Origin: Paludibacter sp. 47-17
GTDB lineage: Bacteria > Bacteroidota > Bacteroidia > Bacteroidales > Paludibacteraceae
NCBI GenBank assembly: GCA_001898935.1
Contig: MKVT01000020.1
Span: 186,001-250,000, forward strand
DNA: 64,000 nucleotides
Direction: 5' to 3'
Shown piece by piece: positions 1-64,000 of the stretch. The first letter of the stretch is position 1. Each line of letters starts with the position of its first letter. A model generated the notes under the pieces. The model ran no database searches. It saw only the letters and a program-made list of their open reading frames with translations, and was not told the origin of the DNA. A program made the position numbers and the translations under genes.

Positions 1-1828
1 TGGCTTCCACCGCCCGTATTTCTTCCCGGCTCATTTTCTGGAAATGCGAGAAGTCGAACCGCAGGCTGTCCGGGCTCACGTACGAACCTTTCTGTTCCAC
101 ATGGGTACCGAGCACTTCGCGCAAGGCTTCGTGCAAAAGGTGTGTCGCCGTGTGGTTGTTACAAATCGACTGACGGTTGGCCGTATGGATACGCGCAAGG
201 AAAGTTTCGGTGGGGTCGGCCGGCAATTGTCTGCTCAGGTGCACCGAAAGGTTGTTTTCTTTTTTTGTGTCGAAAATGGCAATCGTTTCGGTGCCGTTGC
301 CCAGCGTTCCGCTGTCGCCCACCTGTCCGCCCATCTCGGCATAGAAGGGAGTCGTGGAAAGCACGATCTGATAATATTCCTGATTCTTCTGTTTAACTTT
401 GCGGTAGCGAAGAATAGACGTTTCACATTCGGTGGCGTCGTAACCCACAAAGGAGCTTTCGCCTTCACGAATCACCACCCAGTCGCCGGTTTCCACTGCG
501 GCGGCATTGCGGGCGCGTTCTTTCTGTTTCTGCATTTCGGCATTGAATGACTCGATATCCACACCGAATCCATGTTCGCGAGCGATGAGTTCGGTAAGGT
601 CGAGCGGAAAGCCGAACGTATCGTATAAAGTAAACGCATCTTTACCGGCAATTACTTTTGCCGCCGCATCTTCCATTACCTTGTCGAGCAATCTGATGCC
701 GGTTTCGAGCGTGCGAAGGAACGAATCCTCCTCTTCTTTCACTACTTTTTCGATGAGCACCTGCTGAGCGGGTAATTCGGGATAGGCTTGCCCCATCACT
801 TTTACCAGAACAGGAATTAATTGATACATAAAGGCCTGTCGTTGATCGAGGAAGGTGTAGCCATAGCGGACAGCCCGGCGCAGGATACGACGAATTACAT
901 AACCGGCCTTCGCATTCGAAGGCAGCTGCCCGTCGGTAATCGAAAAAGCGATGGTGCGGATATGATCGGCGATCACGCGCATGGCGATGTCGTTTTTTTC
1001 GTCGGCACCGTACCGGATGCCGCACATGGCAGCCAGTGCCTGAATAATAGGCTGGAAAATATCGGTGTCGTAGTTCGACTGTTTGCCCTGGATGGCCATA
1101 CACAGGCGTTCGAACCCCATACCGGTATCGATTACCTTGGCCGGCAGCGATTCGAGCGAACCGTCGGCCTTGCGGTTGTACTGCATGAACACATTGTTCC
1201 AGATTTCAATCACCTGAGGATGACTGCCGTTTACCAGCGTTAAACCATCGATTTTTGCACGCTCTTCGTTGCTGCGAATATCGATATGAATTTCCGAACA
1301 GGGTCCGCAGGGTCCGGTATCGCCCATTTCCCAGAAATTATCCTTTTTATTCCCGTCGATGATTCGTTCGGCAGGCAGAAACTGCTCCCAGATGGCGGCC
1401 GCTTCGTCGTCGCGTTCGAGACCTTCGGCAGGCGAACCTTCAAAAACAGTTACATACAGCCGGTCTTTATCGAGTTTCAGCACTTCGGTGAGGTATTCCC
1501 AGGCCCATTCGATGGCCTCCTTCTTGAAATAATCGCCAAACGACCAGTTGCCGAGCATCTCGAACATGGTATGGTGGTAGGTGTCGTGCCCCACTTCTTC
1601 CAGGTCGTTGTGTTTACCGCTTACCCGGAGGCATTTCTGCGAATCGGCCACCCGCGGATACTTCACCGGGTCGTTGCCCAGAATGATGTTCTTAAACTGG
1701 TTCATCCCCGCGTTGGTAAACATCAGGGTCGGGTCATCCTTGATAACCATGGGAGCCGAAGGCACTATCTTATGATCTTTAGAAGCGAAAAAATCGAGAA
1801 ACGATTGACGTAATTCCTGTGAAGTCAT
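1..1828 (-). CDS. alaS: Alanine--tRNA ligase, N-terminal 609 residues (cut by window edge)
   Basis: Charges tRNA-Ala with alanine in the cytoplasm. The reverse strand stays open from an ATG at 1828 to the window edge, giving about 609 residues of a protein usually near 870. It opens with [20 protein letters not shown], followed by the class II catalytic core ([27 protein letters not shown]). The editing domain, with its HxxxH zinc motif in [13 protein letters not shown], is reached near residue 575. The C-Ala domain lies outside the window. It is divergent from the M23 peptidase gene and has a minus-strand TACTTTTG -7 element 33 bases upstream. Identification is certain; only the 3' end is missing. 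Confidence 0.97.
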
Positions 1829-1860
1829 ATAATAAATTCTAAAATGCAGTAAAAGGACTG

Positions 1861-1868
1861 CAAAAGTA
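1861..1868 (-). promoter_or_regulatory. Bacteroidota -7 element for alaS
   Basis: Reads TACTTTTG on the minus strand, an exact match to TAnnTTTG, 33 bases before the alaS ATG. No clear -33 TTG was seen. With the flanking GCA it forms one arm of a 10-bp inverted repeat with the opposing promoter at 1881-1888. Confidence 0.6.
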
Positions 1869-1880
1869 CTCCAATTTTAT

Positions 1881-1888
1881 TACTTTTG
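1881..1888 (+). promoter_or_regulatory. Bacteroidota -7 element for the M23 peptidase gene
   Basis: Reads TACTTTTG, an exact TAnnTTTG match, 42 bases before the ATG at 1930. It lies back to back with the alaS promoter, so the two polymerase sites overlap. Confidence 0.6.
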
Positions 1889-1929
1889 CACCACTTCGAT
1901 CGATAAAAGTTTATAAATGACGAAAAAAG

Positions 1930-2898
1930 ATGGCTAAGAAGAAGTTTCACTTTAATCCCGAAACACTCAGTTACGAGGAAACCGACCACACTCTGCTTCA
2001 TAAAGTCAAGCGTTTGCTGATCCATCTCTTTTCAGGAGTTTCGCTGGGTATCGGCTTCTTCTTTATCTTCGTAACACTGATTGCCTCACCCGAAGAAAAA
2101 CAACTTGCCCGCGAACGAAACCGCCTTCAGGCTCAATATAAGCTATTGGAACGAAGTATGGACGAAATGTACGAAGTGTTGCGCGATCTGCAGCAACGCG
2201 ACGATAATTTATACCGTGTTATTTTTCAGGCCGATCCGATTCCGGTGTCGTTGCGAACCTCGGGTGCGGGCAACAGCGAGTACTACAAGCAGTTGCTTAC
2301 GATGACCAATTCGCAGATAGCCGTGGAAACCACCCGTAAGTACGATGCGTTGCGCAAGCAGTTTTACATCCAGTCGCAATCGTACGACGACCTGGTAGTG
2401 TTGGCGAAGAATCAGGAAAAAATGTTACAAAGTATTCCGGCCATTATGCCGGTACTGAATAAAGACCTGAAACAAACCGCTTCGGGCTACGGATGGCGTA
2501 TCGATCCTATTTACCGCACGAGGCGTTTTCACGAAGGCATGGACTTTACCGCTCCTACCGGCACCGATATTTTTGCAACCGGTCAGGGGCGTGTGATTTT
2601 TGCCGGATGGCGTCAGGGTTATGGAAATACGGTGATGATCGATCACGGGTTCAATTATAAAACCCTGTATGCGCATATGCATATGATCGGCGTGAAAGTG
2701 GGGCAGCAGGTACACCGCGGCGAAGTGATCGGGAAAGTGGGAAACACGGGCAAGTCGACCGGTCCTCACCTCCATTACGAAGTCCATCACCGCGGACAAC
2801 CGACCAATCCGCAGCATTACTATTTCCTCGATTTGTCGCCTAAAGAGTACGACGAGATGGTGCAGTTGAGTAATAATGCCGGTCAGATGTTCGACTAA
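1930..2898 (+). CDS. Membrane-anchored M23 family metallopeptidase
   Basis: A zinc endopeptidase of the LytM/M23 family, expected to cut peptidoglycan cross-links or to act as an amidase activator in the periplasm. The 322-residue protein has a short cytoplasmic N-terminus, one transmembrane segment at about residues 30-53, a charged coiled-coil stretch (about 55-95) and a C-terminal M23 domain (about 185-290). The zinc and catalytic residues are visible: H201 and D205 in HEGMD, H249 in LYAHM, and H280/H282 in HLHYEV, so it is probably active rather than a degenerate EnvC-type activator. An earlier ATG at 1918 is out of frame and stops at once, which supports 1930. A hairpin terminator follows the stop. 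Confidence 0.9.
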   Translation: MAKKKFHFNPETLSYEETDHTLLHKVKRLLIHLFSGVSLGIGFFFIFVTLIASPEEKQLARERNRLQAQYKLLERSMDEMYEVLRDLQQRDDNLYRVIFQADPIPVSLRTSGAGNSEYYKQLLTMTNSQIAVETTRKYDALRKQFYIQSQSYDDLVVLAKNQEKMLQSIPAIMPVLNKDLKQTASGYGWRIDPIYRTRRFHEGMDFTAPTGTDIFATGQGRVIFAGWRQGYGNTVMIDHGFNYKTLYAHMHMIGVKVGQQVHRGEVIGKVGNTGKSTGPHLHYEVHHRGQPTNPQHYYFLDLSPKEYDEMVQLSNNAGQMFD

Positions 2899-2904
2899 AC
2901 AAGT

Positions 2905-2947
2905 ACGGCCCTGATGCAAGTTTTGCTTCAGGGCCGTGCCATTTTTT
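2905..2947. terminator. Rho-independent terminator between convergent genes
   Basis: The arms at 2905-2919 and 2923-2937 pair along nearly their whole length with one T-T mismatch, and ATTTTTTCTT follows on the plus strand. It ends the M23 gene. The minus-strand side is less U-rich, but the hairpin may also end pgi, whose stop lies 18 bases away. Confidence 0.8.
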
Positions 2948-2954
2948 CTTCAGT

Positions 2955-4298
2955 TTACAAACGCGCTTTCAAGGCTGCGGTTTCGGCTTCGAAGCCAGGT
3001 TTCTCGAGCAATGCAAACATGTTTTTCTTATAGGCCTCCACTCCCGGCTGGTCGAAAGGATTTACTCCCAGGAGGTAACCGCTGATACCACAGGCTTTTT
3101 CGAAGAAGTAGAACAGCTGGCCAAGGTAATACTCGTTCAGTTTCGGCAGTTCAATCTTCAGGTTCGGAACTCCTCCGTCGATATGGGCAAGCAAGGTGCC
3201 CAGTTCGGCCATCTTGTTCACTTCGTCCACCCGTTTTCCCGCCAGGAAGTTCAATCCGTCGAGGTTGGCCGGATCGGAAGGTACCAATACCTTGTGGTCG
3301 CTTTCTTTGACCGAAATCACGGTTTCGAAAATGGTTCGTTCGCCTTCCTGTATCCACTGGCCCATCGAGTGCAGATCGGTAGTGAAATCGACTGCCGCAG
3401 GGAAAATGCCCAGGTTGTCTTTCCCTTCGCTTTCGCCGTATAATTGTTTCCACCATTCCGACACGAAATGCAGTTTGGGGTGATAGTTTACCAGGATTTC
3501 AATCTTTTTTCCGCTTTTATACAGCTCGTTACGCACGGCAGCATATTGAGCGGCCATGTTGTTTTCAAAAGCTGAGCCTTCGTCGCATTGGAGTTCCATG
3601 CTCACGGCTCCGCTCACCAATTGGCGGATATCGAAGCCGGCCACTGCGATAGGAAGCAGGCCTACCGGCGACAGTACCGAGTACCGGCCACCGATATTAT
3701 CTTCAATCACATAGGTTTTGTAGCCTTCCTGAACAGCCAGTGTGCGCAGGGCTCCACGGGCTTTGTCGGTAACTGCCACGATCAGCCGGCGGGCAGTTTC
3801 CTTGCCCTGCTGTTCTTCGAGCTGAGTTTTCAGGAGGCGGAATGCCAGTGCCGGTTCGGTGGTAGTTCCCGATTTCGAAATCGAGATAATTCCGAATTTT
3901 TTATTTTTAAGTAGTTGCTGCAGTTCAAAAAGATAATCTTCGCCGATATTCTGACCGGCGTAAACAATAGCCGGGCTTTTGCGTTCGGTCTGCAGCCAGT
4001 CGAAACTATTCGAAAGTGCATCGATAGTAGCTTTTGCACCCAGGTAGCTTCCACCAATCCCAATCACCACCACCACTTCGCAGTGGGCGCGTAAAACGGC
4101 AGCTGTTGCTTCGAGGTCGGCCAGGTGAGCTTCGTCGATCGACGACGGGAGATGAAGCCATCCCAAAAAATCGTTGCCTTTTCCTGTTCCCTGATGTAAA
4201 GCTTTGTTGGCAGCTTCGGCCGCCGGCTTGTAAGCCGCAACTGTTTCCGGTGCGACGAAGCCATACGCTTTTTCAATCGATAACTGAATGTTGTTCAT
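2955..4298 (-). CDS. pgi: Glucose-6-phosphate isomerase
   Basis: Interconverts glucose 6-phosphate and fructose 6-phosphate in glycolysis and gluconeogenesis. At 447 residues it is of the compact PGI type found in Bacteroides and Firmicutes, shorter than the roughly 550-residue enterobacterial form. Visible signatures are [19 protein letters not shown] and the sugar-phosphate-binding [18 protein letters not shown] in the SIS folds. It is the last gene of a lysS-gpsA-pgi run, with 12 bases between the gpsA stop and its ATG, so co-transcription is likely. From memory the same order occurs in Bacteroides. Confidence 0.97.
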
Positions 4299-4310
4299 TT
4301 CTTTTTAATT

Positions 4311-5306
4311 TTACTTTAATTTATCGGTAAGCTCTCTGATTTTCAGAATCGGAGAGTTTCGGTTGTATAAAATTTCATACACGGCATCCACAATGGGCAT
4401 GTCGACTTTGTATTTCTGATTGATTTCGTAAATGGTTTTAGTAGCATAATAGCCCTCGGCAATCATTTCCATTTCCATTTGGGCGGTTTTTACCGAGTAA
4501 CCTTTCCCTATCATCGTTCCGAAAAGCCGGTTGCGGCTGAATTTGGAATAAGCGGTAACCAACAGGTCGCCCAGGTAGGCCGATTCGTTGATGTCGCGGT
4601 GAAGAGGGTTGGTGGCGTTGCAGAAGCGGTTTATTTCCTGGATGGCATTGGAAATGAGCACCGATTGAAAATTATCGCCGTACTTCAGCCCATGGCAAAT
4701 CCCTGCGGCAATGGAATAGATATTCTTCATTACCGACGAATATTCCATCCCTGTAACATCGTCGCTGGTAGTGGTTTTTACAAAATTGGTCGAAAACTTG
4801 GTGGCCAGCATTTTCGCCCGTTCGCGCGAGGTGGAAGCGATGGTGAGGTACGATAAACGTTCGAGCGCCACTTCTTCGGCATGACAAGGACCAGCCAGCA
4901 CCGCCAAATTGTCTTTGGGAACATTGTATTCCTGTTCGAAAAAATCGGTGATAATCAGATTTTCGTCGGGGACAATCCCTTTGATCGCCGATACAATTAT
5001 TTTTTTGTCAATGCGCCGGCGCAACCGCTTCAGGTGTTGTTTCAGAAAGGGCGAAGGAGTTGCGAAAATCAGAATATCGGAATTGGCTACCAGATGATTG
5101 ATATTGTTGGTGAAGTTGATACGGTCGGTATCGAACTTCACTCCGGTCAGATACGAAGGATTCTTGCTCAGACGGATAAAATCGTCGATCTGTTCCTGAC
5201 GGCGCATGTACCAGTTTATTTCGGATGCATTGCTTAATACAATCTTAGCGATAGCTGTGGCCCAGCTACCTCCGCCAAGTACTGCAATTCGTTGTCGGTC
5301 AGCCAT
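4311..5306 (-). CDS. gpsA: Glycerol-3-phosphate dehydrogenase [NAD(P)+]
   Basis: Reduces dihydroxyacetone phosphate to sn-glycerol 3-phosphate for phospholipid synthesis. The 331-residue protein starts with the Rossmann dinucleotide motif IAVLGGGSWATAIAK (about residues 7-21) and carries the family segment LAGPCHAEEVALERL. Near residue 190 is the conserved GMEYSSVMKNIYSIAAGI, which holds the catalytic lysine. Its ATG is four bases from the lysS stop, consistent with translational coupling in the lysS-gpsA-pgi operon. Length and motifs are ordinary for the family. Confidence 0.96.
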   Translation of the reverse strand: MADRQRIAVLGGGSWATAIAKIVLSNASEINWYMRRQEQIDDFIRLSKNPSYLTGVKFDTDRINFTNNINHLVANSDILIFATPSPFLKQHLKRLRRRIDKKIIVSAIKGIVPDENLIITDFFEQEYNVPKDNLAVLAGPCHAEEVALERLSYLTIASTSRERAKMLATKFSTNFVKTTTSDDVTGMEYSSVMKNIYSIAAGICHGLKYGDNFQSVLISNAIQEINRFCNATNPLHRDINESAYLGDLLVTAYSKFSRNRLFGTMIGKGYSVKTAQMEMEMIAEGYYATKTIYEINQKYKVDMPIVDAVYEILYNRNSPILKIRELTDKLK

Positions 5307-5310
5307 GAGC

Positions 5311-6849
5311 TTACTTCTCTGAGGTTTCGTCGTCGTCTTTTTTTGTCACAACCGGTTTCATTTGCGGGAAGAACAATACCTCCTGAATGGCCTGCTGGCC
5401 TGTCATCAGCATCACCAGGCGGTCCATTCCTATACCCATTCCCGAGGTAGGCGGCATCCCATATTCGAGCGAACGAACAAAGTCCATATCGATATGCATA
5501 GCTTCATCGTCGCCTTTTTCGCTCAGTTTCAGCTGATCCTGGAAGCGTCCGAGCTGGTCGATAGGGTCGTTGAGCTCCGAATACGCATTGGCCAGTTCTT
5601 TGCCGTTCACCATGAGTTCGAAGCGCTCGGTAAGCTCGGGATTATTGCGGTGACGCTTGCACAGCGGGCTCATTTCAATCGGATAATCGGTGATGAAGGT
5701 AGGTTGTATATACTTGCCTTCGCACTTTTCGCCGAAGATTTCGTCAATCAGTTTGCCTTTACCCATCGAAGCATCCACTTCGATATGCAATTGCCTGCAT
5801 ACCCCACGTAGTTCGTCTTCGTTCATTCCATTGATGTCGATGCCCGTGTGTTCCTTGATCGCATCAATCATCGTGACCCGTTTGAAAGGAGTTTTAAACG
5901 AAATGTTTTTATCGCCCACCTGCAATTCGGTAGTGCCGTTCACGTCCAGGCATATTTTTTCCACCATTTTTTCGGTGAACTCCATCATCCAGTTGTAATC
6001 CTTGTAGGCCACATAGATTTCCATGGCCGTAAATTCCGGATTGTGCGTACGGTCCATCCCCTCGTTGCGGAAATTCTTCGAAAATTCGTACACCCCTTCG
6101 AATCCGCCTACGATTAACCGTTTCAGATACAGCTCATTGGCTATGCGAAGGTAAAGCGGAATATCGAGCGCGTTGTGGTGAGTGATGAACGGGCGGGCGG
6201 CGGCGCCACCGGGAATCGACTGGAGCACCGGCGTTTCCACTTCCATATAGCCCATGCCGTTGAAGTATTCGCGCATGGAATTGTATACCTTCGTACGTTT
6301 GATAAAAATATCCTTGATGCCTTCGTTTACCACCAGGTCGACGTAACGCTGACGGTAGCGCTGTTCCGGATCCTCAAAAGCATCGTAGGCAACCCCGTCT
6401 TTGTATTTCACGATCGGTAGCGGGCGCAGCGCTTTCGATAAAACGGTAAGTTCCTGAGCATGAACCGAAATTTCGCCCATCTGGGTGCGGAACACATAGC
6501 CTTTGATGCCAATGAAATCGCCGATATCCAGCAATTTCTTAAATACCGTATTGTACATTTCAGGTTGTGCTTCGGTGCTGATGTCGTCGCGGCTTACATA
6601 GACCTGGATACGGCCTTTCGAATCCTGGAGTTCCATGAACGAAGCCTTTCCCATGATACGGCGGCTCATCAATCTTCCGGCAATACAAACGGGTTTTCCA
6701 CTCTCTTCATCCTTAAATTCAGCTTTTATATCGGTGGAATATGCATCGGTTGGATACAAGGCCGCGGGATAGGGGTCGATGCCCATTTCGCGTAACTTCG
6801 CCAGGCTCTGGCGTCTGAACAGTTCCTGTTCGCTTAGTTCTATACTCAT
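5311..6849 (-). CDS. lysS: Lysine--tRNA ligase, class II
   Basis: Charges tRNA-Lys. The 512-residue protein has the N-terminal OB-fold anticodon-binding domain (about residues 55-170). Class II motif 2 appears as FRNEGMDRTHNPEFTAMEIY and motif 3 as GMGIGMDRLVMLMTG near residue 477. The C-terminus ends soon after motif 3, without the extra domain that some Bacteroides homologues carry (from memory, about 575 residues). It is the first gene of the lysS-gpsA-pgi unit and has a TACTTTTG -7 element 24 bases before its ATG. Confidence 0.96.
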   Translation of the reverse strand: MSIELSEQELFRRQSLAKLREMGIDPYPAALYPTDAYSTDIKAEFKDEESGKPVCIAGRLMSRRIMGKASFMELQDSKGRIQVYVSRDDISTEAQPEMYNTVFKKLLDIGDFIGIKGYVFRTQMGEISVHAQELTVLSKALRPLPIVKYKDGVAYDAFEDPEQRYRQRYVDLVVNEGIKDIFIKRTKVYNSMREYFNGMGYMEVETPVLQSIPGGAAARPFITHHNALDIPLYLRIANELYLKRLIVGGFEGVYEFSKNFRNEGMDRTHNPEFTAMEIYVAYKDYNWMMEFTEKMVEKICLDVNGTTELQVGDKNISFKTPFKRVTMIDAIKEHTGIDINGMNEDELRGVCRQLHIEVDASMGKGKLIDEIFGEKCEGKYIQPTFITDYPIEMSPLCKRHRNNPELTERFELMVNGKELANAYSELNDPIDQLGRFQDQLKLSEKGDDEAMHIDMDFVRSLEYGMPPTSGMGIGMDRLVMLMTGQQAIQEVLFFPQMKPVVTKKDDDETSEK

Positions 6850-6872
6850 AATCAGTTATTTCAAAATTGCTG

Positions 6873-6880
6873 CAAAAGTA
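6873..6880 (-). promoter_or_regulatory. Bacteroidota -7 element for the lysS-gpsA-pgi operon
   Basis: The plus strand reads CAAAAGTA, so the minus strand carries TACTTTTG, an exact TAnnTTTG match 24 bases before the lysS ATG. No convincing -33 TTG was found. Confidence 0.55.
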
Positions 6881-6907
6881 CAAAAAAAGCACGGAATATA
6901 AATAAGA

Positions 6908-6937
6908 CAGGAGGAAAACCTGATAGTTTTCCTCCTG
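6908..6937 (-). terminator. Hairpin terminator after the first SusC/SusD pair
   Basis: A perfect 11-bp stem (CAGGAGGAAAA with TTTTCCTCCTG) and an 8-base loop, lying 25 bases past the SusD stop on the minus strand and followed by TCTTATTTATATT. It separates this unit from the lysS promoter. Confidence 0.7.
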
Positions 6938-6961
6938 AATGACTGCGGCAATAATTCTGAT

Positions 6962-8872
6962 TTACTGTTTCTTTGCCCACCAGAGCGGAGTAAGCACAGC
7001 ATCTTTCTTGTCCGACAACAGGCTGACAGCTACTTCATAACCTTCGGGGTTGGTGTTGACCAGCGACGACGGATATTTCAATCGTTGCGGGAAGAACTTT
7101 ACACTATTGGTCATGTAGTTCGACGCGGTAAGATCGGGTAAATCGGTGTTGGCCAGTTCCACCGCGATGTTTTCGAAGAAGGGTAAGCCCAGCCTGCGGT
7201 GGTCGTTCCAGGCTTCAAGGGGCAACCAGGGTACCTGCGCAATATATTTCTGGGTGATGACTTTGGTCAGCTGATCGTTCTTGACGGTACCGTTTTTATA
7301 AATGGTATTGGATGGATAAGTGTAGGTGTGTACGCCCGGAAGTCCGGTATAGCCATCGATATACACTTTGGTAACGGTAGCGGGAGGTTCGGCGGTATGA
7401 TCAAATTTTGCGGAAGTACCGGCACGGTTATAATTTTCCGAAGCCAGGTAGGCATCGGCATGGGACGAAAGGCCCCAATAGGCGAAACTGGCGCGAACTC
7501 CGTTCTCGTAAGCGGTTTTTGCGGTTGTTCCGGCATTCCATCCTTTCAATGCTCCTTCGGCCAGCAGGAAATAGGTTTCCCAATCGGCGAAGAAAATCCG
7601 TTTTGATTCGCTTCCGCGGAATTTCTGACTCAGACGGGGCATGGTTCCGACGAAGTTCCGCACCTGGTTGAGCGATGAAACGGGGCCCCAGTTGCCAATT
7701 GTATGGGCGTTCCAGCAATAGCTTGCATCGATTTCGATAAACTTCGAACCGTCGGCATTCAGCAAATTACGTTTGGTGGTACGGGCGGTTTGATCCCACG
7801 AAGGATAGAAACAGAAGTCGGGGTTCGTAAAGTCGCCCGGAACAATAAACGCTTTGTAAGCGCGAGGATCCATTTTTGCGGGCAGGCCATCGAGCCAGAA
7901 TCCGGTAGAAGGATCGTTGGTTTTGGTAGGAAGATGCTGGTCGTATTTAATGCCCATGTAATCGTCGGCTTTGATTTTACCGTGCATGGCGGCAGGAAGT
8001 ACATCGGCCGAATTAATACCTCCCAATCCGAGGTATAAGTTATTGAGGGTAGCCGATAAAATCTGCGCGTTCCATTCACGACTCATTACGCCCGTTAAAG
8101 CATCCCATCCCGGACGTTCGGAAACTCCAAATATATCGTCGGCAGCGGTAATCAGGGGTTTCGATGCTGCGGCTTCGAACTCTGTTTTCGCTTTGGCGGC
8201 ATCTACTTCCGACAGGCGCATGGCCAGTCGCAACCGCATTGAATTCGCGTATTTCTGCCATTTTGCATAATTGAAACCGTAAGCCTGATCGTATTTGGTG
8301 TTGGTGGCAGGTATTTCGGGCGCGTTCAGGTCGATTTTCGAGCTTGCATCGGCCAGTTCGCCCAACATAAAGTAATATACCTCTTTTTCGCTTTTGAATT
8401 CGGGGTTGGTGCCATTAAACGCATCGATAGGCATAGGGCCGAAATTGTCGGTGAATTCGCTCATGAGGTAAACCCTCCATATGCGGGCAAATTGCAACAG
8501 ATTATTGGTATAAGGTAATGCCAGCCCGCTATTTATTTTTTCCTGAGCAACCGATACGGCTAAATTGGCCGATTTGAGCCATCCCGAAAGATAACTGTAA
8601 TAATCGCTGCTCCAGCCGTCGTTGTAGGTTCCACCGGCTATCCCTGTTGTAAGCTGGTGCCGTGCAGCCGTTTTCCAGTACAATACAAATGCACGTTCGG
8701 CAATATGCGGATCCTGTTGTGCGTTGATAATGGCATTGTTCAGGATATATTCGACCTGAACCTGCTCGATGCCGGCCGCTTTTGGATCAACATTCAGTTC
8801 GTCGAAATCGGAGCATGCAAAGGTGGTGGCTCCGATCAGCAGCAGAAGTGCTGATTTTATTTTATTTTTCAT
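6962..8872 (-). CDS. SusD/RagB-family surface lipoprotein (pair 1)
   Basis: Expected to be the substrate-binding lid lipoprotein of an outer-membrane SusCD nutrient importer. The 636-residue protein has a lipoprotein signal peptide with lipobox TTFAC (Cys20), followed by DFDELNVDPKA, a typical mature start for the SusD-like group. Tetratricopeptide-type helices would follow, but no ligand can be predicted from sequence. It lies 13 bases after the SusC stop, so the two are co-transcribed, and it is followed by a hairpin terminator. No glycoside hydrolase is attached to this pair. It might import peptides or another polymer and is not necessarily part of the murein locus to its right. Confidence 0.9.
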   Translation of the reverse strand: MKNKIKSALLLLIGATTFACSDFDELNVDPKAAGIEQVQVEYILNNAIINAQQDPHIAERAFVLYWKTAARHQLTTGIAGGTYNDGWSSDYYSYLSGWLKSANLAVSVAQEKINSGLALPYTNNLLQFARIWRVYLMSEFTDNFGPMPIDAFNGTNPEFKSEKEVYYFMLGELADASSKIDLNAPEIPATNTKYDQAYGFNYAKWQKYANSMRLRLAMRLSEVDAAKAKTEFEAAASKPLITAADDIFGVSERPGWDALTGVMSREWNAQILSATLNNLYLGLGGINSADVLPAAMHGKIKADDYMGIKYDQHLPTKTNDPSTGFWLDGLPAKMDPRAYKAFIVPGDFTNPDFCFYPSWDQTARTTKRNLLNADGSKFIEIDASYCWNAHTIGNWGPVSSLNQVRNFVGTMPRLSQKFRGSESKRIFFADWETYFLLAEGALKGWNAGTTAKTAYENGVRASFAYWGLSSHADAYLASENYNRAGTSAKFDHTAEPPATVTKVYIDGYTGLPGVHTYTYPSNTIYKNGTVKNDQLTKVITQKYIAQVPWLPLEAWNDHRRLGLPFFENIAVELANTDLPDLTASNYMTNSVKFFPQRLKYPSSLVNTNPEGYEVAVSLLSDKKDAVLTPLWWAKKQ

Positions 8873-8885
8873 GTGATTGTTTTTT

Positions 8886-11800
8886 TTAAAATCCTAAGGT
8901 GATGTTGAATAAATATGTTCTTGAGGTAGGAGGCGCCGTGTTTTCAAATCCTACAGCGTTGGTGCCTGTGGCAAAGGTCGACTCCGGATCTACACCATTC
9001 ATATGACTGGATATCAACCATAAGTTGTTGGCCGAGAAACCTACTTTTACGCGCTGAAGTATTGTGTTGGCCAATAGCTTCGAAGGCAAGTCGTAGGTAA
9101 GTTGCAGCGTACGCAGACGGATGTTGGTGGCGTCGTAGATATTGGCTTCGCCAATTCCTAAGTTTCCGGTCGCTCCTGTTACAGTGGCCCAGTATTGTTG
9201 GGTGGTAATCGATTTGGTATTGGGGATAAAGTCGGTACCGCTGGCAATAACTCCATCCAGGGTCATGTCGTTGCGGACGCCGCCCGGCGCTGTTACGGCT
9301 GCTGTTCCGGCTGCCTGCATAGCCTGATTGGTAGTCGAGAACATTTCACCGCCAAACCGGCCATCGATCAGGAAGCTTAATGCAAGTCCTTTGTAGCTGA
9401 AGGTGTTGGTCACACCTACCAATGCATCGGGAACCTGCGAGCCAATCTTCTTTTTCTCGGTATTGCCTTGTGGTAAACCATCGGCGGTAAGAATCATTTT
9501 GCCGAAATACGGACTGTTCTTGTCTTCTACCCTTTTGTAGGTGGTGCCCCAGATTTCTCCGTATTCACCTCCGACATGGGCCAGAATCTGCAGGTTGTCG
9601 AAACCGCCGAGGGCATACACGTCAATGTCGTCGTACAATTCTTCGATGGTATTGTTGTTTTTCGAATAATTCACCTGGATATCCCAGCCGAAACTTTGTT
9701 TCGCAGGTTCAATAATCGAGGCATTCACGGTTAATTCAATCCCTTTGTTCTGAATGTTGCCGGCATTGATTTTTTTGCTGGAGAATCCGCTGAGCGGGTC
9801 CATCGGCAGATTGATCAGCTGACGGGTCGCATTGGATTTGTACCAGGTGAAGTCAAAGCCAAGCCGGTTGTTAAAGAAGCGGATGTCGGCACCGAATTCC
9901 AGCGATTTAATCAATTCGCTCAATACATTTTTATCGTACAGGGTATTTCCTAATCCGGCTGTGGTATTTCCAAGCGGGTCTTTCCCGATCCAGTAGGTAT
10001 TGTAGAGCTGATAAGGCGGAAGGTCGTTACCCACCATGGCGTAGGAGGCACGCACTTTACCGTAACTCAGCCAGTTGGTCTGCTTGTCCATTTTGTTCAG
10101 CATGTCGGTGATCACCCACGAAGCATTCACCGAAGGATAGAAGTACGAGCGATTTTCGGCAGCAAGCGACGACGACCAGTCGTTGCGGAATGTGCCTTCG
10201 AGAAACAGGTAACCATCGTAGTTCAGTTGCAGCATCCCATACACCGAATTGATTTTCTTCGTGCTGAACGATTCGCCCACCGACGGATTGTTTTTACCGT
10301 TGTTCAGCGAGAACAGATTGGGTACTTCGAGTTCGCCCGAACTTCCGGAGATTCCGCTCGAGAGTTGTTTCATCAGGTTGCCGCCTATGGTAGCCATCCC
10401 GCCGATTTTTCCGAACAGATTGTCTTTCTGGGCAGTAATTAAAGCGCTGTAGTTGGTTTCGGCAAAGGTGTTCTTGCCCATGCTGTAGCGGCCGGTGGCT
10501 CCCAGCGGGCTGCCGCCGTATTGTTTGCTTTCGGTGTTGTTGGTGTACATGTCGGCACCTCCTTTTACTTCCGCTTTCAACCAATCGCTGATGTCGTAAC
10601 GCAGCGAGCCGTGGAAGATGAAACGATCGCGCGAATCGTCGTTCAGGTTATAAAGTTCCGACCAGTAGGGATTCACCTGCTGACCGCCACCGTACCAAAC
10701 CATGGTGCCAAGGTCGTTTACAGGAGTCGAGAAGTCGCGGATGTCCATCGAAACCGGAAGCAGATACATGGTACGGAAGCTGTTGGAGCTGTTGTGGCCC
10801 GATAGCGGGCGGTTGTGCGCTTTTGACTGGATATACTGAACTTTAGTGTCGAGCGTCCATTTCTGGCTTTGACCTAATTTAGCCAGCGCCCGGGTCATCA
10901 AATTGGTGCGGGTCAGTTTGGCGCCCGGGATCATGCTCTGGTCGTCGGTGCGGGTAAGCGACGTGTAAATCGAAGTGTTGTTGATCTGTTGTTGGAACGA
11001 TACGTTATTATTCAGGTTTAGTCCTGTTTTGAAGAAATTCTGAACATTGTTGAACGCCTGAAGTGTTGAGGCACTGCCATCCCACTTGGTGACGCTTTGA
11101 CCGGTAATTTGCGGTCCCCAGCTACTGCTGCTGCGGTTGTCGAAAATACCATCGGCTCCCTGACCAAACGACGACTGCATTTCGGGAGTAGTAAGAATCT
11201 GTTCAAATCCGATCGACGATGAAAGGGTAACGCCCAGCCCCTCGCGTTTCTTTCCCGATTTGGTGGTAATAAGAATGACCCCGTTACCAGCTCTCGAGCC
11301 GTACAATGCGGCAGCCGAAGCTCCCTTCAGTACCGACATGCTTTCGATATCCTCCGGATTGATGTCGCTCAAACCATTACCCATGTCGGTGGAAGGATTC
11401 CAGTAGTCGTTGTTGCTGGCGCCGGTAAAGTTTTCAACCGGAATACCATCCACAACAATCAAGGGCTGGTTGTCGCCGGTGAGTGAGCTGTAACCGCGCA
11501 ATACCAGTTTGGAAGAACCGGCGGGGCCGTTGCTGGAGCGAATAACCTGCAAGCCGGTAACCTTTCCCGATAAAGCATTGGCAATATTGGTTTCACGGGC
11601 TTCAAGCAACGATTCGCCCTTGATTTCCTGCAAGGCATAGCCGAGGGTTTTCTTTTCCCGCGAAATGCCCAGAGCGGTTACCACTACTTCGTCGATAGCA
11701 ACCGCCGAAGTAGATAGCGTTACATTTACTTGCGCTTTGCCTGCTACGGGGATTTCCAGGGTGGTCATCCCTACATAGGAGAAAGTAAGCACTGCAGAAG

Positions 11801-11993
11801 AATTTTTCACCTGAAGGCTGTACTTGCCGTTCAAGTCGGTAATCGTACCGTTGGTGGTTCCCTTCTCCAGGACGGTTGCCCCCATTACCGGAGCTCCCTC
11901 TGTGTCGGAAACGGTTCCCCTTACGGAGAACTGTGCAAAAGCGCTGGTAATTAACGCCATGCACAAGAACAGTGTGAGAATTCGTTTTTGCAT
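8886..11993 (-). CDS. SusC/RagA-family TonB-linked outer membrane protein (pair 1)
   Basis: A TonB-dependent outer-membrane transporter, the pore of the SusCD pair. The 1035-residue protein has a signal peptide ending near AFAQ (residue 21). Next is a carboxypeptidase-regulatory-like domain (VRGTVSDTEGAPVMGATV, about 24-100), then the TonB-box region IDEVVVTALG and a plug domain (SGKVTGLQVI, SVLKGASAAALYGSRAGNGV). A C-terminal 22-strand-type barrel ends in the aromatic residues YLFNITLGF. It is the first gene of a two-gene unit with the SusD gene. A TACTTTTG -7 element lies 86 bases upstream. No ECF sigma factor or anti-sigma gene is next to it. Confidence 0.95.
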   Translation of the reverse strand: MQKRILTLFLCMALITSAFAQFSVRGTVSDTEGAPVMGATVLEKGTTNGTITDLNGKYSLQVKNSSAVLTFSYVGMTTLEIPVAGKAQVNVTLSTSAVAIDEVVVTALGISREKKTLGYALQEIKGESLLEARETNIANALSGKVTGLQVIRSSNGPAGSSKLVLRGYSSLTGDNQPLIVVDGIPVENFTGASNNDYWNPSTDMGNGLSDINPEDIESMSVLKGASAAALYGSRAGNGVILITTKSGKKREGLGVTLSSSIGFEQILTTPEMQSSFGQGADGIFDNRSSSSWGPQITGQSVTKWDGSASTLQAFNNVQNFFKTGLNLNNNVSFQQQINNTSIYTSLTRTDDQSMIPGAKLTRTNLMTRALAKLGQSQKWTLDTKVQYIQSKAHNRPLSGHNSSNSFRTMYLLPVSMDIRDFSTPVNDLGTMVWYGGGQQVNPYWSELYNLNDDSRDRFIFHGSLRYDISDWLKAEVKGGADMYTNNTESKQYGGSPLGATGRYSMGKNTFAETNYSALITAQKDNLFGKIGGMATIGGNLMKQLSSGISGSSGELEVPNLFSLNNGKNNPSVGESFSTKKINSVYGMLQLNYDGYLFLEGTFRNDWSSSLAAENRSYFYPSVNASWVITDMLNKMDKQTNWLSYGKVRASYAMVGNDLPPYQLYNTYWIGKDPLGNTTAGLGNTLYDKNVLSELIKSLEFGADIRFFNNRLGFDFTWYKSNATRQLINLPMDPLSGFSSKKINAGNIQNKGIELTVNASIIEPAKQSFGWDIQVNYSKNNNTIEELYDDIDVYALGGFDNLQILAHVGGEYGEIWGTTYKRVEDKNSPYFGKMILTADGLPQGNTEKKKIGSQVPDALVGVTNTFSYKGLALSFLIDGRFGGEMFSTTNQAMQAAGTAAVTAPGGVRNDMTLDGVIASGTDFIPNTKSITTQQYWATVTGATGNLGIGEANIYDATNIRLRTLQLTYDLPSKLLANTILQRVKVGFSANNLWLISSHMNGVDPESTFATGTNAVGFENTAPPTSRTYLFNITLGF

Positions 11994-12078
11994 TTTACAG
12001 ATTTAATAATTGGTTAACGATGATGTTCTGCTGGTGGGTTGGCTGAGTCGGAAGGCAGAACTTTTCATCCGACGGTGG

Positions 12079-12086
12079 CAAAAGTA
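12079..12086 (-). promoter_or_regulatory. Bacteroidota -7 element for SusC/SusD pair 1
   Basis: The minus strand reads TACTTTTG, an exact TAnnTTTG match, 86 bases before the SusC ATG, implying a 5' leader of about 75-80 bases. No good -33 element was seen. Confidence 0.5.
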
Positions 12087-12720
12087 ATTGTTTTTAAATA
12101 TTGATAAAAACGGCGGGGTTTATTGGTGTTTTGTTGGATTGATATGGTAATTGTTTTGAAAAATAGTTAATAATTATCGTGTTTATTTGTAAAAAATGTC
12201 TTTAGTATATTTTTATTACTCAGCAGGCTTATTTAGTTGCAAACTGTAATTGTTAATAAAATTTTCATAGTTGTAATCCATATATATCATTAAGCATAAT
12301 ATAACATATAAAAACATTAAATAACATATCCGAAGGTGTTTTTGCCTGTAGATGCATATCGGATAAACCCTCCCGGTAAGTCAAATCCGGGACAATTTTG
12401 CAGCATTAAGCCCTTAACAATTATCATCAAAAGTAACGCAATTGCACCTTTCGACGATTTGCTGACCACTAGAGACGCAGATTCGCAAATACTGTGGAGG
12501 TGCTATTGAAAACTTTCTGTTCTCTATTCGTAAACCTGGAGCACATTCTTCAGAAATCGTTGTATGGAGTCGATGCCGAACCGCGGGCATTCCCCGGTTA
12601 CCCGGCAAAGCGTCTCCGTTTCTCCAATCCGTAAGCTGCTCAGCGCTTTTAAATTGGTTTATATGCATCTGTTATGGATTATTGCAAGAAAAAGAAGATG
12701 GCAGTTTGTAGAAATTAATT
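12087..12720. other. AT-rich stretch without a recognisable gene
   Basis: About 630 bases between the SusC promoter and the DUF1016 remnant. The first 230 bases are strongly AT-rich with many stops in all frames. The rest is richer in G and C, but its short open frames (for example minus 12414-12668) match nothing I recognise. A small CCCGG/CCGGG hairpin lies near 12372-12391. It may be the decayed flank of a lost gene. Confidence 0.4.
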
Positions 12721-12747
12721 TATCTTTGGATACTGAAAGACAATACC

Positions 12748-13017
12748 ATGAGTGAATCAGACCTAAACACAGGTGATTTTGATACGAAACTACCTGCTTG
12801 GATGCTATCAGCCAGGGACGCCTGTTGGTCAATCGGTTAACAGACCGGTTATTCTCATTTATCATGAAATAGGTCGCCTTATTGTAGAAGAGTACCCAAA
12901 AGGGAAATCTCAGGCTGCATACGGTCAGATTATCGAGAAAGAACAGGATTCCCTCAACGATCCTTATCGTGCTGCCGCGGGTGCCGGCGGACCAATAAAC
13001 GCAGAAAGCAGATGAGA
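12748..13017 (+). pseudogene. Frameshifted remnant of a DUF1016 (YhcG-type) nuclease-family gene
   Basis: The frame from ATG 12748 begins MSESDLNTGDFDTK and reaches SARDACWS, then stops at 12838. The next frame carries on as SVNRPVILIYHEIGRLIVEE and PKGKSQAAYGQIIEK. Joined, they resemble the DUF1016 N-terminal domain, whose usual pattern is SAR...AVN..L...YW.IG..I.EE...G...A.YG. After IIEK the similarity stops and the frame ends at 13017, so about three quarters of a usual 340-residue protein is missing. A TATCTTTG at 12721-12728 could be the old -7 element. The family is linked to PD-(D/E)XK nucleases in accessory DNA. Assignment rests on my reading of one motif region. Confidence 0.55.
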
Positions 13018-13079
13018 TTAGATTAGATGGCAGATACAGCAAAGTATTTAACGCATTGTCAAATTAAATTTTTTGTAAC

Positions 13080-14069
13080 ATGTTAAAAAACGGATTACAT
13101 TTACGACTTTTGGTTGTGCTAGCAAGCTGCCTTGCAGTGGCAACTATTTTTCCGGCTTGTGACAGGGAAGACGACCGGTTGTCTGAAATCGATGGATTAA
13201 CCGTCCACAACTATCCCAGGGTCGACGGTTCTTCGTCGACCGAACCTCTGAATACACTGATTGCGTGTAAATTATTAGGTTGGCGTTATGAATGGAGGCC
13301 TTTTATGGCAGGAAACGGTATTTGGCGGTTAGAGCCCAATAGAGAAGACGTTCCTGACAATTTTTTTGGAGAAAGGATAAAGTCATCTCAAACACACCAG
13401 TCCATTATTAACTTAATAGATCATCGGGCCGATATGATTATTTCGGCCCGGAAAATGTCGGCGGATGAGCGATCGTATGCTGAAAGTGTTGGTGTTTCGC
13501 TGATTGAAACGCCTATTGCTTTGGATGCGCTGGTTTTTCTTCTGAACAAACAAAATAGTGTCAACTCGCTGACAGTTAAACAGGTTAAGGATATCTACCT
13601 GGGGAATGTTACGAATTGGAACGAGCTCGGCGGTGCGAATGAAGCGATAAAGCCGTTTATCAGAAATGCGAATTCGGGTAGTCAGGAAATGATGAAAGAA
13701 ATTGTGATGGATAATACAGGAATGCCGGATTGGGAGGTCGGTCATAACGATGAAATCATTTCGACCATGTCGGCGGTTTATACGGAACTGTCTATGTATC
13801 GCAACGGAATCTGTTTTTCACCGCATTATTACAAAGAATATATTATCCGTGACGCCGTTGGAGCAGGCAATGTAAAAAGTATCGAGATCAATAAAGTCTA
13901 TCCGGACGCAAAGTCGATAAAAAATAAGTCGTATCCGTTTGTCGCCAATGTTTACGTTTCCATTCGTTCCGATGTAGACCACAACTCAATGACCTATAAA
14001 TTGTATCAATGGTTGCAGACGGAAGCAGGGAAACGTGTCATCGGAGAAAGCGGCTATGTGCCCAGGTGA
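13080..14069 (+). CDS. PstS-like periplasmic substrate-binding lipoprotein
   Basis: A 329-residue lipoprotein with signal peptide and lipobox FPAC (Cys27), followed by a type II periplasmic-binding-protein fold of the PstS-like group. Visible signatures are RVDGSSSTEPLNTLIACKLL, the PstS-type SGSQEMM segment near residue 200, and the C-terminal YQWLQTEAGKRVIGESGY. In PstS proteins these regions form the oxyanion pocket, so phosphate or another small anion is a plausible ligand. No pstABC or phoU gene is adjacent, so it is an orphan. It stands between the decayed DUF1016 gene and the PD40/amidase operon, 187 bases from the latter, and probably has its own promoter. A role in the murein locus is not indicated. 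Confidence 0.8.
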   Translation: MLKNGLHLRLLVVLASCLAVATIFPACDREDDRLSEIDGLTVHNYPRVDGSSSTEPLNTLIACKLLGWRYEWRPFMAGNGIWRLEPNREDVPDNFFGERIKSSQTHQSIINLIDHRADMIISARKMSADERSYAESVGVSLIETPIALDALVFLLNKQNSVNSLTVKQVKDIYLGNVTNWNELGGANEAIKPFIRNANSGSQEMMKEIVMDNTGMPDWEVGHNDEIISTMSAVYTELSMYRNGICFSPHYYKEYIIRDAVGAGNVKSIEINKVYPDAKSIKNKSYPFVANVYVSIRSDVDHNSMTYKLYQWLQTEAGKRVIGESGYVPR

Positions 14070-14256
14070 TCCGTGCAGGTACGAACGACGGATATTTTGT
14101 GGATTATTAAACATTTTTTGGTCTTAATTTGTTAACTAATAGTTTGAAAATGTTAATCTTAAATCTGTTGCGGAAATACTCCGGTGAGCCTGGTTCAACT
14201 ACCGAGTGGGTTGTTCGTGCGTCCTGAGTACTGCTGCGACTCAAACTAGTGCTACC

Positions 14257-15165
14257 ATGAAGAAACCAATTTTACTGTTTTTGATTACGTTGTTGTTGCC
14301 CGGACTTGCGGCTCAGTATCTGGAAGTACTATCGGTGGACAAGCAGGAATTTCCAGTAGCCGGCGGGTATTTTTATCCGCAATTCGGACACGATGGTTCG
14401 TATTTGTTATTGACGTCGGCCAATTATTCAGGATTGAAAAAATGGGATTTGAATACCCGTTTGATGGAGGTGTTGACTGCGGAACCCGGAGCAGGTTACG
14501 CCGCTCGATTGAGTGAGGATGGCGGGGAGCTGGTGTTTACAAAAATCGAGTTGGTAAATAAGCTACGGCACAATTCCTTGCACCGCATTTCGTTGGCGAC
14601 AGGTGAAAAACAGAAGCTCACCGAGCCGGGGCGTGAGGCAATCACACCTGCTTTTGCGGGTAAGCGGGTATTGTATGTGAAAGCCGGCAAGCTGCAAAGA
14701 GGGGCTGTGAAGCAAGCCGAAATAAAGAGTATGGTCACCATCGAAAACCGGAAGATGGTCGTGTATTCTTCGGCCGGTCGTAAAATAATTGATCCGCTGG
14801 GCGGCGATGCGAGTTATATCTGGCCGTCGATTTCGCCCGATGGCACGAAACTTTTGTTTACCGCCGCAGGGCGTGGGACCTATGTTTCCACCCTGAGTGG
14901 AAAAAATGCTGTAGCGCTGGGTAAGCTGAATGCTCCCGTATGGCTCAGCAACACCTGGGTAGTGGGCATGGACGATAAAGACGATGGCGGACGGGTAGTT
15001 GAATCGGTTCTTTGGCTGGTATCGGCAGATGGACATAAAAAACAGCAGCTTACCACTGCGTCCGATTTTGTAGCCATGTATCCGGCCGTCTCGCCGGGGG
15101 GCAATCAAATTGCTTTCAATACCGATAAAGGTGAAGTCTATATTCTGAATATTAAGTTACGCTAG
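14257..15165 (+). CDS. Exported PD40 (TolB-like) beta-propeller protein, copy 1
   Basis: I start it at the ATG at 14257, where a signal peptide begins (MKKPILLFLITLLLPGLAAQ). An upstream in-frame ATG at 14206 would add a tail unlike a signal peptide. The roughly 302-residue product has repeated WD40-like PD40 motifs (YIWPSISPDGTKLLFTAAG, MYPAVSPGGNQIAFNTDKG) as in TolB, so a beta-propeller is expected. It is paralogous to 24549-25463; both share NAPVW and VVGMDDKDDG-type segments (MNDKDDG in copy 2). Each copy lies directly before a secreted amidase, which suggests the two act together, perhaps by binding murein fragments or chaperoning the enzyme. The biochemical function is unknown. Confidence 0.75.
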   Translation: MKKPILLFLITLLLPGLAAQYLEVLSVDKQEFPVAGGYFYPQFGHDGSYLLLTSANYSGLKKWDLNTRLMEVLTAEPGAGYAARLSEDGGELVFTKIELVNKLRHNSLHRISLATGEKQKLTEPGREAITPAFAGKRVLYVKAGKLQRGAVKQAEIKSMVTIENRKMVVYSSAGRKIIDPLGGDASYIWPSISPDGTKLLFTAAGRGTYVSTLSGKNAVALGKLNAPVWLSNTWVVGMDDKDDGGRVVESVLWLVSADGHKKQQLTTASDFVAMYPAVSPGGNQIAFNTDKGEVYILNIKLR

Positions 15166-15169
15166 GAGG
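15164..15169 (+). promoter_or_regulatory. Strong Shine-Dalgarno sequence overlapping a stop codon
   Basis: AGGAGG lies eight bases before the amidase ATG at 15178, and its first two bases are the last two of the preceding TAG stop (15163-15165). Full SD sequences are uncommon in Bacteroidota. The site fixes the amidase start and suggests efficient or coupled translation. Confidence 0.6.
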
Positions 15170-15177
15170 ACCCGACC

Positions 15178-18100
15178 ATGAAAAAAGATAAGCTTATTCT
15201 GATGGTGTTTTTTGTATGTATGAACCTCTCCGCTGCCGATTTCACAGGGGTTAAAATTTACCTGAATCCGGGTCACGGAGGCTGGGATGCCAACGATCGT
15301 AATATTCAAACCATCCCCTTTGCCATGGGCGATACGCTGGGGTTCTGGGAGTCGAAAAGTAATCTGGTGAAGGGGCTGTACCTCCGCGATCTGCTTCAGG
15401 CCAACGGCGCCACCGTGTATATGTCGCGCACCCGCAACCGTACCGAGGACGACCGTTCGCTTTCCGAAATTGCCGCCGAGGCCAATGCCAATAATGTGGA
15501 TGCATTTTTGTCGATTCACAGCAATGCCGTAGGCAACAACGTAGGGACCAATTACCTGCTTTTGTTGTTTCACGGCCGCGATAATGCTCCTAAATATCCG
15601 CAAAGTCTGGTTCAGGCCCAGAAAGCCTGGCCCCGGTTGCTCAACAATCAGCTTACGGTGTGGACGCACTATGCGACGACAACCAATATAAGAGGCGATT
15701 CGACTTTTTATGGTACCTACGGCTTGGGTGTGCTGACTCCGCTGGTGGTACCCGGTTTTTTATCCGAGGGTTCGTTTCACGATTATAAACCCGAGACGCA
15801 CCGGTTGTTGAATGCCGATTATTGTAAGCTGGAGGCGACAAATTTTCACCGGTATTTCTGCGATTATTTTCAGACTGCTTTACCTGCTACGGGGGTCATC
15901 GCCGGATTTGTGAAAGGAGTGGATCAAACCCTCAATCATGCCCAGTATGTTTACAAGGCAGGTACCCACGACCGGTGGTTGCCTCTGAACGGTGCACGCG
16001 TGAAACTGATGAATCAGTCAGGCGACTCATTAGCCGGTTATGAGGTGGATACTTTGTACAATGGAGTGTTTGCCTTTCACGCCTTACAGCCGGGAACCTA
16101 TAAACTTCGTGTTTCGGCTGCCCATCACACGTCCAAAGATACTACAGTGGCCGTAACGGCTTCGACGACTACCTTTGTCCCGATGATGCTTGTCAACCCG
16201 GATCTGGTGGTACAGCGCGATACTACTCCCAACTATCCCGATCCTGTTCAGGAAGCCGGGGCGGTTGTGCTGGAGAACTATGCCTTTAACCGGACCTCTT
16301 CGCAGGTGCCCGGATGGTTGAATGCAGCTACGGTGCGTAAGGTGCTGTATCGAAACGATAAATGGTATGTGTTGACCACCGAACCTAAGATATTGGTGGT
16401 GAATGCAACCACCAATAGTGTGATTACGGAAATGAACCTGACGGGTATAAGTGGCGGTCAGCTTGCACTGAGCGATATGGCTTTTACATCCGATGGTTAT
16501 TTGTTGGCTTGCAACAAAGAGGTAGTCGGATTGCCCGAAACGCAGGGACGGTATTTCAAGGTATATAGCTGGGACGACGATACTGCTGCTCCTTCGCTTT
16601 TGTTCCAGACTCAGAGCCAGGGTAACTGGTCGAACGGGGAAATGGGCGAGACGATGGCGGTGAGTGGTCCGCGCTGGAGGTGTAGGGTGTATACTCCGTC
16701 GGTTACTACGGGCAGCAGCCGGGCGATACGCATCGTAGGATTAAATTATGAAGAAGGGCAACAGGCGGTAGGGTATAAATACATGCTCGATGCGGCTGCA
16801 TATACCGAAGCGCTCTGGGGAAAGAAATTGAAATTTACGGTTTCGCCCTTTGCCAACGATCGCATTGTGATCGACAGTGAGAAGTTGCAGCCTACCGATT
16901 TTCAGTTCGACTGGTCGCGCCCCGATCGTGATCCGTTGATTGCTCATGGCAGTTTTACTGCCGAAGTACCCGCTGTTTCGTTTGGCGGTTCGTTTTTCCG
17001 GCATGCCGGAGCTATTCTGATGGCTGCCCCGCAGAGTACCGCCGATTCGTCGGCTGTGACCATACGATTATACAATGTGACCAATGGTTTAGGTCAGGCA
17101 GTGGCGGTTTCCGATAGTTATACCACCGAGAGTGCTGCGTCGGGGAAGGTGCCTTACATGGCAGCCGGAGCGGCGGTTACGGGCTACGACATCGACCTGT
17201 TGTTGCTGGCCGGCATGCAGGGAGTGGCGCGGTTTAAAACGGTGGCGCCGGCAGTAAAAGCGAATATTTTTGCCTCGGAGTTGTCGATGGAAACCCTTAC
17301 GGACGGATACCGGTTCCGGTTTACGCTCAACGAAGCTTCGTCGGCTACCTTATTGCATCTGCAAGAAGCCGGCGATATGGCGGTCACCAAAACCATCGAT
17401 TTAGGACCGGTGCCGAAAGGTGTCAATACACGTGATTTCTCTTTTGCCGAAATGGAGTTGGGCGAAGGTACCTATAGTTGGAGTATTGAAGCCGAAGCTT
17501 CGGGTATCGACCGTCCGATGAAACTTTCATCCGACGGGGTGTCGCAGCTGCAATTCTATTCGCCCAGAGGAGTAGCGGTCGATAATTCGATGGAGAGTAA
17601 GTATTTCGGAAGGGTATATGCTTCGGAAACGATCGGCGGCGCCGTTACTTCGCGTACCACTACCGATGGCATTTATATTTTGAATTCGGCCCTTGAAGAT
17701 GTCACTTTACAGGGAGCTACGGCATACGGCGGCGGTGTGGCATGGGCAGGAGCCGGTTCGCCGATGCGTGTAAGTGTTGGGGAGGATGGTTGGGTGTATT
17801 TAACCGACTGGAGCGATACTAATCCCGGGGTGTGGCGTATGGATCCCGAACGTCCTGCCGATGCATTTACTCCGGTGTTTTCCGGATTGAGCATCACTAC
17901 AGGACTGGCCAAGTACAACGGGGTGAACATTCACGGAGCCATTTCGCATTGCTGGGTGACAGGTACCGGCGAAAACACCCGTTTGTTTACGTTTGATAAA
18001 TACTATGTTGACGCAGTGGCTGCCAACAGAGGTAATCTGTTGCAGTACACTATCGGAACCCTTGCATCGCCCCGGCAAACGCCTCCCGATGCGATTGTGT

Positions 18101-18849
18101 ACAACGATGGATTGAATGGCAATCTGCAACAAAATTATAATTCGTGTATCGCGCCCGACGGCAGAGGGGGTTGGTGGATTTCCCAGTATCGTTTCGAAGA
18201 TGCGGCCGCTATCCCTTCGTTGATTCATGTCGACGGAACCGGAGCGGTACGGTTCAATTCGGGTTTAACTCCGCTGCTGATCGGAAACTCGGTAATGGGC
18301 GGTCTGGCAGTTCATCCCGACGGCAAACGGCTTGCCATGGGATGTTCCAACGAAGTCAAGGTGTTTGAGGTTCGTTTCGATGCTTCGGGTGCGCCTGCCT
18401 TGAGGTTGATGCATTCGATAAAACCAGCCATGGGTACTAATACGGTTGGATTATCGTACGACCTGGCGGGTAATCTGTATGTTATTTCCAATACGAGCGA
18501 GCGCCTGGGAGTATGGGCCATGCCCAAGGCCGACAACCGGTTTGTAACCCACGCTGCGCCGGCTTACCGGATTGTAGTTCTCCATACTTCGGTCGACAAT
18601 CCAGTGGCTGTCTCCGACGAACCGGTCAAGCTGTTCCCGAATCCAGTTGGCGATGTGTTGCGTATAGCGGCAAACGCAACCGGTTTGAAAAAAGTGGAAC
18701 TGTTTGATTTAAACGGGAAGCTGGTGCTGACTGAAGATCTGTATTCCGAATCGGCCGAGCTGCAGGTGTCGTCGTTACCACCAGGAGCTTATATTGTTCG
18801 TGTACATGCTCAATCCGGTATTGTTACAAAACGAATTATTAAAAAATAA
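15178..18849 (+). CDS. Secreted N-acetylmuramoyl-L-alanine amidase with propeller domains and T9SS sorting domain
   Basis: A 1223-residue multidomain enzyme predicted to remove stem peptides from peptidoglycan outside the cell. After a signal peptide (to about residue 20) comes an Amidase_3 domain with zinc ligands H33 (NPGHGG), E58 (FWESKS) and H114 (SIHSNA) and the catalytic-type E197 (FLSEGS). A carboxypeptidase-regulatory-like domain follows (about 255-340), then two DUF4623-like propeller regions (about 365-690 and 790-1130). The C-terminal T9SS domain starts near VKLFPNPVGDVL and ends KRIIKK. Its amidase domain is closely paralogous to 22127-24541. It is second in the plus-strand operon, 12 bases after the PD40 gene. 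The large propeller tail is unusual for an amidase and may bind substrate. Confidence 0.88.
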   Translation: MKKDKLILMVFFVCMNLSAADFTGVKIYLNPGHGGWDANDRNIQTIPFAMGDTLGFWESKSNLVKGLYLRDLLQANGATVYMSRTRNRTEDDRSLSEIAAEANANNVDAFLSIHSNAVGNNVGTNYLLLLFHGRDNAPKYPQSLVQAQKAWPRLLNNQLTVWTHYATTTNIRGDSTFYGTYGLGVLTPLVVPGFLSEGSFHDYKPETHRLLNADYCKLEATNFHRYFCDYFQTALPATGVIAGFVKGVDQTLNHAQYVYKAGTHDRWLPLNGARVKLMNQSGDSLAGYEVDTLYNGVFAFHALQPGTYKLRVSAAHHTSKDTTVAVTASTTTFVPMMLVNPDLVVQRDTTPNYPDPVQEAGAVVLENYAFNRTSSQVPGWLNAATVRKVLYRNDKWYVLTTEPKILVVNATTNSVITEMNLTGISGGQLALSDMAFTSDGYLLACNKEVVGLPETQGRYFKVYSWDDDTAAPSLLFQTQSQGNWSNGEMGETMAVSGPRWRCRVYTPSVTTGSSRAIRIVGLNYEEGQQAVGYKYMLDAAAYTEALWGKKLKFTVSPFANDRIVIDSEKLQPTDFQFDWSRPDRDPLIAHGSFTAEVPAVSFGGSFFRHAGAILMAAPQSTADSSAVTIRLYNVTNGLGQAVAVSDSYTTESAASGKVPYMAAGAAVTGYDIDLLLLAGMQGVARFKTVAPAVKANIFASELSMETLTDGYRFRFTLNEASSATLLHLQEAGDMAVTKTIDLGPVPKGVNTRDFSFAEMELGEGTYSWSIEAEASGIDRPMKLSSDGVSQLQFYSPRGVAVDNSMESKYFGRVYASETIGGAVTSRTTTDGIYILNSALEDVTLQGATAYGGGVAWAGAGSPMRVSVGEDGWVYLTDWSDTNPGVWRMDPERPADAFTPVFSGLSITTGLAKYNGVNIHGAISHCWVTGTGENTRLFTFDKYYVDAVAANRGNLLQYTIGTLASPRQTPPDAIVYNDGLNGNLQQNYNSCIAPDGRGGWWISQYRFEDAAAIPSLIHVDGTGAVRFNSGLTPLLIGNSVMGGLAVHPDGKRLAMGCSNEVKVFEVRFDASGAPALRLMHSIKPAMGTNTVGLSYDLAGNLYVISNTSERLGVWAMPKADNRFVTHAAPAYRIVVLHTSVDNPVAVSDEPVKLFPNPVGDVLRIAANATGLKKVELFDLNGKLVLTEDLYSESAELQVSSLPPGAYIVRVHAQSGIVTKRIIKK

Positions 18850-18874
18850 ATCACTTTACTAAAAACAGAAGTAT

Positions 18875-20635
18875 ATGAAAAAGATCACTTTCCTGGCCAT
18901 TTTTATGGTTCTTTCTCTCCTGGCTGCGGGTGCTGCCGGACTTTCGGGTGTGTATAAAGTGGGTGTTTCGGAAACTGCACCCAACTTCAGCTCGTTGAAT
19001 GCTGCGTTTGAGGCACTCAATACGCAAGGGTTAACAGGCAATGTAGTGCTCGAGATCACCTCAGACATTACCGAAGCTGCCAATATCGGCCTGGGAGTTA
19101 ACACCGGTGGGTTTAGTATTGTTATTCGGCCCGACGCCGATGCCGATCGTACTGTTACTTTTACGCAGCTGACCGATAACACGAGTCCTACCGGACACCT
19201 GGTGATTGGTTATCCCACTGCTGGTCTCACCCAGGCATGGGCCGATGCCAATACTATCGGAACCGATAATGTTACCATCGATGGTTATGCGGTAGGCGGC
19301 ACTACCCGTCGTTTGACCTTTACCAATACGAATGCGTCGCACACCGGTGCCAGGGTAATTGTAGTGGTGGGCGACTGTGAAAATGTAACCATCAGAAATT
19401 GCAATGTTATCAACAATACCACCAGTACCAGTTCGCCATTCTGCGTGGGCGCCGTGGTACGTAAAGGTACTGCCATCGAAGTAGGTCCAACCAACCTCAC
19501 CTTCGAAAATAATGTGCTCACCGCCCTGGGCAATAATGTGGCCATGGGTTCGCGTATCACCAATTCGGGTACGCTAACAACGGTGAAAGCTACCAATGTG
19601 GTGTACAAAAACAATATCATCCAGGCTCGCCGACGGTTGATTGAAGTGAATTACACCAACAATATGCTGGTTGAAGGCAATGAATTTATTCAGGATCAAA
19701 CGGGAGCTGCCGGGACCATCAGTTACGGCTTGTGGACCTCGTCGGGCGTAACAGGTACCGTAAATATTCTGAATAATAAATTTATCCGGTCCACTACTGA
19801 AGAGGTTTCGGGCAACGGACACCGAACCGTGTCGTTATCGTCGGGGGCTACTTACAACGTATTTAATAATACCTTTGCCGGAATGGATAAAACCAAACCT
19901 TCGACTACGGCAACCAATTTAGTGTATCTGTTCTACAGTGGCGTAGCCGGTAAAATTTACAACAATACCTTCTACATGCCGCAGCTTACCGATCCGTCGT
20001 CGACCGGATATTATGCAGCGATCCAATTATCGGGTAATACAGCCGAAATAAAGAATAATATTTTTATGAGTAATGAATCGACCCACAGTAATGCGTATTT
20101 CATTAGTGCGGTTCCTACGCCCGAGAGCGATTTCAACCGGTTTTATACCCTGCCTTCCAACAGCACTCACAAGTATGTAGCTGCTTTTCTGAGCCTTACC
20201 GATTATCAGGACGCTAATCCAACCAAGGATATAAGTTCGAAGGTGGTGAATGTGACTTTTGAGAATGCTGCGGCGGGTAACTTGCTGTTGGCAGGAGAGT
20301 CGGTGCAGGATGCGAATCTGGCTGTAGCCCGCTTGTCGGATGTGTCGAAAGATATATTGGGAACCGATCGTTCGGAGCTTACCTATGCAGGTGCACACGA
20401 AGCGAAGTTGCCATTTATCTCGACACACAATCCTGCGGTTGAGCAAACTGCTCGAATTCTTCGTACGCCGGAAGGAGTTTTGATTGAACTCGATTCGGAG
20501 GCCCTGATCGAAATATATGCCATGAATGGTGCTAAAATTGAAAGTGTGCGTACCTCGGGAAGCTATACCAAAGACCTCGAAAAGGGCATTTATATTATCC
20601 GGATTAACGGAGTCGGAACAAAATTCATGAAGTAA
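18875..20635 (+). CDS. Secreted right-handed beta-helix protein with T9SS sorting domain
   Basis: A 586-residue exported protein (signal peptide to about residue 21). Its central part has the regular Asn-rich turns of a pectate-lyase-type parallel beta-helix: NVTIRNCNVINN, NLTFENNVLTALGNN, NVVYKNNIIQARR, GTVNILNNKFI, KIYNNTFYMP, AEIKNNIFMSN. The C-terminal 60 residues resemble a T9SS domain (IEIYAMNGAKIES, GIYIIRINGVGTKFMK). Such folds often bind or cleave polysaccharides, but no catalytic set can be assigned. It lies 25 bases after the amidase gene, so it is probably co-transcribed and may bind or cleave glycan released by the amidase. No family-level function is claimed. Confidence 0.75.
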   Translation: MKKITFLAIFMVLSLLAAGAAGLSGVYKVGVSETAPNFSSLNAAFEALNTQGLTGNVVLEITSDITEAANIGLGVNTGGFSIVIRPDADADRTVTFTQLTDNTSPTGHLVIGYPTAGLTQAWADANTIGTDNVTIDGYAVGGTTRRLTFTNTNASHTGARVIVVVGDCENVTIRNCNVINNTTSTSSPFCVGAVVRKGTAIEVGPTNLTFENNVLTALGNNVAMGSRITNSGTLTTVKATNVVYKNNIIQARRRLIEVNYTNNMLVEGNEFIQDQTGAAGTISYGLWTSSGVTGTVNILNNKFIRSTTEEVSGNGHRTVSLSSGATYNVFNNTFAGMDKTKPSTTATNLVYLFYSGVAGKIYNNTFYMPQLTDPSSTGYYAAIQLSGNTAEIKNNIFMSNESTHSNAYFISAVPTPESDFNRFYTLPSNSTHKYVAAFLSLTDYQDANPTKDISSKVVNVTFENAAAGNLLLAGESVQDANLAVARLSDVSKDILGTDRSELTYAGAHEAKLPFISTHNPAVEQTARILRTPEGVLIELDSEALIEIYAMNGAKIESVRTSGSYTKDLEKGIYIIRINGVGTKFMK

Positions 20636-20687
20636 AACGGCAGTAAACAGTTAAAACTGTCTTTTTATGCAAATTTTAACCGTTTTA
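20633..20687 (+). terminator. Weak two-tier hairpin after the beta-helix gene
   Basis: Outer arms TAAAACGG (20633-20640) and CCGTTTTA (20680-20687) enclose an inner ACAGT/ACTGT hairpin (20647-20660) followed by CTTTTT. This could be a weak or partial terminator before the next gene, which has its own -7 element. Confidence 0.4.
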
Positions 20688-20712
20688 TAGCTCGTAGTAG
20701 TTATAAAATGGT

Positions 20713-20720
20713 TAAATTTG
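20713..20720 (+). promoter_or_regulatory. Bacteroidota -7 element for the DUF4623-like gene
   Basis: Reads TAAATTTG, an exact TAnnTTTG match, 65 bases before the ATG at 20785. No -33 TTG was seen. With the hairpin just upstream it suggests that this gene can be transcribed separately. Confidence 0.45.
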
Positions 20721-20784
20721 AAGCCTTGCCGGATTCGTCATAATGCCGGAAGTTACTAGTGTTCACCTTAAAAAATATACTGAT

Positions 20785-22068
20785 ATGAGAAAAATTACCG
20801 CTATTATTGTTGCTTTTTTGATGTCCCTGGCAGTCATTGCCGAGGATCTGGTTATCACTCCGCTGTGGGAGTTCTCTGTACAATCGGCCAATTTGGGTAC
20901 TGCGGTCGACGATGTTAAGAACGGCATAGCCGTGAGTCCCGATGGAGCCAATCTTTATTTAAGTACCCGGACGGCCGATGCCAGCCAGGTAGCCATTTAC
21001 AATGCATCTACCGGAATTCGTTCGGGATACCTGCCGGGTCTTGCCGGTTTTGCTTCAAATTATGGCGGCGATGTAGCGGTTGATGGCAATGGGGCCATTT
21101 ATGCCAGCAATGTGATTATTAGCGCTTCGGCTTTAAAAGTAGCTCGCTGGGCTTCGCCGGCAGCCACTCCCGAATTGTTTATATCCACTACTGCGCATAC
21201 CGGATCGGGCACCAACCGGGTTGGTTACGGAATGGATGTAAGAGTCGATCAGGCAGGCGACGGTTTTTTGATTATGCATAAAAACGGGACTGCCGATTTC
21301 TTGATTTGGCTGATCGACAATAACGTACCGGTTTCGCAGGATCCGACCATTCTAACCGCCTCGCTCGAATCGGGTATTGCAATTACCGATTCGTATGCGC
21401 GTATTTCGATTATCGACGATAATTCTTTCTGGTTCGATGGCAATGTGACCCGTCCGCAGCTGGTTACGATTACAAAAAATGGAACTGCCATTAACTCGGC
21501 ACCTACCGCTTTAAGCTATACCACCCTGGCATTCCGTTCCGATGTGAACGCTGGTGTGGGAGGTGCTGCCGAATTCATGCTCGAAGAAAACCGTTACCTG
21601 GTTTTTGCCGCCAACAATCATGGTACCACGTTTACCGAAGGTCATATGGCCCGTTTTCAGAAGTTATTGGCCACAGGCGTAACTGTCGATGGAGAGGTGC
21701 TGGCTACTTTCCCGGCTGCAGGTCTGGGAAAAACGACCGACGCTTCGCATTTTGTGGAACCTGCGGTATATGTTAACGGGACCGATGCTTATATATACGT
21801 GCTGGGAGGATTTAATGGCATTGCCGCCTATAAGGTGAGTGCACCCGGCATCTCGACTTCAACTTCCGGAACATCGGTTTCGTCGATGTTGCGCCGCACG
21901 GCAAGTGGTATTGCCATCGAGTTGAATAAGGAATCGTTGGTTGAAATCTTTTCTGTTACCGGAGCAACGGTTGTGTCGACCCGTACCAGCGGCATCTTTA
22001 CACACGATCTGAATACAGGGATGTATATTGTGAGAGTCAATGGTAAAGCTGCCAAATTTATAAAATGA
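20785..22068 (+). CDS. Secreted DUF4623-like beta-propeller protein with T9SS sorting domain
   Basis: I start it at the ATG at 20785, where a signal peptide begins (MRKITAIIVAFLMSLAVIAE); the in-frame ATG at 20743 would precede it with an unlikely tail. The roughly 427-residue product has propeller-like repeats (NGIAVSPDGANLYLSTR, GGDVAVDGNGAIYASN, YVNGTDAYIYVLGGFNGIAAYKV), resembling the DUF4623 family of Bacteroidales and the propeller part of the amidase at 15178. The C-terminus carries a T9SS-type domain (VEIFSVTGATVVSTRTSG, MYIVRVNGKAAKFIK). It is likely surface-exposed or released, and a binding role in murein or glycan capture is a guess. It ends 19 bases before the bidirectional terminator. 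Confidence 0.7.
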   Translation: MRKITAIIVAFLMSLAVIAEDLVITPLWEFSVQSANLGTAVDDVKNGIAVSPDGANLYLSTRTADASQVAIYNASTGIRSGYLPGLAGFASNYGGDVAVDGNGAIYASNVIISASALKVARWASPAATPELFISTTAHTGSGTNRVGYGMDVRVDQAGDGFLIMHKNGTADFLIWLIDNNVPVSQDPTILTASLESGIAITDSYARISIIDDNSFWFDGNVTRPQLVTITKNGTAINSAPTALSYTTLAFRSDVNAGVGGAAEFMLEENRYLVFAANNHGTTFTEGHMARFQKLLATGVTVDGEVLATFPAAGLGKTTDASHFVEPAVYVNGTDAYIYVLGGFNGIAAYKVSAPGISTSTSGTSVSSMLRRTASGIAIELNKESLVEIFSVTGATVVSTRTSGIFTHDLNTGMYIVRVNGKAAKFIK

Positions 22069-22087
22069 GCCGGTTGAGCCAGTGTTG

Positions 22088-22123
22088 AAAAAGGCGTCGT
22101 CCGTACCGGACGACGCCTTTTTT
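22088..22123. terminator. Strong bidirectional terminator shared by two convergent operons
   Basis: A 15-bp uninterrupted stem (AAAAAGGCGTCGTCCG arm) with a three-base TAC loop and a run of T on the plus strand and A on the other. It lies between the stop at 22068 (plus) and the stop at 22127 (minus) and should end both operons. Confidence 0.92.
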
Positions 22124-22126
22124 CGG

Positions 22127-24541
22127 TTAATGCAATATTACTTTTTGATAGGATGCGCCAGCGCCAGCATCGATGCGAATTAAATAGCTGCCGGGAGGCA
22201 GGTCGCCGGTTGTCATAACAGGTGCGGCTACGGTGCGAATCAGCTGGCCGGTAAGCGTGTATAAGCTCAGGCTTGCACCGTCGGCATCGGTTTTCAGCCA
22301 CTCGCTGGCAGGATTGGGATATACCAGCGGCTTCGTAGTTTCTACTCCTGGAATCGACGAGTGAGGATTGTCGTATTTCAGTAAGTTGTCGAGATACACA
22401 TCTACAGCCGATCCCCATTCAAAACCGGCCGAACGGCGGATGCGGATTCCCGTCAGCGTATAAACAGTGGCGGGAGCCAGTTCTGAAAGATCCACTTCGA
22501 AGAATTCCCAGCCGAAAAATCCGGTCGTGCAAATTGGTACATACCGTTTATCGCCGCCTGCCGTAAATTCGAACTCCAGCGCATTAGCACTCATGTCGCC
22601 GAACACATGTATGCCTGCCATCTCTTCGTTGGTATAACTGAGGGCTGCAAGCGGGCTGAACACCACATGACCTTCATCGGCCAGGCTTGCCTCCAGGCGC
22701 AGAGCGCTGTTGCCTGCCAGTTTGGCCGACGAGCTGAGCGATGCCGATGCATTGGCGGCGCCGGCACTTTTTTGCGGGTCGTACGAATACGACAGGCTTT
22801 CGAATGCATCCACAACCGGTTGATGGCCGGAAACGGCATCTACAGCAGTGAAAGGTATTTCGATGGTTTCCACCACCGACACCCCGACCTCGTCTTTAAC
22901 CGCCCCATCCACCACCAGGAAGTAGTTCTCACCCGGTATAAGATTGTCGATTAGCCGGAAGTACGTTGAGCCATAGGGCAACATGATTTTGTTATTTTCC
23001 ACCGAGCGGGCATTTTTCGATACGGTCTGGCGTTTACTGTCGAGTACGGTAACCGAATTCTGCAAGTTGGAAGTATGGAGTTTTTTGTCGAATATAAGCC
23101 GGAATGCCGGTGCGTTGTAGTGTACTTTTGAATGCATAACGCTTGGGTAACTGCTGACCAGGGCCAGCCGGTTGCGGCTTTTGGTCACAAACCGGAAGCT
23201 GAAATCGTCGACCAGACTCAGGTTGTCGGGATGCGACGCCGTTTTAGCCAGTTTAACCGTATAGAGCGTCGATTTCTCGAGAGGTTTATCCGGAGTGAAC
23301 CGCATTTTATACTGCGTATCCTCGAACGTAATTTTCCCAGTAACCTCAGGGGTAATGCTAAAGGCAGCCGAGGTGCTGGCCTCATCCATATCCCAGTTAA
23401 ATTCCAGCAGGATAGAGGTTGAAGCATCCACACTGTCGGTAAGTGCCACCTTAGGCGAATAATTGATGATGGCAGGCGGCGTATTCCTGATACGGTTCAT
23501 ACTCAGGTTGATCCACGAAACAGCATGCTTGTTGACCCTAATTTCCTGCGTCAGCGGATAGTAACCTTCCTTCTCTGTTTTCACATGATAGAGCCCGGGT
23601 GCCAGGTTTTTAAAGACGAAAACCCCGTTTTGCATCGAGTCGACCGTGTGTTTTTCGCCGGTTTCGACCAGTGTAACAGTAGTTCCGTTCAAGGGCAGCA
23701 TCTCGTCGCGGCCTTTCAATTTATTGTAATTCGATTCGAGTTTGATACGGCTGTCGCGCACCGCCCCTGCTATGTTTCCGGTAGGAATCTCGCCTCCATT
23801 GAAATAATTGCAAAACGATTTGTAAAAATTCCAGGCTTCGAGCCATTTGTATTCCGGGTTCATCAACCGGTAGGTTTCGGGAATATAATCGTGCATGGAA
23901 CCTTCCGATATTACTCCGGGGACATACAATCCCCGCAGCACGCCATATCCGTCGCTCCAATTCATCGAAAGGCGGGCAAAGGTTTTATCCCCGCGTACGG
24001 AGTAGCCCGACGACCAGGTAGTAAGTTCATTGGTGAACAGGTTTTTGGCTATCTCGGTACTGATGGCCCGGCTGTCGTCGGATAGCTGTTTATGGGCCGG
24101 ATTGGTGATGTTGAAAGTAGGGTAGGTCTGCGTGTCGGTCGGATCGAGTCCTACATGCAGCATCAATACGTGATTGGCTACTCCGTTGCCGGCGTTACTA
24201 TGAATGGAGAGCATAAAGTCGGCACCGGCCTGGTTGGCCGACGCTACGATTTGTGAAAGCGGCAGGTCGTCGGCAGTGGTGTTGGTAGTACGCGACATGA
24301 TTACCGTGGCTCCGGCCGACTGAAGTAAGTCGCGGAGTGCAAATCCCTTGTCGAGATTGCTTTTCGATTCCCAGAAGCCAGCCTGGTCGCCCGATTTGTA
24401 AGGGGCTATTACTACATTCCGGTCGTCGCTGTCGTAGCCTCCGTGACCGGGATTGATGTATATTTTCACGCCCTGCAGGTTCTGAGCCGATGTTGCGGCA
24501 ACCATAGATGCTAGCAGGATCAGTATCAGGTGTTTTTTCAT
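22127..24541 (-). CDS. Secreted N-acetylmuramoyl-L-alanine amidase with T9SS sorting domain, copy 2
   Basis: An extracellular amidase predicted to strip stem peptides from peptidoglycan. I start it at 24541 (signal peptide MKKHLILILLASMVAATSAQ); the longer frame from 24643 runs into the upstream gene. The 804-residue product has an Amidase_3 domain with H33 (NPGHGG), E58 (FWESKS), H114 (SIHSNA) and E213 (VISEGS). A carboxypeptidase-regulatory-like domain follows (about 285-350), then Ig-like regions (about 365-580), a jelly-roll-like region (about 600-715) and a T9SS domain from VYPNPASEWL to the end. It lies seven bases after the PD40 gene and is the last gene of the long minus-strand run. 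It is closely similar to the 15178 enzyme in the catalytic domain but has a different tail. Confidence 0.88.
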   Translation of the reverse strand: MKKHLILILLASMVAATSAQNLQGVKIYINPGHGGYDSDDRNVVIAPYKSGDQAGFWESKSNLDKGFALRDLLQSAGATVIMSRTTNTTADDLPLSQIVASANQAGADFMLSIHSNAGNGVANHVLMLHVGLDPTDTQTYPTFNITNPAHKQLSDDSRAISTEIAKNLFTNELTTWSSGYSVRGDKTFARLSMNWSDGYGVLRGLYVPGVISEGSMHDYIPETYRLMNPEYKWLEAWNFYKSFCNYFNGGEIPTGNIAGAVRDSRIKLESNYNKLKGRDEMLPLNGTTVTLVETGEKHTVDSMQNGVFVFKNLAPGLYHVKTEKEGYYPLTQEIRVNKHAVSWINLSMNRIRNTPPAIINYSPKVALTDSVDASTSILLEFNWDMDEASTSAAFSITPEVTGKITFEDTQYKMRFTPDKPLEKSTLYTVKLAKTASHPDNLSLVDDFSFRFVTKSRNRLALVSSYPSVMHSKVHYNAPAFRLIFDKKLHTSNLQNSVTVLDSKRQTVSKNARSVENNKIMLPYGSTYFRLIDNLIPGENYFLVVDGAVKDEVGVSVVETIEIPFTAVDAVSGHQPVVDAFESLSYSYDPQKSAGAANASASLSSSAKLAGNSALRLEASLADEGHVVFSPLAALSYTNEEMAGIHVFGDMSANALEFEFTAGGDKRYVPICTTGFFGWEFFEVDLSELAPATVYTLTGIRIRRSAGFEWGSAVDVYLDNLLKYDNPHSSIPGVETTKPLVYPNPASEWLKTDADGASLSLYTLTGQLIRTVAAPVMTTGDLPPGSYLIRIDAGAGASYQKVILH

Positions 24542-24548
24542 GATGTTT

Positions 24549-25463
24549 TTACTTAAATACAACTTCGGCAACGAATATTTTACCCTCGGTAGTGTGATAG
24601 GCGATTTTACCAGCCTGGCCTGCAGCGGTAGGATGCATGGCAATTTCGCCTTTCCGGCTTACGGGCGTGCGCTCGTTGGTTTTAATATTCACCAGTTCGA
24701 TGGTCGATGCTGTCACCACATGTCCGTCGTCTTTATCGTTCATCCCCACCACATAATTGGCGTCGTACCATACCGGCGCATTCAGGTAATTCAGCCGATG
24801 CAAGATTTTTCCCTGTAAATCGCAGATAAAAGTGCCCTTCCCCGCTGCCGTAAAAAGTATCCTGTTGTTGTCGGGCGACAAGGATACCCATATATACCGG
24901 CTTTCGTCCATCTGAAGCGGATTCAGGTAATGTTTCCGCCCCTCTTTCACGAGCACCATCTTCAGGTCCTCGGTAGTCACGAAGTACAAATCGTCGTTAC
25001 CCGTGCGGCCAAACGTAACTTTTAAAAGCTGCTTTTCAGCCGCTACCAAAAAGCCGTTGTTATACCCGCGCACCTGCCGGAGTTCCCTGCGAGGCGACAA
25101 CATGGGCACCGTTTTCCCGGTTTTCAGTTCGTAGCTTTGCATCCCGTCGAACTTGCGTCCGTTTTCAAAGGTGCTGTAGCGATAAAAAATCCGGTTGTTT
25201 GTTAAATCGAAAATAGGCTCATACCCAGCGCCTGCCTCCGTTGAAATGGTGATGTTTTTTTGGGTGGCCAACTCGTGGAGTTGCAAGCCCGAATATACAC
25301 CCGACGAATAGAGCAGGAGGTCGCCGGTACGGTTTAAAACCGGGAAAAATGCGGCTTTGTTGCCCTCAGTGTTTACTTGGTTATACCTGCTTATGCCAGG
25401 CTTTTGTGCATGTATGCTGCAGCCCGTAGCTGCGATCAAAAGGATCAGAATTATTTTTTTCAT
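24549..25463 (-). CDS. Exported PD40 (TolB-like) beta-propeller protein, copy 2
   Basis: A 304-residue exported protein. The N-terminus MKKIILILLIAATGCSIHAQ could be a lipoprotein signal (Cys15) or an ordinary one cleaved after AQ. Inside are PD40-type repeats (YIWVSLSPDNNRILFTAAG, APVWYDANYVVGMNDKDDG, TAAGQAGKIAYHTTEGKI). It is paralogous to the protein at 14257-15165 along its length and, like it, sits immediately before a secreted amidase gene (seven-base gap). It also lies six bases after the phosphodiester-glycosidase gene, so the three probably form one transcript. No enzymatic motif is visible, and a helper or sensor role for the amidase is inference from the repeated pairing. Confidence 0.75.
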   Translation of the reverse strand: MKKIILILLIAATGCSIHAQKPGISRYNQVNTEGNKAAFFPVLNRTGDLLLYSSGVYSGLQLHELATQKNITISTEAGAGYEPIFDLTNNRIFYRYSTFENGRKFDGMQSYELKTGKTVPMLSPRRELRQVRGYNNGFLVAAEKQLLKVTFGRTGNDDLYFVTTEDLKMVLVKEGRKHYLNPLQMDESRYIWVSLSPDNNRILFTAAGKGTFICDLQGKILHRLNYLNAPVWYDANYVVGMNDKDDGHVVTASTIELVNIKTNERTPVSRKGEIAMHPTAAGQAGKIAYHTTEGKIFVAEVVFK

Positions 25464-25469
25464 GCTGTT

Positions 25470-27956
25470 TTAATGTAATATTATGCGATGAGTTTCGGCG
25501 GAGGTGCCGGTAAAAATCTGAATAAGGTAAGTGCCTGGAGCAAGATTGCGTACAGGTATCGTAGCCGATTCGCCCGATGCTATGCTTCGGTACACCGTTT
25601 TGCCGTCGATGGTACTAAGCCGGATACCGGTGCCGGCTTCAAAATGTCCGTTGATGCCGACCGACGCCCCGTTCGCCGGATTGGGAAATACAACGAACCG
25701 GTTCCGGTCCGGAGCCGGATCGATATGCGTTGTGATGTAATCATAACGTAAGGCAATTTCCTTCAGCCCGATTGTATAGGTTTGGGCTGCCACATGACTG
25801 TTCGTATTCAGGTAAAAAGTGATGTATTCGAGCGTTGCCGGAAAGTTGGCAATATCGGTGGTATTATGCATAAAAGCGCTTCGGGGAATACTTAACTGAA
25901 TATCGGAAGAGCCGCCTACCGCATTGAAGCTTACCGGTGTTGGCGTGCCGGCTGTAGCAGCTTTCATGCCAATAATAACAGAACTGAACGAAGCATCGCC
26001 GGTGTTTACTACCAAGTGTACCGTATCGGGCAAGCCATACAAAGGCAGGGAGCGCGTCAGTTTGACAAAAGGCGAACGGGTGCTGCTGTAGGTGTATCGG
26101 ACTGCAGTACCGTGCTGCCAGTGGGCGGGACGTGCTTCGGGCGCAAAATGAGTATTCCACGACGTCAGTGAACTGGTAAGCGTCCAATTATCGGTAGATT
26201 GAAACACCTCGTGCTCCAGGCGGGCTTTCGTAGGGATTTCGACCGTTACCCGGATCGAATCGCTGAAAGTGCCCAGCTTACCCACGATGGTGGTACTGCC
26301 ATTTTGAAGCCCTGTAAGTATCCCGTCGTCGATGCTGCAAACGGAGGCATCTCGTATCGTCCAGTTTAAAGCCGAAGGTAATACGGTCATGGTGTTGAGT
26401 CCTATTTTGCTTTGTACTTCGATGGGATAACCGAAGTTGTTGTCGATGACGAGCGAATCGAGCCGGATGAATATTTCGGCTTCGCCGGCCATCACTACGT
26501 TGACGGTAGTCGATATGTCGCCGTAAGTGGCGGTTAGTTTTCCACTGGTATTTCCCGAGAATACAAACTCACCTTTCGCATTAATGTGGCCCGTAGCTGC
26601 ATCGCACGATAACACCACTCCCTGCACATCTTTGTTGATGAGCATGCCGTACCGGTTGTATCCCAGAAACCGCGGTTTGAACACACCGAACTTTGGAAGT
26701 CGAATGGTGGTTTCGTAGCTTTCGATGGAGGCAATAACCGCATCGGCGGGTGCCGACGATACGGCAAAAATGGAGTTGGCAACTGCGCGTTCGGTTCCGT
26801 CGCTCGGCACGTTCATCGGTCCGAAGTCCTTTACATACATCGAACTCGAGCCACCTCCGTCGACATTAAAAGCCGTCCAGGCGCCTGCGCTTTTCATCAG
26901 TTCGGCCAATTGTTTGGTAGTAACCCCTGCCGATGATCCCCGGCCGTCGACCACACAAAAAATCACTGTTTTCTTATCCTGCGAATAGCCAAGGGCCGTA
27001 CGCGGATGTAATTCGTTCCATACCTGAGCCGTTTCCACGACCCCCTCGTTGAGCATCGGACTCCGGTTGTCGCCCCCTATCATTTGCGAGTAAGAGGTTT
27101 TCACCCCGGCATTGTCGATACCGAGCATCAGATCCAGCTCGTCGTTTACGGCCAGCATATTTAATTGAGTTGCCGCTGTGCCATGCCCCGAGAGCACGGC
27201 AGCGCCTTTGGGAATAGCCATGTTCCCTTTGTCTTTTTCTATTTTGGTCACCTTCAGGCGGACCGCGCCGTTCACCTTCCACTGCTGCCCGGGTACCAAC
27301 TCCACCAGTACTTCGGTGCCAAAGGAATTGGTACGAGTCGTCTTGCCGTTGTGCTGATTGTAGAGCACCAGCTGGTTGGTGTTGCGCAGGTGATTCACCG
27401 TGTTGATAGGCATCGTATCGGTGCCCCTGGTAAGATAGCCATCGTAGGTCATGGTGCCGATAAATGGAATTTTATCGTTTTCAAAGGCGATTACCTTTCG
27501 ATCCGCGGCAGGCGGGCGGGCAATTTCATAATCCACCACGCATCCTCCGACCGGATAGCCGATATAGCCCGAGGTAGCATAAAAATCGCCATTGGTGCCG
27601 GCAAAATACACAGCTCCGTCATTACTCTTTCGTTTTGCCACAGCCGAAGGTTGTTCGCCCGTGTAAATCGAATCGCGCCCCAGCGCGGCCCTGATGGTTA
27701 CGTACGGATTACTGGTGTCGACGGTCAGAAAATACAGGTCGAGACGGGAGTTGCTTTGCAACCGGAGCGCTGTATACCTGCTCCCGGGGCCTACCTTGAA
27801 ATTGGCCAGCGTGTCGAGGGTGTAGGTTTTGCCGTCGATCACAATAGTTTCGGCAGCCGAAAGCAATCCGATGCTAATCGATAGAAAAAATAAGCATATG
27901 ATGCAGAGCTTGTTAGAGCCGGATCGTGTGGATTGTGCAAGTGATACAATAGACAT
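25470..27956 (-). CDS. Secreted phosphodiester glycosidase (NAGPA domain) with T9SS sorting domain
   Basis: Resembles the NAGPA family (PF09992), named for the mammalian uncovering enzyme that removes GlcNAc from GlcNAc-1-P-6-mannose. I start it at 27956 because the longer frame begins inside a terminator hairpin; a signal peptide ends near SAAE. NAGPA signatures are FAGTNGDFYATSGYIGYPVG, the HPRTALGYSQDKKTVIFCVV stretch and the conserved TAFNVDGGGSSSMYV. Then come a Big2-like Ig domain (about 510-580), a region without clear similarity and a T9SS domain from VVFPNPANGASV. It heads a three-gene unit with the PD40 and amidase genes. In this setting it may remove phosphodiester-linked sugars, such as the teichoic acid linkage unit, from murein; that substrate is a hypothesis. 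Confidence 0.82.
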   Translation of the reverse strand: MSIVSLAQSTRSGSNKLCIICLFFLSISIGLLSAAETIVIDGKTYTLDTLANFKVGPGSRYTALRLQSNSRLDLYFLTVDTSNPYVTIRAALGRDSIYTGEQPSAVAKRKSNDGAVYFAGTNGDFYATSGYIGYPVGGCVVDYEIARPPAADRKVIAFENDKIPFIGTMTYDGYLTRGTDTMPINTVNHLRNTNQLVLYNQHNGKTTRTNSFGTEVLVELVPGQQWKVNGAVRLKVTKIEKDKGNMAIPKGAAVLSGHGTAATQLNMLAVNDELDLMLGIDNAGVKTSYSQMIGGDNRSPMLNEGVVETAQVWNELHPRTALGYSQDKKTVIFCVVDGRGSSAGVTTKQLAELMKSAGAWTAFNVDGGGSSSMYVKDFGPMNVPSDGTERAVANSIFAVSSAPADAVIASIESYETTIRLPKFGVFKPRFLGYNRYGMLINKDVQGVVLSCDAATGHINAKGEFVFSGNTSGKLTATYGDISTTVNVVMAGEAEIFIRLDSLVIDNNFGYPIEVQSKIGLNTMTVLPSALNWTIRDASVCSIDDGILTGLQNGSTTIVGKLGTFSDSIRVTVEIPTKARLEHEVFQSTDNWTLTSSLTSWNTHFAPEARPAHWQHGTAVRYTYSSTRSPFVKLTRSLPLYGLPDTVHLVVNTGDASFSSVIIGMKAATAGTPTPVSFNAVGGSSDIQLSIPRSAFMHNTTDIANFPATLEYITFYLNTNSHVAAQTYTIGLKEIALRYDYITTHIDPAPDRNRFVVFPNPANGASVGINGHFEAGTGIRLSTIDGKTVYRSIASGESATIPVRNLAPGTYLIQIFTGTSAETHRIILH

Positions 27957-28003
27957 GACAGAAGGTGTTTGCAGGTACTGTTGATAAAGGTAGGGAAAAC
28001 GAA

Positions 28004-28036
28004 GAGCCCGCAAAATAACAGTGATTTTGCGGGCTC
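28004..28036 (-). terminator. Hairpin terminator inside the long minus-strand gene run
   Basis: A perfect 13-bp stem (GAGCCCGCAAAAT with ATTTTGCGGGCTC) and a seven-base loop, followed on the minus strand by TTCGTTTTCCC. It lies 35 bases past the stop of the 28072 gene and 48 bases before the phosphodiester-glycosidase ATG. It therefore splits the run into a SusC-to-propeller unit and a glycosidase-PD40-amidase unit. Confidence 0.75.
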
Positions 28037-28071
28037 CGCGTTTAGTTAAAGAGGAGCCCGGAGGCTTGGAT

Positions 28072-30609
28072 TTATCGGATCACCACTTTTCGTATGTGGC
28101 TTGCTCCTTTGAGATCGGTGAAGGTAACCACCAAAACTCCCTTCGAGTCGGGAACAACGACATGGGTCGTATGGTGTGCGGCGGCGATGCGCTGACCGGC
28201 CACATTATAAACTTCAATTGCCGCAACAGTTTCGGCAAGTTGGATCCGGTTGTCGGCGACCGTGATCATCATCGGCGTATTATCGGTATTGTCGACATTG
28301 GTGCCGGCATTGATTTTAAATTCATATACACCATATCCGTTTTCGCCGGTGTACAGGTAGATGGTGGCCACCTTTGTGGTTTCGTTCACTTCCACCGAAG
28401 GCACGGCAGTACGGTAAGGATTGGAAACGGCTCCCATTCCATTGGCAGGAAGTGTCCACAAAGATTGAATATCCTTGAATTCTTTGCCGGCATTGGCCCA
28501 TTTAAATAAGCGGAACGAAGAAGGAGGAGTGCCCGCTGTATTCATTGATGCAATGATAAAGAAATGTTCGCCGGCGAGGTCGAATTCAACCAATCCGTTG
28601 TGACCTTTCCGGTTGGCCAGGCCGACCGACCAGTCTTCAACATCTTTCGGGACATTGTAGAAACCATCCACTATGTTACCATTCATGTCGATCAGCGTAG
28701 GCAAAGTATCCCAGCCGTCAATATAGAAGAAGTTTTCGTCGAGCGGGAAAATCTGAGGTGCAGTACCCGGGTTGGTAAGGCCTTTGAGGAAGGTTCCGTC
28801 GGCACCGACGCCGGTATCGATGATGATTACTTCGGCTTTTCCGGCCACTCCGTTGGTGATGGTCCACTTGTAGGCTTCCATTGCCGACGCATTGGCGGCC
28901 ATGATGATGGCGTTTTTGGTTACATCGCCCACCACTCCGAAGGCATCGAAACGAAGGGTTGTAGCTCCGGCGAAGTCGGGGTTATCTTTCAGTATCTCGT
29001 GAATAATCAAGGTGCCTGCACCGGTTTCAAGGTCGATTTTCCACACCTGGAAAGGTTGGGCGTTGGAGGTAATGCAGTTGCCAGCCAGCACATTACCCGC
29101 TCCGTCGAGTTTAATATCGTTGAACGGTAGCGTACCTGCGGTTACCACCTGCTGTTCGGCATTGGTGTAGGTAAACAGATTGTCGGCCAGTTTCAACGGC
29201 GGCAGGCGATCGCCTGTAGCTCCGTCGACAATTGTAAGCCGTTTGAGTTCACGATCGATGAAGTACATCTTGCCGTTTTTGGCTGCCATACCCCGTACCA
29301 TGCTCGATGTGCCGATAGGGTTGGCCGAAAGGTTGTCGAGTGTGCTGGAAACCATCCACTTGCTCGAAAGAGTATATTTGCCTTCGGCGAGCGGAGCGTA
29401 CTCCGATGGGTCCTTGCGCGGCACCGGGGAGGCAGTAACCTTGTCGGTGGCGGCCACCAGGATGAGTTCGGTATCGAAGGTTACAACGGCTTTTACATTT
29501 ACCTTGGTGTGAACAGGCAGGGTAGCCTGATTAAGGGTTGCGTGCAACACAATAGTATTGGAAGCATCGTCGGCCAGGGTAACGGTACCGGTGCCATATT
29601 CCGAAATTTTCAATCCTTCGAAATACAGGTATTCGAACATGTAAGGAGCAGGGTCGGCTTTCAGCACGGCCAGAGCGATACTCTGGTGAGCGGGGGGGGT
29701 GCTCTTTTCTTTTGACGACAAGGTCGCATTCGTCACTTTTTTGTAGGTTCCGATCGTTCCAACCGTTCCCGAAAGCGTGATCTTATCGCCGGCTTCCAGT
29801 TGAGGAGCTTCGGCAAATTCGATCTTCAAACCTGCGGTTGCATCCTGAATATAGGCCGTAGTTCCGTTCACATACGTAACTATACCTCCTGCTTTGGTAG
29901 TAACGCCTTCGGCGAGCGATTTTACCTCGTTACACGACGGTATATACTCGATCCATTTGGCATAGAGGGTTTTATCGCCTTCGGCGCCGGCAGCGATCGA
30001 AGTTATCTTGTTACCGGCGAATTCAGCATTGTCGTACCACCCGTCGAAGGTAAATCCTTCTCGGAAAGGATTCGGAATAATTACTTCGGCGGTGCCGTCG
30101 TAGCTGGCCGGTCCGGAGAAAGCATGTTTCCAGGCAGGCATGAAAGCTTCGGGCTGTCCGGCAACAGTATAATCGGCCGAGATGGGCCATCCCGCCCGTT
30201 TGCGGCTGGTGAAAAAGGCCGAAACTTCGTAGCGCCAGAACGCATTTTCGGCTTCGGCAATGGCAGCGATGCTTTGCGCTTTACCGGTTGCTACGATATA
30301 ATCGTGCAGCCACAGCCACTTTTCGGTTGTAATTACTCCCCACATATTGGAGGCAAAGGTGGGTATACGGGTTACCGGGTCGGCTGTTTTCAATATCACA
30401 TCCAAGGTTTCCCAGGTCACCCAGGTTCCGGTGGTTACATTGTAGAATGTGTTGTAATCCTGGTTTAAACTTACCAGCATGTCTGCTTTGTTTTTCCACC
30501 CAAAGTCGTTGGTCACACCACCGTTTAGTACATAGGTGATGTTTCCTCCTGCTGCAAACGACACAATCGCCAGGCTGCAGGCCGCAATTAATAATGTAAT
30601 TTTTTTCAT
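28072..30609 (-). CDS. Secreted propeller protein with InlB-like repeat, OB-like domain and T9SS tail
   Basis: An 845-residue exported protein (signal peptide to about residue 20). Visible parts in order are an N-terminal region of unknown fold, an InlB-type beta-grasp repeat (PFREGFTFDGWYDNAEF, KTLYAKW, about 175-222), and an OB-fold-like domain (GTTAYIQDATAGLKIEF, about 235-395). A DUF4623-like propeller follows (GMAAKNGKMYFIDRELKR through about 760), then a short C-terminal domain with T9SS features (IEVYNVAGQRIAA). It lies 50 bases after the GHL10 gene. No catalytic motif was recognised; it may bind glycan or murein at the cell surface. It is the third DUF4623-like module in the cluster. 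Confidence 0.65.
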   Translation of the reverse strand: MKKITLLIAACSLAIVSFAAGGNITYVLNGGVTNDFGWKNKADMLVSLNQDYNTFYNVTTGTWVTWETLDVILKTADPVTRIPTFASNMWGVITTEKWLWLHDYIVATGKAQSIAAIAEAENAFWRYEVSAFFTSRKRAGWPISADYTVAGQPEAFMPAWKHAFSGPASYDGTAEVIIPNPFREGFTFDGWYDNAEFAGNKITSIAAGAEGDKTLYAKWIEYIPSCNEVKSLAEGVTTKAGGIVTYVNGTTAYIQDATAGLKIEFAEAPQLEAGDKITLSGTVGTIGTYKKVTNATLSSKEKSTPPAHQSIALAVLKADPAPYMFEYLYFEGLKISEYGTGTVTLADDASNTIVLHATLNQATLPVHTKVNVKAVVTFDTELILVAATDKVTASPVPRKDPSEYAPLAEGKYTLSSKWMVSSTLDNLSANPIGTSSMVRGMAAKNGKMYFIDRELKRLTIVDGATGDRLPPLKLADNLFTYTNAEQQVVTAGTLPFNDIKLDGAGNVLAGNCITSNAQPFQVWKIDLETGAGTLIIHEILKDNPDFAGATTLRFDAFGVVGDVTKNAIIMAANASAMEAYKWTITNGVAGKAEVIIIDTGVGADGTFLKGLTNPGTAPQIFPLDENFFYIDGWDTLPTLIDMNGNIVDGFYNVPKDVEDWSVGLANRKGHNGLVEFDLAGEHFFIIASMNTAGTPPSSFRLFKWANAGKEFKDIQSLWTLPANGMGAVSNPYRTAVPSVEVNETTKVATIYLYTGENGYGVYEFKINAGTNVDNTDNTPMMITVADNRIQLAETVAAIEVYNVAGQRIAAAHHTTHVVVPDSKGVLVVTFTDLKGASHIRKVVIR

Positions 30610-30659
30610 AAAACCATAATTTTTAGTTAGCTATTAGATAGATATAAGGATTCAATTGA

Positions 30660-33281
30660 TTAATGTTTAATTTTTAGTATCTGTTCTTTATTCCCTGCTT
30701 TAATTCTCATCAGGTACAATCCCCGGGCGAATGGCTGCAGGTCGGGCGACAGGGTATTACGTCCCGCCGTCAGGCTGTAGTTGAATTTACCCATCAGCAT
30801 ACCCGATGTCGAGTACAGGTCGATAGCGACCGCTTCATCGCCGGTGTTGTCGATCACAATATGGCACTGTCCGGCATTATCGTAGTAAGGATAGCAGAAG
30901 GCCGGTTGTCCGGTGCCCTGAACCGACGAAACCGTCAACAGGTTTACTGTCACGTAGTTCGAAGGTTCGGTGAGACCTGCGCTGTTTAATGCTCGTACGC
31001 GCAGGTAATAGGTGCCTTCGGCCAGGTTGGTGTATGCCACTTTGTAGGTCGAAGGATCGACGGTCTTCAGGGTGGTGTTGCGTGTGGGGAAGGACGAGTT
31101 TTGCGATAATTCGGTGCGGAATCCTTTTGAATGCTGTTCTTCCCACGAAAGTTCGATCTGGTCGCCGTAGAGTGTTGCTCCGTCGACGGGAGCAATCAGC
31201 ACCGGCACGGGTACGGGTACTTCTTCGGTAACGAATTGGATACGTTCCGAGATCGCCTGTGCATTGCCTCTCACTGCTTTTACCCGGGCGTAATAGGTGG
31301 TTGCTGTGGCCAGCTTGCCTGCCGGAACCGAAGTGGTGGTGGTCGGAACGGTAGTGGTGAAAGCGATGGTGCTAAAGTCGGATTTGCCGGATATTTCGAG
31401 GGTATAGCTTGCCTCCGGCCCTATGTCGGTCCACGAGAATACGGCGGTCATCGGTACGGCTTCGGCACCGTCGGCCGGAGCAATGATTTTGAATTTGGTT
31501 CCTTCGAAGCTACGTACTTCTGTGATCGTAAGCGGAGCATTCGGTTTGATGGTCTTTACGCGCCAATGGTAGTTTTTGTTTTCTTTGATGTTGGTTTGCA
31601 GGCCCGAGTAAAATTCCGGGCTTGTAATTTCACGCGATACTACGGGTTTTGTAAATGCGGCATCGTCGGCCAATTCCCATATGTAATAGGCCGCTCCGTC
31701 AACAGGAAGCCAGGTGAACAAAGCGGGTAAGACGACTCCCGTGCTGTTCGGAGCAGGATAGGTGAGCTGTGCTGTCCCGGCGGTAGTGCCGGCTTCGCCA
31801 TAGAGCCGGGGAGGAAATTCGTTGCCGTAACGGTCGTACACCGCCACTGCCAGGGCGTGCGATGCCGAACTGATTCCGGCAGGCAGGGTAAAGCTTTTGG
31901 AATAGCTGATTCCCAGAAGGTAATCGGGCCTGGTGAACAGGTCGGGCTCGCCCAGGCTGGCTCTGGGGATGGCGTACACGCTGTATCGAACCAGGTTGTC
32001 GGCATAGTTCCAGCTAAGAGTTTGTCCCGAGAGGAATAAACTCTCGACCATTCCTTGTGCCGGGGCTGTTTTCCATCCGTATGCCGCCCGCAGCGACCGG
32101 CTCTTGTAAGGGGCCGATTTGAGTGCATTGAGAGTGGTTTGTGCCAGGTTGTTGGTACGGAAGTACACCGTTCCGGTAGTTCCGTTTAAATCGGCATTGC
32201 GGTTAATCCCGGCTTCGTTTATCAATTCGGTCGACGAAAAGGTGCTGGTATTGCTCGAATAGTAATGCCTTCCCATGAAATTGGCAACTTTGGCCCACCA
32301 CGGACTCAACTTCGAATAATCGTTGGTCGTGCCTATGGCCCAATAGGTTTGCGGTGAAATATAATCAATCGACCCATTGTAGAGCCAGGCCAACGGATCG
32401 CTGTAAATGGAGTTGTATTGCCAGTCGCTTCCGACCGGGCAGTGTTCGACTCCGTATTTCCGGGCTACATTTTCGTCGGAAGCCGCAACACCCGCCGGAC
32501 TTACACCAAAGGTAACATACGGTTTGATGCTGTTGATACGTGCCTGTACGTCCATGATCATCTGGTTTACATTTTCACGCCGCCAATCGCCACGGTTTAG
32601 CCCCTTGGGATTGTACTGCTGATATTGGTCGTTGTCCATAGCATCGGTGGTGCCGCTTACGTAGAAATAGTCGTCGAATACGATCCCATCCACATCATAT
32701 TTATTCAGGATATCGGCAACCACGTCGCAAATCCGCCGGCGAACTTCGGGCAATGCCGGATTTAAAATCTTGGTCATGTTGCCGTAATCAAGCAGCCAGT
32801 CGGGATGTACCGAGGCGTAATCGTTGGGTAAACTGCCATGCGATTCGGCCGATGTCGAATAACGATACGGGTTGAGCCAGGCATGTACTTCGATACCACG
32901 GGCATGGGCTTCTTCCAGTATAAAGGCCAGCGGATCCCATCCTGGATCGGCTCCGCGTACCGACGAAAGGTATTGGCTCCAGGGTTCATATTGAGAATTA
33001 TAAAAGGCATCGCACATGCCTCTGATCTGAAAGAAAACGGTGTTGAAGTTGGCAGCTTCCAGTTTGTCGAGTACGGCGATGAGCCCCGACTGTTGAACAT
33101 TGCGGGCGGCCTCCCGCGAGGCCTCGTTGGTACCCGTAGCTGCAGGAACTGTAGCCGATGGCCAGTCGAGCCGCCAAACGGTCGACAACCAGGTAGCACG
33201 TACTTCCCGCTTCGGATTTTGTGCCATAAGAATTAAACCTGCCAGGCTCAACAGGGCTGCTATCGTTACAATACGTTTCAT
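30660..33281 (-). CDS. Secreted GHL10 (DUF187) glycosidase with FnIII-like domains and T9SS tail
   Basis: Belongs to the GHL10 family, which includes E. coli DigH (YddW), an enzyme reported to cut denuded peptidoglycan strands. The 873-residue protein has a signal peptide (to about residue 21) and a TIM-barrel catalytic domain (about 25-380) with family segments REVRATWLSTVWRLDWPS, FQIRGMCDAFYNSQYEPWS, IEVHAWLNPYR and the acidic DGIVFDDYFY. Three FnIII-like domains follow (about 500-790) and a T9SS-type C-terminus (IDLYSTSGMLMGKF, LYLMRIKAG). It lies 12 bases after the PKD lipoprotein gene. Among secreted amidases that would produce denuded strands, a DigH-like role is the most economical reading. 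A second, shorter GHL10 gene lies at 41029-42549. Confidence 0.85.
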   Translation of the reverse strand: MKRIVTIAALLSLAGLILMAQNPKREVRATWLSTVWRLDWPSATVPAATGTNEASREAARNVQQSGLIAVLDKLEAANFNTVFFQIRGMCDAFYNSQYEPWSQYLSSVRGADPGWDPLAFILEEAHARGIEVHAWLNPYRYSTSAESHGSLPNDYASVHPDWLLDYGNMTKILNPALPEVRRRICDVVADILNKYDVDGIVFDDYFYVSGTTDAMDNDQYQQYNPKGLNRGDWRRENVNQMIMDVQARINSIKPYVTFGVSPAGVAASDENVARKYGVEHCPVGSDWQYNSIYSDPLAWLYNGSIDYISPQTYWAIGTTNDYSKLSPWWAKVANFMGRHYYSSNTSTFSSTELINEAGINRNADLNGTTGTVYFRTNNLAQTTLNALKSAPYKSRSLRAAYGWKTAPAQGMVESLFLSGQTLSWNYADNLVRYSVYAIPRASLGEPDLFTRPDYLLGISYSKSFTLPAGISSASHALAVAVYDRYGNEFPPRLYGEAGTTAGTAQLTYPAPNSTGVVLPALFTWLPVDGAAYYIWELADDAAFTKPVVSREITSPEFYSGLQTNIKENKNYHWRVKTIKPNAPLTITEVRSFEGTKFKIIAPADGAEAVPMTAVFSWTDIGPEASYTLEISGKSDFSTIAFTTTVPTTTTSVPAGKLATATTYYARVKAVRGNAQAISERIQFVTEEVPVPVPVLIAPVDGATLYGDQIELSWEEQHSKGFRTELSQNSSFPTRNTTLKTVDPSTYKVAYTNLAEGTYYLRVRALNSAGLTEPSNYVTVNLLTVSSVQGTGQPAFCYPYYDNAGQCHIVIDNTGDEAVAIDLYSTSGMLMGKFNYSLTAGRNTLSPDLQPFARGLYLMRIKAGNKEQILKIKH

Positions 33282-33293
33282 TCAGATGCTGAT

Positions 33294-34979
33294 TTAAAAT
33301 AATTTTGATTTATTGTTGTTCACGGCCACACCGTATATTTCGACTCCTTCGATTACATGCTCAATTTTCTTCGTAGCCGGATTATACCGCAGGAGTCCTG
33401 ATTTTACCTCATCGGGATTGGCCGATCGCAATCCGAAATAAACACAGCCGGTCGATTCGTCGAGTGCGAGTTGCGATATACCGATGAATTCACCTGTCGA
33501 ACCTTCGCCTTTACCTGGTTCGGTAATAGGAGTGACCGACTTGCCGTTGGCAGTGAGTAGTTTATACGGGGTCAGGTTGCTGCGGGTACCGCCGATCGCA
33601 CTCAGCTCGGCCAGTGTGCACCGGTAAAGTCCTTCGTATCCCGTATCGTAGATCGAAAAATAGATGACCTGATTTTTAGCGTCCCAAACCAGCGATTTCG
33701 GACTCATCCCCGATAAGGCGACACCTGCGGCAGGGGCCGGTTGTCCGCCGGTAATGGGTGCCGGAAGGATGTCGGATTCGAGGAAACGGAAGATACCGGT
33801 GCCGTTGAAGGTTTTGCACCAATACCAGGTCGCATTGATCTTGGTAAACGAAGCGTTCATCGAACCATAGCTCCAGCCGTTGCCGTAGTATCCCAGCGTG
33901 GCATTTTGTACAAACCACGGGTATTCGGCGGCCGAATATACCTTGTTGCGTTCGCTTAATCCAATTTTACTGATCCCTGTATTCCGGTTGGCAAAATATA
34001 AATTCGAACCTTCGATAAAACCGTAAAACGGATCGTTGAATGCCGCACCTCCCACATTGGAAAGCATTGTTTCGACCTTCGAACCGTCTTTCGACATCAA
34101 TGTGATCCGCCCGTCGCCCAGTATCCCGGCCGCATCGTCGACATAGGTAAATTGCTGTCCGCAGTCGAGGATATACAGCGAAGCATCGTTGAACACAATA
34201 TTCAACGGATGTTTGCCCGATGAAACCCCCATGTCGAACGGATAAATATTCATCCCCGCAGGCTTGTTGTCCACCAGTTTCAGCGCCTTGATATTGCCTC
34301 CCTTTTCGGCATAATACAGCGTAGGTACATCCTTGTTGTAGGCAACCTGCACGTTTACTTTTCCTTCCTCCAGTCTACGACCGCCCAGTGTCACCTGCAA
34401 CCGTACGGTTTGCGAGCCTACGTGGCTGAATTTTATTTTACCCGGGTCGCGGTTCGAACTTTCGGTAATCGCATTACCGCCTTCGTCGGTAGTACCCTGA
34501 GGGAATTTCCACAGGTATTCCTCCTGAAGATTTTCGGGATTCGGAAGCTCTACCGAGATATTGACGGCAGACGTTAACACCTCACATACACCGCCTTCGA
34601 TGGGGTCGACCGACATAATCGGTACAATGTCCTTGATAAGGATGGGTTGGATGTTGTATTTAAGATCGGCCACAGTGAGCTTAACGGTAAAAGCTCCTGC
34701 CCTTGCATATTTGTGGGTCACGGTTTCGCCCTTTACCGCATCGGTGCCATCGCCAAAATCCCAGACACATTCGCCCTCCATACTCGAAATGCTGGTAAAC
34801 TGTACCGTAGCTCCCACGTAATAATCGAGTTTGTAACTGTCGTCGGTAACTTCATAGGTGAACGCAACAGCAGCCGATGGTAATTCTTCTATTTCCGGTT
34901 CATTGTCGATACATCCCGTTGCCAGCACTCCCAGGATCCCAATGATTATAAACTGATTGAAGTATATTTTCGTTCTCAT
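33294..34979 (-). CDS. PKD-domain surface lipoprotein with propeller region
   Basis: A 561-residue lipoprotein started at 34979 (MRTKIYFNQF...); the ATG at 35012 lies inside the preceding gene. The lipobox is LATGC (Cys22). A PKD domain follows (about 35-110, CVWDFGDGTDAVKGETVTHKY), a second Ig-like region (about 115-210), then propeller-like repeats (TLYYAEKGGNIKALKLVD, LYILDCGQQFTYVDDAAG, VIYFSIYDTGYEGLYRC). Its place after SusD and its Ig-plus-propeller build fit a surface glycan-binding protein of a utilization locus. It is 19 bases after the upstream lipoprotein stop and 12 before the GHL10 start. Ligand unknown. Confidence 0.75.
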   Translation of the reverse strand: MRTKIYFNQFIIIGILGVLATGCIDNEPEIEELPSAAVAFTYEVTDDSYKLDYYVGATVQFTSISSMEGECVWDFGDGTDAVKGETVTHKYARAGAFTVKLTVADLKYNIQPILIKDIVPIMSVDPIEGGVCEVLTSAVNISVELPNPENLQEEYLWKFPQGTTDEGGNAITESSNRDPGKIKFSHVGSQTVRLQVTLGGRRLEEGKVNVQVAYNKDVPTLYYAEKGGNIKALKLVDNKPAGMNIYPFDMGVSSGKHPLNIVFNDASLYILDCGQQFTYVDDAAGILGDGRITLMSKDGSKVETMLSNVGGAAFNDPFYGFIEGSNLYFANRNTGISKIGLSERNKVYSAAEYPWFVQNATLGYYGNGWSYGSMNASFTKINATWYWCKTFNGTGIFRFLESDILPAPITGGQPAPAAGVALSGMSPKSLVWDAKNQVIYFSIYDTGYEGLYRCTLAELSAIGGTRSNLTPYKLLTANGKSVTPITEPGKGEGSTGEFIGISQLALDESTGCVYFGLRSANPDEVKSGLLRYNPATKKIEHVIEGVEIYGVAVNNNKSKLF

Positions 34980-34998
34980 ATGGTATAATTGATTCCGA

Positions 34999-35880
34999 TT
35001 AATTGATGTCAATTTTTTTCAAAACGGTCATGCCATACACCTCACGCTTGTCGTACACCCGCATTCTGGCTTCCAGAAAATACGTCCGTTTGTATTCAAC
35101 ATTATAACCGGCCGGACTTTCGATCAGCCGGTCGAAAGGAATACTGTTGTATAAGTTCGTGATGGCAGCCGGTACCGGAGTTTGTCCGTTGGTTTTAGGG
35201 AAATGATACACATAGCTGTTCGAGTTCGTGTCGAATGTCGAATCGGTGTATTGCTTGAAGTTGTCGATCAAGCTTAATCCCAACATCATGTTCTTAAAAT
35301 CGGCAAATTTCATGAGCTGGTACAGGCTGTCCTTGAACTGCTGCATAAAACCGGTGCCGAAATAAGTTTCCATGCGGGCCGAGTCAAATTGTTCGGGTTT
35401 TACCCAGGCGAAGGGCCGCAGGGTGCCGCTCACCGGGAACGAGGCCTTGAACGTATATGCATGCAGGGAGTCGGACCACACAGCCAGTGAATGGGGGTAG
35501 GTTTGGATTTTCTGCTCGATGCGCCGCTGTTCCGCAATAATTGAATTCACGGAATACGAAAAGGTGGTGACCCAGGTGCACGATACGCTCTTTTCCTGGA
35601 TTTCGGTAATGTTGTACCATACCTCCGAGCGGTCGAGTACTTCATCGGTGGTGGTGTAATATTGAATTTCAAAGGGCATTTCGGTTCCCGCACTCACCGT
35701 CGAACTACTTACTTCCCAATAGGCCTGGGGACCAATATTTCCGGTAAGGGTAACATCATCGATAAAATCGTGTTTCTCGCAGGAGGAGAGAAGCATCAAC
35801 ATCAACCCAAGCGCGAATGCCTTTCCCGCGTGCATCGGAAGAACCAGGTTGGAAAGAGGGTATTTTGATTTCTTGTTCAT
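34999..35880 (-). CDS. Putative surface lipoprotein of the SusCD-2 locus, unknown function
   Basis: A 293-residue lipoprotein with lipobox LLSSC (Cys34 from the ATG at 35880; an internal ATG 15 codons later, MHAGKAFALGL, would give a more compact signal peptide). I do not recognise a named domain. An Ig-like strand pattern (AYWEVSSSTVSAGTEMPFEI) follows the lipid anchor, then a helical middle and a C-terminal YFLEARMRVYDKREVYGMTV stretch. It lies 21 bases after the SusD stop and before the PKD lipoprotein, where accessory binding proteins usually sit. A substrate-binding role is inferred from position only. Confidence 0.65.
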   Translation of the reverse strand: MNKKSKYPLSNLVLPMHAGKAFALGLMLMLLSSCEKHDFIDDVTLTGNIGPQAYWEVSSSTVSAGTEMPFEIQYYTTTDEVLDRSEVWYNITEIQEKSVSCTWVTTFSYSVNSIIAEQRRIEQKIQTYPHSLAVWSDSLHAYTFKASFPVSGTLRPFAWVKPEQFDSARMETYFGTGFMQQFKDSLYQLMKFADFKNMMLGLSLIDNFKQYTDSTFDTNSNSYVYHFPKTNGQTPVPAAITNLYNSIPFDRLIESPAGYNVEYKRTYFLEARMRVYDKREVYGMTVLKKIDIN

Positions 35881-35901
35881 GGTAGTTGATTTATAAGTTT
35901 T

Positions 35902-37677
35902 TTATTTCCATTCGGTTGCATCGCTCGAAGTAGCTTTTCCACTGGTGTTGTATGCCCAGATCATCCTTTTTTTCAGCCATTCGTGATTTTTGTATGCTCC
36001 GAGGCGTTCCAGTTCACGCCGGTTGTACTTATCTTCGGTTTCGGGATCGTAATTCAACCGGTTGATCCAGGCATTGGGCGAAAGTTCGGCATTGCTGCCG
36101 ATGGCATCGGCCTGCATCCAGTAGGGTTCGTATAAATTGTACGGCCTTCGGAGTGAGTATTCCGCATTGAAATCGGCTACGGTGAAGCTGGTGCCAAAGC
36201 CTTTGTGGCAGGTGGTTATGGTGTAAACAGCTACGTCGTCGTATTTGATCCCGTTGGTTTTGCTGCTGTAGTTGTAGCGGCGCATATCGTTCCATTGCTC
36301 GGGTTGCAGGTACATTGCAATGTATTTTTGTTGCATCAGGTCGGCTATGCTGAAGGTCGAAGGACCCGGCAAGCGAACATCGAAGAAAAGCTGATACCGG
36401 CGCACGGCGTTGGTGCCGTCGACGGCCTGAACCGGTTCTTTGATGTTGAAGCGTGCAAAATTACGGAGCACTGCATTTTTTGTAGTCTGGTAAGCCGCCG
36501 TTTTATCGCCGCCCCAATATTGAGCTTCCGCTTTTATAAACAGCAGTTCCTCATCGGTAAATAAGGCAATATAGCCGTTGTTTTTGGTATACGGATTGCT
36601 GAGCGAGGTGGTGGCATACAAATCGGGATAAAATGTTACTTTCATCGACACATCCATTCCAATATTGCTCTCCAGCCAGCGGATGGCCTCACTGCCGGCA
36701 GCTCCGGTACCGCGAGGCGTCATCAGCTTTTCGGTACGCGGATCGAGTGCCGACAATCGTGTCGATAAACGATTGGGGTAGGCGCCTAATAAACCATAAG
36801 CGAAAAACTTGCTAGGCATGGAGGTCGCCAGCCGGTTGCCCCGGCTTTCCCAGGCGTTGATTACCGGGGCCGAGGTTCCCCACGGACAATTTTGTTCGTT
36901 AGTGCCGCCGGGATAGTTGTAGAGCGGCTCCTGCCAGTCGGGGTCGTTGAGCACTTCATCCACCATCTGTACAATTTTAGCACATACCGCCGGGTTGTTT
37001 TCCCAGTTGGGAAGTTTACGGAGCCACAGCCGGGCGCGTAAAGCTTTGGCAAACAAGCCCCATTTCTTCATATCGCCCTTGTAGATACGGTCCATCTTTT
37101 CGGTGATGGGAATATTGGCCGGATTGTTGACCCATGCTTCATTTTCGTACAGAGCAGCCAACTCGTCGGCTTCCTTGTACATCCATTCGTATATGGCTTC
37201 CTGTGTGTCGAACGTGGGCGAGGTGGTGGTGTAGGCTGTGGAACGGGGCATCGGACCGAAAATATCGGTGGTGAGCATTGTCGATTGCAGCATGATGGTA
37301 CGTCCGATGAGAATAAAGTTTTTCGAATCGATTTTCTCGGCAGCCCGTATCATTTCTACTATATTGGCTCCCAGGTCGTAGTAATGCCTGCGCCATTGGG
37401 GATGCCTGTTCATCGACAGAAATTCCCATCCCTGGCTATAGGCGTATACTCCGGTCTGGCTTTTCGATGGTGTTGTGAGCGCCTGCGACAGATACACACT
37501 ATATTCGGCATGGTCGTAAATTTCCTGTGCTGCATAAAAACACGCCGTCGGCAAGGCCTGATCCACAGTAATAGTGGTCGGACTGTCCTTGCTGGTGTTC
37601 ACATCCAGAAAATCGTCACAGCCGGTGAACAAAAGTAAAACCGGAATACTAAATATTATATATCGTTGAAGTTTCAT
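35902..37677 (-). CDS. SusD/RagB-family surface lipoprotein (pair 2)
   Basis: Predicted binding lid of an outer-membrane SusCD importer. The 591-residue protein has a lipoprotein signal with lipobox LFTGC (Cys20) followed by DDFLDVNTSKDSPTTI, a classic SusD mature start. Family segments include the TDIFGPMPRS stretch and YIALFTDEELLFIKAEAQYW near the C-terminal half, with MQQKYIAMYLQPEQWNDMRR close to the end. It lies 36 bases after its SusC partner and is followed closely by two lipoproteins and the secreted enzyme genes. If the locus acts on murein, this pair is the likely importer of amino-sugar fragments; that substrate is inference. Confidence 0.93.
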   Translation of the reverse strand: MKLQRYIIFSIPVLLLFTGCDDFLDVNTSKDSPTTITVDQALPTACFYAAQEIYDHAEYSVYLSQALTTPSKSQTGVYAYSQGWEFLSMNRHPQWRRHYYDLGANIVEMIRAAEKIDSKNFILIGRTIMLQSTMLTTDIFGPMPRSTAYTTTSPTFDTQEAIYEWMYKEADELAALYENEAWVNNPANIPITEKMDRIYKGDMKKWGLFAKALRARLWLRKLPNWENNPAVCAKIVQMVDEVLNDPDWQEPLYNYPGGTNEQNCPWGTSAPVINAWESRGNRLATSMPSKFFAYGLLGAYPNRLSTRLSALDPRTEKLMTPRGTGAAGSEAIRWLESNIGMDVSMKVTFYPDLYATTSLSNPYTKNNGYIALFTDEELLFIKAEAQYWGGDKTAAYQTTKNAVLRNFARFNIKEPVQAVDGTNAVRRYQLFFDVRLPGPSTFSIADLMQQKYIAMYLQPEQWNDMRRYNYSSKTNGIKYDDVAVYTITTCHKGFGTSFTVADFNAEYSLRRPYNLYEPYWMQADAIGSNAELSPNAWINRLNYDPETEDKYNRRELERLGAYKNHEWLKKRMIWAYNTSGKATSSDATEWK

Positions 37678-37713
37678 GTTGAATAACTTTTAAGATGTGT
37701 TTTACCGAAGGGG

Positions 37714-40700
37714 TCAGAAAGTAGCTGTGATGCCCAGGTTGAAACTGGTGGTGTTGGGCACGGCATAATTATCGATTCCAGCCGAGCCGGTTCCTCCGGC
37801 GCTGGTATTGGCATTCAAACTGGGATCGGCGCCCGTATACCGGGTAAGCAGGAATAAATTATTGCCTGTCAATGAAAGCCTGAGGCTGGTAAGGGCCGTG
37901 GTACGAACGTATTTCGAAAGATCCAGGTTGAAGGTGGCATAGCTCAACCGGAGGTACGATCCATCTTCAACAAAATTGGAGCTCACCGCATAAAAATAGT
38001 TATTGATGGTTTGATAGTCGAGGGTAATGGGTGTCGTGTTGGGTTCGAAAGTACCATCGGCTGTTTCTTGTACACCATCCACCACTACCTGGCGGCCACG
38101 GTACTTTTCAAGCATTTTACTCTGGCCGTTGGAGACCAGGCCGCGGCCCGTTACGTTCACCACATCGCCGCCAACCCGGCCTTCGAACAGGAAGGAAACA
38201 GAAGCGTTCTTGTATTTTAAAGTATTGGTGATGCCCGACCGGAACAGCGGTTCGCGATTGCCGATGTATTTATTTTTATTCGGGTCGATTTTCGGATATC
38301 CGTCGGAACCTACAATGATCTGTCCACCGGGAGTACGTAAGTAATCTTTACCCGAAATACCGGTGGTCGATTCGCCTAAATAGGCTGAAGTATAAATATC
38401 GCCGTACTGAGTACCGGTGATTTCGGCCACATCTTCGGGCAGACTCACCACGCTACCCCGGTTTAAGCCGAAGTTGAACAGGGTGGTCCATGCAAAGTTA
38501 CGGGTTTTGATAAGGTCCTGATCCCAGGTAAGTTCAATCCCCTGGTTGCGGATGGCTCCTTCGTTGCGGGTTTGCAGAATATAGCCCGACGAGGGCGATA
38601 CACGAACGGTGACGATCTGATTGTCGACTTCTACCGAGTAATAGGCCAGATCGAGCCGGGTTTTACTGTCGAAAAAGCGCAGGTCGGCTCCGATTTCCCA
38701 GGAGTACGACATCTCGGGCATTAAATTCCGGTCGGCCGACGATAGGGTGGGGTCGATACCATAACCATTGTCGGGATAGGTGGCAAATTGTTTGTACCTG
38801 CGATCGTATAAATAAGGGCTGGTATCTTTTCCTACTACGGCGTAATTTCCTCTCAGCTTTCCGTAACTGAATACCTTGTTGCTGAGCTTAAATAATTCGG
38901 AGAACAATACTCCTCCGGTCACCGACGGGTAAAAATAGGGATTGGTAAGGATGGTCGACGACCAGTCCCAACGGCTGGTTATGCTCAGCGAAGCCAGTCC
39001 CTTGTAGTCGCCTCTTATTTCGCCGAAATAGCCAAACATTCGCTTCTGGTTATGGCCGGCCGTGCGATCGGTTAAATAAATATATTTACTGTTGGTATTG
39101 CTGAGGCTGTAAGTGCCGGGTATAATAAAATCGCGTCCTGCATTGGAAGTCGAGAAACCTTCGTTCATGCGTAAGTCGGCGCCTGCCAGTAAATCGATAC
39201 TGAATTCCCGGGGGAGTTCAATTTTGTAGGTGGCCAGCGCCGATGCCGATAGCAGTTGGCTCCGGCTCATCGACGTGCTGTACGATCCCAGCAAATCCTT
39301 GTCCATATCGTCGATATCTTTACTCGAGAGATAGGGGGTGGTTGCATAGCGATCGAGGTAGGTGTTGTAGGCATCGAGCTGCTGCTGGTAGAGCAGTAAG
39401 TCGGCCGGAGTGGCGTTTTCGGCCGGGTCGGCCGGTTTGCCCAGGTGAGGCAGCACTACCGTGTCGTCGAAACGGGGAACGGTATAGCCGTCGTACGAAT
39501 AAACATTGGTGTCGTAGCTGATGCGTCCCGTAATGTTTAAATTAGTGATCGGTTTCCATTCCACCGAGCCGTTCAGGATGTTTCTCAGCCGGTTGTTGAG
39601 CCCGTAGTCGTTGTAGCGGGAATACAACGGACTCATGGGCGATAAATGCTTCTTTCCTTCACCATCGGCATAATACAAAAAGCGGGGATAGCCGTTGGTT
39701 AATTCGTAATCGGTAATATCGTGGGTGATGGGATAATTGTAAACCGACGCCATTCCGGTGGAGGAGAACGAACGGTAGGTGTTTTCCTGTATGGTTGCCG
39801 AGAAGTTGAACGTCAGGGTTTTAACGGGTTGATAAGTCCCTTTTAGCAATACTCCCAACTTGTTCAGGTAGTCGTTGGGGACTATACCCTCGTTGCGTGA
39901 ATAATTCACCGAGGCGTATGCCTGGAATTTCTCACTTCCTCCGCTCAGGCTCAAGTCGTATTTTTGATACACCCCGTCTTGCAGGAAGTTGGAAACGTTG
40001 TCGTAAATGGTTTGCCCGGGATTTAAAGGAGGCCCCCAGCCGCCCATCGCTTTGTCGACATAGAATCCCTGCGAGCCTGGTGCGTAGCTGCTCTGGATGG
40101 ATTGCAGGCGTACCGGGATGTCGTATTGCCAGCTGCCGCTTACGGTTGCACTCACTTTACCTGCCTGCCCTTTTTTGGTAGTAATCATGATGACTCCGTT
40201 GGCGGCATTGGTTCCGTACAGTGCAGCAGCTGCTGCGCCTTTCAATACGGTGATATTTTCGATATCGTTCGGGTTGATGTCGGCCGCGTTGGATCCGCTT
40301 CCGGAAATGGGCATGCCGTCGAGAATAAACAGCGGCTCATTGCTTTGGCCGTTGTTGATCGACGAGATGCCGCGAATAATAACCTGAGTGCCGGAATTGG
40401 GCGATCCGCTCGAATTGGTAACACTTAATCCGGCAACTTTACCTTGTAGCGAATTGACGAAGTTGGGGGCTTTGTTTTCGGTAAGCATTTCGCTGTTAAC
40501 ACTCTGCACGGCAAAATTCATCCTTTTCTTTTCCTGTCTCACACCCATGGCGGTAACCACCACTTCGTCGATCGTGAGATTGGCAGCCGAAAGCACTACA
40601 TTTATTTTTCCGGAGTCGGGAATTTTGACTGTTTTGGTTTCCATCCCGACATAACTGATTACAAGGATCGCTCCCCGGTTGACCGAAATGTTGAAGTTTC

Positions 40701-40872
40701 CTTCGGCATTGGTAATCGTTCCGTTGGAGGTTCCTTGCTCGACTACCGAAGCCCCGATAATGGGCAGCCCATCATCCATTGAAGTGATTTTTCCTGTGGC
40801 TGTTACTTTTTGTGCCGAAGCAGTGCTGATTACCAGAGCGAAAAGAACTAAAAATAGGGTGATTCTCTTCAT
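37714..40872 (-). CDS. SusC/RagA-family TonB-linked outer membrane protein (pair 2)
   Basis: TonB-dependent outer-membrane transporter of 1052 residues, first gene of the long minus-strand run. It has a signal peptide (to about residue 20, TASAQ), a carboxypeptidase-regulatory-like domain (ATGKITSMDDGLPIIGASV), the TonB-box region IDEVVVTAMG and a plug (SLQGKVAGLSVTNSSGSPNS, TVLKGAAAAALYGTNAANGV). The barrel ends NTTSFNLGITATF. It is similar in plan to the pair 1 SusC but clearly distinct in sequence. I saw no TAnnTTTG element in the 156 bases upstream. It follows the GHL10 gene at 41029 in the same direction, so read-through from the namZ unit is possible. Confidence 0.95.
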   Translation of the reverse strand: MKRITLFLVLFALVISTASAQKVTATGKITSMDDGLPIIGASVVEQGTSNGTITNAEGNFNISVNRGAILVISYVGMETKTVKIPDSGKINVVLSAANLTIDEVVVTAMGVRQEKKRMNFAVQSVNSEMLTENKAPNFVNSLQGKVAGLSVTNSSGSPNSGTQVIIRGISSINNGQSNEPLFILDGMPISGSGSNAADINPNDIENITVLKGAAAAALYGTNAANGVIMITTKKGQAGKVSATVSGSWQYDIPVRLQSIQSSYAPGSQGFYVDKAMGGWGPPLNPGQTIYDNVSNFLQDGVYQKYDLSLSGGSEKFQAYASVNYSRNEGIVPNDYLNKLGVLLKGTYQPVKTLTFNFSATIQENTYRSFSSTGMASVYNYPITHDITDYELTNGYPRFLYYADGEGKKHLSPMSPLYSRYNDYGLNNRLRNILNGSVEWKPITNLNITGRISYDTNVYSYDGYTVPRFDDTVVLPHLGKPADPAENATPADLLLYQQQLDAYNTYLDRYATTPYLSSKDIDDMDKDLLGSYSTSMSRSQLLSASALATYKIELPREFSIDLLAGADLRMNEGFSTSNAGRDFIIPGTYSLSNTNSKYIYLTDRTAGHNQKRMFGYFGEIRGDYKGLASLSITSRWDWSSTILTNPYFYPSVTGGVLFSELFKLSNKVFSYGKLRGNYAVVGKDTSPYLYDRRYKQFATYPDNGYGIDPTLSSADRNLMPEMSYSWEIGADLRFFDSKTRLDLAYYSVEVDNQIVTVRVSPSSGYILQTRNEGAIRNQGIELTWDQDLIKTRNFAWTTLFNFGLNRGSVVSLPEDVAEITGTQYGDIYTSAYLGESTTGISGKDYLRTPGGQIIVGSDGYPKIDPNKNKYIGNREPLFRSGITNTLKYKNASVSFLFEGRVGGDVVNVTGRGLVSNGQSKMLEKYRGRQVVVDGVQETADGTFEPNTTPITLDYQTINNYFYAVSSNFVEDGSYLRLSYATFNLDLSKYVRTTALTSLRLSLTGNNLFLLTRYTGADPSLNANTSAGGTGSAGIDNYAVPNTTSFNLGITATF

Positions 40873-41028
40873 ACGATAAAATTTGTTTTATAAAAACGGG
40901 CATCGAATGAAATGCAGTTACCGGTACTTCTTTCAAGGCTCGTTTTGTACAGTATTTTGATTTAAGGAAAATTCAATGATTTGTCTTGTGTTTAACGTAT
41001 ATAATGGCAGAAATGTTTACCATTTTAA

Positions 41029-42549
41029 CTAAATACGCCGCGTAATAGCCTGAATTGGAGTGCTTTCTCTTCTGAATCTGTTAACGCTTGTAATGATGAA
41101 GGTGTAATTTCCTTTCAGTTTGCGCTGTAATAGTGTCAAATCGACATAGGTTTTAGTCGTTTTTATTAAAATAGCCGACGGATCGTCAATATTGCCTGGT
41201 TTTTTACCTTTAAATGCATATACCACATAGTAGGCAATCTGCTTGCCTTCCTCTCCGGCTACGGGATCCCACATCAGCATTCGGTCGCGCCGGTCCTTTA
41301 CGATGCGTAAATTGGCAGGCGAGGCACTGGCTTCGCCGGGTACCGACCGGTTAACGGGATTGATGGCCGGGTAGCGATAGAAATCGGTGGCCAGGCTGTC
41401 GGTGAGCCCCTGCAGATTTTTCATAAAGCCCCTGGCGCTGAAGAATATTGCGCCATCCACACCGCTGTACTGCTGGTTGAGCCGTAATTGCCGCGCGAGT
41501 TCGTTGGGGCGCTGCCAGGCCGGATCGGCTTTTTCGTTGCCCAGTTTTGACGCATACAGGCCGATGTAGAGGTTTTTACCATACACATTTTCGTTCCACC
41601 ACTTGACCAGGATGGCGTAGTCGGCCACTTCCTTGCCGATTTCCCAATACAACTGCGGGGCTACATAATCGATCCAGCCTTCGCGCAGCCATTTCAGGAT
41701 GTCGGCATACAGATCGTCGTAATTCTGTACTCCGGCCCGGGTAGCCGAACCGGCCGGATCCACCGTATTGTTGCGCCAGACTCCAAAGGGCGAAATGCCG
41801 AATTCGACCCAGGGTTTGTTGCTTTTGATGGTGTGTTGTAACTCTCGGATAATAAGATCGACATTGTTGCGCCGCCAGTCGTCGCGCTCATGAGCAGCAA
41901 AACCCCGGGGATTTTTCCGGAAGGTGTCGTCGTCGGGAAAGTCCTCGCCGGCTACTTTGTAAGGATAGAAGTAGTCGTCAAAATGGATGGCATCCACATC
42001 GTAGCGTTGTACAATGTCTTCTACCACCCTGTTGAGCGACTGGCGGGTTTCGTCGAGTCCGGGGTTGAAATACAATTGATTACCATACCGTACAAACAGT
42101 TCGGGCCGCCGGAAGTACAAGTGGTCGGGATGGAGCAGCTCGGGCCGGTTCGAATTCATCACGCGGTAGGGGTTGAGCCAGACGTGCACTTCGATGCACC
42201 TGCGATGCGCTTCTTCGATTATAAAGGCAAGCGGATCGTAGAACGGAGATGGTTTTTCGCCCTGTGTGCCGGTGAGCCAATGCGACCACGGCTCCAGGGC
42301 CGACGGATAAAAAGCATCGGCAGTAGGCCTGATCTGCATCACTATCGTATTAATATTAGCCTTCGAAAGGTAATCGAGGAGCTGGACCATCTCTTCCTTT
42401 TGAACCGAAGGAGCAAGCCCCGGTTTCGAGGGCCAGTCGATATTGGCGACCGTAGCAATCCATACGGCACGCATCTCGTGCTTGCGGGCAAGCGGGAAGG
42501 CGCTCGCGGAAATACAACCAATCAATAACAGGAGTACCGTTTTTTTCAT
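41029..42549 (-). CDS. GHL10 (DUF187) glycosidase, probably periplasmic
   Basis: A 506-residue member of the DigH/GHL10 family, expected to hydrolyse peptidoglycan-type glycan. I start it at 42549 (signal peptide MKKTVLLLLIGCISASA); an ATG at 42570 overlaps the stop of the preceding gene by four bases and would add seven residues, so coupled translation is possible. The catalytic barrel carries HEMRAVWIATVANIDWPSKP, MQIRPTADAFYPSALEPWS, IEVHVWLNPYRV and AIHFDDYFYPY. It ends with one FnIII-like domain and has no T9SS tail, unlike the paralogue at 30660. It is last in the murQ/namZ gene run, so a periplasmic step after import fits. Confidence 0.85.
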   Translation of the reverse strand: MKKTVLLLLIGCISASAFPLARKHEMRAVWIATVANIDWPSKPGLAPSVQKEEMVQLLDYLSKANINTIVMQIRPTADAFYPSALEPWSHWLTGTQGEKPSPFYDPLAFIIEEAHRRCIEVHVWLNPYRVMNSNRPELLHPDHLYFRRPELFVRYGNQLYFNPGLDETRQSLNRVVEDIVQRYDVDAIHFDDYFYPYKVAGEDFPDDDTFRKNPRGFAAHERDDWRRNNVDLIIRELQHTIKSNKPWVEFGISPFGVWRNNTVDPAGSATRAGVQNYDDLYADILKWLREGWIDYVAPQLYWEIGKEVADYAILVKWWNENVYGKNLYIGLYASKLGNEKADPAWQRPNELARQLRLNQQYSGVDGAIFFSARGFMKNLQGLTDSLATDFYRYPAINPVNRSVPGEASASPANLRIVKDRRDRMLMWDPVAGEEGKQIAYYVVYAFKGKKPGNIDDPSAILIKTTKTYVDLTLLQRKLKGNYTFIITSVNRFRRESTPIQAITRRI

Positions 42550-42566
42550 TCGATAGCGTTTTAAAG

Positions 42567-45485
42567 TCATGTTTTCTGAGGATCGGCTCCTGGTGCAGGC
42601 AGTGGCGAAAGTGGCGTCGTACACCGGTCGACCAGGTACACAATCGAGGTCCACGCCACATCGCTGTGGGTAGCCAGGCCAATTTCACAGGTGCGGCTAT
42701 TGCTGTACCCGGCCTGCACCCCAGCTTCCTTGAGCTGAGGACGAAGTTTGCGAAGCCCGTGCCTGTTTAATTCGGGAACCGTAAAACCTTTGTCGCCCGC
42801 AAAACCGCAACAGGCCAGCCCGGCAGGGATGAACACGCGACGGCTGCACCGGCGGGCCAGTTGCACCAGCAAGGGGTCGAGCTGCATTTTCCGGGTCGAA
42901 CAGGTTGCAAATACCGTTACCACATCATCGGTCGGGTGAAATTCGAGCCTGTCGACTAAAAACCGTTCGATAAACTCCACCGGCTCATACAGTTTCAATC
43001 CTTTCATGGTGTTGCGCATGCGGTACAAACACGGGCTCTGGTCGCACAACACCGGATATTCGCCCTGGTTGGTGGCTGCCAGCAAGGCTGCTTCCAGTTC
43101 GTCCGATTTCTGTCCGGCTATGTCAGGCATCCCTTTGCTTTCCCAGATGGTTCCGCAGCAGAGTCGGTTCATCCGTTCGGGAAAGATAAGCTCGTATCCG
43201 GCTTTATGAAGCAAGGAGATGGTTTTTTCGGCCAGCGGTGTTCGGTCGGGGTCGCCTTTGGAACTGCCCATCATCTGGTTCAGGCAGCTGGGGAAATACA
43301 CCACTTTCAATGGCTGCCCCGGTTGCTGGGCCCGCAGCTGCCGGTTCAGGCTTTCGGCCCTGCGGGTCAACGATTGCCGCGTTGGCGCTGCAACCGGAAT
43401 AGAAGGCGTCCACAAGGGTATCGTGTTGGCGCTGATGTACCGCAGGCCTCTGGCCAGGCCGTTCATGAGGGGAGTGCCGGTTACCGAACGCACCGCATTA
43501 GCCGTAAATAATACGGTTTTTACCCCTCCTGCCATCCAGTGCAGGTGCGATGCCGTAAAGGCTCCGGCAGCCATAGCCGGGCGGCTGCGGCGCACCTTTT
43601 CGTGGCGCACGGCGTGAATATACTCTCCGGTGTTGATCCCTACCGGACAAGCTATGGCGCAGAGTCCGTCGCCGGCGCAGGTTTTATCGCCCGCATAATC
43701 GTATGCGCCGATCAATTCATTCAGAATGCCGGAATGTTCGCCTGTAGCGCTCAGCCGGGTAATTTCGCGTTGTACCACGATCCGCTGGCGGGCCGACAAG
43801 GTAAATCCGGCACTCACACAATTGATTTCGCAAAAGCCGCACTCAATGCATTGGTCGATGAGCGGATGGGTAGCCGGTAGCGCTTTCAGATTTTTCAGGT
43901 GACAGTCGGGGTCGTCGTTAAAAATGACACCGGGGTTGAGTATCCCTTGCGGGTCGAACAGGTGTTTGATCTCTTTCATGACCTGCCAGGCCGTTTCGCC
44001 CCATTCTTTTTGAACAAAAGGCGCCATGTTTCTACCGGTGCCGTGCTCGGCTTTCAACGATCCGTCGTAAGTATCCACCACCAGGTCGGCCACGGCTTTC
44101 ATCAGCCGGTCGTACCGCCTGATCTCGTCCTCGGTGTCGAAAAACTGATTGAGTATGAAATGGAAATTTCCTTCCAGGGCATGTCCGTAGAGTACGGCAT
44201 CGCCATAGCCATGGTGCAGCAATAACCGGCGCAGATCGCTTATGGCTTGCGGCAAATCGTGGAGCTGGAAGGCCACATCCTCGATGATGCAGGTAGTTCC
44301 CACCGGCCGTGTGCTTCCTACTGTGGGGAATATACCCGAACGCATGGTCCAATAGGGAGCGTACTCCTCTTCACGGTCGGTAAATACAGGATTACCCAGT
44401 AAAGGAAAGCCGGAAAGGACGGTAGTGACGGCGGCGATATTATCCCCCAATTCTTCCGGTGTAAATGCTTCGGTTTTCAGAAGCATTACCGCGCCATCGT
44501 CCGGCAGGTTGCGTAGTTCGGGCAGGGCGCCGGGTTTGTTTTCTACCGAACGGATGGCGGCACGGTCGAACAATTCGGCTGCTGCAACAGGATGCGGTTT
44601 CAGAGCTACAACAGCCTCGCACGCACTCCGGAGCGTAGGAAAAAACAGAAGCGCGCTTGCCGATAACGGTTTCAGATCGACGGTTTGCATGGTAACTTCG
44701 GCCAGAAAGGCCAGGGTACCTTCGGAACCTACGATGAGCCGGGTGATGATGTCGAAAGGATCGTCGAAATCGATCAGCGAATGGATGGAAAGACCAGTGA
44801 CATTTTTTATAGCGTATTTTTTGCGAATACGTTGTGTAAGTTCCTTATCGGCACGCACCTTATCTCTTATTGCTTCCAGTTGCTGCAAAAACGGGGCATG
44901 CGTTCGTCTGAACGCTTCTTTACTTTCCGTGTTGCCGGTGTCGAGTACCGTGCCATCGGTGAGCACCAGCCGCACCGATTCAATTGTGCGGTAACTGTTT
45001 TCGTGAATCCCGCAACTCATTCCCGACGCATTGTTCTGCACGATGCCACCCACCATGGCCGACTTTAAAGAAGCCGGGTCGGGCGGGAATTTCTTACCCA
45101 GTGGTTTCAGGAGATGGTTCACGTGCTGGCCCACGATTCCCGGTTGCAGGCTGATGTTACGGGCATCGGGCGAAATCCTGTAGTTTTCCCAGTGTTGCCC
45201 GGCTATCACTAAAATAGAATCGCTTATGGCTTGTCCCGATAAACTGGTACCTGCAGCACGAAAAGTCAACGACATGTCGAACTGCCTGGCCAGGTGCATC
45301 AGTCCTGCGATTTGCAACTCATCGGTCGACTGCACCACGACCTGCGGAATGAGCCGGTAAATACCGGCATCGGTACCCCAGGCCAACCGGCGTGTAGGAT
45401 CGAGATACAATAAACCTTTGGGGATCAGCCGGCGGATTTCGCTCAGAAACCGGCGGTAGGTGGGGGTGTCGGGACGAATGTACAT
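42567..45485 (-). CDS. FAD/Fe-S oxidoreductase fusion, D-lactate dehydrogenase-like
   Basis: A 972-residue fusion. It has an FAD-binding domain of the vanillyl-alcohol oxidase fold (TFRAAGTSLSGQAISDSILV, GIVQNNASGMSCGI, about 40-270), an FAD-oxidase C-terminal domain (about 280-535, with LKAEHGTGRNMAPF), two 4Fe-4S motifs (CIECGFCEINC near 545 and CAGDGLCAIACPVG near 600), and two CCG cysteine-rich repeats (CCGTIWESKG near 780, CCGFAGDKGF near 890). This is the GlcD-plus-GlpC-like architecture of quinone-linked D-lactate or D-2-hydroxyacid dehydrogenases. Its ATG directly abuts the namZ stop. As MurQ releases D-lactate, oxidation of that D-lactate is the most likely role; 2-hydroxyglutarate or glycolate are alternatives. 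Cytoplasmic or on the inner membrane face. Confidence 0.85.
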   Translation of the reverse strand: MYIRPDTPTYRRFLSEIRRLIPKGLLYLDPTRRLAWGTDAGIYRLIPQVVVQSTDELQIAGLMHLARQFDMSLTFRAAGTSLSGQAISDSILVIAGQHWENYRISPDARNISLQPGIVGQHVNHLLKPLGKKFPPDPASLKSAMVGGIVQNNASGMSCGIHENSYRTIESVRLVLTDGTVLDTGNTESKEAFRRTHAPFLQQLEAIRDKVRADKELTQRIRKKYAIKNVTGLSIHSLIDFDDPFDIITRLIVGSEGTLAFLAEVTMQTVDLKPLSASALLFFPTLRSACEAVVALKPHPVAAAELFDRAAIRSVENKPGALPELRNLPDDGAVMLLKTEAFTPEELGDNIAAVTTVLSGFPLLGNPVFTDREEEYAPYWTMRSGIFPTVGSTRPVGTTCIIEDVAFQLHDLPQAISDLRRLLLHHGYGDAVLYGHALEGNFHFILNQFFDTEDEIRRYDRLMKAVADLVVDTYDGSLKAEHGTGRNMAPFVQKEWGETAWQVMKEIKHLFDPQGILNPGVIFNDDPDCHLKNLKALPATHPLIDQCIECGFCEINCVSAGFTLSARQRIVVQREITRLSATGEHSGILNELIGAYDYAGDKTCAGDGLCAIACPVGINTGEYIHAVRHEKVRRSRPAMAAGAFTASHLHWMAGGVKTVLFTANAVRSVTGTPLMNGLARGLRYISANTIPLWTPSIPVAAPTRQSLTRRAESLNRQLRAQQPGQPLKVVYFPSCLNQMMGSSKGDPDRTPLAEKTISLLHKAGYELIFPERMNRLCCGTIWESKGMPDIAGQKSDELEAALLAATNQGEYPVLCDQSPCLYRMRNTMKGLKLYEPVEFIERFLVDRLEFHPTDDVVTVFATCSTRKMQLDPLLVQLARRCSRRVFIPAGLACCGFAGDKGFTVPELNRHGLRKLRPQLKEAGVQAGYSNSRTCEIGLATHSDVAWTSIVYLVDRCTTPLSPLPAPGADPQKT

Positions 45486-46712
45486 TTATTTATATAAATA
45501 ATAGCGCTTGGCTAAGGTTCGGAACGAACGCTCGTCTTTTCGGAAATAATCGAGCATATCGGCAGCACGGTGCGATACCGAAAATAACTTTCGGATCTGA
45601 TTGCTTCCGCACACCTTGTCGAACATTTCAAACCGCGAAGGATTTGCATTGTCGAAAATGGCATTGGAAGGGTAAAGCCGCGAAATTTCCTGCATGATGT
45701 AAAACTGAAGCTCGGTTAACCGTACGCTTTTGTAATCGGTGATGTGCAATTGCACTCCCTCGCATTGCTCTCCTTTAAAGGTGCCGTAAAATGGTTTGAA
45801 GTGAACCGGTCTGAAGTGTACTCCTGCCAATCCCAACTTATTCAGCGCATTGCTGAGCGAGTCGGCGTCTATCCAGGGAGCTCCCGCCATTTCGAACGGA
45901 AGTGTATAGCCCACCCCAATCGAAACGTAGCCCAATTCACCTAAAATTCCGGTGGCCGGATAGAAATAAGAACTGTGTTTATGCGGCAGATGCGGCGATG
46001 CCACCACCCAGGGTAATCCCGTGGCTTCCCAGTTCATGCTACGCTTCCAACCCTTCATTTTCACCACCGTGAGTCGACAGCTTTGGGCAATCATTTTCTC
46101 GTTGTTGATCAGGGTTGCCAGTTCGCCGCAGCTCAGACCGTAGATGTAAGGAATTGCAAACTGACTCACAAACGACCGGAAGGGGGCTTCGGCCAGGTTT
46201 CCTTCAATTTTTTCACCGCCCAGCGGATTGGGCCGGTCGAGCACAATAAACTCGATACCCGCTTCGGCAGCTGCTTCCATGGCAAGGCCCATGGTCGAAA
46301 TGTAGGTAAACGAGCGGCATCCATTGTCCTGTATGTCGTACACGAGTGCATCGATACCCCGGAGCATTTCGGGAGTGGGTTTGCGGGTGGCGCCGTATAA
46401 GGAATATACGGGGAGTAGGGTGCGGGTGTCGGAACGGTTGTCGATTTTATCGCCGGCATACACATCGCCCCGCACACCATGTTCGGGACCAAAGAGCGCG
46501 ACGAGTTGTACATTGGGAGCCTGGTGCAATAGGTCGATGGTGGAGTTGAAGCGGGAGTCGATACCGGTAGGATTGGTAATCAGTCCGATGCGTTTGCCTT
46601 CGAGCAGACGGAAATTATCCGCACGAAGTACCTCGATCCCGGTACGTACCGGGCGGGGATACGCGACGAGGCTTGTCCAGAAAAGGACAAGCAATAGAAG
46701 TGTTTTTCTCAT
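45486..46712 (-). CDS. namZ: Exo-beta-N-acetylmuramidase NamZ (DUF1343, GH171)
   Basis: Family DUF1343, characterised in Bacillus and Tannerella as NamZ, which releases terminal MurNAc from the non-reducing end of murein glycans. The 408-residue protein has a signal peptide (to about residue 18) and the family signatures GKRIGLITNPTGIDS, ALFGPEHGVRGD, LVYDIQDNGCRSFTYISTMG, FIVLDRPNPLGG, and VSIGVGYTLPFEMAGAPWID. It is probably periplasmic. Upstream lies the MurT-like gene (91-base gap with its own promoter); downstream the D-lactate-dehydrogenase-like gene abuts it. A palindrome in the promoter suggests specific control. The context with murQ strongly supports MurNAc salvage. Confidence 0.93.
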   Translation of the reverse strand: MRKTLLLLVLFWTSLVAYPRPVRTGIEVLRADNFRLLEGKRIGLITNPTGIDSRFNSTIDLLHQAPNVQLVALFGPEHGVRGDVYAGDKIDNRSDTRTLLPVYSLYGATRKPTPEMLRGIDALVYDIQDNGCRSFTYISTMGLAMEAAAEAGIEFIVLDRPNPLGGEKIEGNLAEAPFRSFVSQFAIPYIYGLSCGELATLINNEKMIAQSCRLTVVKMKGWKRSMNWEATGLPWVVASPHLPHKHSSYFYPATGILGELGYVSIGVGYTLPFEMAGAPWIDADSLSNALNKLGLAGVHFRPVHFKPFYGTFKGEQCEGVQLHITDYKSVRLTELQFYIMQEISRLYPSNAIFDNANPSRFEMFDKVCGSNQIRKLFSVSHRAADMLDYFRKDERSFRTLAKRYYLYK

Positions 46713-46744
46713 ATCAGATCACTTTTTGTCGTGAGACAGCTTGG

Positions 46745-46775
46745 CAAATGTAGAGAATATTATTCTCTTATCCAA
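46745..46775 (-). promoter_or_regulatory. Promoter of namZ
   Basis: On the minus strand TTG (46775-46773) is followed after 20 bases by TACATTTG (46752-46745), matching the Bacteroidota TTG / TAnnTTTG pattern at accepted spacing, 32 bases before the namZ ATG. It is the most complete promoter in the window. Confidence 0.7.
46752..46768. promoter_or_regulatory. Palindromic candidate operator in the namZ promoter spacer
   Basis: AGAGAATATTATTCTCT: two perfect 8-bp arms around one central base, lying exactly between the -33 and -7 elements. A dimeric repressor bound here would block the promoter. The same sequence was not seen before other genes of the cluster. Confidence 0.55.
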
Positions 46776-46803
46776 TACAAAAATGAATTTTTTCGGTAAA
46801 TTT

Positions 46804-47979
46804 TTACAACTTGATATAAATCCTCTTTTTGTAAAGATAATGACCTGCCAACCAGCAGACCGCCACGAAAATGATTGCGAAGGCCAGCGAGCCAGGATAA
46901 TCGCCCAGCAAAGGTTGAAAAACGTTCGTGTATAAAAAAGTCTTCACACTGAGCACAGTACCGTTCCGGTCGATCAGAAGATTGCCGGCAATTATACTCA
47001 GCAATGCGCCAAGTACGTATACAAACATCGGATTCACGCCGAACGATTCAAAGAATACGCTCCAACGCTTTTTGCCCCTGATGTCGATCAGGTATACCAG
47101 AAGTCCCAGCAGCAATGAGCCCATGCCGCAGGTGGTGAGTACGAAGCTGGAACTCCATAATTTTTTATTGATCGGGAATCCGTAGTGGAGCAGCAGGCCC
47201 GCGAACAGCAAAACAGTGCCGAACAACAGCAGAGCCTGCAGCTGATCGGTGGTTTTCTTTTTCCCGGTGAGCAGCTGTCCGGCCCAAAACCCGGTTAGTA
47301 CGTGGGCTATGCCCGGCAAGGTACTGAGTATGCCTTCCGGATCGAAGGCAATACGGGTTCCGTCGGCCATCGTGTCGCGGTACATATGCGATTCGCCGAG
47401 CAGCAGCCGGTCGGTAATGGCCACGATGCTGTCGGGGCTCATCGCGTAACTATCGGTGACATGAATCAGTATCCAGTATGCCAGCAAAATACCACCGATA
47501 AGCCAGGGGATCAGCGTGCGTTTGAAACTCAGTGCGATAAGGGTGCCGGCGAACGACACAAGGGCGAGCCGTTGCAACACGCCCAGCGTACGTAGGTTTT
47601 CGAGCGACGAAACCGACATCCACCATCCCGTCAGATTGTGTTGTGCGGTTTCCAGTGCATTCCATTGGCGCCAGCTCAACGACAGCCATCCCAGGGCCAA
47701 ACCGATCAGGAAGAGCAGGGCCGACCGGCGAAGTAGCTTTAAAAAGGTTTTGCCGGTAAGCCGGAAGTCGAATTTCTGGTACGATAGATACATCGAAATG
47801 CCCATGATAAACATAAAGAAGGGGAATACCAGATCGGTAGGCGTGAGTCCGTCCCAGGCTGCATGGCCCAGGGGGGTGTACACATGATTCCAGCTGCCGG
47901 GGTTGTTTACCAGAATCATTCCGGCTATCGTGATGCCCCGCATTACATCCAATGCCAGTAAACGTTGTGTCGGCTTCAT
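46804..47979 (-). CDS. MurT-like / HGSNAT-type inner-membrane protein, putative MurNAc transporter
   Basis: A 391-residue polytopic membrane protein, about ten predicted transmembrane segments. I start it at 47979, eight bases after the murQ stop; the longer open frame to 48450 lies inside murQ. The N-terminal LLALDVMRGITIAGMILVNN and AWDGLTPTDLVFPFFMFIMG segments mark the DUF5009/heparan-alpha-glucosaminide acetyltransferase-like family. From memory, a Tannerella forsythia protein next to murQ and murK, named MurT, was reported as an inner-membrane MurNAc transporter, and family members lie next to murQ in other Bacteroidales. An acetyltransferase role is the alternative. The symbol is left blank because murT also names an unrelated Gram-positive gene. 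Confidence 0.8.
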   Translation of the reverse strand: MKPTQRLLALDVMRGITIAGMILVNNPGSWNHVYTPLGHAAWDGLTPTDLVFPFFMFIMGISMYLSYQKFDFRLTGKTFLKLLRRSALLFLIGLALGWLSLSWRQWNALETAQHNLTGWWMSVSSLENLRTLGVLQRLALVSFAGTLIALSFKRTLIPWLIGGILLAYWILIHVTDSYAMSPDSIVAITDRLLLGESHMYRDTMADGTRIAFDPEGILSTLPGIAHVLTGFWAGQLLTGKKKTTDQLQALLLFGTVLLFAGLLLHYGFPINKKLWSSSFVLTTCGMGSLLLGLLVYLIDIRGKKRWSVFFESFGVNPMFVYVLGALLSIIAGNLLIDRNGTVLSVKTFLYTNVFQPLLGDYPGSLAFAIIFVAVCWLAGHYLYKKRIYIKL

Positions 47980-47987
47980 ATCGGTAA

Positions 47988-48803
47988 TTATTGTTGTGAA
48001 TAGGCATCGATGGCTTTTTTTACCGATCCGTGGATCAGCAACAGGTTCCGGGCTTGCTTGTAATCGAGCTGAAGCTCGTCGACAATCATCCGTGTACCCC
48101 GGTCGATTAATTTGGCATTGGTAAGTTGCATGTTTACCATCCGGTTTCCTTTTACACGGCCCAGTTGGATCATCGTGGCCGTAGTAATCATATTCAGCGC
48201 CAGCTTTTGTGCCGTACCCGATTTGAGACGGGTGCTTCCTGTTACGAATTCGGGACCTACCACCAGTTCGATCGCGATTTCGGCTTCCAGGGCAACCGGT
48301 GATCCCGGGTTGCAGGTAATGGCAGCCGTCAGGATTCCCCGGCTGCGGGCTTCCCGTAAGGCTCCGATTACATAAGGAGTAGTTCCCGATGCCGCAATTC
48401 CTATCACCGTATCGTCGGCATTCACCGAGTGTTCCACCAACTCTTCCCATCCCCGGTTCGGATCGTCTTCGGCATTTTCCACCGGGTTGCGCAAGGCCGT
48501 ATCGCCCCCGGCAATAAGCCCGATCACCAATTCGGGAGGCATGCCGAACGTGGGAGGAATCTCCGAAGCATCCAATACGCCCAGCCGGCCGCTGGTGCCG
48601 GCTCCCAGGTAAAATATCCGCCCCCCCCGCTTCATTCGTTCCACCACCTGCACGATCAGTTGGTTGAGCTGTGGTATGGCCGCTGCAACCGCAACAGGCA
48701 CTTTCCGGTCTTCTTCATTCATTTCATGAAGCAGTTCCTCGACACTCTTTTCGTCCAATCGCTCGTGTAAGGAGGGTTCTTCGGTAATCTTTCTGAATTC
48801 CAT
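47988..48803 (-). CDS. murQ: N-acetylmuramic acid 6-phosphate etherase
   Basis: Cleaves the D-lactyl ether of MurNAc-6-phosphate in the cytoplasm, giving GlcNAc-6-phosphate and D-lactate. The 271-residue protein carries the family SIS-fold signatures RIFYLGAGTSGRLGVLDASE, the VIGIAASGTTPYVIGAL stretch and STRLKSGTAQKLALNMITT. It has the usual length. It lies 10 bases after the diacylglycerol-kinase-family gene and eight before the MurT-like gene. It marks this cluster as a MurNAc catabolic locus. Its substrate needs a kinase or a phosphorylating transporter, and neither is obvious in the window. Confidence 0.96.
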   Translation of the reverse strand: MEFRKITEEPSLHERLDEKSVEELLHEMNEEDRKVPVAVAAAIPQLNQLIVQVVERMKRGGRIFYLGAGTSGRLGVLDASEIPPTFGMPPELVIGLIAGGDTALRNPVENAEDDPNRGWEELVEHSVNADDTVIGIAASGTTPYVIGALREARSRGILTAAITCNPGSPVALEAEIAIELVVGPEFVTGSTRLKSGTAQKLALNMITTATMIQLGRVKGNRMVNMQLTNAKLIDRGTRMIVDELQLDYKQARNLLLIHGSVKKAIDAYSQQ

Positions 48804-48813
48804 GGTACAAATT

Positions 48814-49749
48814 TTATTCGTAAGGTACTATCATTTGAAGTGCATGTTTCTCAATTCCTATCTGCAAAGGAGGGTCGCAATTTACTAAAATTCCATCGGC
48901 CTCAAAATAGCCTCCGTTGTGGTAATTCAGTTCCAGCCACTCCGTGCGGAACGATTCGAGTGCCCGATGACTCAGCAACTTGCCGTCGAATAACCGGGGT
49001 AAAGCGGTAAGAATGTCGCGCAACGAGGGCTTGCACACCATCATCGCATCGAAAATGCCATCGTAGGGCAGGGCGCCGGGATTTTGTTTCATCCCCCCTC
49101 CACTGTAACATCCATTGGCAATATTCATGGTAAACAACACATCCTGAATTTCTTTCCCATTGGTTTTCAGCTGAAACCGGAAAGGCCGGTACCTGAATAC
49201 CGCAGTAAGCAACGAAATAAAATATAAAATGGCGTGACTGCCTATGTAACGCTTCAACCGGTGGGCGATACGCACCACAGCTGCATCGAGCCCAAATCCC
49301 ACCGAATTGATGAAGAAATGCCGGCGCTCTTCACCCTCCAGTGCATAACGAATGGTGCCGATGTCGATCGGCCTGCTGTTGCCGGCCAGAAATACGGCTA
49401 TGGCATGCCTGTAGTCGCGATTGAGCCCCCAGAACCGGGCCCAGTCATTGCCGGTGCCGCGGGGTATCTGTGCCAACTTTATGCCGGCGGTTTCGATCCC
49501 GGCGCCAAAAATACCATTCACTACCTCGCTGATGGTGCCATCGCCGCCCACGACCAGGAAATTACGGAAGCCGCTGCGGGCATAATTACGCGCAATGAGA
49601 ACGGCATGTCCGGCAAAATCGGTGAATTTATGCTCGTAACGAATCCCTGCCTTCTTCAGTTCATGAAAAAGATAGAGCATCTGTTGCCGGAAGTGTTTTT
49701 TACCCGATTTAAGGTTGATGATGACGGCCCACGGTTGTGTTGCGCCCAT
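48814..49749 (-). CDS. Diacylglycerol/lipid kinase family protein (YegS/DagK-like)
   Basis: A 311-residue member of the DAGK catalytic family, which phosphorylates diacylglycerol, sphingoid bases or other lipids. Visible motifs are VVGGDGTISEVVNGI (nucleotide-binding), IPRGTGNDWARFWGL and the C-terminal FEADGILVNCDPPLQIGIEKHA. No membrane segment is evident. It sits 10 bases from both aroC and murQ, so all three are probably co-transcribed. It occupies the place where a MurNAc kinase might be expected, but the family acts on lipids as far as is known, so I do not call it MurK. Confidence 0.88.
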   Translation of the reverse strand: MGATQPWAVIINLKSGKKHFRQQMLYLFHELKKAGIRYEHKFTDFAGHAVLIARNYARSGFRNFLVVGGDGTISEVVNGIFGAGIETAGIKLAQIPRGTGNDWARFWGLNRDYRHAIAVFLAGNSRPIDIGTIRYALEGEERRHFFINSVGFGLDAAVVRIAHRLKRYIGSHAILYFISLLTAVFRYRPFRFQLKTNGKEIQDVLFTMNIANGCYSGGGMKQNPGALPYDGIFDAMMVCKPSLRDILTALPRLFDGKLLSHRALESFRTEWLELNYHNGGYFEADGILVNCDPPLQIGIEKHALQMIVPYE

Positions 49750-49759
49750 ACTGTGATTG

Positions 49760-50833
49760 TTAGATTGGATTCGACTGACTCAGGTAAAGATCGAGCAGCG
49801 TAATGGCCGCCATCGCTTCAACTATAGGCACCGCCCGCGGCAGTACGCAGGGGTCGTGCCGTCCCCGCGCCTGTAATTCGGTAGCTTCCATGCCGGTAGT
49901 GATGGTCGATTGTTTTTGTGAGATGGTAGCCACCGGTTTGAATAAGACCCTGAAATAAATATCCTGGCCATTGCTGATACCTCCCTGGATCCCTCCCGAA
50001 TGATTGGTGGTGGTGCTTACTTTTCCTCCCACCGCTGTAAACGGATCGTTCATTTGAGAGCCTTTCATCGCCACCCCGTCGAAGCCCGCGCCGTAGTCGA
50101 ATCCGTGCGATGCATTGATGCTCAGCATGGCAAAGGCAAGCCTGGCCTGCAGCTTGTCGAAAATAGGCTCTCCCCATCCGGCAGGCACTCCTTTGATCAC
50201 ACAACTGATGGTGCCGCCTGTCGAATCGCCGTTTTTCTTGAGTTCCGAAATATAGTCGATCATCTGTTGCGCCGTTTCGGCTTCCGGGCAGCGAACGATG
50301 TTATCCTCTACGGCATCCAGGCGCGCCTCCTGTATCCCGGCCGTCATGCGGATAGGACCTACTTGTGAAGTAAAAGCCGTAATGCCTACGCCCAGTTTGC
50401 GGAGCACCAGCTTGGCAATGGCTCCGGCCACCACCCGCGATGCCGTTTCGCGCGCCGAACTGCGTCCGCCTCCCCGGTGATCCCTCACACCGTATTTCTG
50501 CTCATAGGTGTAATCGGCATGCGACGGGCGGTACACCTCTTTCAGATGATCGTAGTCCTTGCTGTGCTGATTCTGATTCCAGATCACGAAAGCAATAGGT
50601 GTACCCGTAGTGCGCCCCTCGAAAATGCCCGAAAGAAACTCTACCTTGTCGTCTTCCTTGCGCGGAGTGGCTATTTTCGACTGACCGGGCTTGCGGCGGT
50701 CCAACTCCTGCTGAACAAACGCTTCGTCGAGCTCCACTCCGGCCGGACAGCCATCCACAATTCCACCTATTCCCACGCCATGGGATTCGCCAAACGAAGT
50801 AAATGTAAAGAGTTTTCCGATTGTATTCGACAT
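49760..50833 (-). CDS. aroC: Chorismate synthase
   Basis: Forms chorismate from 5-enolpyruvylshikimate 3-phosphate, the last common step of aromatic synthesis, with reduced FMN. The 357-residue protein has all signature regions: [24 protein letters not shown] at the C-terminal part, the [20 protein letters not shown] stretch with [15 protein letters not shown], and [19 protein letters not shown]. It lies downstream of an FKBP gene with a hairpin between them, and 10 bases upstream of the lipid-kinase-like gene. It may therefore provide the promoter for the kinase-murQ run. Confidence 0.97.
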
Positions 50834-50863
50834 CTTCCAGTTGATTGTGTTTGTGAAATATTT

Positions 50864-50897
50864 ACAGTCCCGGAAGAACTGCTTCCGCCGGGACCGT
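50864..50897 (-). terminator. Hairpin terminator after the FKBP gene
   Basis: GTCCCGG (50867-50873) pairs with CCGGGAC (50888-50894), with further pairing inside the loop. The minus-strand side continues into a moderately U-rich TAAATATTTC. It lies 28 bases past the FKBP stop. Confidence 0.5.
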
Positions 50898-50924
50898 ATT
50901 CGTATTCAATTGCTTTTTTATGAA

Positions 50925-51506
50925 TTAGTGACAGCCGCAACCGCCCTTGCCATGCTCGTGATCGTGACCGTCGTCGCATCCGCAGCCCCCGCTGCCGCAA
51001 CCACAGCCTCCTCCGCCGCCGAAAATCGCATTCAGCTCTTCTTCGGTAGCTTCGTGTACTTCCAGAATCGAACCCTTGAAGTGCAGTGTTTCGCCTGCAA
51101 GCGGATGGTTAAGATCGACTTTTACCGCAGTAGCGCTTACTTCTACCACCTGGGCGTTCAACCGGTTGCCTTCTGAATCCATCAACGGAACCACATTACC
51201 GGCAAAGATTACTTTTTCGTCGAGCTTGCCGTCTACTTCAAAAATCGAACGGTCGAGGTCAATCACATTAGCATCTTCGTATTCGCCGTAGGCGTCTTCC
51301 ACATTCAGCGTAAACTCAAATTTATCGCCGGTAGCCAGACCAAACAGATGCTCTTCGAATTTGGGCAACATCATACCCACTCCATAGATAAAGCTAAGTG
51401 GTTGCTGTGTGGTGGCTTTCTCCATCAATTCGAGTTCACCTTCGTTTTCGCCATCAACAAAGAGTTCATATTCTGCTGATACTGATTTGTTTGCTGTAAT
51501 TTTCAT
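50925..51506 (-). CDS. SlyD-type FKBP peptidyl-prolyl isomerase with Cys/His/Gly-rich tail
   Basis: A 193-residue cytoplasmic prolyl isomerase and probable metallochaperone. The FKBP core (about 1-75 and 125-150) with an inserted chaperone flap (about 75-120) follows the SlyD plan: PLSFIYGVGMMLPKFEEHLF, then NVVPLMDSEGNRLNAQVVEV, then VDLNHPLAGETLHFKGSIL. The last 30 residues are almost only Gly, Cys, His and Asp, with CGCGSGGCGC and HDHEHGKGGCGCH, as in nickel-binding SlyD tails. It stands alone between the lptD-like gene and aroC. Confidence 0.92.
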   Translation of the reverse strand: MKITANKSVSAEYELFVDGENEGELELMEKATTQQPLSFIYGVGMMLPKFEEHLFGLATGDKFEFTLNVEDAYGEYEDANVIDLDRSIFEVDGKLDEKVIFAGNVVPLMDSEGNRLNAQVVEVSATAVKVDLNHPLAGETLHFKGSILEVHEATEEELNAIFGGGGGCGCGSGGCGCDDGHDHEHGKGGCGCH

Positions 51507-51566
51507 TGTTTGTAAATTAATTATATTGATTGAAATATTGTTTTTAAGCGATCAATTAGATATAAC

Positions 51567-54380
51567 CTAATACCAGGTGATTTTGTTCATCCCCGAATCG
51601 CTGCGCTTGTCGTATTTGAGGTCGGCCAGCATACTCGAATTGACCCCGATGTGGAAATTGTACGACTTAAACATCCCGAAGGGCACTATGCTTGCCGACA
51701 TGCTCCAGCAGTGCAAACTGCGGTTCACCGAAATACTGGTGTAGGTGAATTGTTTCACACGGAAATCGTACGACGAGTTGCCGCTTATTTTCCAGTTATT
51801 GGTGAGCGATATGTTGCCGTTGAAACTGAGATTGTGCGTGAACTCACGTTCGAACTCGAGCTTGTCGGCGTTGAATACATTGCTGTCGCCATAGCGTACC
51901 GAATAGTTGATGCTGAAGCTCCAGGGCAGGCTCACCTTGGCATAGCCGTCTTCGCCGGTGGCCTGTGCCGGTTCCGCCGACGATCCGCTTCCTCCCGGCT
52001 GGCCCAGATCGCCTCCACCCGGCTGATCCGCATCGCCCGATCCCGCGCCGGCAGCGCCTCGTTGTCCCGCCGTACTGCCGGAGCTCGTTTTCTTCGTATC
52101 TTTTCCGAACAGTTTTTTAAACGTGTCGTTGTTGAACGTATAGCTGTACGAAGTGCTGGTGCCCATAAAGCGGGGGAAACGTCCGTTGTTCCAGCGCAGC
52201 TGATTGACCCGCACCGGGTTTCCCGACGAGTTGAGCGCGAACATATAAGGGTCGAAACTGGTACTCAGGCTAAGCGAATAACTGTCGGTGATCTTCAGGC
52301 GTAATCCTGCCGAGAAATTCGACCAGCGCATCGAATCGGCCGCCATGTTATAACTTCCTCCGATATTGAAGTTGTCGATAAGGCTGATTTTCCGGAAAGG
52401 TGCTTTCCCGGTGGTGTCTTTTTCGTTTTTCAGTTTCATTTCGATATTATTTCCCAGGGAGAAATTCAGACTACCCGATTTGCCGCGGCCGGGAGTTCCG
52501 TACAGCGATCCGTCGAACCGCGAATACGACACCTCGGTCCGGGTAATATCGTCGGGATCCTTGGCGCTGCGTTGTTCGCGGGTGTAACTTTTATAATATC
52601 CCCAGTTAGGATCGCCAAAGTCGGGAGTGTAGCCAAAGCCGATACTGGGAGTGATCACGTGGCGGATCCGGTCTACCTTGTCGCCGAAGAGCGATCGGAG
52701 CGGGATGTAAAATGCGTATAATTTGGTTGAAGCCGAAACGCCCATGTTGAAATCGTAAACCCGGTAAAACCCGTCGGTAGTGTCTCTCGTTTCCTTCTGC
52801 TGCACCGGGTCCCAGTCTTTGTCGATGGCCTTGAAATACCAGCGTTCGTTGTAGTTGAAGGTAGGAGAGATGTTGATGTATTTAAACAGGTTGAAAGTGG
52901 CCGATACGGGTATCGAATGCCGCATCCCGTTGCGCCAGTCGCGGGTAAACGACGAGCTCAGCAGCTTACTTTCCTTCGTGTCGATACTGTTGGCAAAAGC
53001 GCCGGTGTACGACATGCTTATTTTTTCGTACCAACGTTCGCTCCCCACGGCTTTCTTCCGCTTAAAAGGATAAAAGCGGCTGTACGATACATTGATGTTG
53101 GGTAAGCTGAGGTTGATGGTGGAGTCCTTGGTGCGCTGGTTGATGAGCACGCTTCCCGACAAGTTGAGCGACGGCAGATCGGCAAATCGTTTGGTGAACG
53201 AGATACTGGAACTTTTCGTATTCTCCGAGTTGATCTCGGGCCGGTGATAAGTATTGATATTGCTGCGGTTGTAGCCACTGGTGGCGAAGTTCACACTCGA
53301 TGAGAAGTTGAAATTCGGATTGGCTTTCGGGTCCTGCGAATGCGACCAGCGAATGCTCAGGTTGTTGGCCTTGTTGTAATCGGGCAATCCTTTTTCGCCC
53401 GTCACATCCTCACGGTAGCTGAAGTTGAAGCTGCCCCGGTACCGGTATTTTTTAGTGTAATTAGTGGTGGCCGATGCGGCCCAGGTTCCTTTGGTATAGA
53501 TCTCGCCGGTGAGTTCCATATCCATGTAATCGTTGATGGCCAGGTAATACCCCCCGTTGTTCAGTCCGAATCCGCGGGTCATCTCGTCGGTAAAGCTGGG
53601 CATTAATACGCCCGACGAGTATTCCTTGGTGAAGGGGAAGAATCCGAAGGGCACCGCGATGGGCAAAGGTACATCGGCTACTACCAGATGGGCCGGGCCG
53701 GTTACGATATAGCTGCCGGGCTTTATTTTACCCTTCGATATATCGAGGTAGAAGTGCGGGTGGTCGTGATTTTCACAGGTGGTGTATTTGCCTCCCGCCA
53801 TGCAGAGGCTGTTGTCGTCCATTTTTTTGGTACGGTCGCTGATGACGTAACCTTCGCCTTCCTGCGTGACCACATGGCGGATAAACCCTTTCCGGGTTTT
53901 CAGGTTGTAGCTGAGCTCTTTGGAATTGTACGACGATTCGCCCTCGCTGAATACCGGCTCGCCCACAGCTTTACCGTCTTCGCCCGGCGTACCTTTGGCA
54001 AAGATCAGACTGCTGTCGATTTTGACCCGAACAAAATCGGCTTCCAGTTTGATCGACTGATACGTGATTTCGGTACTGCCGTGTAAAAATGCGGTACCAT
54101 TCGACATCAGGATAATGGAATCGCTCGATTTATATACAATTTCATCTTCGATGCCTCCCGTCGATCCTTTTACCTTGGCCCTGGAGGCCGAATCGTTGAC
54201 GGCCGTGGTAACTGCTTTTCTCGCTGCTGTGGCGGCAGCAGGTGCTTCACGGCTGCCGCTGTTCCGGCTCTCACTCTCAAGGCGCCCCTGAGCACGAACG
54301 GAAACAGAAACAAACATTGCGGCTAACACTGCAACGGCAGTGGTTAATCGTCTGAAGAAAAGCGGGTTGAAAAATGACAT
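51567..54380 (-). CDS. lptD: LptD-like outer-membrane LPS assembly protein
   Basis: Predicted to insert lipopolysaccharide into the outer leaflet. I start it at 54380 (signal peptide MSFFNPLFFRRLTTAVAVLA to RAQG); upstream in-frame sequence crosses the promoter region. The 937-residue protein has an OstA/LptA-like N-terminal jelly-roll (about 75-190, KSSDSIILMSNGTAFLHGS, GTPGEDGKAVGEPVFSEGE), the LptD stretch VADVPLPIAVPFGFFPF, then a long beta-barrel. A Gly/Gln/Ala/Ser-rich insert lies at about 760-808, probably in a loop. It is divergent from a cell-wall amidase gene. The C-terminus ends MNKITWY, an aromatic residue as usual for barrels. Confidence 0.87.
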   Translation of the reverse strand: MSFFNPLFFRRLTTAVAVLAAMFVSVSVRAQGRLESESRNSGSREAPAAATAARKAVTTAVNDSASRAKVKGSTGGIEDEIVYKSSDSIILMSNGTAFLHGSTEITYQSIKLEADFVRVKIDSSLIFAKGTPGEDGKAVGEPVFSEGESSYNSKELSYNLKTRKGFIRHVVTQEGEGYVISDRTKKMDDNSLCMAGGKYTTCENHDHPHFYLDISKGKIKPGSYIVTGPAHLVVADVPLPIAVPFGFFPFTKEYSSGVLMPSFTDEMTRGFGLNNGGYYLAINDYMDMELTGEIYTKGTWAASATTNYTKKYRYRGSFNFSYREDVTGEKGLPDYNKANNLSIRWSHSQDPKANPNFNFSSSVNFATSGYNRSNINTYHRPEINSENTKSSSISFTKRFADLPSLNLSGSVLINQRTKDSTINLSLPNINVSYSRFYPFKRKKAVGSERWYEKISMSYTGAFANSIDTKESKLLSSSFTRDWRNGMRHSIPVSATFNLFKYINISPTFNYNERWYFKAIDKDWDPVQQKETRDTTDGFYRVYDFNMGVSASTKLYAFYIPLRSLFGDKVDRIRHVITPSIGFGYTPDFGDPNWGYYKSYTREQRSAKDPDDITRTEVSYSRFDGSLYGTPGRGKSGSLNFSLGNNIEMKLKNEKDTTGKAPFRKISLIDNFNIGGSYNMAADSMRWSNFSAGLRLKITDSYSLSLSTSFDPYMFALNSSGNPVRVNQLRWNNGRFPRFMGTSTSYSYTFNNDTFKKLFGKDTKKTSSGSTAGQRGAAGAGSGDADQPGGGDLGQPGGSGSSAEPAQATGEDGYAKVSLPWSFSINYSVRYGDSNVFNADKLEFEREFTHNLSFNGNISLTNNWKISGNSSYDFRVKQFTYTSISVNRSLHCWSMSASIVPFGMFKSYNFHIGVNSSMLADLKYDKRSDSGMNKITWY

Positions 54381-54412
54381 TCGGCTGTTTGGCGCTTTTT
54401 TAAAATAACGGA

Positions 54413-54420
54413 CAAAATTA
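54413..54420 (-). promoter_or_regulatory. Bacteroidota -7 element for the lptD-like gene
   Basis: The minus strand reads TAATTTTG, an exact TAnnTTTG match, 33 bases before the ATG at 54380. A TTTG lies 16 bases upstream (54440-54437), slightly short spacing. Confidence 0.5.
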
Positions 54421-54515
54421 GTGAAAAAAACGGTGCCAAAAGGCTTGATAACTTTTTTTTTAATTAAATTGGAAAAATTACTCCCGTATATGTGAAAAGT
54501 CACCGGATAAAAGCT

Positions 54516-54523
54516 TACTTTTG
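54516..54523 (+). promoter_or_regulatory. Bacteroidota -7 element for the amidase gene
   Basis: Reads TACTTTTG, an exact TAnnTTTG match, 22 bases before the ATG at 54545. No clear -33 element. Confidence 0.5.
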
Positions 54524-54544
54524 TAGCTGTTTTGCTCGCACAAC

Positions 54545-55738
54545 ATGAAGATAAAAGTTCGAATATTTTCTCTGCCATTCCTGCTTACCTTGCTGATTTT
54601 GCTGGTCGGCGCGGAGGTTGCCGGTCTTGTAGCTCAGCAACGCAATTTCGTACTGGTACTGGATGCCGGACACGGGGGCCGGGATCCCGGAGCTGTGGGA
54701 AAGATAGCGCGGGAAAAAGACGTTACGCTTTCGGTGGTGCGGAAAGTGGGGGCTATGGTGAATGCGGCCATGCCCGATGTAAAAGTGGTGTATACCCGGA
54801 AAACCGATATGTTTGTCCCGCTTGAGGAGCGCGCTTCCATTGCCAATAATCATCATGCCGATTTGTTTATTTCGGTGCATACCAATGCCGCTAAAAGCAG
54901 AGCAGCCTATGGTGCCGAAACCTATACGCTCGGTTTGGCCAAGTCGCAATCGAACCTTGCCGTGGCCATGGCCGAGAACTCGGTGATGATGCTCGAGGAC
55001 GATTATAAAACCCGTTATCAGGGCTTCGATCCCTCGTCGGTCGATTCGTACATCATGTTCGAATTCATGATGGATACCTATCTCGACAACAGTATTGCCT
55101 TCGCCACCGATGTGCAAAAGCAGCTTACCACCCACTCGCGCCGTCACGACCGGGGAGTACGCCAGGCTGGTTTCTGGGTGCTTCACCGCTCGGCCTGTCC
55201 CAGCGTGCTGGTCGAGCTGGGCTTTATTTCCAATCAGCAGGAAGAACTGTACATGGCCAGCGAACGGGGCCAGCAGGAAATGGCCGAGTCGATCTATAAT
55301 GCCTTTGTAAAGTACAAAAAGGTGTACGACCGTAAATCGGGAAATGGAGGTAAGGTTACCGCAGCCCGTCCCGTGACAACTCCCGCCGAGCAGGCACCCG
55401 CCGAAACTCCGGCTGTCCAGCCGGCAAAAAGTTCCGATACGGTTGAAGCACAAACGCCGGCAGTCGATCCGCCCCAGCATCTGCCCGTATATAAGGTGCA
55501 GATTGCTTCGTCGCCAACAGCACTGAAAGCCGGCGATCGTGTGTTTAAAGGAGTGAAAAATGTTGAGTTTTATAAAGAAGGGGGCTTGTATAAGTACACC
55601 GTGGGTAACGAAACCGATTTCAATACGGCCAACCGGTTGAAAAACGAAATGCGAAAACACTTCCCCGATGCTTTTGTTATAGCCTTCGTGGGCGATAAGA
55701 AAATTCCGGTAAGCGACGCACTGAAAATAAAAAAATAA
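54545..55738 (+). CDS. N-acetylmuramoyl-L-alanine amidase with C-terminal SPOR-like domain
   Basis: A housekeeping cell-wall amidase of the AmiC type, acting in the periplasm in cell separation or turnover. The 397-residue protein has an N-terminal signal or membrane segment (about 8-30). The Amidase_3 domain carries H43 (DAGHGG), E57 (AREKD) and H112 (SVHTNA), and a distal glutamate in CPSVLVELGF. A Pro/Ala-rich linker (about 275-315) leads to a SPOR-like domain (YKVQIASSPTALKAGDRVF, about 318-385). It is less like the two secreted amidases in the locus to the left than they are like each other, and it has no T9SS tail. A terminator hairpin follows. Confidence 0.92.
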   Translation: MKIKVRIFSLPFLLTLLILLVGAEVAGLVAQQRNFVLVLDAGHGGRDPGAVGKIAREKDVTLSVVRKVGAMVNAAMPDVKVVYTRKTDMFVPLEERASIANNHHADLFISVHTNAAKSRAAYGAETYTLGLAKSQSNLAVAMAENSVMMLEDDYKTRYQGFDPSSVDSYIMFEFMMDTYLDNSIAFATDVQKQLTTHSRRHDRGVRQAGFWVLHRSACPSVLVELGFISNQQEELYMASERGQQEMAESIYNAFVKYKKVYDRKSGNGGKVTAARPVTTPAEQAPAETPAVQPAKSSDTVEAQTPAVDPPQHLPVYKVQIASSPTALKAGDRVFKGVKNVEFYKEGGLYKYTVGNETDFNTANRLKNEMRKHFPDAFVIAFVGDKKIPVSDALKIKK

Positions 55739-55746
55739 ATGATACA

Positions 55747-55782
55747 AAACATGTCGGCTCACAAACCGGCATGTTTCTTTTT
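55747..55782 (+). terminator. Terminator or attenuator between the amidase and MCE genes
   Basis: AAACATG-TCGG (55747-55757) pairs with CCGG-CATGTTT (55766-55776), with one G-T pair and an eight-base loop, followed by CTTTTTC. It lies eight bases past the amidase stop and ends 17 bases before the MCE ATG. Confidence 0.65.
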
Positions 55783-55798
55783 CAAAACAACAACACGT

Positions 55799-56704
55799 AT
55801 GAGTACTCTTAAAATATCACGCGAATTCAAAGTGGGATTACTGGCAGTGGTGGCCGTTTTCGTCCTGTATTTCGGTCTTAATTTCCTGAAAGGTGTCGAT
55901 ATCTTTACTTCCCTGAAATCGTATTACGGTAACTACGAGCATATCGACGGCCTGGTGCCCTCGGCTCCGGTATATGTAAAAGGATTGAAAGTAGGTCAGG
56001 TCGACGCGATAACCTACGATTTTACACGGAAAACATCGTTTACCGTGAAAATAGCGGTGCAGAGCGATATTCAACTGCCGAAAGGTACCCGCATGGAACT
56101 TTTTGACGATGGATTGATGGGCGGCAAGGCTGTTCAGCTGGTTTACGAGCCGCTCACCGGCTCCATGGCCATGCATCAGCCGGGCGATACCCTTGTGAGT
56201 GTGCTGGGCGGCGGACTCATGGCCGATCTGACCGGAACGCTGGTTCCTAAAATCGAAAGTATTGCAACGCAGGCCGATTCGCTGCTGCGCTCGGTGCGCT
56301 CGATGGTCGACGGAGGTGCTGTGCAGAATAGCTTGACGGCACTGGAGCTTACCACCAGCGAACTTGCCCGGAGTTCGGTCGCCCTCCGCCGGATGATGAA
56401 TCAGCAAATGCCTTCCATACTGGGTGATGTGAAAGCCATTACGGGCGATTTCAGAATGGTCAGCGGAAATCTCCGCACCATCGATTTTGCAGCCACGGTC
56501 GGCCAGCTCGATCTCACCATCCGCGACCTCGGCCAACTCTCGTCGAAGATCAATAATGGCGAGGGAAGTATCGGGTTGTTGCTCAACGACGGGCAGTTGT
56601 ACCGCAACCTGACCAGGGCGGCCGATAGCGCCGATCAACTGTTGATCGATTTGAAAAATGAGCCTAAACGCTATGTTCACTTCTCGCTTTTCGGGAAAAA
56701 ATAA
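55799..56704 (+). CDS. MCE/MlaD-family inner-membrane lipid-transfer protein
   Basis: A substrate-binding subunit of an Mla-type phospholipid transport system, anchored in the inner membrane. I start it at 55799 (MSTLKISREFKVGLL); the frame from 55739 includes the terminator hairpin. The 301-residue product has one N-terminal transmembrane segment (about 11-30), an MCE domain (about 38-115, VYVKGLKVGQVDAITYDF, DDGLMGGKAVQLVYEP) and a helical C-terminal region (about 135-290) typical of MlaD proteins in Bacteroidota. The ATPase and permease genes are not adjacent. Amidase followed by MCE gene is, from memory, a recurring order in Bacteroidales. Confidence 0.88.
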   Translation: MSTLKISREFKVGLLAVVAVFVLYFGLNFLKGVDIFTSLKSYYGNYEHIDGLVPSAPVYVKGLKVGQVDAITYDFTRKTSFTVKIAVQSDIQLPKGTRMELFDDGLMGGKAVQLVYEPLTGSMAMHQPGDTLVSVLGGGLMADLTGTLVPKIESIATQADSLLRSVRSMVDGGAVQNSLTALELTTSELARSSVALRRMMNQQMPSILGDVKAITGDFRMVSGNLRTIDFAATVGQLDLTIRDLGQLSSKINNGEGSIGLLLNDGQLYRNLTRAADSADQLLIDLKNEPKRYVHFSLFGKK

Positions 56705-57113
56705 ACCGGGCGTTATTAAGAATACTTCTAAAATAGAATTTTTATTTGGGGCGAAAATCTCTATCGGTTTTGGGGCTTATAACAGTGATTTATTCTCATT
56801 TTCACACCCTTGTCATTTTGTTGAAATATAAATTTTTATTCCAGAGCTAACCTGTTGATTTTTAATTCAATTAACAATTTGAGGTTTCTAATTGCTTGAT
56901 ATACAGCGGTTATTTATAACGCATTGAGTATTAAGACTCTGCGAAAAGTTAATTTATGTAAATACAAAACAGGTTTTTTTATTTCAAAAATCTTTCTGAA
57001 ATTTGTACCCCTGCTTGTTGCCGACGCGCTCAACCATAGATGCAGAAAGCAGGAGCTTGATTGTGTTCAATAAAAAAAATCGTTTAATTTTATATCAGTA
57101 AAGGATTGTTGTA
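56705..57113 (+). other. AT-rich intergenic region upstream of dnaA
   Basis: 409 bases with no coding frame, strongly AT-rich with T and A runs. No exact DnaA box (TTATCCACA) was found on either strand, and no TAnnTTTG element is clear. It should hold the dnaA promoter. An origin is possible because of the gene it precedes, but the sequence alone does not show one. Confidence 0.4.
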
Positions 57114-58514
57114 ATGATGTCTCATTCACCAGAAAAATTGTGGAGCAAATGCCTGGAAGTTATCAAGGATAATATAAATGAAGCATCGTTTAACACCTGG
57201 TTCATGCCTATTGTACCGTTGCAGTACGATAATAACGTACTCGTATTGCAGGTGCCGAGTCAGTATTTTGTAGAGTTTATCGAGGAAAAATACATCGACT
57301 TGCTGCGAAAGACTTTATACCGTGTGTTGGGGGAGGGCACGTTGCTCGAATACCGTGTATTAATCGATAAAACGAGCGGACAGGGAACCCGTATTCCGAG
57401 CGAAGGCAATCATCCCCGACCGGCAGCAGCTCCGGCCGGCGCCGCGCCGCGGTATGTCGATCCTTATCAGAAGCAGCGCCTTCCCGAAATCGATCCCCAG
57501 CTCAATTTAAAATACAATTTCAACAACCTGGTCGAAGGCAAAAGCAATAAGCTGGCGCGTACAGCGGGGATGAGCATTGCCAACGATCCCGGGAAAACCA
57601 TATTCAATCCGTTGTTTGTATACGGCGAGTCGGGTGTAGGGAAAACTCACCTGGCCAATGCCATCGGTGTGCTTACCAAGCAGCTTCACCCCGACAAGCG
57701 GGTGCTGTATGTGTCGGCCAATACCTTTCTTATTCAGTATACCGATGCGGTACGGCGCAATGCAGCCAACGATTTTCTCAATTTTTATCAGACTATCGAT
57801 GTGCTGATTCTGGAAGATATTCAGGAGATGATGGGCAAGACCGGAACCCAGAATACCTTCTTCCACTTGTTCAATCACCTGCATCAGAACGGCAAACAGC
57901 TCATCATCACCTCCGACCGTTCGCCCCTGGTACTGGCGGGTATGGAGCAGCGGCTGCTCACGCGTTTCAAATGGGGTTTGTCGGCCGAGATCGAAAAACC
58001 CGATAGCGAGCTGCGTAAAGCCATCCTCAAAAACAAGATTTACCGCGACGGTCTCGAAATCTCCGACGAAGTGGTCGACTTTATCGCCACCCATGTCACC
58101 GACAATGTGCGCGACCTCGAAGGCACGCTGGCTTCGCTTCTGGCGCATTCGACCCTGGCCAATATGCCCATCGATATGCACCTGGCCGAACGGGTGGTAG
58201 GACGGATCGTGAATATCAAACCGCGGGCTACCACCGTGGAGCAGATACGCGACCTGGTATGCGAACATTTCTCGCTGTCGGTAGATGCCATCTCCACCCG
58301 CAGCCGTAAACGCGAAGTGGTGCAGGCCCGCCAGATAGCCATGTACCTTTCGAAACACCACACCAAAAATTCGTTATCGTCGATCGGCGATCTGATCGGT
58401 CAGCGCGATCATGCTACCGTGTTGCATGCCTGCAAGATAGTTACCGATCTGATGGAAATCGATAAAAGTTTCCGTATGAGTGTCAAAGAAATTGAGCAGA
58501 AACTCAAAGCGTAA
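57114..58514 (+). CDS. dnaA: Chromosomal replication initiator protein DnaA
   Basis: Binds DnaA boxes and melts the origin to start replication. The 466-residue protein has domain I (about 1-85), a short Pro/Ala-rich linker (about 95-118), and the AAA+ domain with Walker A GESGVGKTHL at 171-180 and Walker B VLILEDIQEM near 230. Domain IV contains the DnaA-box-binding signature GQRDHATVLHACK near 435. It starts with two Met codons (57114 and 57117); either may be used. The next genes downstream are the pRiA4b ORF-3-like gene, miaA and rnz. The window is therefore probably near the origin only if this genome keeps oriC by dnaA. Confidence 0.97.
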   Translation: MMSHSPEKLWSKCLEVIKDNINEASFNTWFMPIVPLQYDNNVLVLQVPSQYFVEFIEEKYIDLLRKTLYRVLGEGTLLEYRVLIDKTSGQGTRIPSEGNHPRPAAAPAGAAPRYVDPYQKQRLPEIDPQLNLKYNFNNLVEGKSNKLARTAGMSIANDPGKTIFNPLFVYGESGVGKTHLANAIGVLTKQLHPDKRVLYVSANTFLIQYTDAVRRNAANDFLNFYQTIDVLILEDIQEMMGKTGTQNTFFHLFNHLHQNGKQLIITSDRSPLVLAGMEQRLLTRFKWGLSAEIEKPDSELRKAILKNKIYRDGLEISDEVVDFIATHVTDNVRDLEGTLASLLAHSTLANMPIDMHLAERVVGRIVNIKPRATTVEQIRDLVCEHFSLSVDAISTRSRKREVVQARQIAMYLSKHHTKNSLSSIGDLIGQRDHATVLHACKIVTDLMEIDKSFRMSVKEIEQKLKA

Positions 58515-58560
58515 TCGAAAATTTTACGTATTTTTACACCCGATTTTAATACGGAATATT

Positions 58561-59115
58561 ATGGTTTTTAAATTTACACTGCTATCCGACGAGGTCGATC
58601 AGTTTGTTCGTGTCATTTCTATTGACTCGGAAGCTACTTTTCTCGATCTCCACAATGCCATCCTCGATTCGGTGAGTTTCCAGAAGAATCTGATGACCAC
58701 TTTCTTCCTGTGCGACGACAATTGGGAGAAAGGACAGGAAGTTACGCTGATGGAAATGGAATCGAGCTCGGAGTACGACAACCTGGTGATGGAAGATACC
58801 AAACTCGAGGAACTGCTCTCGGATGAAAAACAAAAGTTGCTGTACATTTTCGACATGATGGCCGAACGTGCGTTTTTCATGGAGTTGACCGAAATTGTTC
58901 CGGGAATCAGCATGAGCAAAGCCGAGTGTGTGAGTTCGAAAGGCCAGGCGCCTCAGCAAACGACGGACGAGGAGGATTTTATGGCGGCTTCGAAGCTGAC
59001 CATTGACGAGAATTTTTATGGTGATGAGGATTTCGATCTCGACGAACTCGACGAAGAAGGATTCGGGGATTTGAATTTCGACGACGGAAGTTTGTTTAAT
59101 GACGATCGATTTTAA
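58561..59115 (+). CDS. pRiA4b ORF-3-like family protein
   Basis: A 184-residue acidic cytoplasmic protein of the family named after plasmid pRiA4b ORF-3 (PF07929). I start it at 58561; the frame from 58480 overlaps dnaA. The family part covers about residues 1-120 (FKFTLLSDEVDQFVRVISID, LMTTFFLCDDNWEKGQEVTL). The tail is extremely rich in Asp and Glu (EDFDLDELDEEGFGDLNFDD). It overlaps miaA by 17 bases, so they are coupled. Function unknown; in spite of its family name nothing mobile is seen here. Confidence 0.82.
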   Translation: MVFKFTLLSDEVDQFVRVISIDSEATFLDLHNAILDSVSFQKNLMTTFFLCDDNWEKGQEVTLMEMESSSEYDNLVMEDTKLEELLSDEKQKLLYIFDMMAERAFFMELTEIVPGISMSKAECVSSKGQAPQQTTDEEDFMAASKLTIDENFYGDEDFDLDELDEEGFGDLNFDDGSLFNDDRF

Positions 59116-59995
59116 ACCGGAGGAACGTACGTTACTTGTACTGCTCGGGCCCACGGGGGTTGGTAAAACTGCTGTCAGTCTGGCCCTGGCCCGTCATTTT
59201 AATGCCCCGGTGGTATCGTCCGATTCCCGTCAGCTGTTTCGCGAGTTACCCATAGGTACAGCGGCGCCCACGGCTCAGGAACTGGCAGTGGCGCCGCATT
59301 ATTTTATAGGCACCCATTCGGTTACCGATTCGTACAGTGCCGGCCAGTACGAAGCGGATGCCATCCGCCTGCTCGAAGATGAATTGTTCCCAACGCATCC
59401 GGTAGTGATTTTATCGGGCGGTTCGATGATGTATATCGACGCGGTGTGTAAGGGGCTCGACGATATTCCCACCATCGACGAATCGATACGAGCGTACTGG
59501 CAGGAGCAATTAGCCGTTAAGGGATTGGGCTTTTTACAGGACGAGTTGTTGCGACTCGATCCCGGACATTATCACACCGTGGATTTGCAGAATTATAAGC
59601 GGGTGATGCATGCGCTTGAAGTGTGTACTCAAACGGGCCGTCCTTACTCGGAGTTACGTACCGGCAAGTCGAAACAGCGTTCGTTTCACATTAAAAAAAT
59701 CGGGTTGAATCGTCCGCGTCCCGAGTTGTACGATCGCATCAACCGCCGTGTCGATCTGATGATCGAGGAGGGGTTGATTGACGAAGCCCGGGCGGTGTAC
59801 CCCTTGCGCCACCTGAATTCGCTGAATACGGTGGGCTATAAGGAGCTTTTCGAATATTTCGATGGGAATTGGCCGCTCGATTTTGCAATCGATATGATTA
59901 AACAGGATTCGCGGCGGTATGCCAAACGGCAACTTACCTGGTTCAACCGCGATCCGGAAATAGAATGGATGCATCCCGATGCTTTCCGGTTATAA
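59099..59995 (+). CDS. miaA: tRNA dimethylallyltransferase
   Basis: Adds a dimethylallyl group to N6 of A37 in tRNAs reading codons that start with U. The 298-residue protein has the P-loop GPTGVGKT at residues 17-24, the DSRQLFRELPIGTAAPT stretch that holds the catalytic Asp, ILSGGSMMYIDAV, and the C-terminal TVGYKELFEYF and QLTWFNRD segments. It starts inside the 3' end of the preceding gene (17-base overlap). Length is usual. The rnz gene follows after 18 bases, giving a small tRNA-maturation operon. Confidence 0.96.
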   Translation: MTIDFKPEERTLLVLLGPTGVGKTAVSLALARHFNAPVVSSDSRQLFRELPIGTAAPTAQELAVAPHYFIGTHSVTDSYSAGQYEADAIRLLEDELFPTHPVVILSGGSMMYIDAVCKGLDDIPTIDESIRAYWQEQLAVKGLGFLQDELLRLDPGHYHTVDLQNYKRVMHALEVCTQTGRPYSELRTGKSKQRSFHIKKIGLNRPRPELYDRINRRVDLMIEEGLIDEARAVYPLRHLNSLNTVGYKELFEYFDGNWPLDFAIDMIKQDSRRYAKRQLTWFNRDPEIEWMHPDAFRL

Positions 59996-60013
59996 ATTTT
60001 AATTGGTCCCTGT

Positions 60014-60937
60014 ATGTTAACTATCCTAGGCTCCGGTTCGGCGCTTCCTACCCGCGATCATTTTCCCACTGCTCAGCTGCTCGATTTGCGCGAGAAGCAG
60101 TTTCTGATCGATTGCGGCGAAGGCACCCAGATCAGGTTGCGTCAGATGGGGTTGAAACTCAACAGGCTGGGGCATGTTTTTATTTCGCACCTTCACGGCG
60201 ATCATTGTTTTGGCCTCATCGGTTTTATTTCGTCGCTGGGAATGCTCAACCGTACGGCCGACCTGTATGTGCACGGTCCGGTGGGTATCAGGGAGTTGTT
60301 TGAGCCGCAACTGGCTTTTTTCTGTGCCGATTCGCCGTTTAAAGTCGTGTTCGAGGAGTTTGATTCGCGCCGGCATGCTGTGATCTACGACGATCGTTCG
60401 CTGAGTGTATCTACCTTGCCGCTTCGGCACCGCGTTCCCTGCGCCGGGTTTTTGTTTCGCGAGAAACCGGGAAATCGGCATCTGCTCCGCGAATGGATCG
60501 ATTACTACCATATCCCGGTGGCTCAGCTCCATCTGATCCGTCAGGGTGCCGATTTCGTGAATGCTGAGGGCGAGCTCATCCCGAATGATCGGATTACGGC
60601 GCCTCCCAATCCGGTAGTTTCGTATGCCTATTGTTCCGATACGGCCTACCATGAAGCGCTTATCCCTTTGTTACAGGATGTCGATGTGCTTTACCACGAG
60701 GCTACCTTTGCCGAGTCGGAGGTGAAGCGAGCGCGCCAGACCCTGCATTCGACAGCGCGCGAAGCTGCTACCATCGCCCGGAAGGCAGGAGTCGGCAAGC
60801 TTCTGATCGGGCATTATTCGGCACGTTACCACAACAAGGAACTCTTGTTGAACGAAGCTCGCGAAGTATTTGAAAACACGGAACTTACGTCGGATATGCA
60901 AACGTTTGCAATTGAATCCATGGTTAAAAGCTCTTAA
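60014..60937 (+). CDS. rnz: Ribonuclease Z
   Basis: A metallo-beta-lactamase-fold endonuclease that trims the 3' ends of tRNA precursors. The 307-residue protein has the zinc-binding motif HLHGDH at residues 59-64, the N-terminal LGSGSALPTRDHFPTAQLL, CGEGTQIRLRQMG, and the C-terminal SDTAYHE, LYHEATF and LLIGHYSARY segments that supply the remaining ligands. Ordinary length for the bacterial short form. It lies 18 bases after miaA. Confidence 0.95.
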   Translation: MLTILGSGSALPTRDHFPTAQLLDLREKQFLIDCGEGTQIRLRQMGLKLNRLGHVFISHLHGDHCFGLIGFISSLGMLNRTADLYVHGPVGIRELFEPQLAFFCADSPFKVVFEEFDSRRHAVIYDDRSLSVSTLPLRHRVPCAGFLFREKPGNRHLLREWIDYYHIPVAQLHLIRQGADFVNAEGELIPNDRITAPPNPVVSYAYCSDTAYHEALIPLLQDVDVLYHEATFAESEVKRARQTLHSTAREAATIARKAGVGKLLIGHYSARYHNKELLLNEAREVFENTELTSDMQTFAIESMVKSS

Positions 60938-60964
60938 AGTATATACCGGCCGTGTGCTTTCCTG

Positions 60965-60972
60965 TATTTTTG
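60965..60972 (+). promoter_or_regulatory. Bacteroidota -7 element for the secreted amylase gene
   Basis: Reads TATTTTTG, an exact TAnnTTTG match, 34 bases before the ATG at 61006. No clear -33 element. Confidence 0.5.
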
Positions 60973-61005
60973 TACACACTTAATAATTAAGGCGTAAGAT
61001 AAATT

Positions 61006-63750
61006 ATGAAGAAAGCATTTTTACTTTTTGCAAGCGGCATTTTCAGCTTGCTGGCCTCCGCCCAGCTCATCGTTACCAATCCGGCTATCATCACCAGCGA
61101 TTATACCGGCGAGATTGAAATTATTTTCGATGCTTCGCTGGGCAATGCCGGGTTGAAGGATTATACCGGCACCGACGTGTATGCCCATACGGGCGTTATC
61201 ACCAGCGCCAGCACCGGCGATGCCGACTGGAAGCATGCTCCGGCATGGAAGGATAACAGTCCGAAATATTTATTGTCGAAGCTGGGCAATAATAAGTGGA
61301 AACTGATGATCACGCCCAGTATGGCCGGGTACTATAACCTGAATACCGGTGAGGTGGTGCGTAAACTGGCCTTTGTGTTTCGCAATGGTACAGCTTCGCG
61401 CGAAGGCAAGGATGTGGGAGGAAAAGATATTTTCGTTCCCGTGTTTCAGGCGGGTTTGCATGTGTCGTTTTCGTCTCCTTCCGCCGACATGAGTATCGTT
61501 CCCGGCACACAGGTCGATTTCGTGGTGGCTTCTACCGTTGCTGCCCAGCTCGATTTGAAGATCAACCAGCAGACGGTCAAAACAGCTGCCGCCGCAACAC
61601 AGTTAACCTACGCGCATACGTTTGGTCAGGCCGGCGATTACGAGGTCGTTGCATCGGCTACTGCCGGCGGAGTGACCGTGTACGATACCCTCACGGTGGT
61701 AGCCCTGGCGCCGGTGGTGGAAGAACCGCGTCCGGCCGGAGTGAAGCCCGGTATCACCTACAACAGTCCCACTTCGGCGACACTGGTGCTTCATGCTCCC
61801 AACAAGCAGACTGTGGCTGTCATCGGAGAGTTCAACAACTGGCTTCCTAAAAACGCTTACCAACTGAAAAAGGACGGTGAATATTGGTGGATTACCCTCG
61901 AAGGACTTACACCGGGCTATATGTATGCATTTCAGTACCTGGTCGACGGGCAGTTGCGCGTTAGCGATCCGTATACCGAACTGGTTCTCGATCCCTGGAA
62001 CGACAAATGGATCAATTACAGTGCGCAGCGTTTCCCCGATCTGAAGCCCTATCCGGCAGGTAAAACCGACGGGCTGGCTGCTACCTTGCAAACCAGTAAA
62101 CAGCCTTACAATTGGGAGGTACCCGACTTCAAAATGCCCGATCGTGAAAATATGGTTATCTACGAAGTATTGCTGCGCGACTTCACGGTCGATAAATCGC
62201 TCGAAGCGGCCATAACCAAACTCGATTACCTGAAAAAGCTCGGCATCACTGCCATAGAGCTGATGCCGGTTCACGAATTTGACGGGAATGAAAGCTGGGG
62301 ATATAATCCCAATCACTTTTTTGCACCCGATAAGGCCTACGGTTCTCCCGAAATGTATAAACGTTTTATCGACGAATGCCATAAACGGGGTATTGCCGTG
62401 ATTCTCGATGTGGTATTTAATCATGCTACCGGAATCCATCCGATGGCGGCTTTGTACTGGAATGCGGCTTCGAGTCAGACAGCTTCGTCCAATCCATGGT
62501 TCAATGTAACAGCTCCTCATCCCTATAGCGTGTTTCACGATTTTAATCATTCGTATACCCCCACCCGCGAACATTTTAAAAGAGTGCTTCAATACTGGAT
62601 CGAGGAATATAAGATCGACGGGTACCGTTTGGATCTGACCAAAGGCTTTACACAAAAAAGCAGCGACGAATCGACTGCTTCGCGCTACGATCAGACCCGG
62701 GTCGATTATCTTTCCGAGTATTACGATGCTGCCAGGGCAGTGAAACCGGATGTGATGTTTATACTGGAGCATTTCTGCGATTACGACGAAGAACTGGCGC
62801 TGGCCAACCGGGGCATGTATTTGTGGCGAAACGTTAATAATTCGTTTTCGCAGGCTGCAATGGGCTTTTCGTCGAATAGCGATTTCGGAGGACTCAACTC
62901 ATTGCCCCGCCGTTGGGTGGGCTATTCGGAGAGTCACGACGAAGAGCGTAATTTTTACAAAGCAAAAGCCTTTGGCGCGGGCAATGTAAAAACCGATTCG
63001 GTGTATCGCGTGAGCCGTGTGCCTTTGAATATAGCCTTTACGGTGTTGGTGCCGGGTCCGAAAATGCTCTGGCAATTCCAGGAAATGGGTTACGATTATT
63101 CGATCGATGCGCTGGGAGGGCGTACCAGTAATAAACCTTCGGCCTGGGGATGGCTCGATCTGCCGCATCGTAAAGCGGCCATGGAAGCTTCGTCGAAGCT
63201 TATTTCGCTGCGGAAAATGTTCCCCGGAGCATTTTCGAACGGTACGTTCCAGTTCAACTACGGTACCTCCGACTGGGAAAACGGACGTCGGATCATGCTG
63301 AGCCACAACGACCTGAGTTTGCTGGTGTTGGGTAATTTCAAGGCCGACCAGACTGCGGTTGCCTTCCCCAACTTTCCGAAAGGAGGCTTGTGGTACAATG
63401 TGCTGACCGGTGAACAGAAATACATTGGTTATACCAACGAACCTATTACCCTGCAGCCGGGACAGGTGCTGGTATTTGCCGATCGTAAAATCGATTTTCC
63501 AAGCAGTGTGGAACAAGGACCGGAAGCCGGGCAAACGATAGTGTATCCGACTCAGACCCGCGACCGGATCCGGATTTCGGACGAGAGCTGGGCGGCTGAA
63601 GTGCGGCTGTATTCGTTGCACGGACAGTTGATGAACGCCTGGCATGGTACGCAGGAGATCGACCTGAGCGCATACCCCGAAGGCGTGTATCTGGTGCATA
63701 TGAAGGGGGAGGCCGGTGTGCGGACCCAGAAGATCATCCGGAAGAACTGA
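61006..63750 (+). CDS. Secreted GH13 alpha-amylase-family protein with T9SS sorting domain
   Basis: A 914-residue exported glycoside hydrolase acting on starch or glycogen-like glucan outside the cell. After a signal peptide (to about residue 19) come two N-terminal Ig-like regions (about 20-150 and 155-235) and a CBM48/E-set-like domain (about 250-340, AVIGEFNNWLPKNAYQLKK). The GH13 barrel (about 380-760) has nucleophile D543 in DGYRLDL, acid/base E588 in FILEHF and H644-D645 in ESHDEER, so it should be active. A T9SS domain closes it (IVYPTQTRDRIRISDESW, GVYLVHMKG). It stands alone with its own -7 element and a strong terminator. The Ser-His-Asp in place of the usual Asn-His-Asp is, from memory, seen in other Bacteroidota members. 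Confidence 0.92.
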   Translation: MKKAFLLFASGIFSLLASAQLIVTNPAIITSDYTGEIEIIFDASLGNAGLKDYTGTDVYAHTGVITSASTGDADWKHAPAWKDNSPKYLLSKLGNNKWKLMITPSMAGYYNLNTGEVVRKLAFVFRNGTASREGKDVGGKDIFVPVFQAGLHVSFSSPSADMSIVPGTQVDFVVASTVAAQLDLKINQQTVKTAAAATQLTYAHTFGQAGDYEVVASATAGGVTVYDTLTVVALAPVVEEPRPAGVKPGITYNSPTSATLVLHAPNKQTVAVIGEFNNWLPKNAYQLKKDGEYWWITLEGLTPGYMYAFQYLVDGQLRVSDPYTELVLDPWNDKWINYSAQRFPDLKPYPAGKTDGLAATLQTSKQPYNWEVPDFKMPDRENMVIYEVLLRDFTVDKSLEAAITKLDYLKKLGITAIELMPVHEFDGNESWGYNPNHFFAPDKAYGSPEMYKRFIDECHKRGIAVILDVVFNHATGIHPMAALYWNAASSQTASSNPWFNVTAPHPYSVFHDFNHSYTPTREHFKRVLQYWIEEYKIDGYRLDLTKGFTQKSSDESTASRYDQTRVDYLSEYYDAARAVKPDVMFILEHFCDYDEELALANRGMYLWRNVNNSFSQAAMGFSSNSDFGGLNSLPRRWVGYSESHDEERNFYKAKAFGAGNVKTDSVYRVSRVPLNIAFTVLVPGPKMLWQFQEMGYDYSIDALGGRTSNKPSAWGWLDLPHRKAAMEASSKLISLRKMFPGAFSNGTFQFNYGTSDWENGRRIMLSHNDLSLLVLGNFKADQTAVAFPNFPKGGLWYNVLTGEQKYIGYTNEPITLQPGQVLVFADRKIDFPSSVEQGPEAGQTIVYPTQTRDRIRISDESWAAEVRLYSLHGQLMNAWHGTQEIDLSAYPEGVYLVHMKGEAGVRTQKIIRKN

Positions 63751-63761
63751 CGAAGAAAACA

Positions 63762-63799
63762 GAAGAGCCCCCTTTGGCAATTGCCGGAGGGGGCTCTTC
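63762..63799. terminator. Strong bidirectional terminator
   Basis: GAAGAGCCCCCT (63762-63773) pairs perfectly with AGGGGGCTCTTC (63788-63799), with a further GGCAATTGCC palindrome in the loop. CGTTTTC follows on the plus strand; the minus side begins with TGTTTTCTTCG. It separates the convergent amylase and S41-like genes. Confidence 0.88.
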
Positions 63800-63806
63800 C
63801 GTTTTC

Positions 63807-64000
63807 TTATTTCTTCTTGTTTAATTCCCGGATGGCTGCCGATACCGACGGATCGTCCTTGAAGAGGATGGGGTAGAACCCTTCGTCGCCAATGACATTG
63901 CGGCTGATGTAGGCTTTCAGGCGGGTAAGAATGATGGTGCGCGAAAGCTGGATTTGTTTTGCATTGGGTTTCACTCCTCTTTTTTCGGCATAAGCTACGA
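63807..64000 (-). CDS. C-terminal fragment of an S41-like (carboxy-terminal processing) peptidase
   Basis: The minus strand is open from the right edge to a TAA at 63809-63807, giving 63 complete codons. The visible end contains AYAEKRGVKPNAKQIQLS, LKAYISRNVIGDEGFYPILF and AAIRELNKKK. This resembles the last helices of Bacteroidota tail-specific proteases, where a KAYIARN..G..GFYP-type segment is common. No catalytic residues are in the window, so the family call is tentative. Confidence 0.6.
   Translation of the reverse strand, partial: VAYAEKRGVKPNAKQIQLSRTIILTRLKAYISRNVIGDEGFYPILFKDDPSVSAAIRELNKKK

What the first reader, a model, noticed from the sequence alone, without database searches (positions are those of the whole stretch)
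14257..48803. A candidate peptidoglycan (murein) utilization locus in a Bacteroidales genome, from surface digestion to cytoplasmic MurNAc catabolism
Within 35 kb lie two T9SS-exported amidases, a T9SS-exported and a periplasmic GHL10 (DigH-family) glycosidase, a secreted NAGPA phosphodiester glycosidase, a SusC/SusD pair with two surface lipoproteins, NamZ, a MurT-like membrane protein, MurQ and a D-lactate-dehydrogenase-like fusion. Each family has a known or plausible place in taking murein apart, and together they cover nearly every step. Murein salvage genes (MurT, MurK, MurQ, NamZ) are known from Tannerella. A SusCD/T9SS-equipped locus with extracellular amidases and GHL10 enzymes for polymeric murein is, to my knowledge, not described. 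The pathway as a whole is inference.
Basis: partly seen in the sequence, partly recalled or inferred. Interest (0 to 1): 0.88.

Follow-up and report, generated by a model that had tools for sequence, protein, structure and literature searches.

The report
Bacterial cell-wall digestion gene cluster
A long run of neighbouring genes in a Paludibacter-like bacterium appears to encode the equipment to cut up bacterial cell walls outside the cell, import the pieces and use their sugars, and much of the same set recurs in related bacteria.

Summary
Window 14257-48803 holds two amidases, a GHL10 and a NAGPA enzyme with T9SS tails, SusC/SusD with two lipoproteins, a second GHL10, an FAD/FeS D-lactate-dehydrogenase-like protein, NamZ, a membrane protein in the MurT position, and MurQ. 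SusC-SusD-lip2-PKDlip-GHL10 recurs in this order in 47 of 53 loci from a species-genome scan; murQ is directly upstream of SusC in 29 of 42 loci where this can be seen, 28 of them with murK. Other murein genes also lie near the block: NamZ with an NlpC/P60 peptidase in one genome, the dehydrogenase in three, AmpG-like permeases. NamZ-dehydrogenase-GHL10 is a separate cluster in relatives, merged here. Best explanation: a peptidoglycan utilization locus (0.87), a new variant of the PUL kind. Corrections: MurK is on another contig; no beta-N-acetylglucosaminidase or stem-peptide enzyme was seen in the locus; 'MurT' rests on gene order. Some relatives have the block with no MurNAc gene in view. 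Tannerella's salvage operon and growth on sacculi are published; ten library searches listed no SusCD/T9SS block joined to it. All substrates are untested.

The parts
14257..15165 (+). PD40a, PD40 beta-propeller-type protein before amiA
   Evidence: PF07676
15178..18849 (+). amiA, Amidase_3 with T9SS tail
   Evidence: PF01520, PF18962; motifs
18875..20635 (+). beta-helix protein
   Evidence: PF13229; homologue beside amiA in G017
20743..22068 (+). T9SS-tailed protein of unknown role
   Evidence: TIGR04183 27.9 bits
22127..24541 (-). amiB, Amidase_3 with T9SS tail
   Evidence: start by inspection
24549..25463 (-). PD40b, PD40a-like protein beside amiB
   Evidence: no Pfam hit; homologous to PD40a in relatives' searches
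25470..27956 (-). NAGPA-domain protein with T9SS tail; possible remover of phosphodiester-linked polymers
   Evidence: PF09992, PF18962; PDB alignment; role inferred
28072..30609 (-). LBrpt, List_Bact repeat plus propeller-like C-terminal part, function unknown, no T9SS tail match
   Evidence: PF09479; model and fold search
30660..33281 (-). GHL10a, T9SS-tailed glycosidase
   Evidence: PF02638 221.8 bits; TIGR04183; Cwp19 alignment
33294..34979 (-). PKDlip, PKD plus propeller-like lipoprotein, probable surface glycan-binding protein
   Evidence: PF00801/PF18911; lipobox-like; model
34999..35880 (-). lip2, lipoprotein
   Evidence: no Pfam hit; lipobox-like
35902..37677 (-). SusD-like
   Evidence: PF12771, PF12741
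37714..40872 (-). SusC-like TonB-dependent transporter
   Evidence: PF07715, PF13715, PF00593
41029..42549 (-). GHL10b, tail-less GHL10 glycosidase, inferred periplasmic
   Evidence: PF02638 271.2 bits; active-site residues
42567..45485 (-). FAD/FeS dehydrogenase, proposed D-lactate oxidation
   Evidence: PF02913, PF01565, PF02754; PDB matches include LctD and D-lactate dehydrogenases but also glycolate oxidase
45486..46712 (-). NamZ exo-beta-N-acetylmuramidase
   Evidence: PF07075, PF20732
46804..47979 (-). membrane protein in the MurT position
   Evidence: weak HGSNAT/NagX matches; seven hydrophobic stretches; order NamZ-this-MurK in G045, G041
47988..48803 (-). MurQ, MurNAc-6-phosphate etherase
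   Evidence: TIGR00274 over cut-off

Best explanation
A peptidoglycan utilization locus. Proposed order of work: T9SS-exported amidases AmiA and AmiB strip stem peptides from foreign or dead-cell peptidoglycan; T9SS-exported GHL10a cuts the denuded glycan; NAGPA may remove polymers attached through sugar-1-phosphate bonds; PKDlip, lip2 and SusD hold the glycan and SusC imports oligosaccharides; GHL10b and NamZ trim them in the periplasm and release MurNAc; the MurT-position protein carries MurNAc inward; MurK (coded on another contig) phosphorylates it; MurQ gives GlcNAc-6-P and D-lactate; the FAD/FeS enzyme oxidises the D-lactate. Shown here: gene content, conserved linkage, conserved active-site residues, a T9SS core gene in the genome. 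Inferred: every substrate, location and step order.
For: Families. SprA present. A MurK-type kinase on contig C8, nearer Tannerella MurK than K1058 and with its S-P pair. murQ next to SusC in G025, G017, G047, G042 and G020, and in 29 of 42 assessable loci of the wide scan. Other joins: in G119, NamZ (divergent), a transglutaminase-like gene, NlpC/P60-SH3 and an MR/MLE-superfamily gene before SusC; the dehydrogenase beside amiB in G045, G041 and G367; an AmpG-family permease next to SusC in L084 and about 3 kb away in L085, and with NamZ-MurT-MurK on the G045 contig. NamZ-dehydrogenase-GHL10b as a separate cluster in G047, G017, G042. GHL10a's only PDB match at E <= 0.001 is Cwp19, a published lytic transglycosylase; DigH is denuded-glycan-specific. 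MurA present, so the genome is not expected to be a MurNAc auxotroph. AnmK not found, which fits free MurNAc rather than anhydro ends. Tannerella grows on intact sacculi.
Against: No expression, growth or enzyme data. The block occurs with no MurNAc gene in view in Barnesiella (L119, L120) and Muribaculaceae (L130, L134) and in G285 and G360; G360's stretch shows GHL10a but no NAGPA, LBrpt or amidase and has GH31 beside it; L134 has an alpha-amylase. So the block may serve another glycan there. A beta-N-acetylglucosaminidase, needed to alternate with NamZ, was not seen in the locus. MurK is unlinked in this genome, and its best PDB match is an uncharacterised protein (1zxo). Cwp19 makes mainly anhydro ends, which an AnmK-less cell would not be expected to use. 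No regulator among the ORFs scanned. The dehydrogenase could act on another 2-hydroxy acid. NAGPA's bacterial substrate is unknown.
Confidence: 0.87

Rival explanations
1. The SusCD block targets another bacterial surface glycan, for example a phosphodiester-linked wall polymer, and amidase and GHL10 only open the wall; murQ sits near for handling a minor by-product.
For: NAGPA is in 41 of 53 loci and doubled in several; blocks without any MurNAc gene in view exist; GH31, alpha-amylase and GH9-deacetylase neighbours in some relatives.
Against: murQ and murK are the usual upstream neighbours where visible; NamZ, NlpC/P60, AmpG-like and dehydrogenase genes also join; GHL10a, the most constant enzyme (51 of 53), is closest to a peptidoglycan enzyme.
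Confidence: 0.08
2. Bacteriolysis of competitors: the exported amidases and GHL10 serve mainly as weapons, and uptake of the debris is secondary.
For: Two T9SS-tailed amidases and a T9SS-tailed GHL10.
Against: SusCD, NamZ and MurQ in the same run point to feeding. The two readings are compatible.
Confidence: 0.03
3. Own-wall recycling or cell separation; the SusCD neighbourhood has no functional tie to it.
For: DigH and Cwp19, the nearest studied GHL10 enzymes, act on the cell's own wall; murK-murQ-type pairs exist without SusC in G038 and, with a kinase-position gene of no Pfam match, G016.
Against: T9SS tails and the conserved murQ-SusC order; a tail-less third amidase at 54545 is available for own-wall work.
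Confidence: 0.02

Closest known systems
Tannerella forsythia ampG-ybbC(namZ)-murTKQ operon
   Same: MurQ, NamZ, a MurT-position protein and, elsewhere in the genome, a MurK-type kinase; G045 and G041 keep NamZ-MurT-MurK, G045 with AmpG before it, as in the published order
   Different: The operon as listed in the passages read (xanthan-lyase-like, two gtf, lytB, ampG, ybbC, murTKQ) has no SusCD, T9SS amidase, GHL10 or NAGPA; T. forsythia lacks MurA/MurB (abstract), this genome has MurA. The T. forsythia genome itself was not searched here
Sus-type polysaccharide utilization loci
   Same: SusC/SusD pair, lipoproteins and glycosidases in one run
   Different: Apparent target is peptidoglycan; enzymes carry T9SS tails; ends in MurNAc-6-P catabolism. 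A survey says peptidoglycan GH families are under-represented in PULs yet found in 'several predicted PULs'
GHL10 enzymes Cwp19 (C. difficile) and DigH (E. coli)
   Same: GHL10 domain; 12 of 13 residues proposed or discussed for the Cwp19 active site. DigH's membership of the family is recalled
   Different: Here on a T9SS-tailed protein beside a nutrient importer, not an autolysin or division enzyme
NAGPA / DUF2233 phosphodiester glycosidases
   Same: Pfam NAGPA domain; second half of the domain aligns with 3ohg and animal NAGPA chains
   Different: T9SS-tailed, in a murein locus; substrate unknown

Membership tests
Sus-type PUL | adjacent SusC and SusD genes | tested here: met
   37714-40872 and 35902-37677
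Sus-type PUL | linked glycan-degrading enzymes | tested here: met
   two GHL10, NAGPA, NamZ; GHL10 was not yet a numbered CAZy family in the 2017 paper
Sus-type PUL | surface lipoproteins beside SusD | tested here: inconclusive
   lipobox-like motifs in lip2 and PKDlip; surface location not testable
Sus-type PUL | dedicated regulator in the locus | tested here: inconclusive
   none among the ORFs scanned; shorter ORFs were not scanned
MurNAc catabolic operon (murTKQ type) | MurQ etherase | tested here: met
   TIGR00274 over cut-off
MurNAc catabolic operon (murTKQ type) | linked MurNAc kinase | tested here: not met
   on contig C8, not in the window; upstream of SusC in 30 of 42 assessable relatives' loci
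MurNAc catabolic operon (murTKQ type) | MurT transporter | tested here: inconclusive
   MurT position but weak HGSNAT/NagX matches; Tannerella MurT sequence not available
NamZ exo-muramidase | both NamZ domains over cut-off | tested here: met
GHL10 peptidoglycan glycosidase | GHL10 domain and proposed active-site residues | tested here: met
GHL10 peptidoglycan glycosidase | activity on peptidoglycan | not testable with these tools
   needs enzyme assay
T9SS cargo | C-terminal sorting domain, and T9SS in the genome | tested here: met
   amiA, amiB, NAGPA, GHL10a; SprA only was sought
FAD/FeS D-lactate dehydrogenase | FAD_binding_4, FAD-oxidase_C, FeS and CCG domains | tested here: met
   (one FeS model just over, one just under its cut-off)
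FAD/FeS D-lactate dehydrogenase | D-lactate as substrate | not testable with these tools
   best NCBIfam models GlcD and YdiJ, far below cut-off

The most novel reading that the evidence does not exclude
A modular peptidoglycan PUL spread over several Bacteroidales families, in which the T9SS-exported NAGPA cleaves the sugar-1-phosphate link by which secondary polymers sit on MurNAc of Gram-positive walls, so that the amidases and a denuded-glycan-specific GHL10 can reach the backbone and SusCD can import it.
Probability: 0.25. Interest if true: 0.86.

Novelty: new variant of a known kind. Interest (0 to 1): 0.75.

Why it matters
Peptidoglycan is a large part of bacterial dead matter. A study that enriched anaerobic communities on peptidoglycan found phylogenetically novel Bacteroidetes prominent, and names the degraders and their extracellular enzymes as a gap (passages of PMC7511781; the start of that sentence was cut off in what I saw). 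This locus gives a testable enzyme set, an outer-membrane importer and a recognisable gene order for that role. Relatives of the block are in Bacteroides salyersiae DSM 18765 and Barnesiella sp. An22 and An55 records, so parts can be tested in culture.

Tried and rejected
Chance neighbourhood: rejected by conserved order. MurNAc auxotrophy as the reason for the locus: not supported, MurA is over its cut-off (MurB was not sought). AnmK route: no AnmK found in the draft genome, while the control rang in 5 of 14 genomes. K1058-type kinase: the G000 kinase is nearer MurK. RNA families at gathering score and tRNAs: none. Structure models of PKDlip and LBrpt (mean pLDDT 87.5 and 84.1) matched many propeller-type chains with query-normalised TM-scores of at most 0.38 and 0.30 in the listings; the top LBrpt match is a DUF4623 protein, and PKDlip matches include the B12-binding BT1954; no substrate can be read from that. 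Order-wide search: 9 of 393 genomes, own included, at E <= 1e-80, but at most 3 candidates per genome were scored, so it may undercount; the G119 hit was flagged with one TGA in it. The MurT paper PMC5075041 is not held.
Full report
What is there. The window is G000:C20:186001-250000 of a 4.18 Mb, 39-contig draft genome. Contigs of several same-genus relatives have the same lengths as records titled Paludibacter sp. (50139, 61926, 95841, 40906, 294602), so the genus is probably Paludibacter; this is an inference. On the minus strand, from 48803 down to 22127, lie murQ, a MurT-position membrane protein, namZ, an FAD/FeS dehydrogenase, GHL10b, SusC, SusD, lip2, PKDlip, GHL10a, LBrpt, NAGPA, PD40b and amiB. 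A plus-strand group (14257-22068) holds PD40a, amiA, a beta-helix protein and a T9SS-tailed protein. Upstream of murQ lie a DAGK/YegS gene, aroC, an FKBP-type gene and lptD, an order kept in G037.

Enzymes look intact. Both amidases keep the NPGHGG, FWESK, SIHSNA and SEGS motifs (that these hold the zinc and catalytic residues of Amidase_3 is recalled). GHL10a aligns with Cwp19 over query residues 24-384 at E 1.4e-79 and has 12 of the 13 residues that the structure paper proposes or discusses for the active site; only Ser368 differs. GHL10b has all 13 by alignment to GHL10a. Cwp19 is a published lytic transglycosylase; its products with a free reducing end carry an unsubstituted MurNAc (passages of PMC6016235). 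DigH is described as specific for denuded glycan (passages of PMC12288456). Both fit an amidase acting first. The NAGPA protein aligns with solved DUF2233/NAGPA chains only over residues 331-415, the second half of the Pfam match 250-416.

Synteny in the genus. murQ at E <= 1e-70 is in 44 of 80 genomes searched, own included (my count from the listing; the tool's 66 of 80 includes weak matches). PKDlip at E <= 1e-170 is in 14 of the same 80, all 14 among the 48 genomes of the window's genus and none among the 32 order-level genomes. Of the 14, 7 have it within 16 kb of murQ on one contig (G000, G025, G042, G017, G047, G020, G013); G045 has it 35 kb away; in G034 and G037 the murQ contig breaks off inside SusC; in G041, G021, G002 and G011 the two are on different contigs and cannot be judged. 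murQ is the immediate neighbour of SusC in G025, G017, G047, G042 and G020. G016 and G038, without the block, keep murQ behind a small gene but no SusC; that gene is a sub-cut-off BadF-type match in G038 and has no Pfam hit in G016.

Synteny more widely. A scan of the species-genome collection with a five-sequence PKDlip alignment gave 57 loci; I dropped L135-L138, which match only a part of the query, leaving 53, among them the partial matches L116 and L132. Record titles name Paludibacter, Paludibacteraceae, Dysgonamonadaceae, Symbiothrix, Prevotellaceae, Barnesiella, Bacteroides salyersiae, Limisoma, Muribaculaceae and unnamed Bacteroidales. At least nine of the 53 have the contig length of a G-handle genome, so the surveys overlap. 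SusC-SusD-lip2-PKDlip-GHL10a in this order on one strand: 47 of 53; the misses are L091, L095, L104, L116, L118 and L132. With LBrpt and NAGPA behind: 38 of 53. An amidase hit over 100 bits on the same strand: 21 of 53; many stretches end about there. Of 42 loci with at least 2.6 kb before SusC, murQ is directly upstream in 29, murK in 30, both in 28. The 13 without murQ by that rule are L082-L087, L097, L101, L117, L119, L120, L130 and L134; L101 has murQ there but failed my overlap rule, and L084, L086, L087 have murQ further off on the other strand. The loci were found by PKDlip alone and related genomes are not independent, so these are not frequencies of independent events.

Other murein genes near the block. 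In G119, of another family, NamZ (divergent), a transglutaminase-like gene, an NlpC/P60-SH3 gene and an MR/MLE-superfamily gene precede SusC; NlpC/P60 peptidases and an L-Ala-D/L-Glu epimerase of that superfamily serve murein peptide catabolism (recalled). The dehydrogenase lies beside amiB in G045, G041 and G367. NamZ and the dehydrogenase are adjacent in 7 of the 10 NamZ neighbourhoods that I read (G000, G037, G047, G017, G042, G013, G025; not in G045, G041, G066), followed by GHL10b in 5 of the 7, not in G013 and G025; an eleventh genome with NamZ, G034, was not read. An AmpG-family permease (best model TIGR00901, 146.5 and 67.3 bits, both below the cut-off of 350) is next to SusC in L084 and about 3 kb from it, cut by the stretch end, in L085. 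On the G045 contig AmpG-NamZ-MurT-MurK, SpoIID/LytB, a PBP4B-like gene, GH20 and murQ lie with the block. A GlcN6P-deaminase/PIG-L fusion (NF002557, 1044 bits in G025) faces murK; a relative of it is in 21 of 53 loci. The window therefore looks like a merger of a murQ-SusCD block with a NamZ-dehydrogenase-GHL10b cluster.

Results against. Seven order-level loci were fetched and read besides the own one (G088, G367, G156, G360, G402, G119, G285 of the 8 non-own hits; G403 was not fetched). A MurNAc or lactate gene is in view in three (G088 murK-murQ, G367 dehydrogenase, G119 NamZ); in G402 the matching stretch L085 has the AmpG-like gene; in G156, G360 and G285 none is. G360 lacks NAGPA, LBrpt and amidase in view.

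What is missing here. The kinase is on contig C8 (53% identity to the linked kinase of G025), beside a GT2 homologue. It is closer to Tannerella MurK (8oqw, E 2.9e-87) than to K1058 (8oqk, E 1.7e-76) and has S-P where the paper gives S133-P134 for MurK and R-A for K1058; its best match, though, is an uncharacterised protein, 1zxo (the paper prints the codes as 8QQW and 8QQK, and I take them to be these entries). No beta-N-acetylglucosaminidase or stem-peptide enzyme was seen among the locus ORFs scanned; the rest of the genome was not searched for them or for AmpG. SprA and MurA are present, AnmK was not found.

Literature. Ten searches of the held open-access library listed no paper describing a peptidoglycan PUL with SusCD; the listings are capped (for example 25 of 114 and 12 of 1,369), I saw titles and abstract starts, and most subscription papers are not held. 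Passages seen: PMC6499787, PMC7670621, PMC10465942, PMC5388701, PMC5790795, PMC6016235, PMC5765458, PMC12288456, PMC7511781, PMC11488536. Published already: Tannerella grows on intact sacculi, its extract shows amidase, transglycosylase and muramidase activity, and AmpG is needed for such sources. One paper calls Tannerella MurT both a sodium-symporter-superfamily and an MFS protein; neither matches the HGSNAT/NagX models hit here.

Verdict. A peptidoglycan utilization locus is the best explanation (0.87). It is a new variant of a known kind: PULs and MurNAc salvage are both known; their union with T9SS amidases, GHL10 and NAGPA appears undescribed in what I could search. Substrate and enzyme activities remain to be shown.

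Noticed in passing
window 6962-14069: A second SusC/SusD pair (SusD-like PF12741, 213 bits) with a divergent PBP-like lipoprotein gene at 13080-14069 next to it; target unknown.
   Followed up: no
window 54545-55738: A third, tail-less Amidase_3 (166.8 bits) beside an MlaD gene and lptD, probably a housekeeping enzyme; a contrast to the two T9SS-tailed amidases.
   Followed up: partly
window 61006-63750: T9SS-tailed alpha-amylase with CBM48; a similar protein lies before the block in L134 (113-2884).
   Followed up: no
G045:C32 (L074, L157, L158, L075) and G041:C134 (L160, L076): Long contigs where the block, NamZ-MurT-MurK, a second amidase and, in G045, AmpG, SpoIID, PBP4B-like, GH20 and murQ lie together; in G045 a GH9 plus polysaccharide-deacetylase fusion sits between NAGPA and PD40.
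   Followed up: partly
G066:C113 (L080, L164): Tannerella-like order kinase-GT2-DUF4922-SpoIID-AmpG-NamZ-MurK-MurQ, then a Golvesin_C protein, DUF4623, GHL10 and a distant SusC: perhaps a second type of SusC association. DUF4623 is also the top fold match of LBrpt.
   Followed up: partly
L117 (Bacteroides salyersiae DSM 18765): murK, then SusC-SusD-lip2-PKDlip-GHL10-LBrpt-NAGPA-NAGPA in a cultured species; murQ not in the 21.6 kb seen.
   Followed up: partly
G000:C34:178436-179653: A distant PKDlip paralogue (123 bits) elsewhere in the window's genome, perhaps in another PUL.
   Followed up: no
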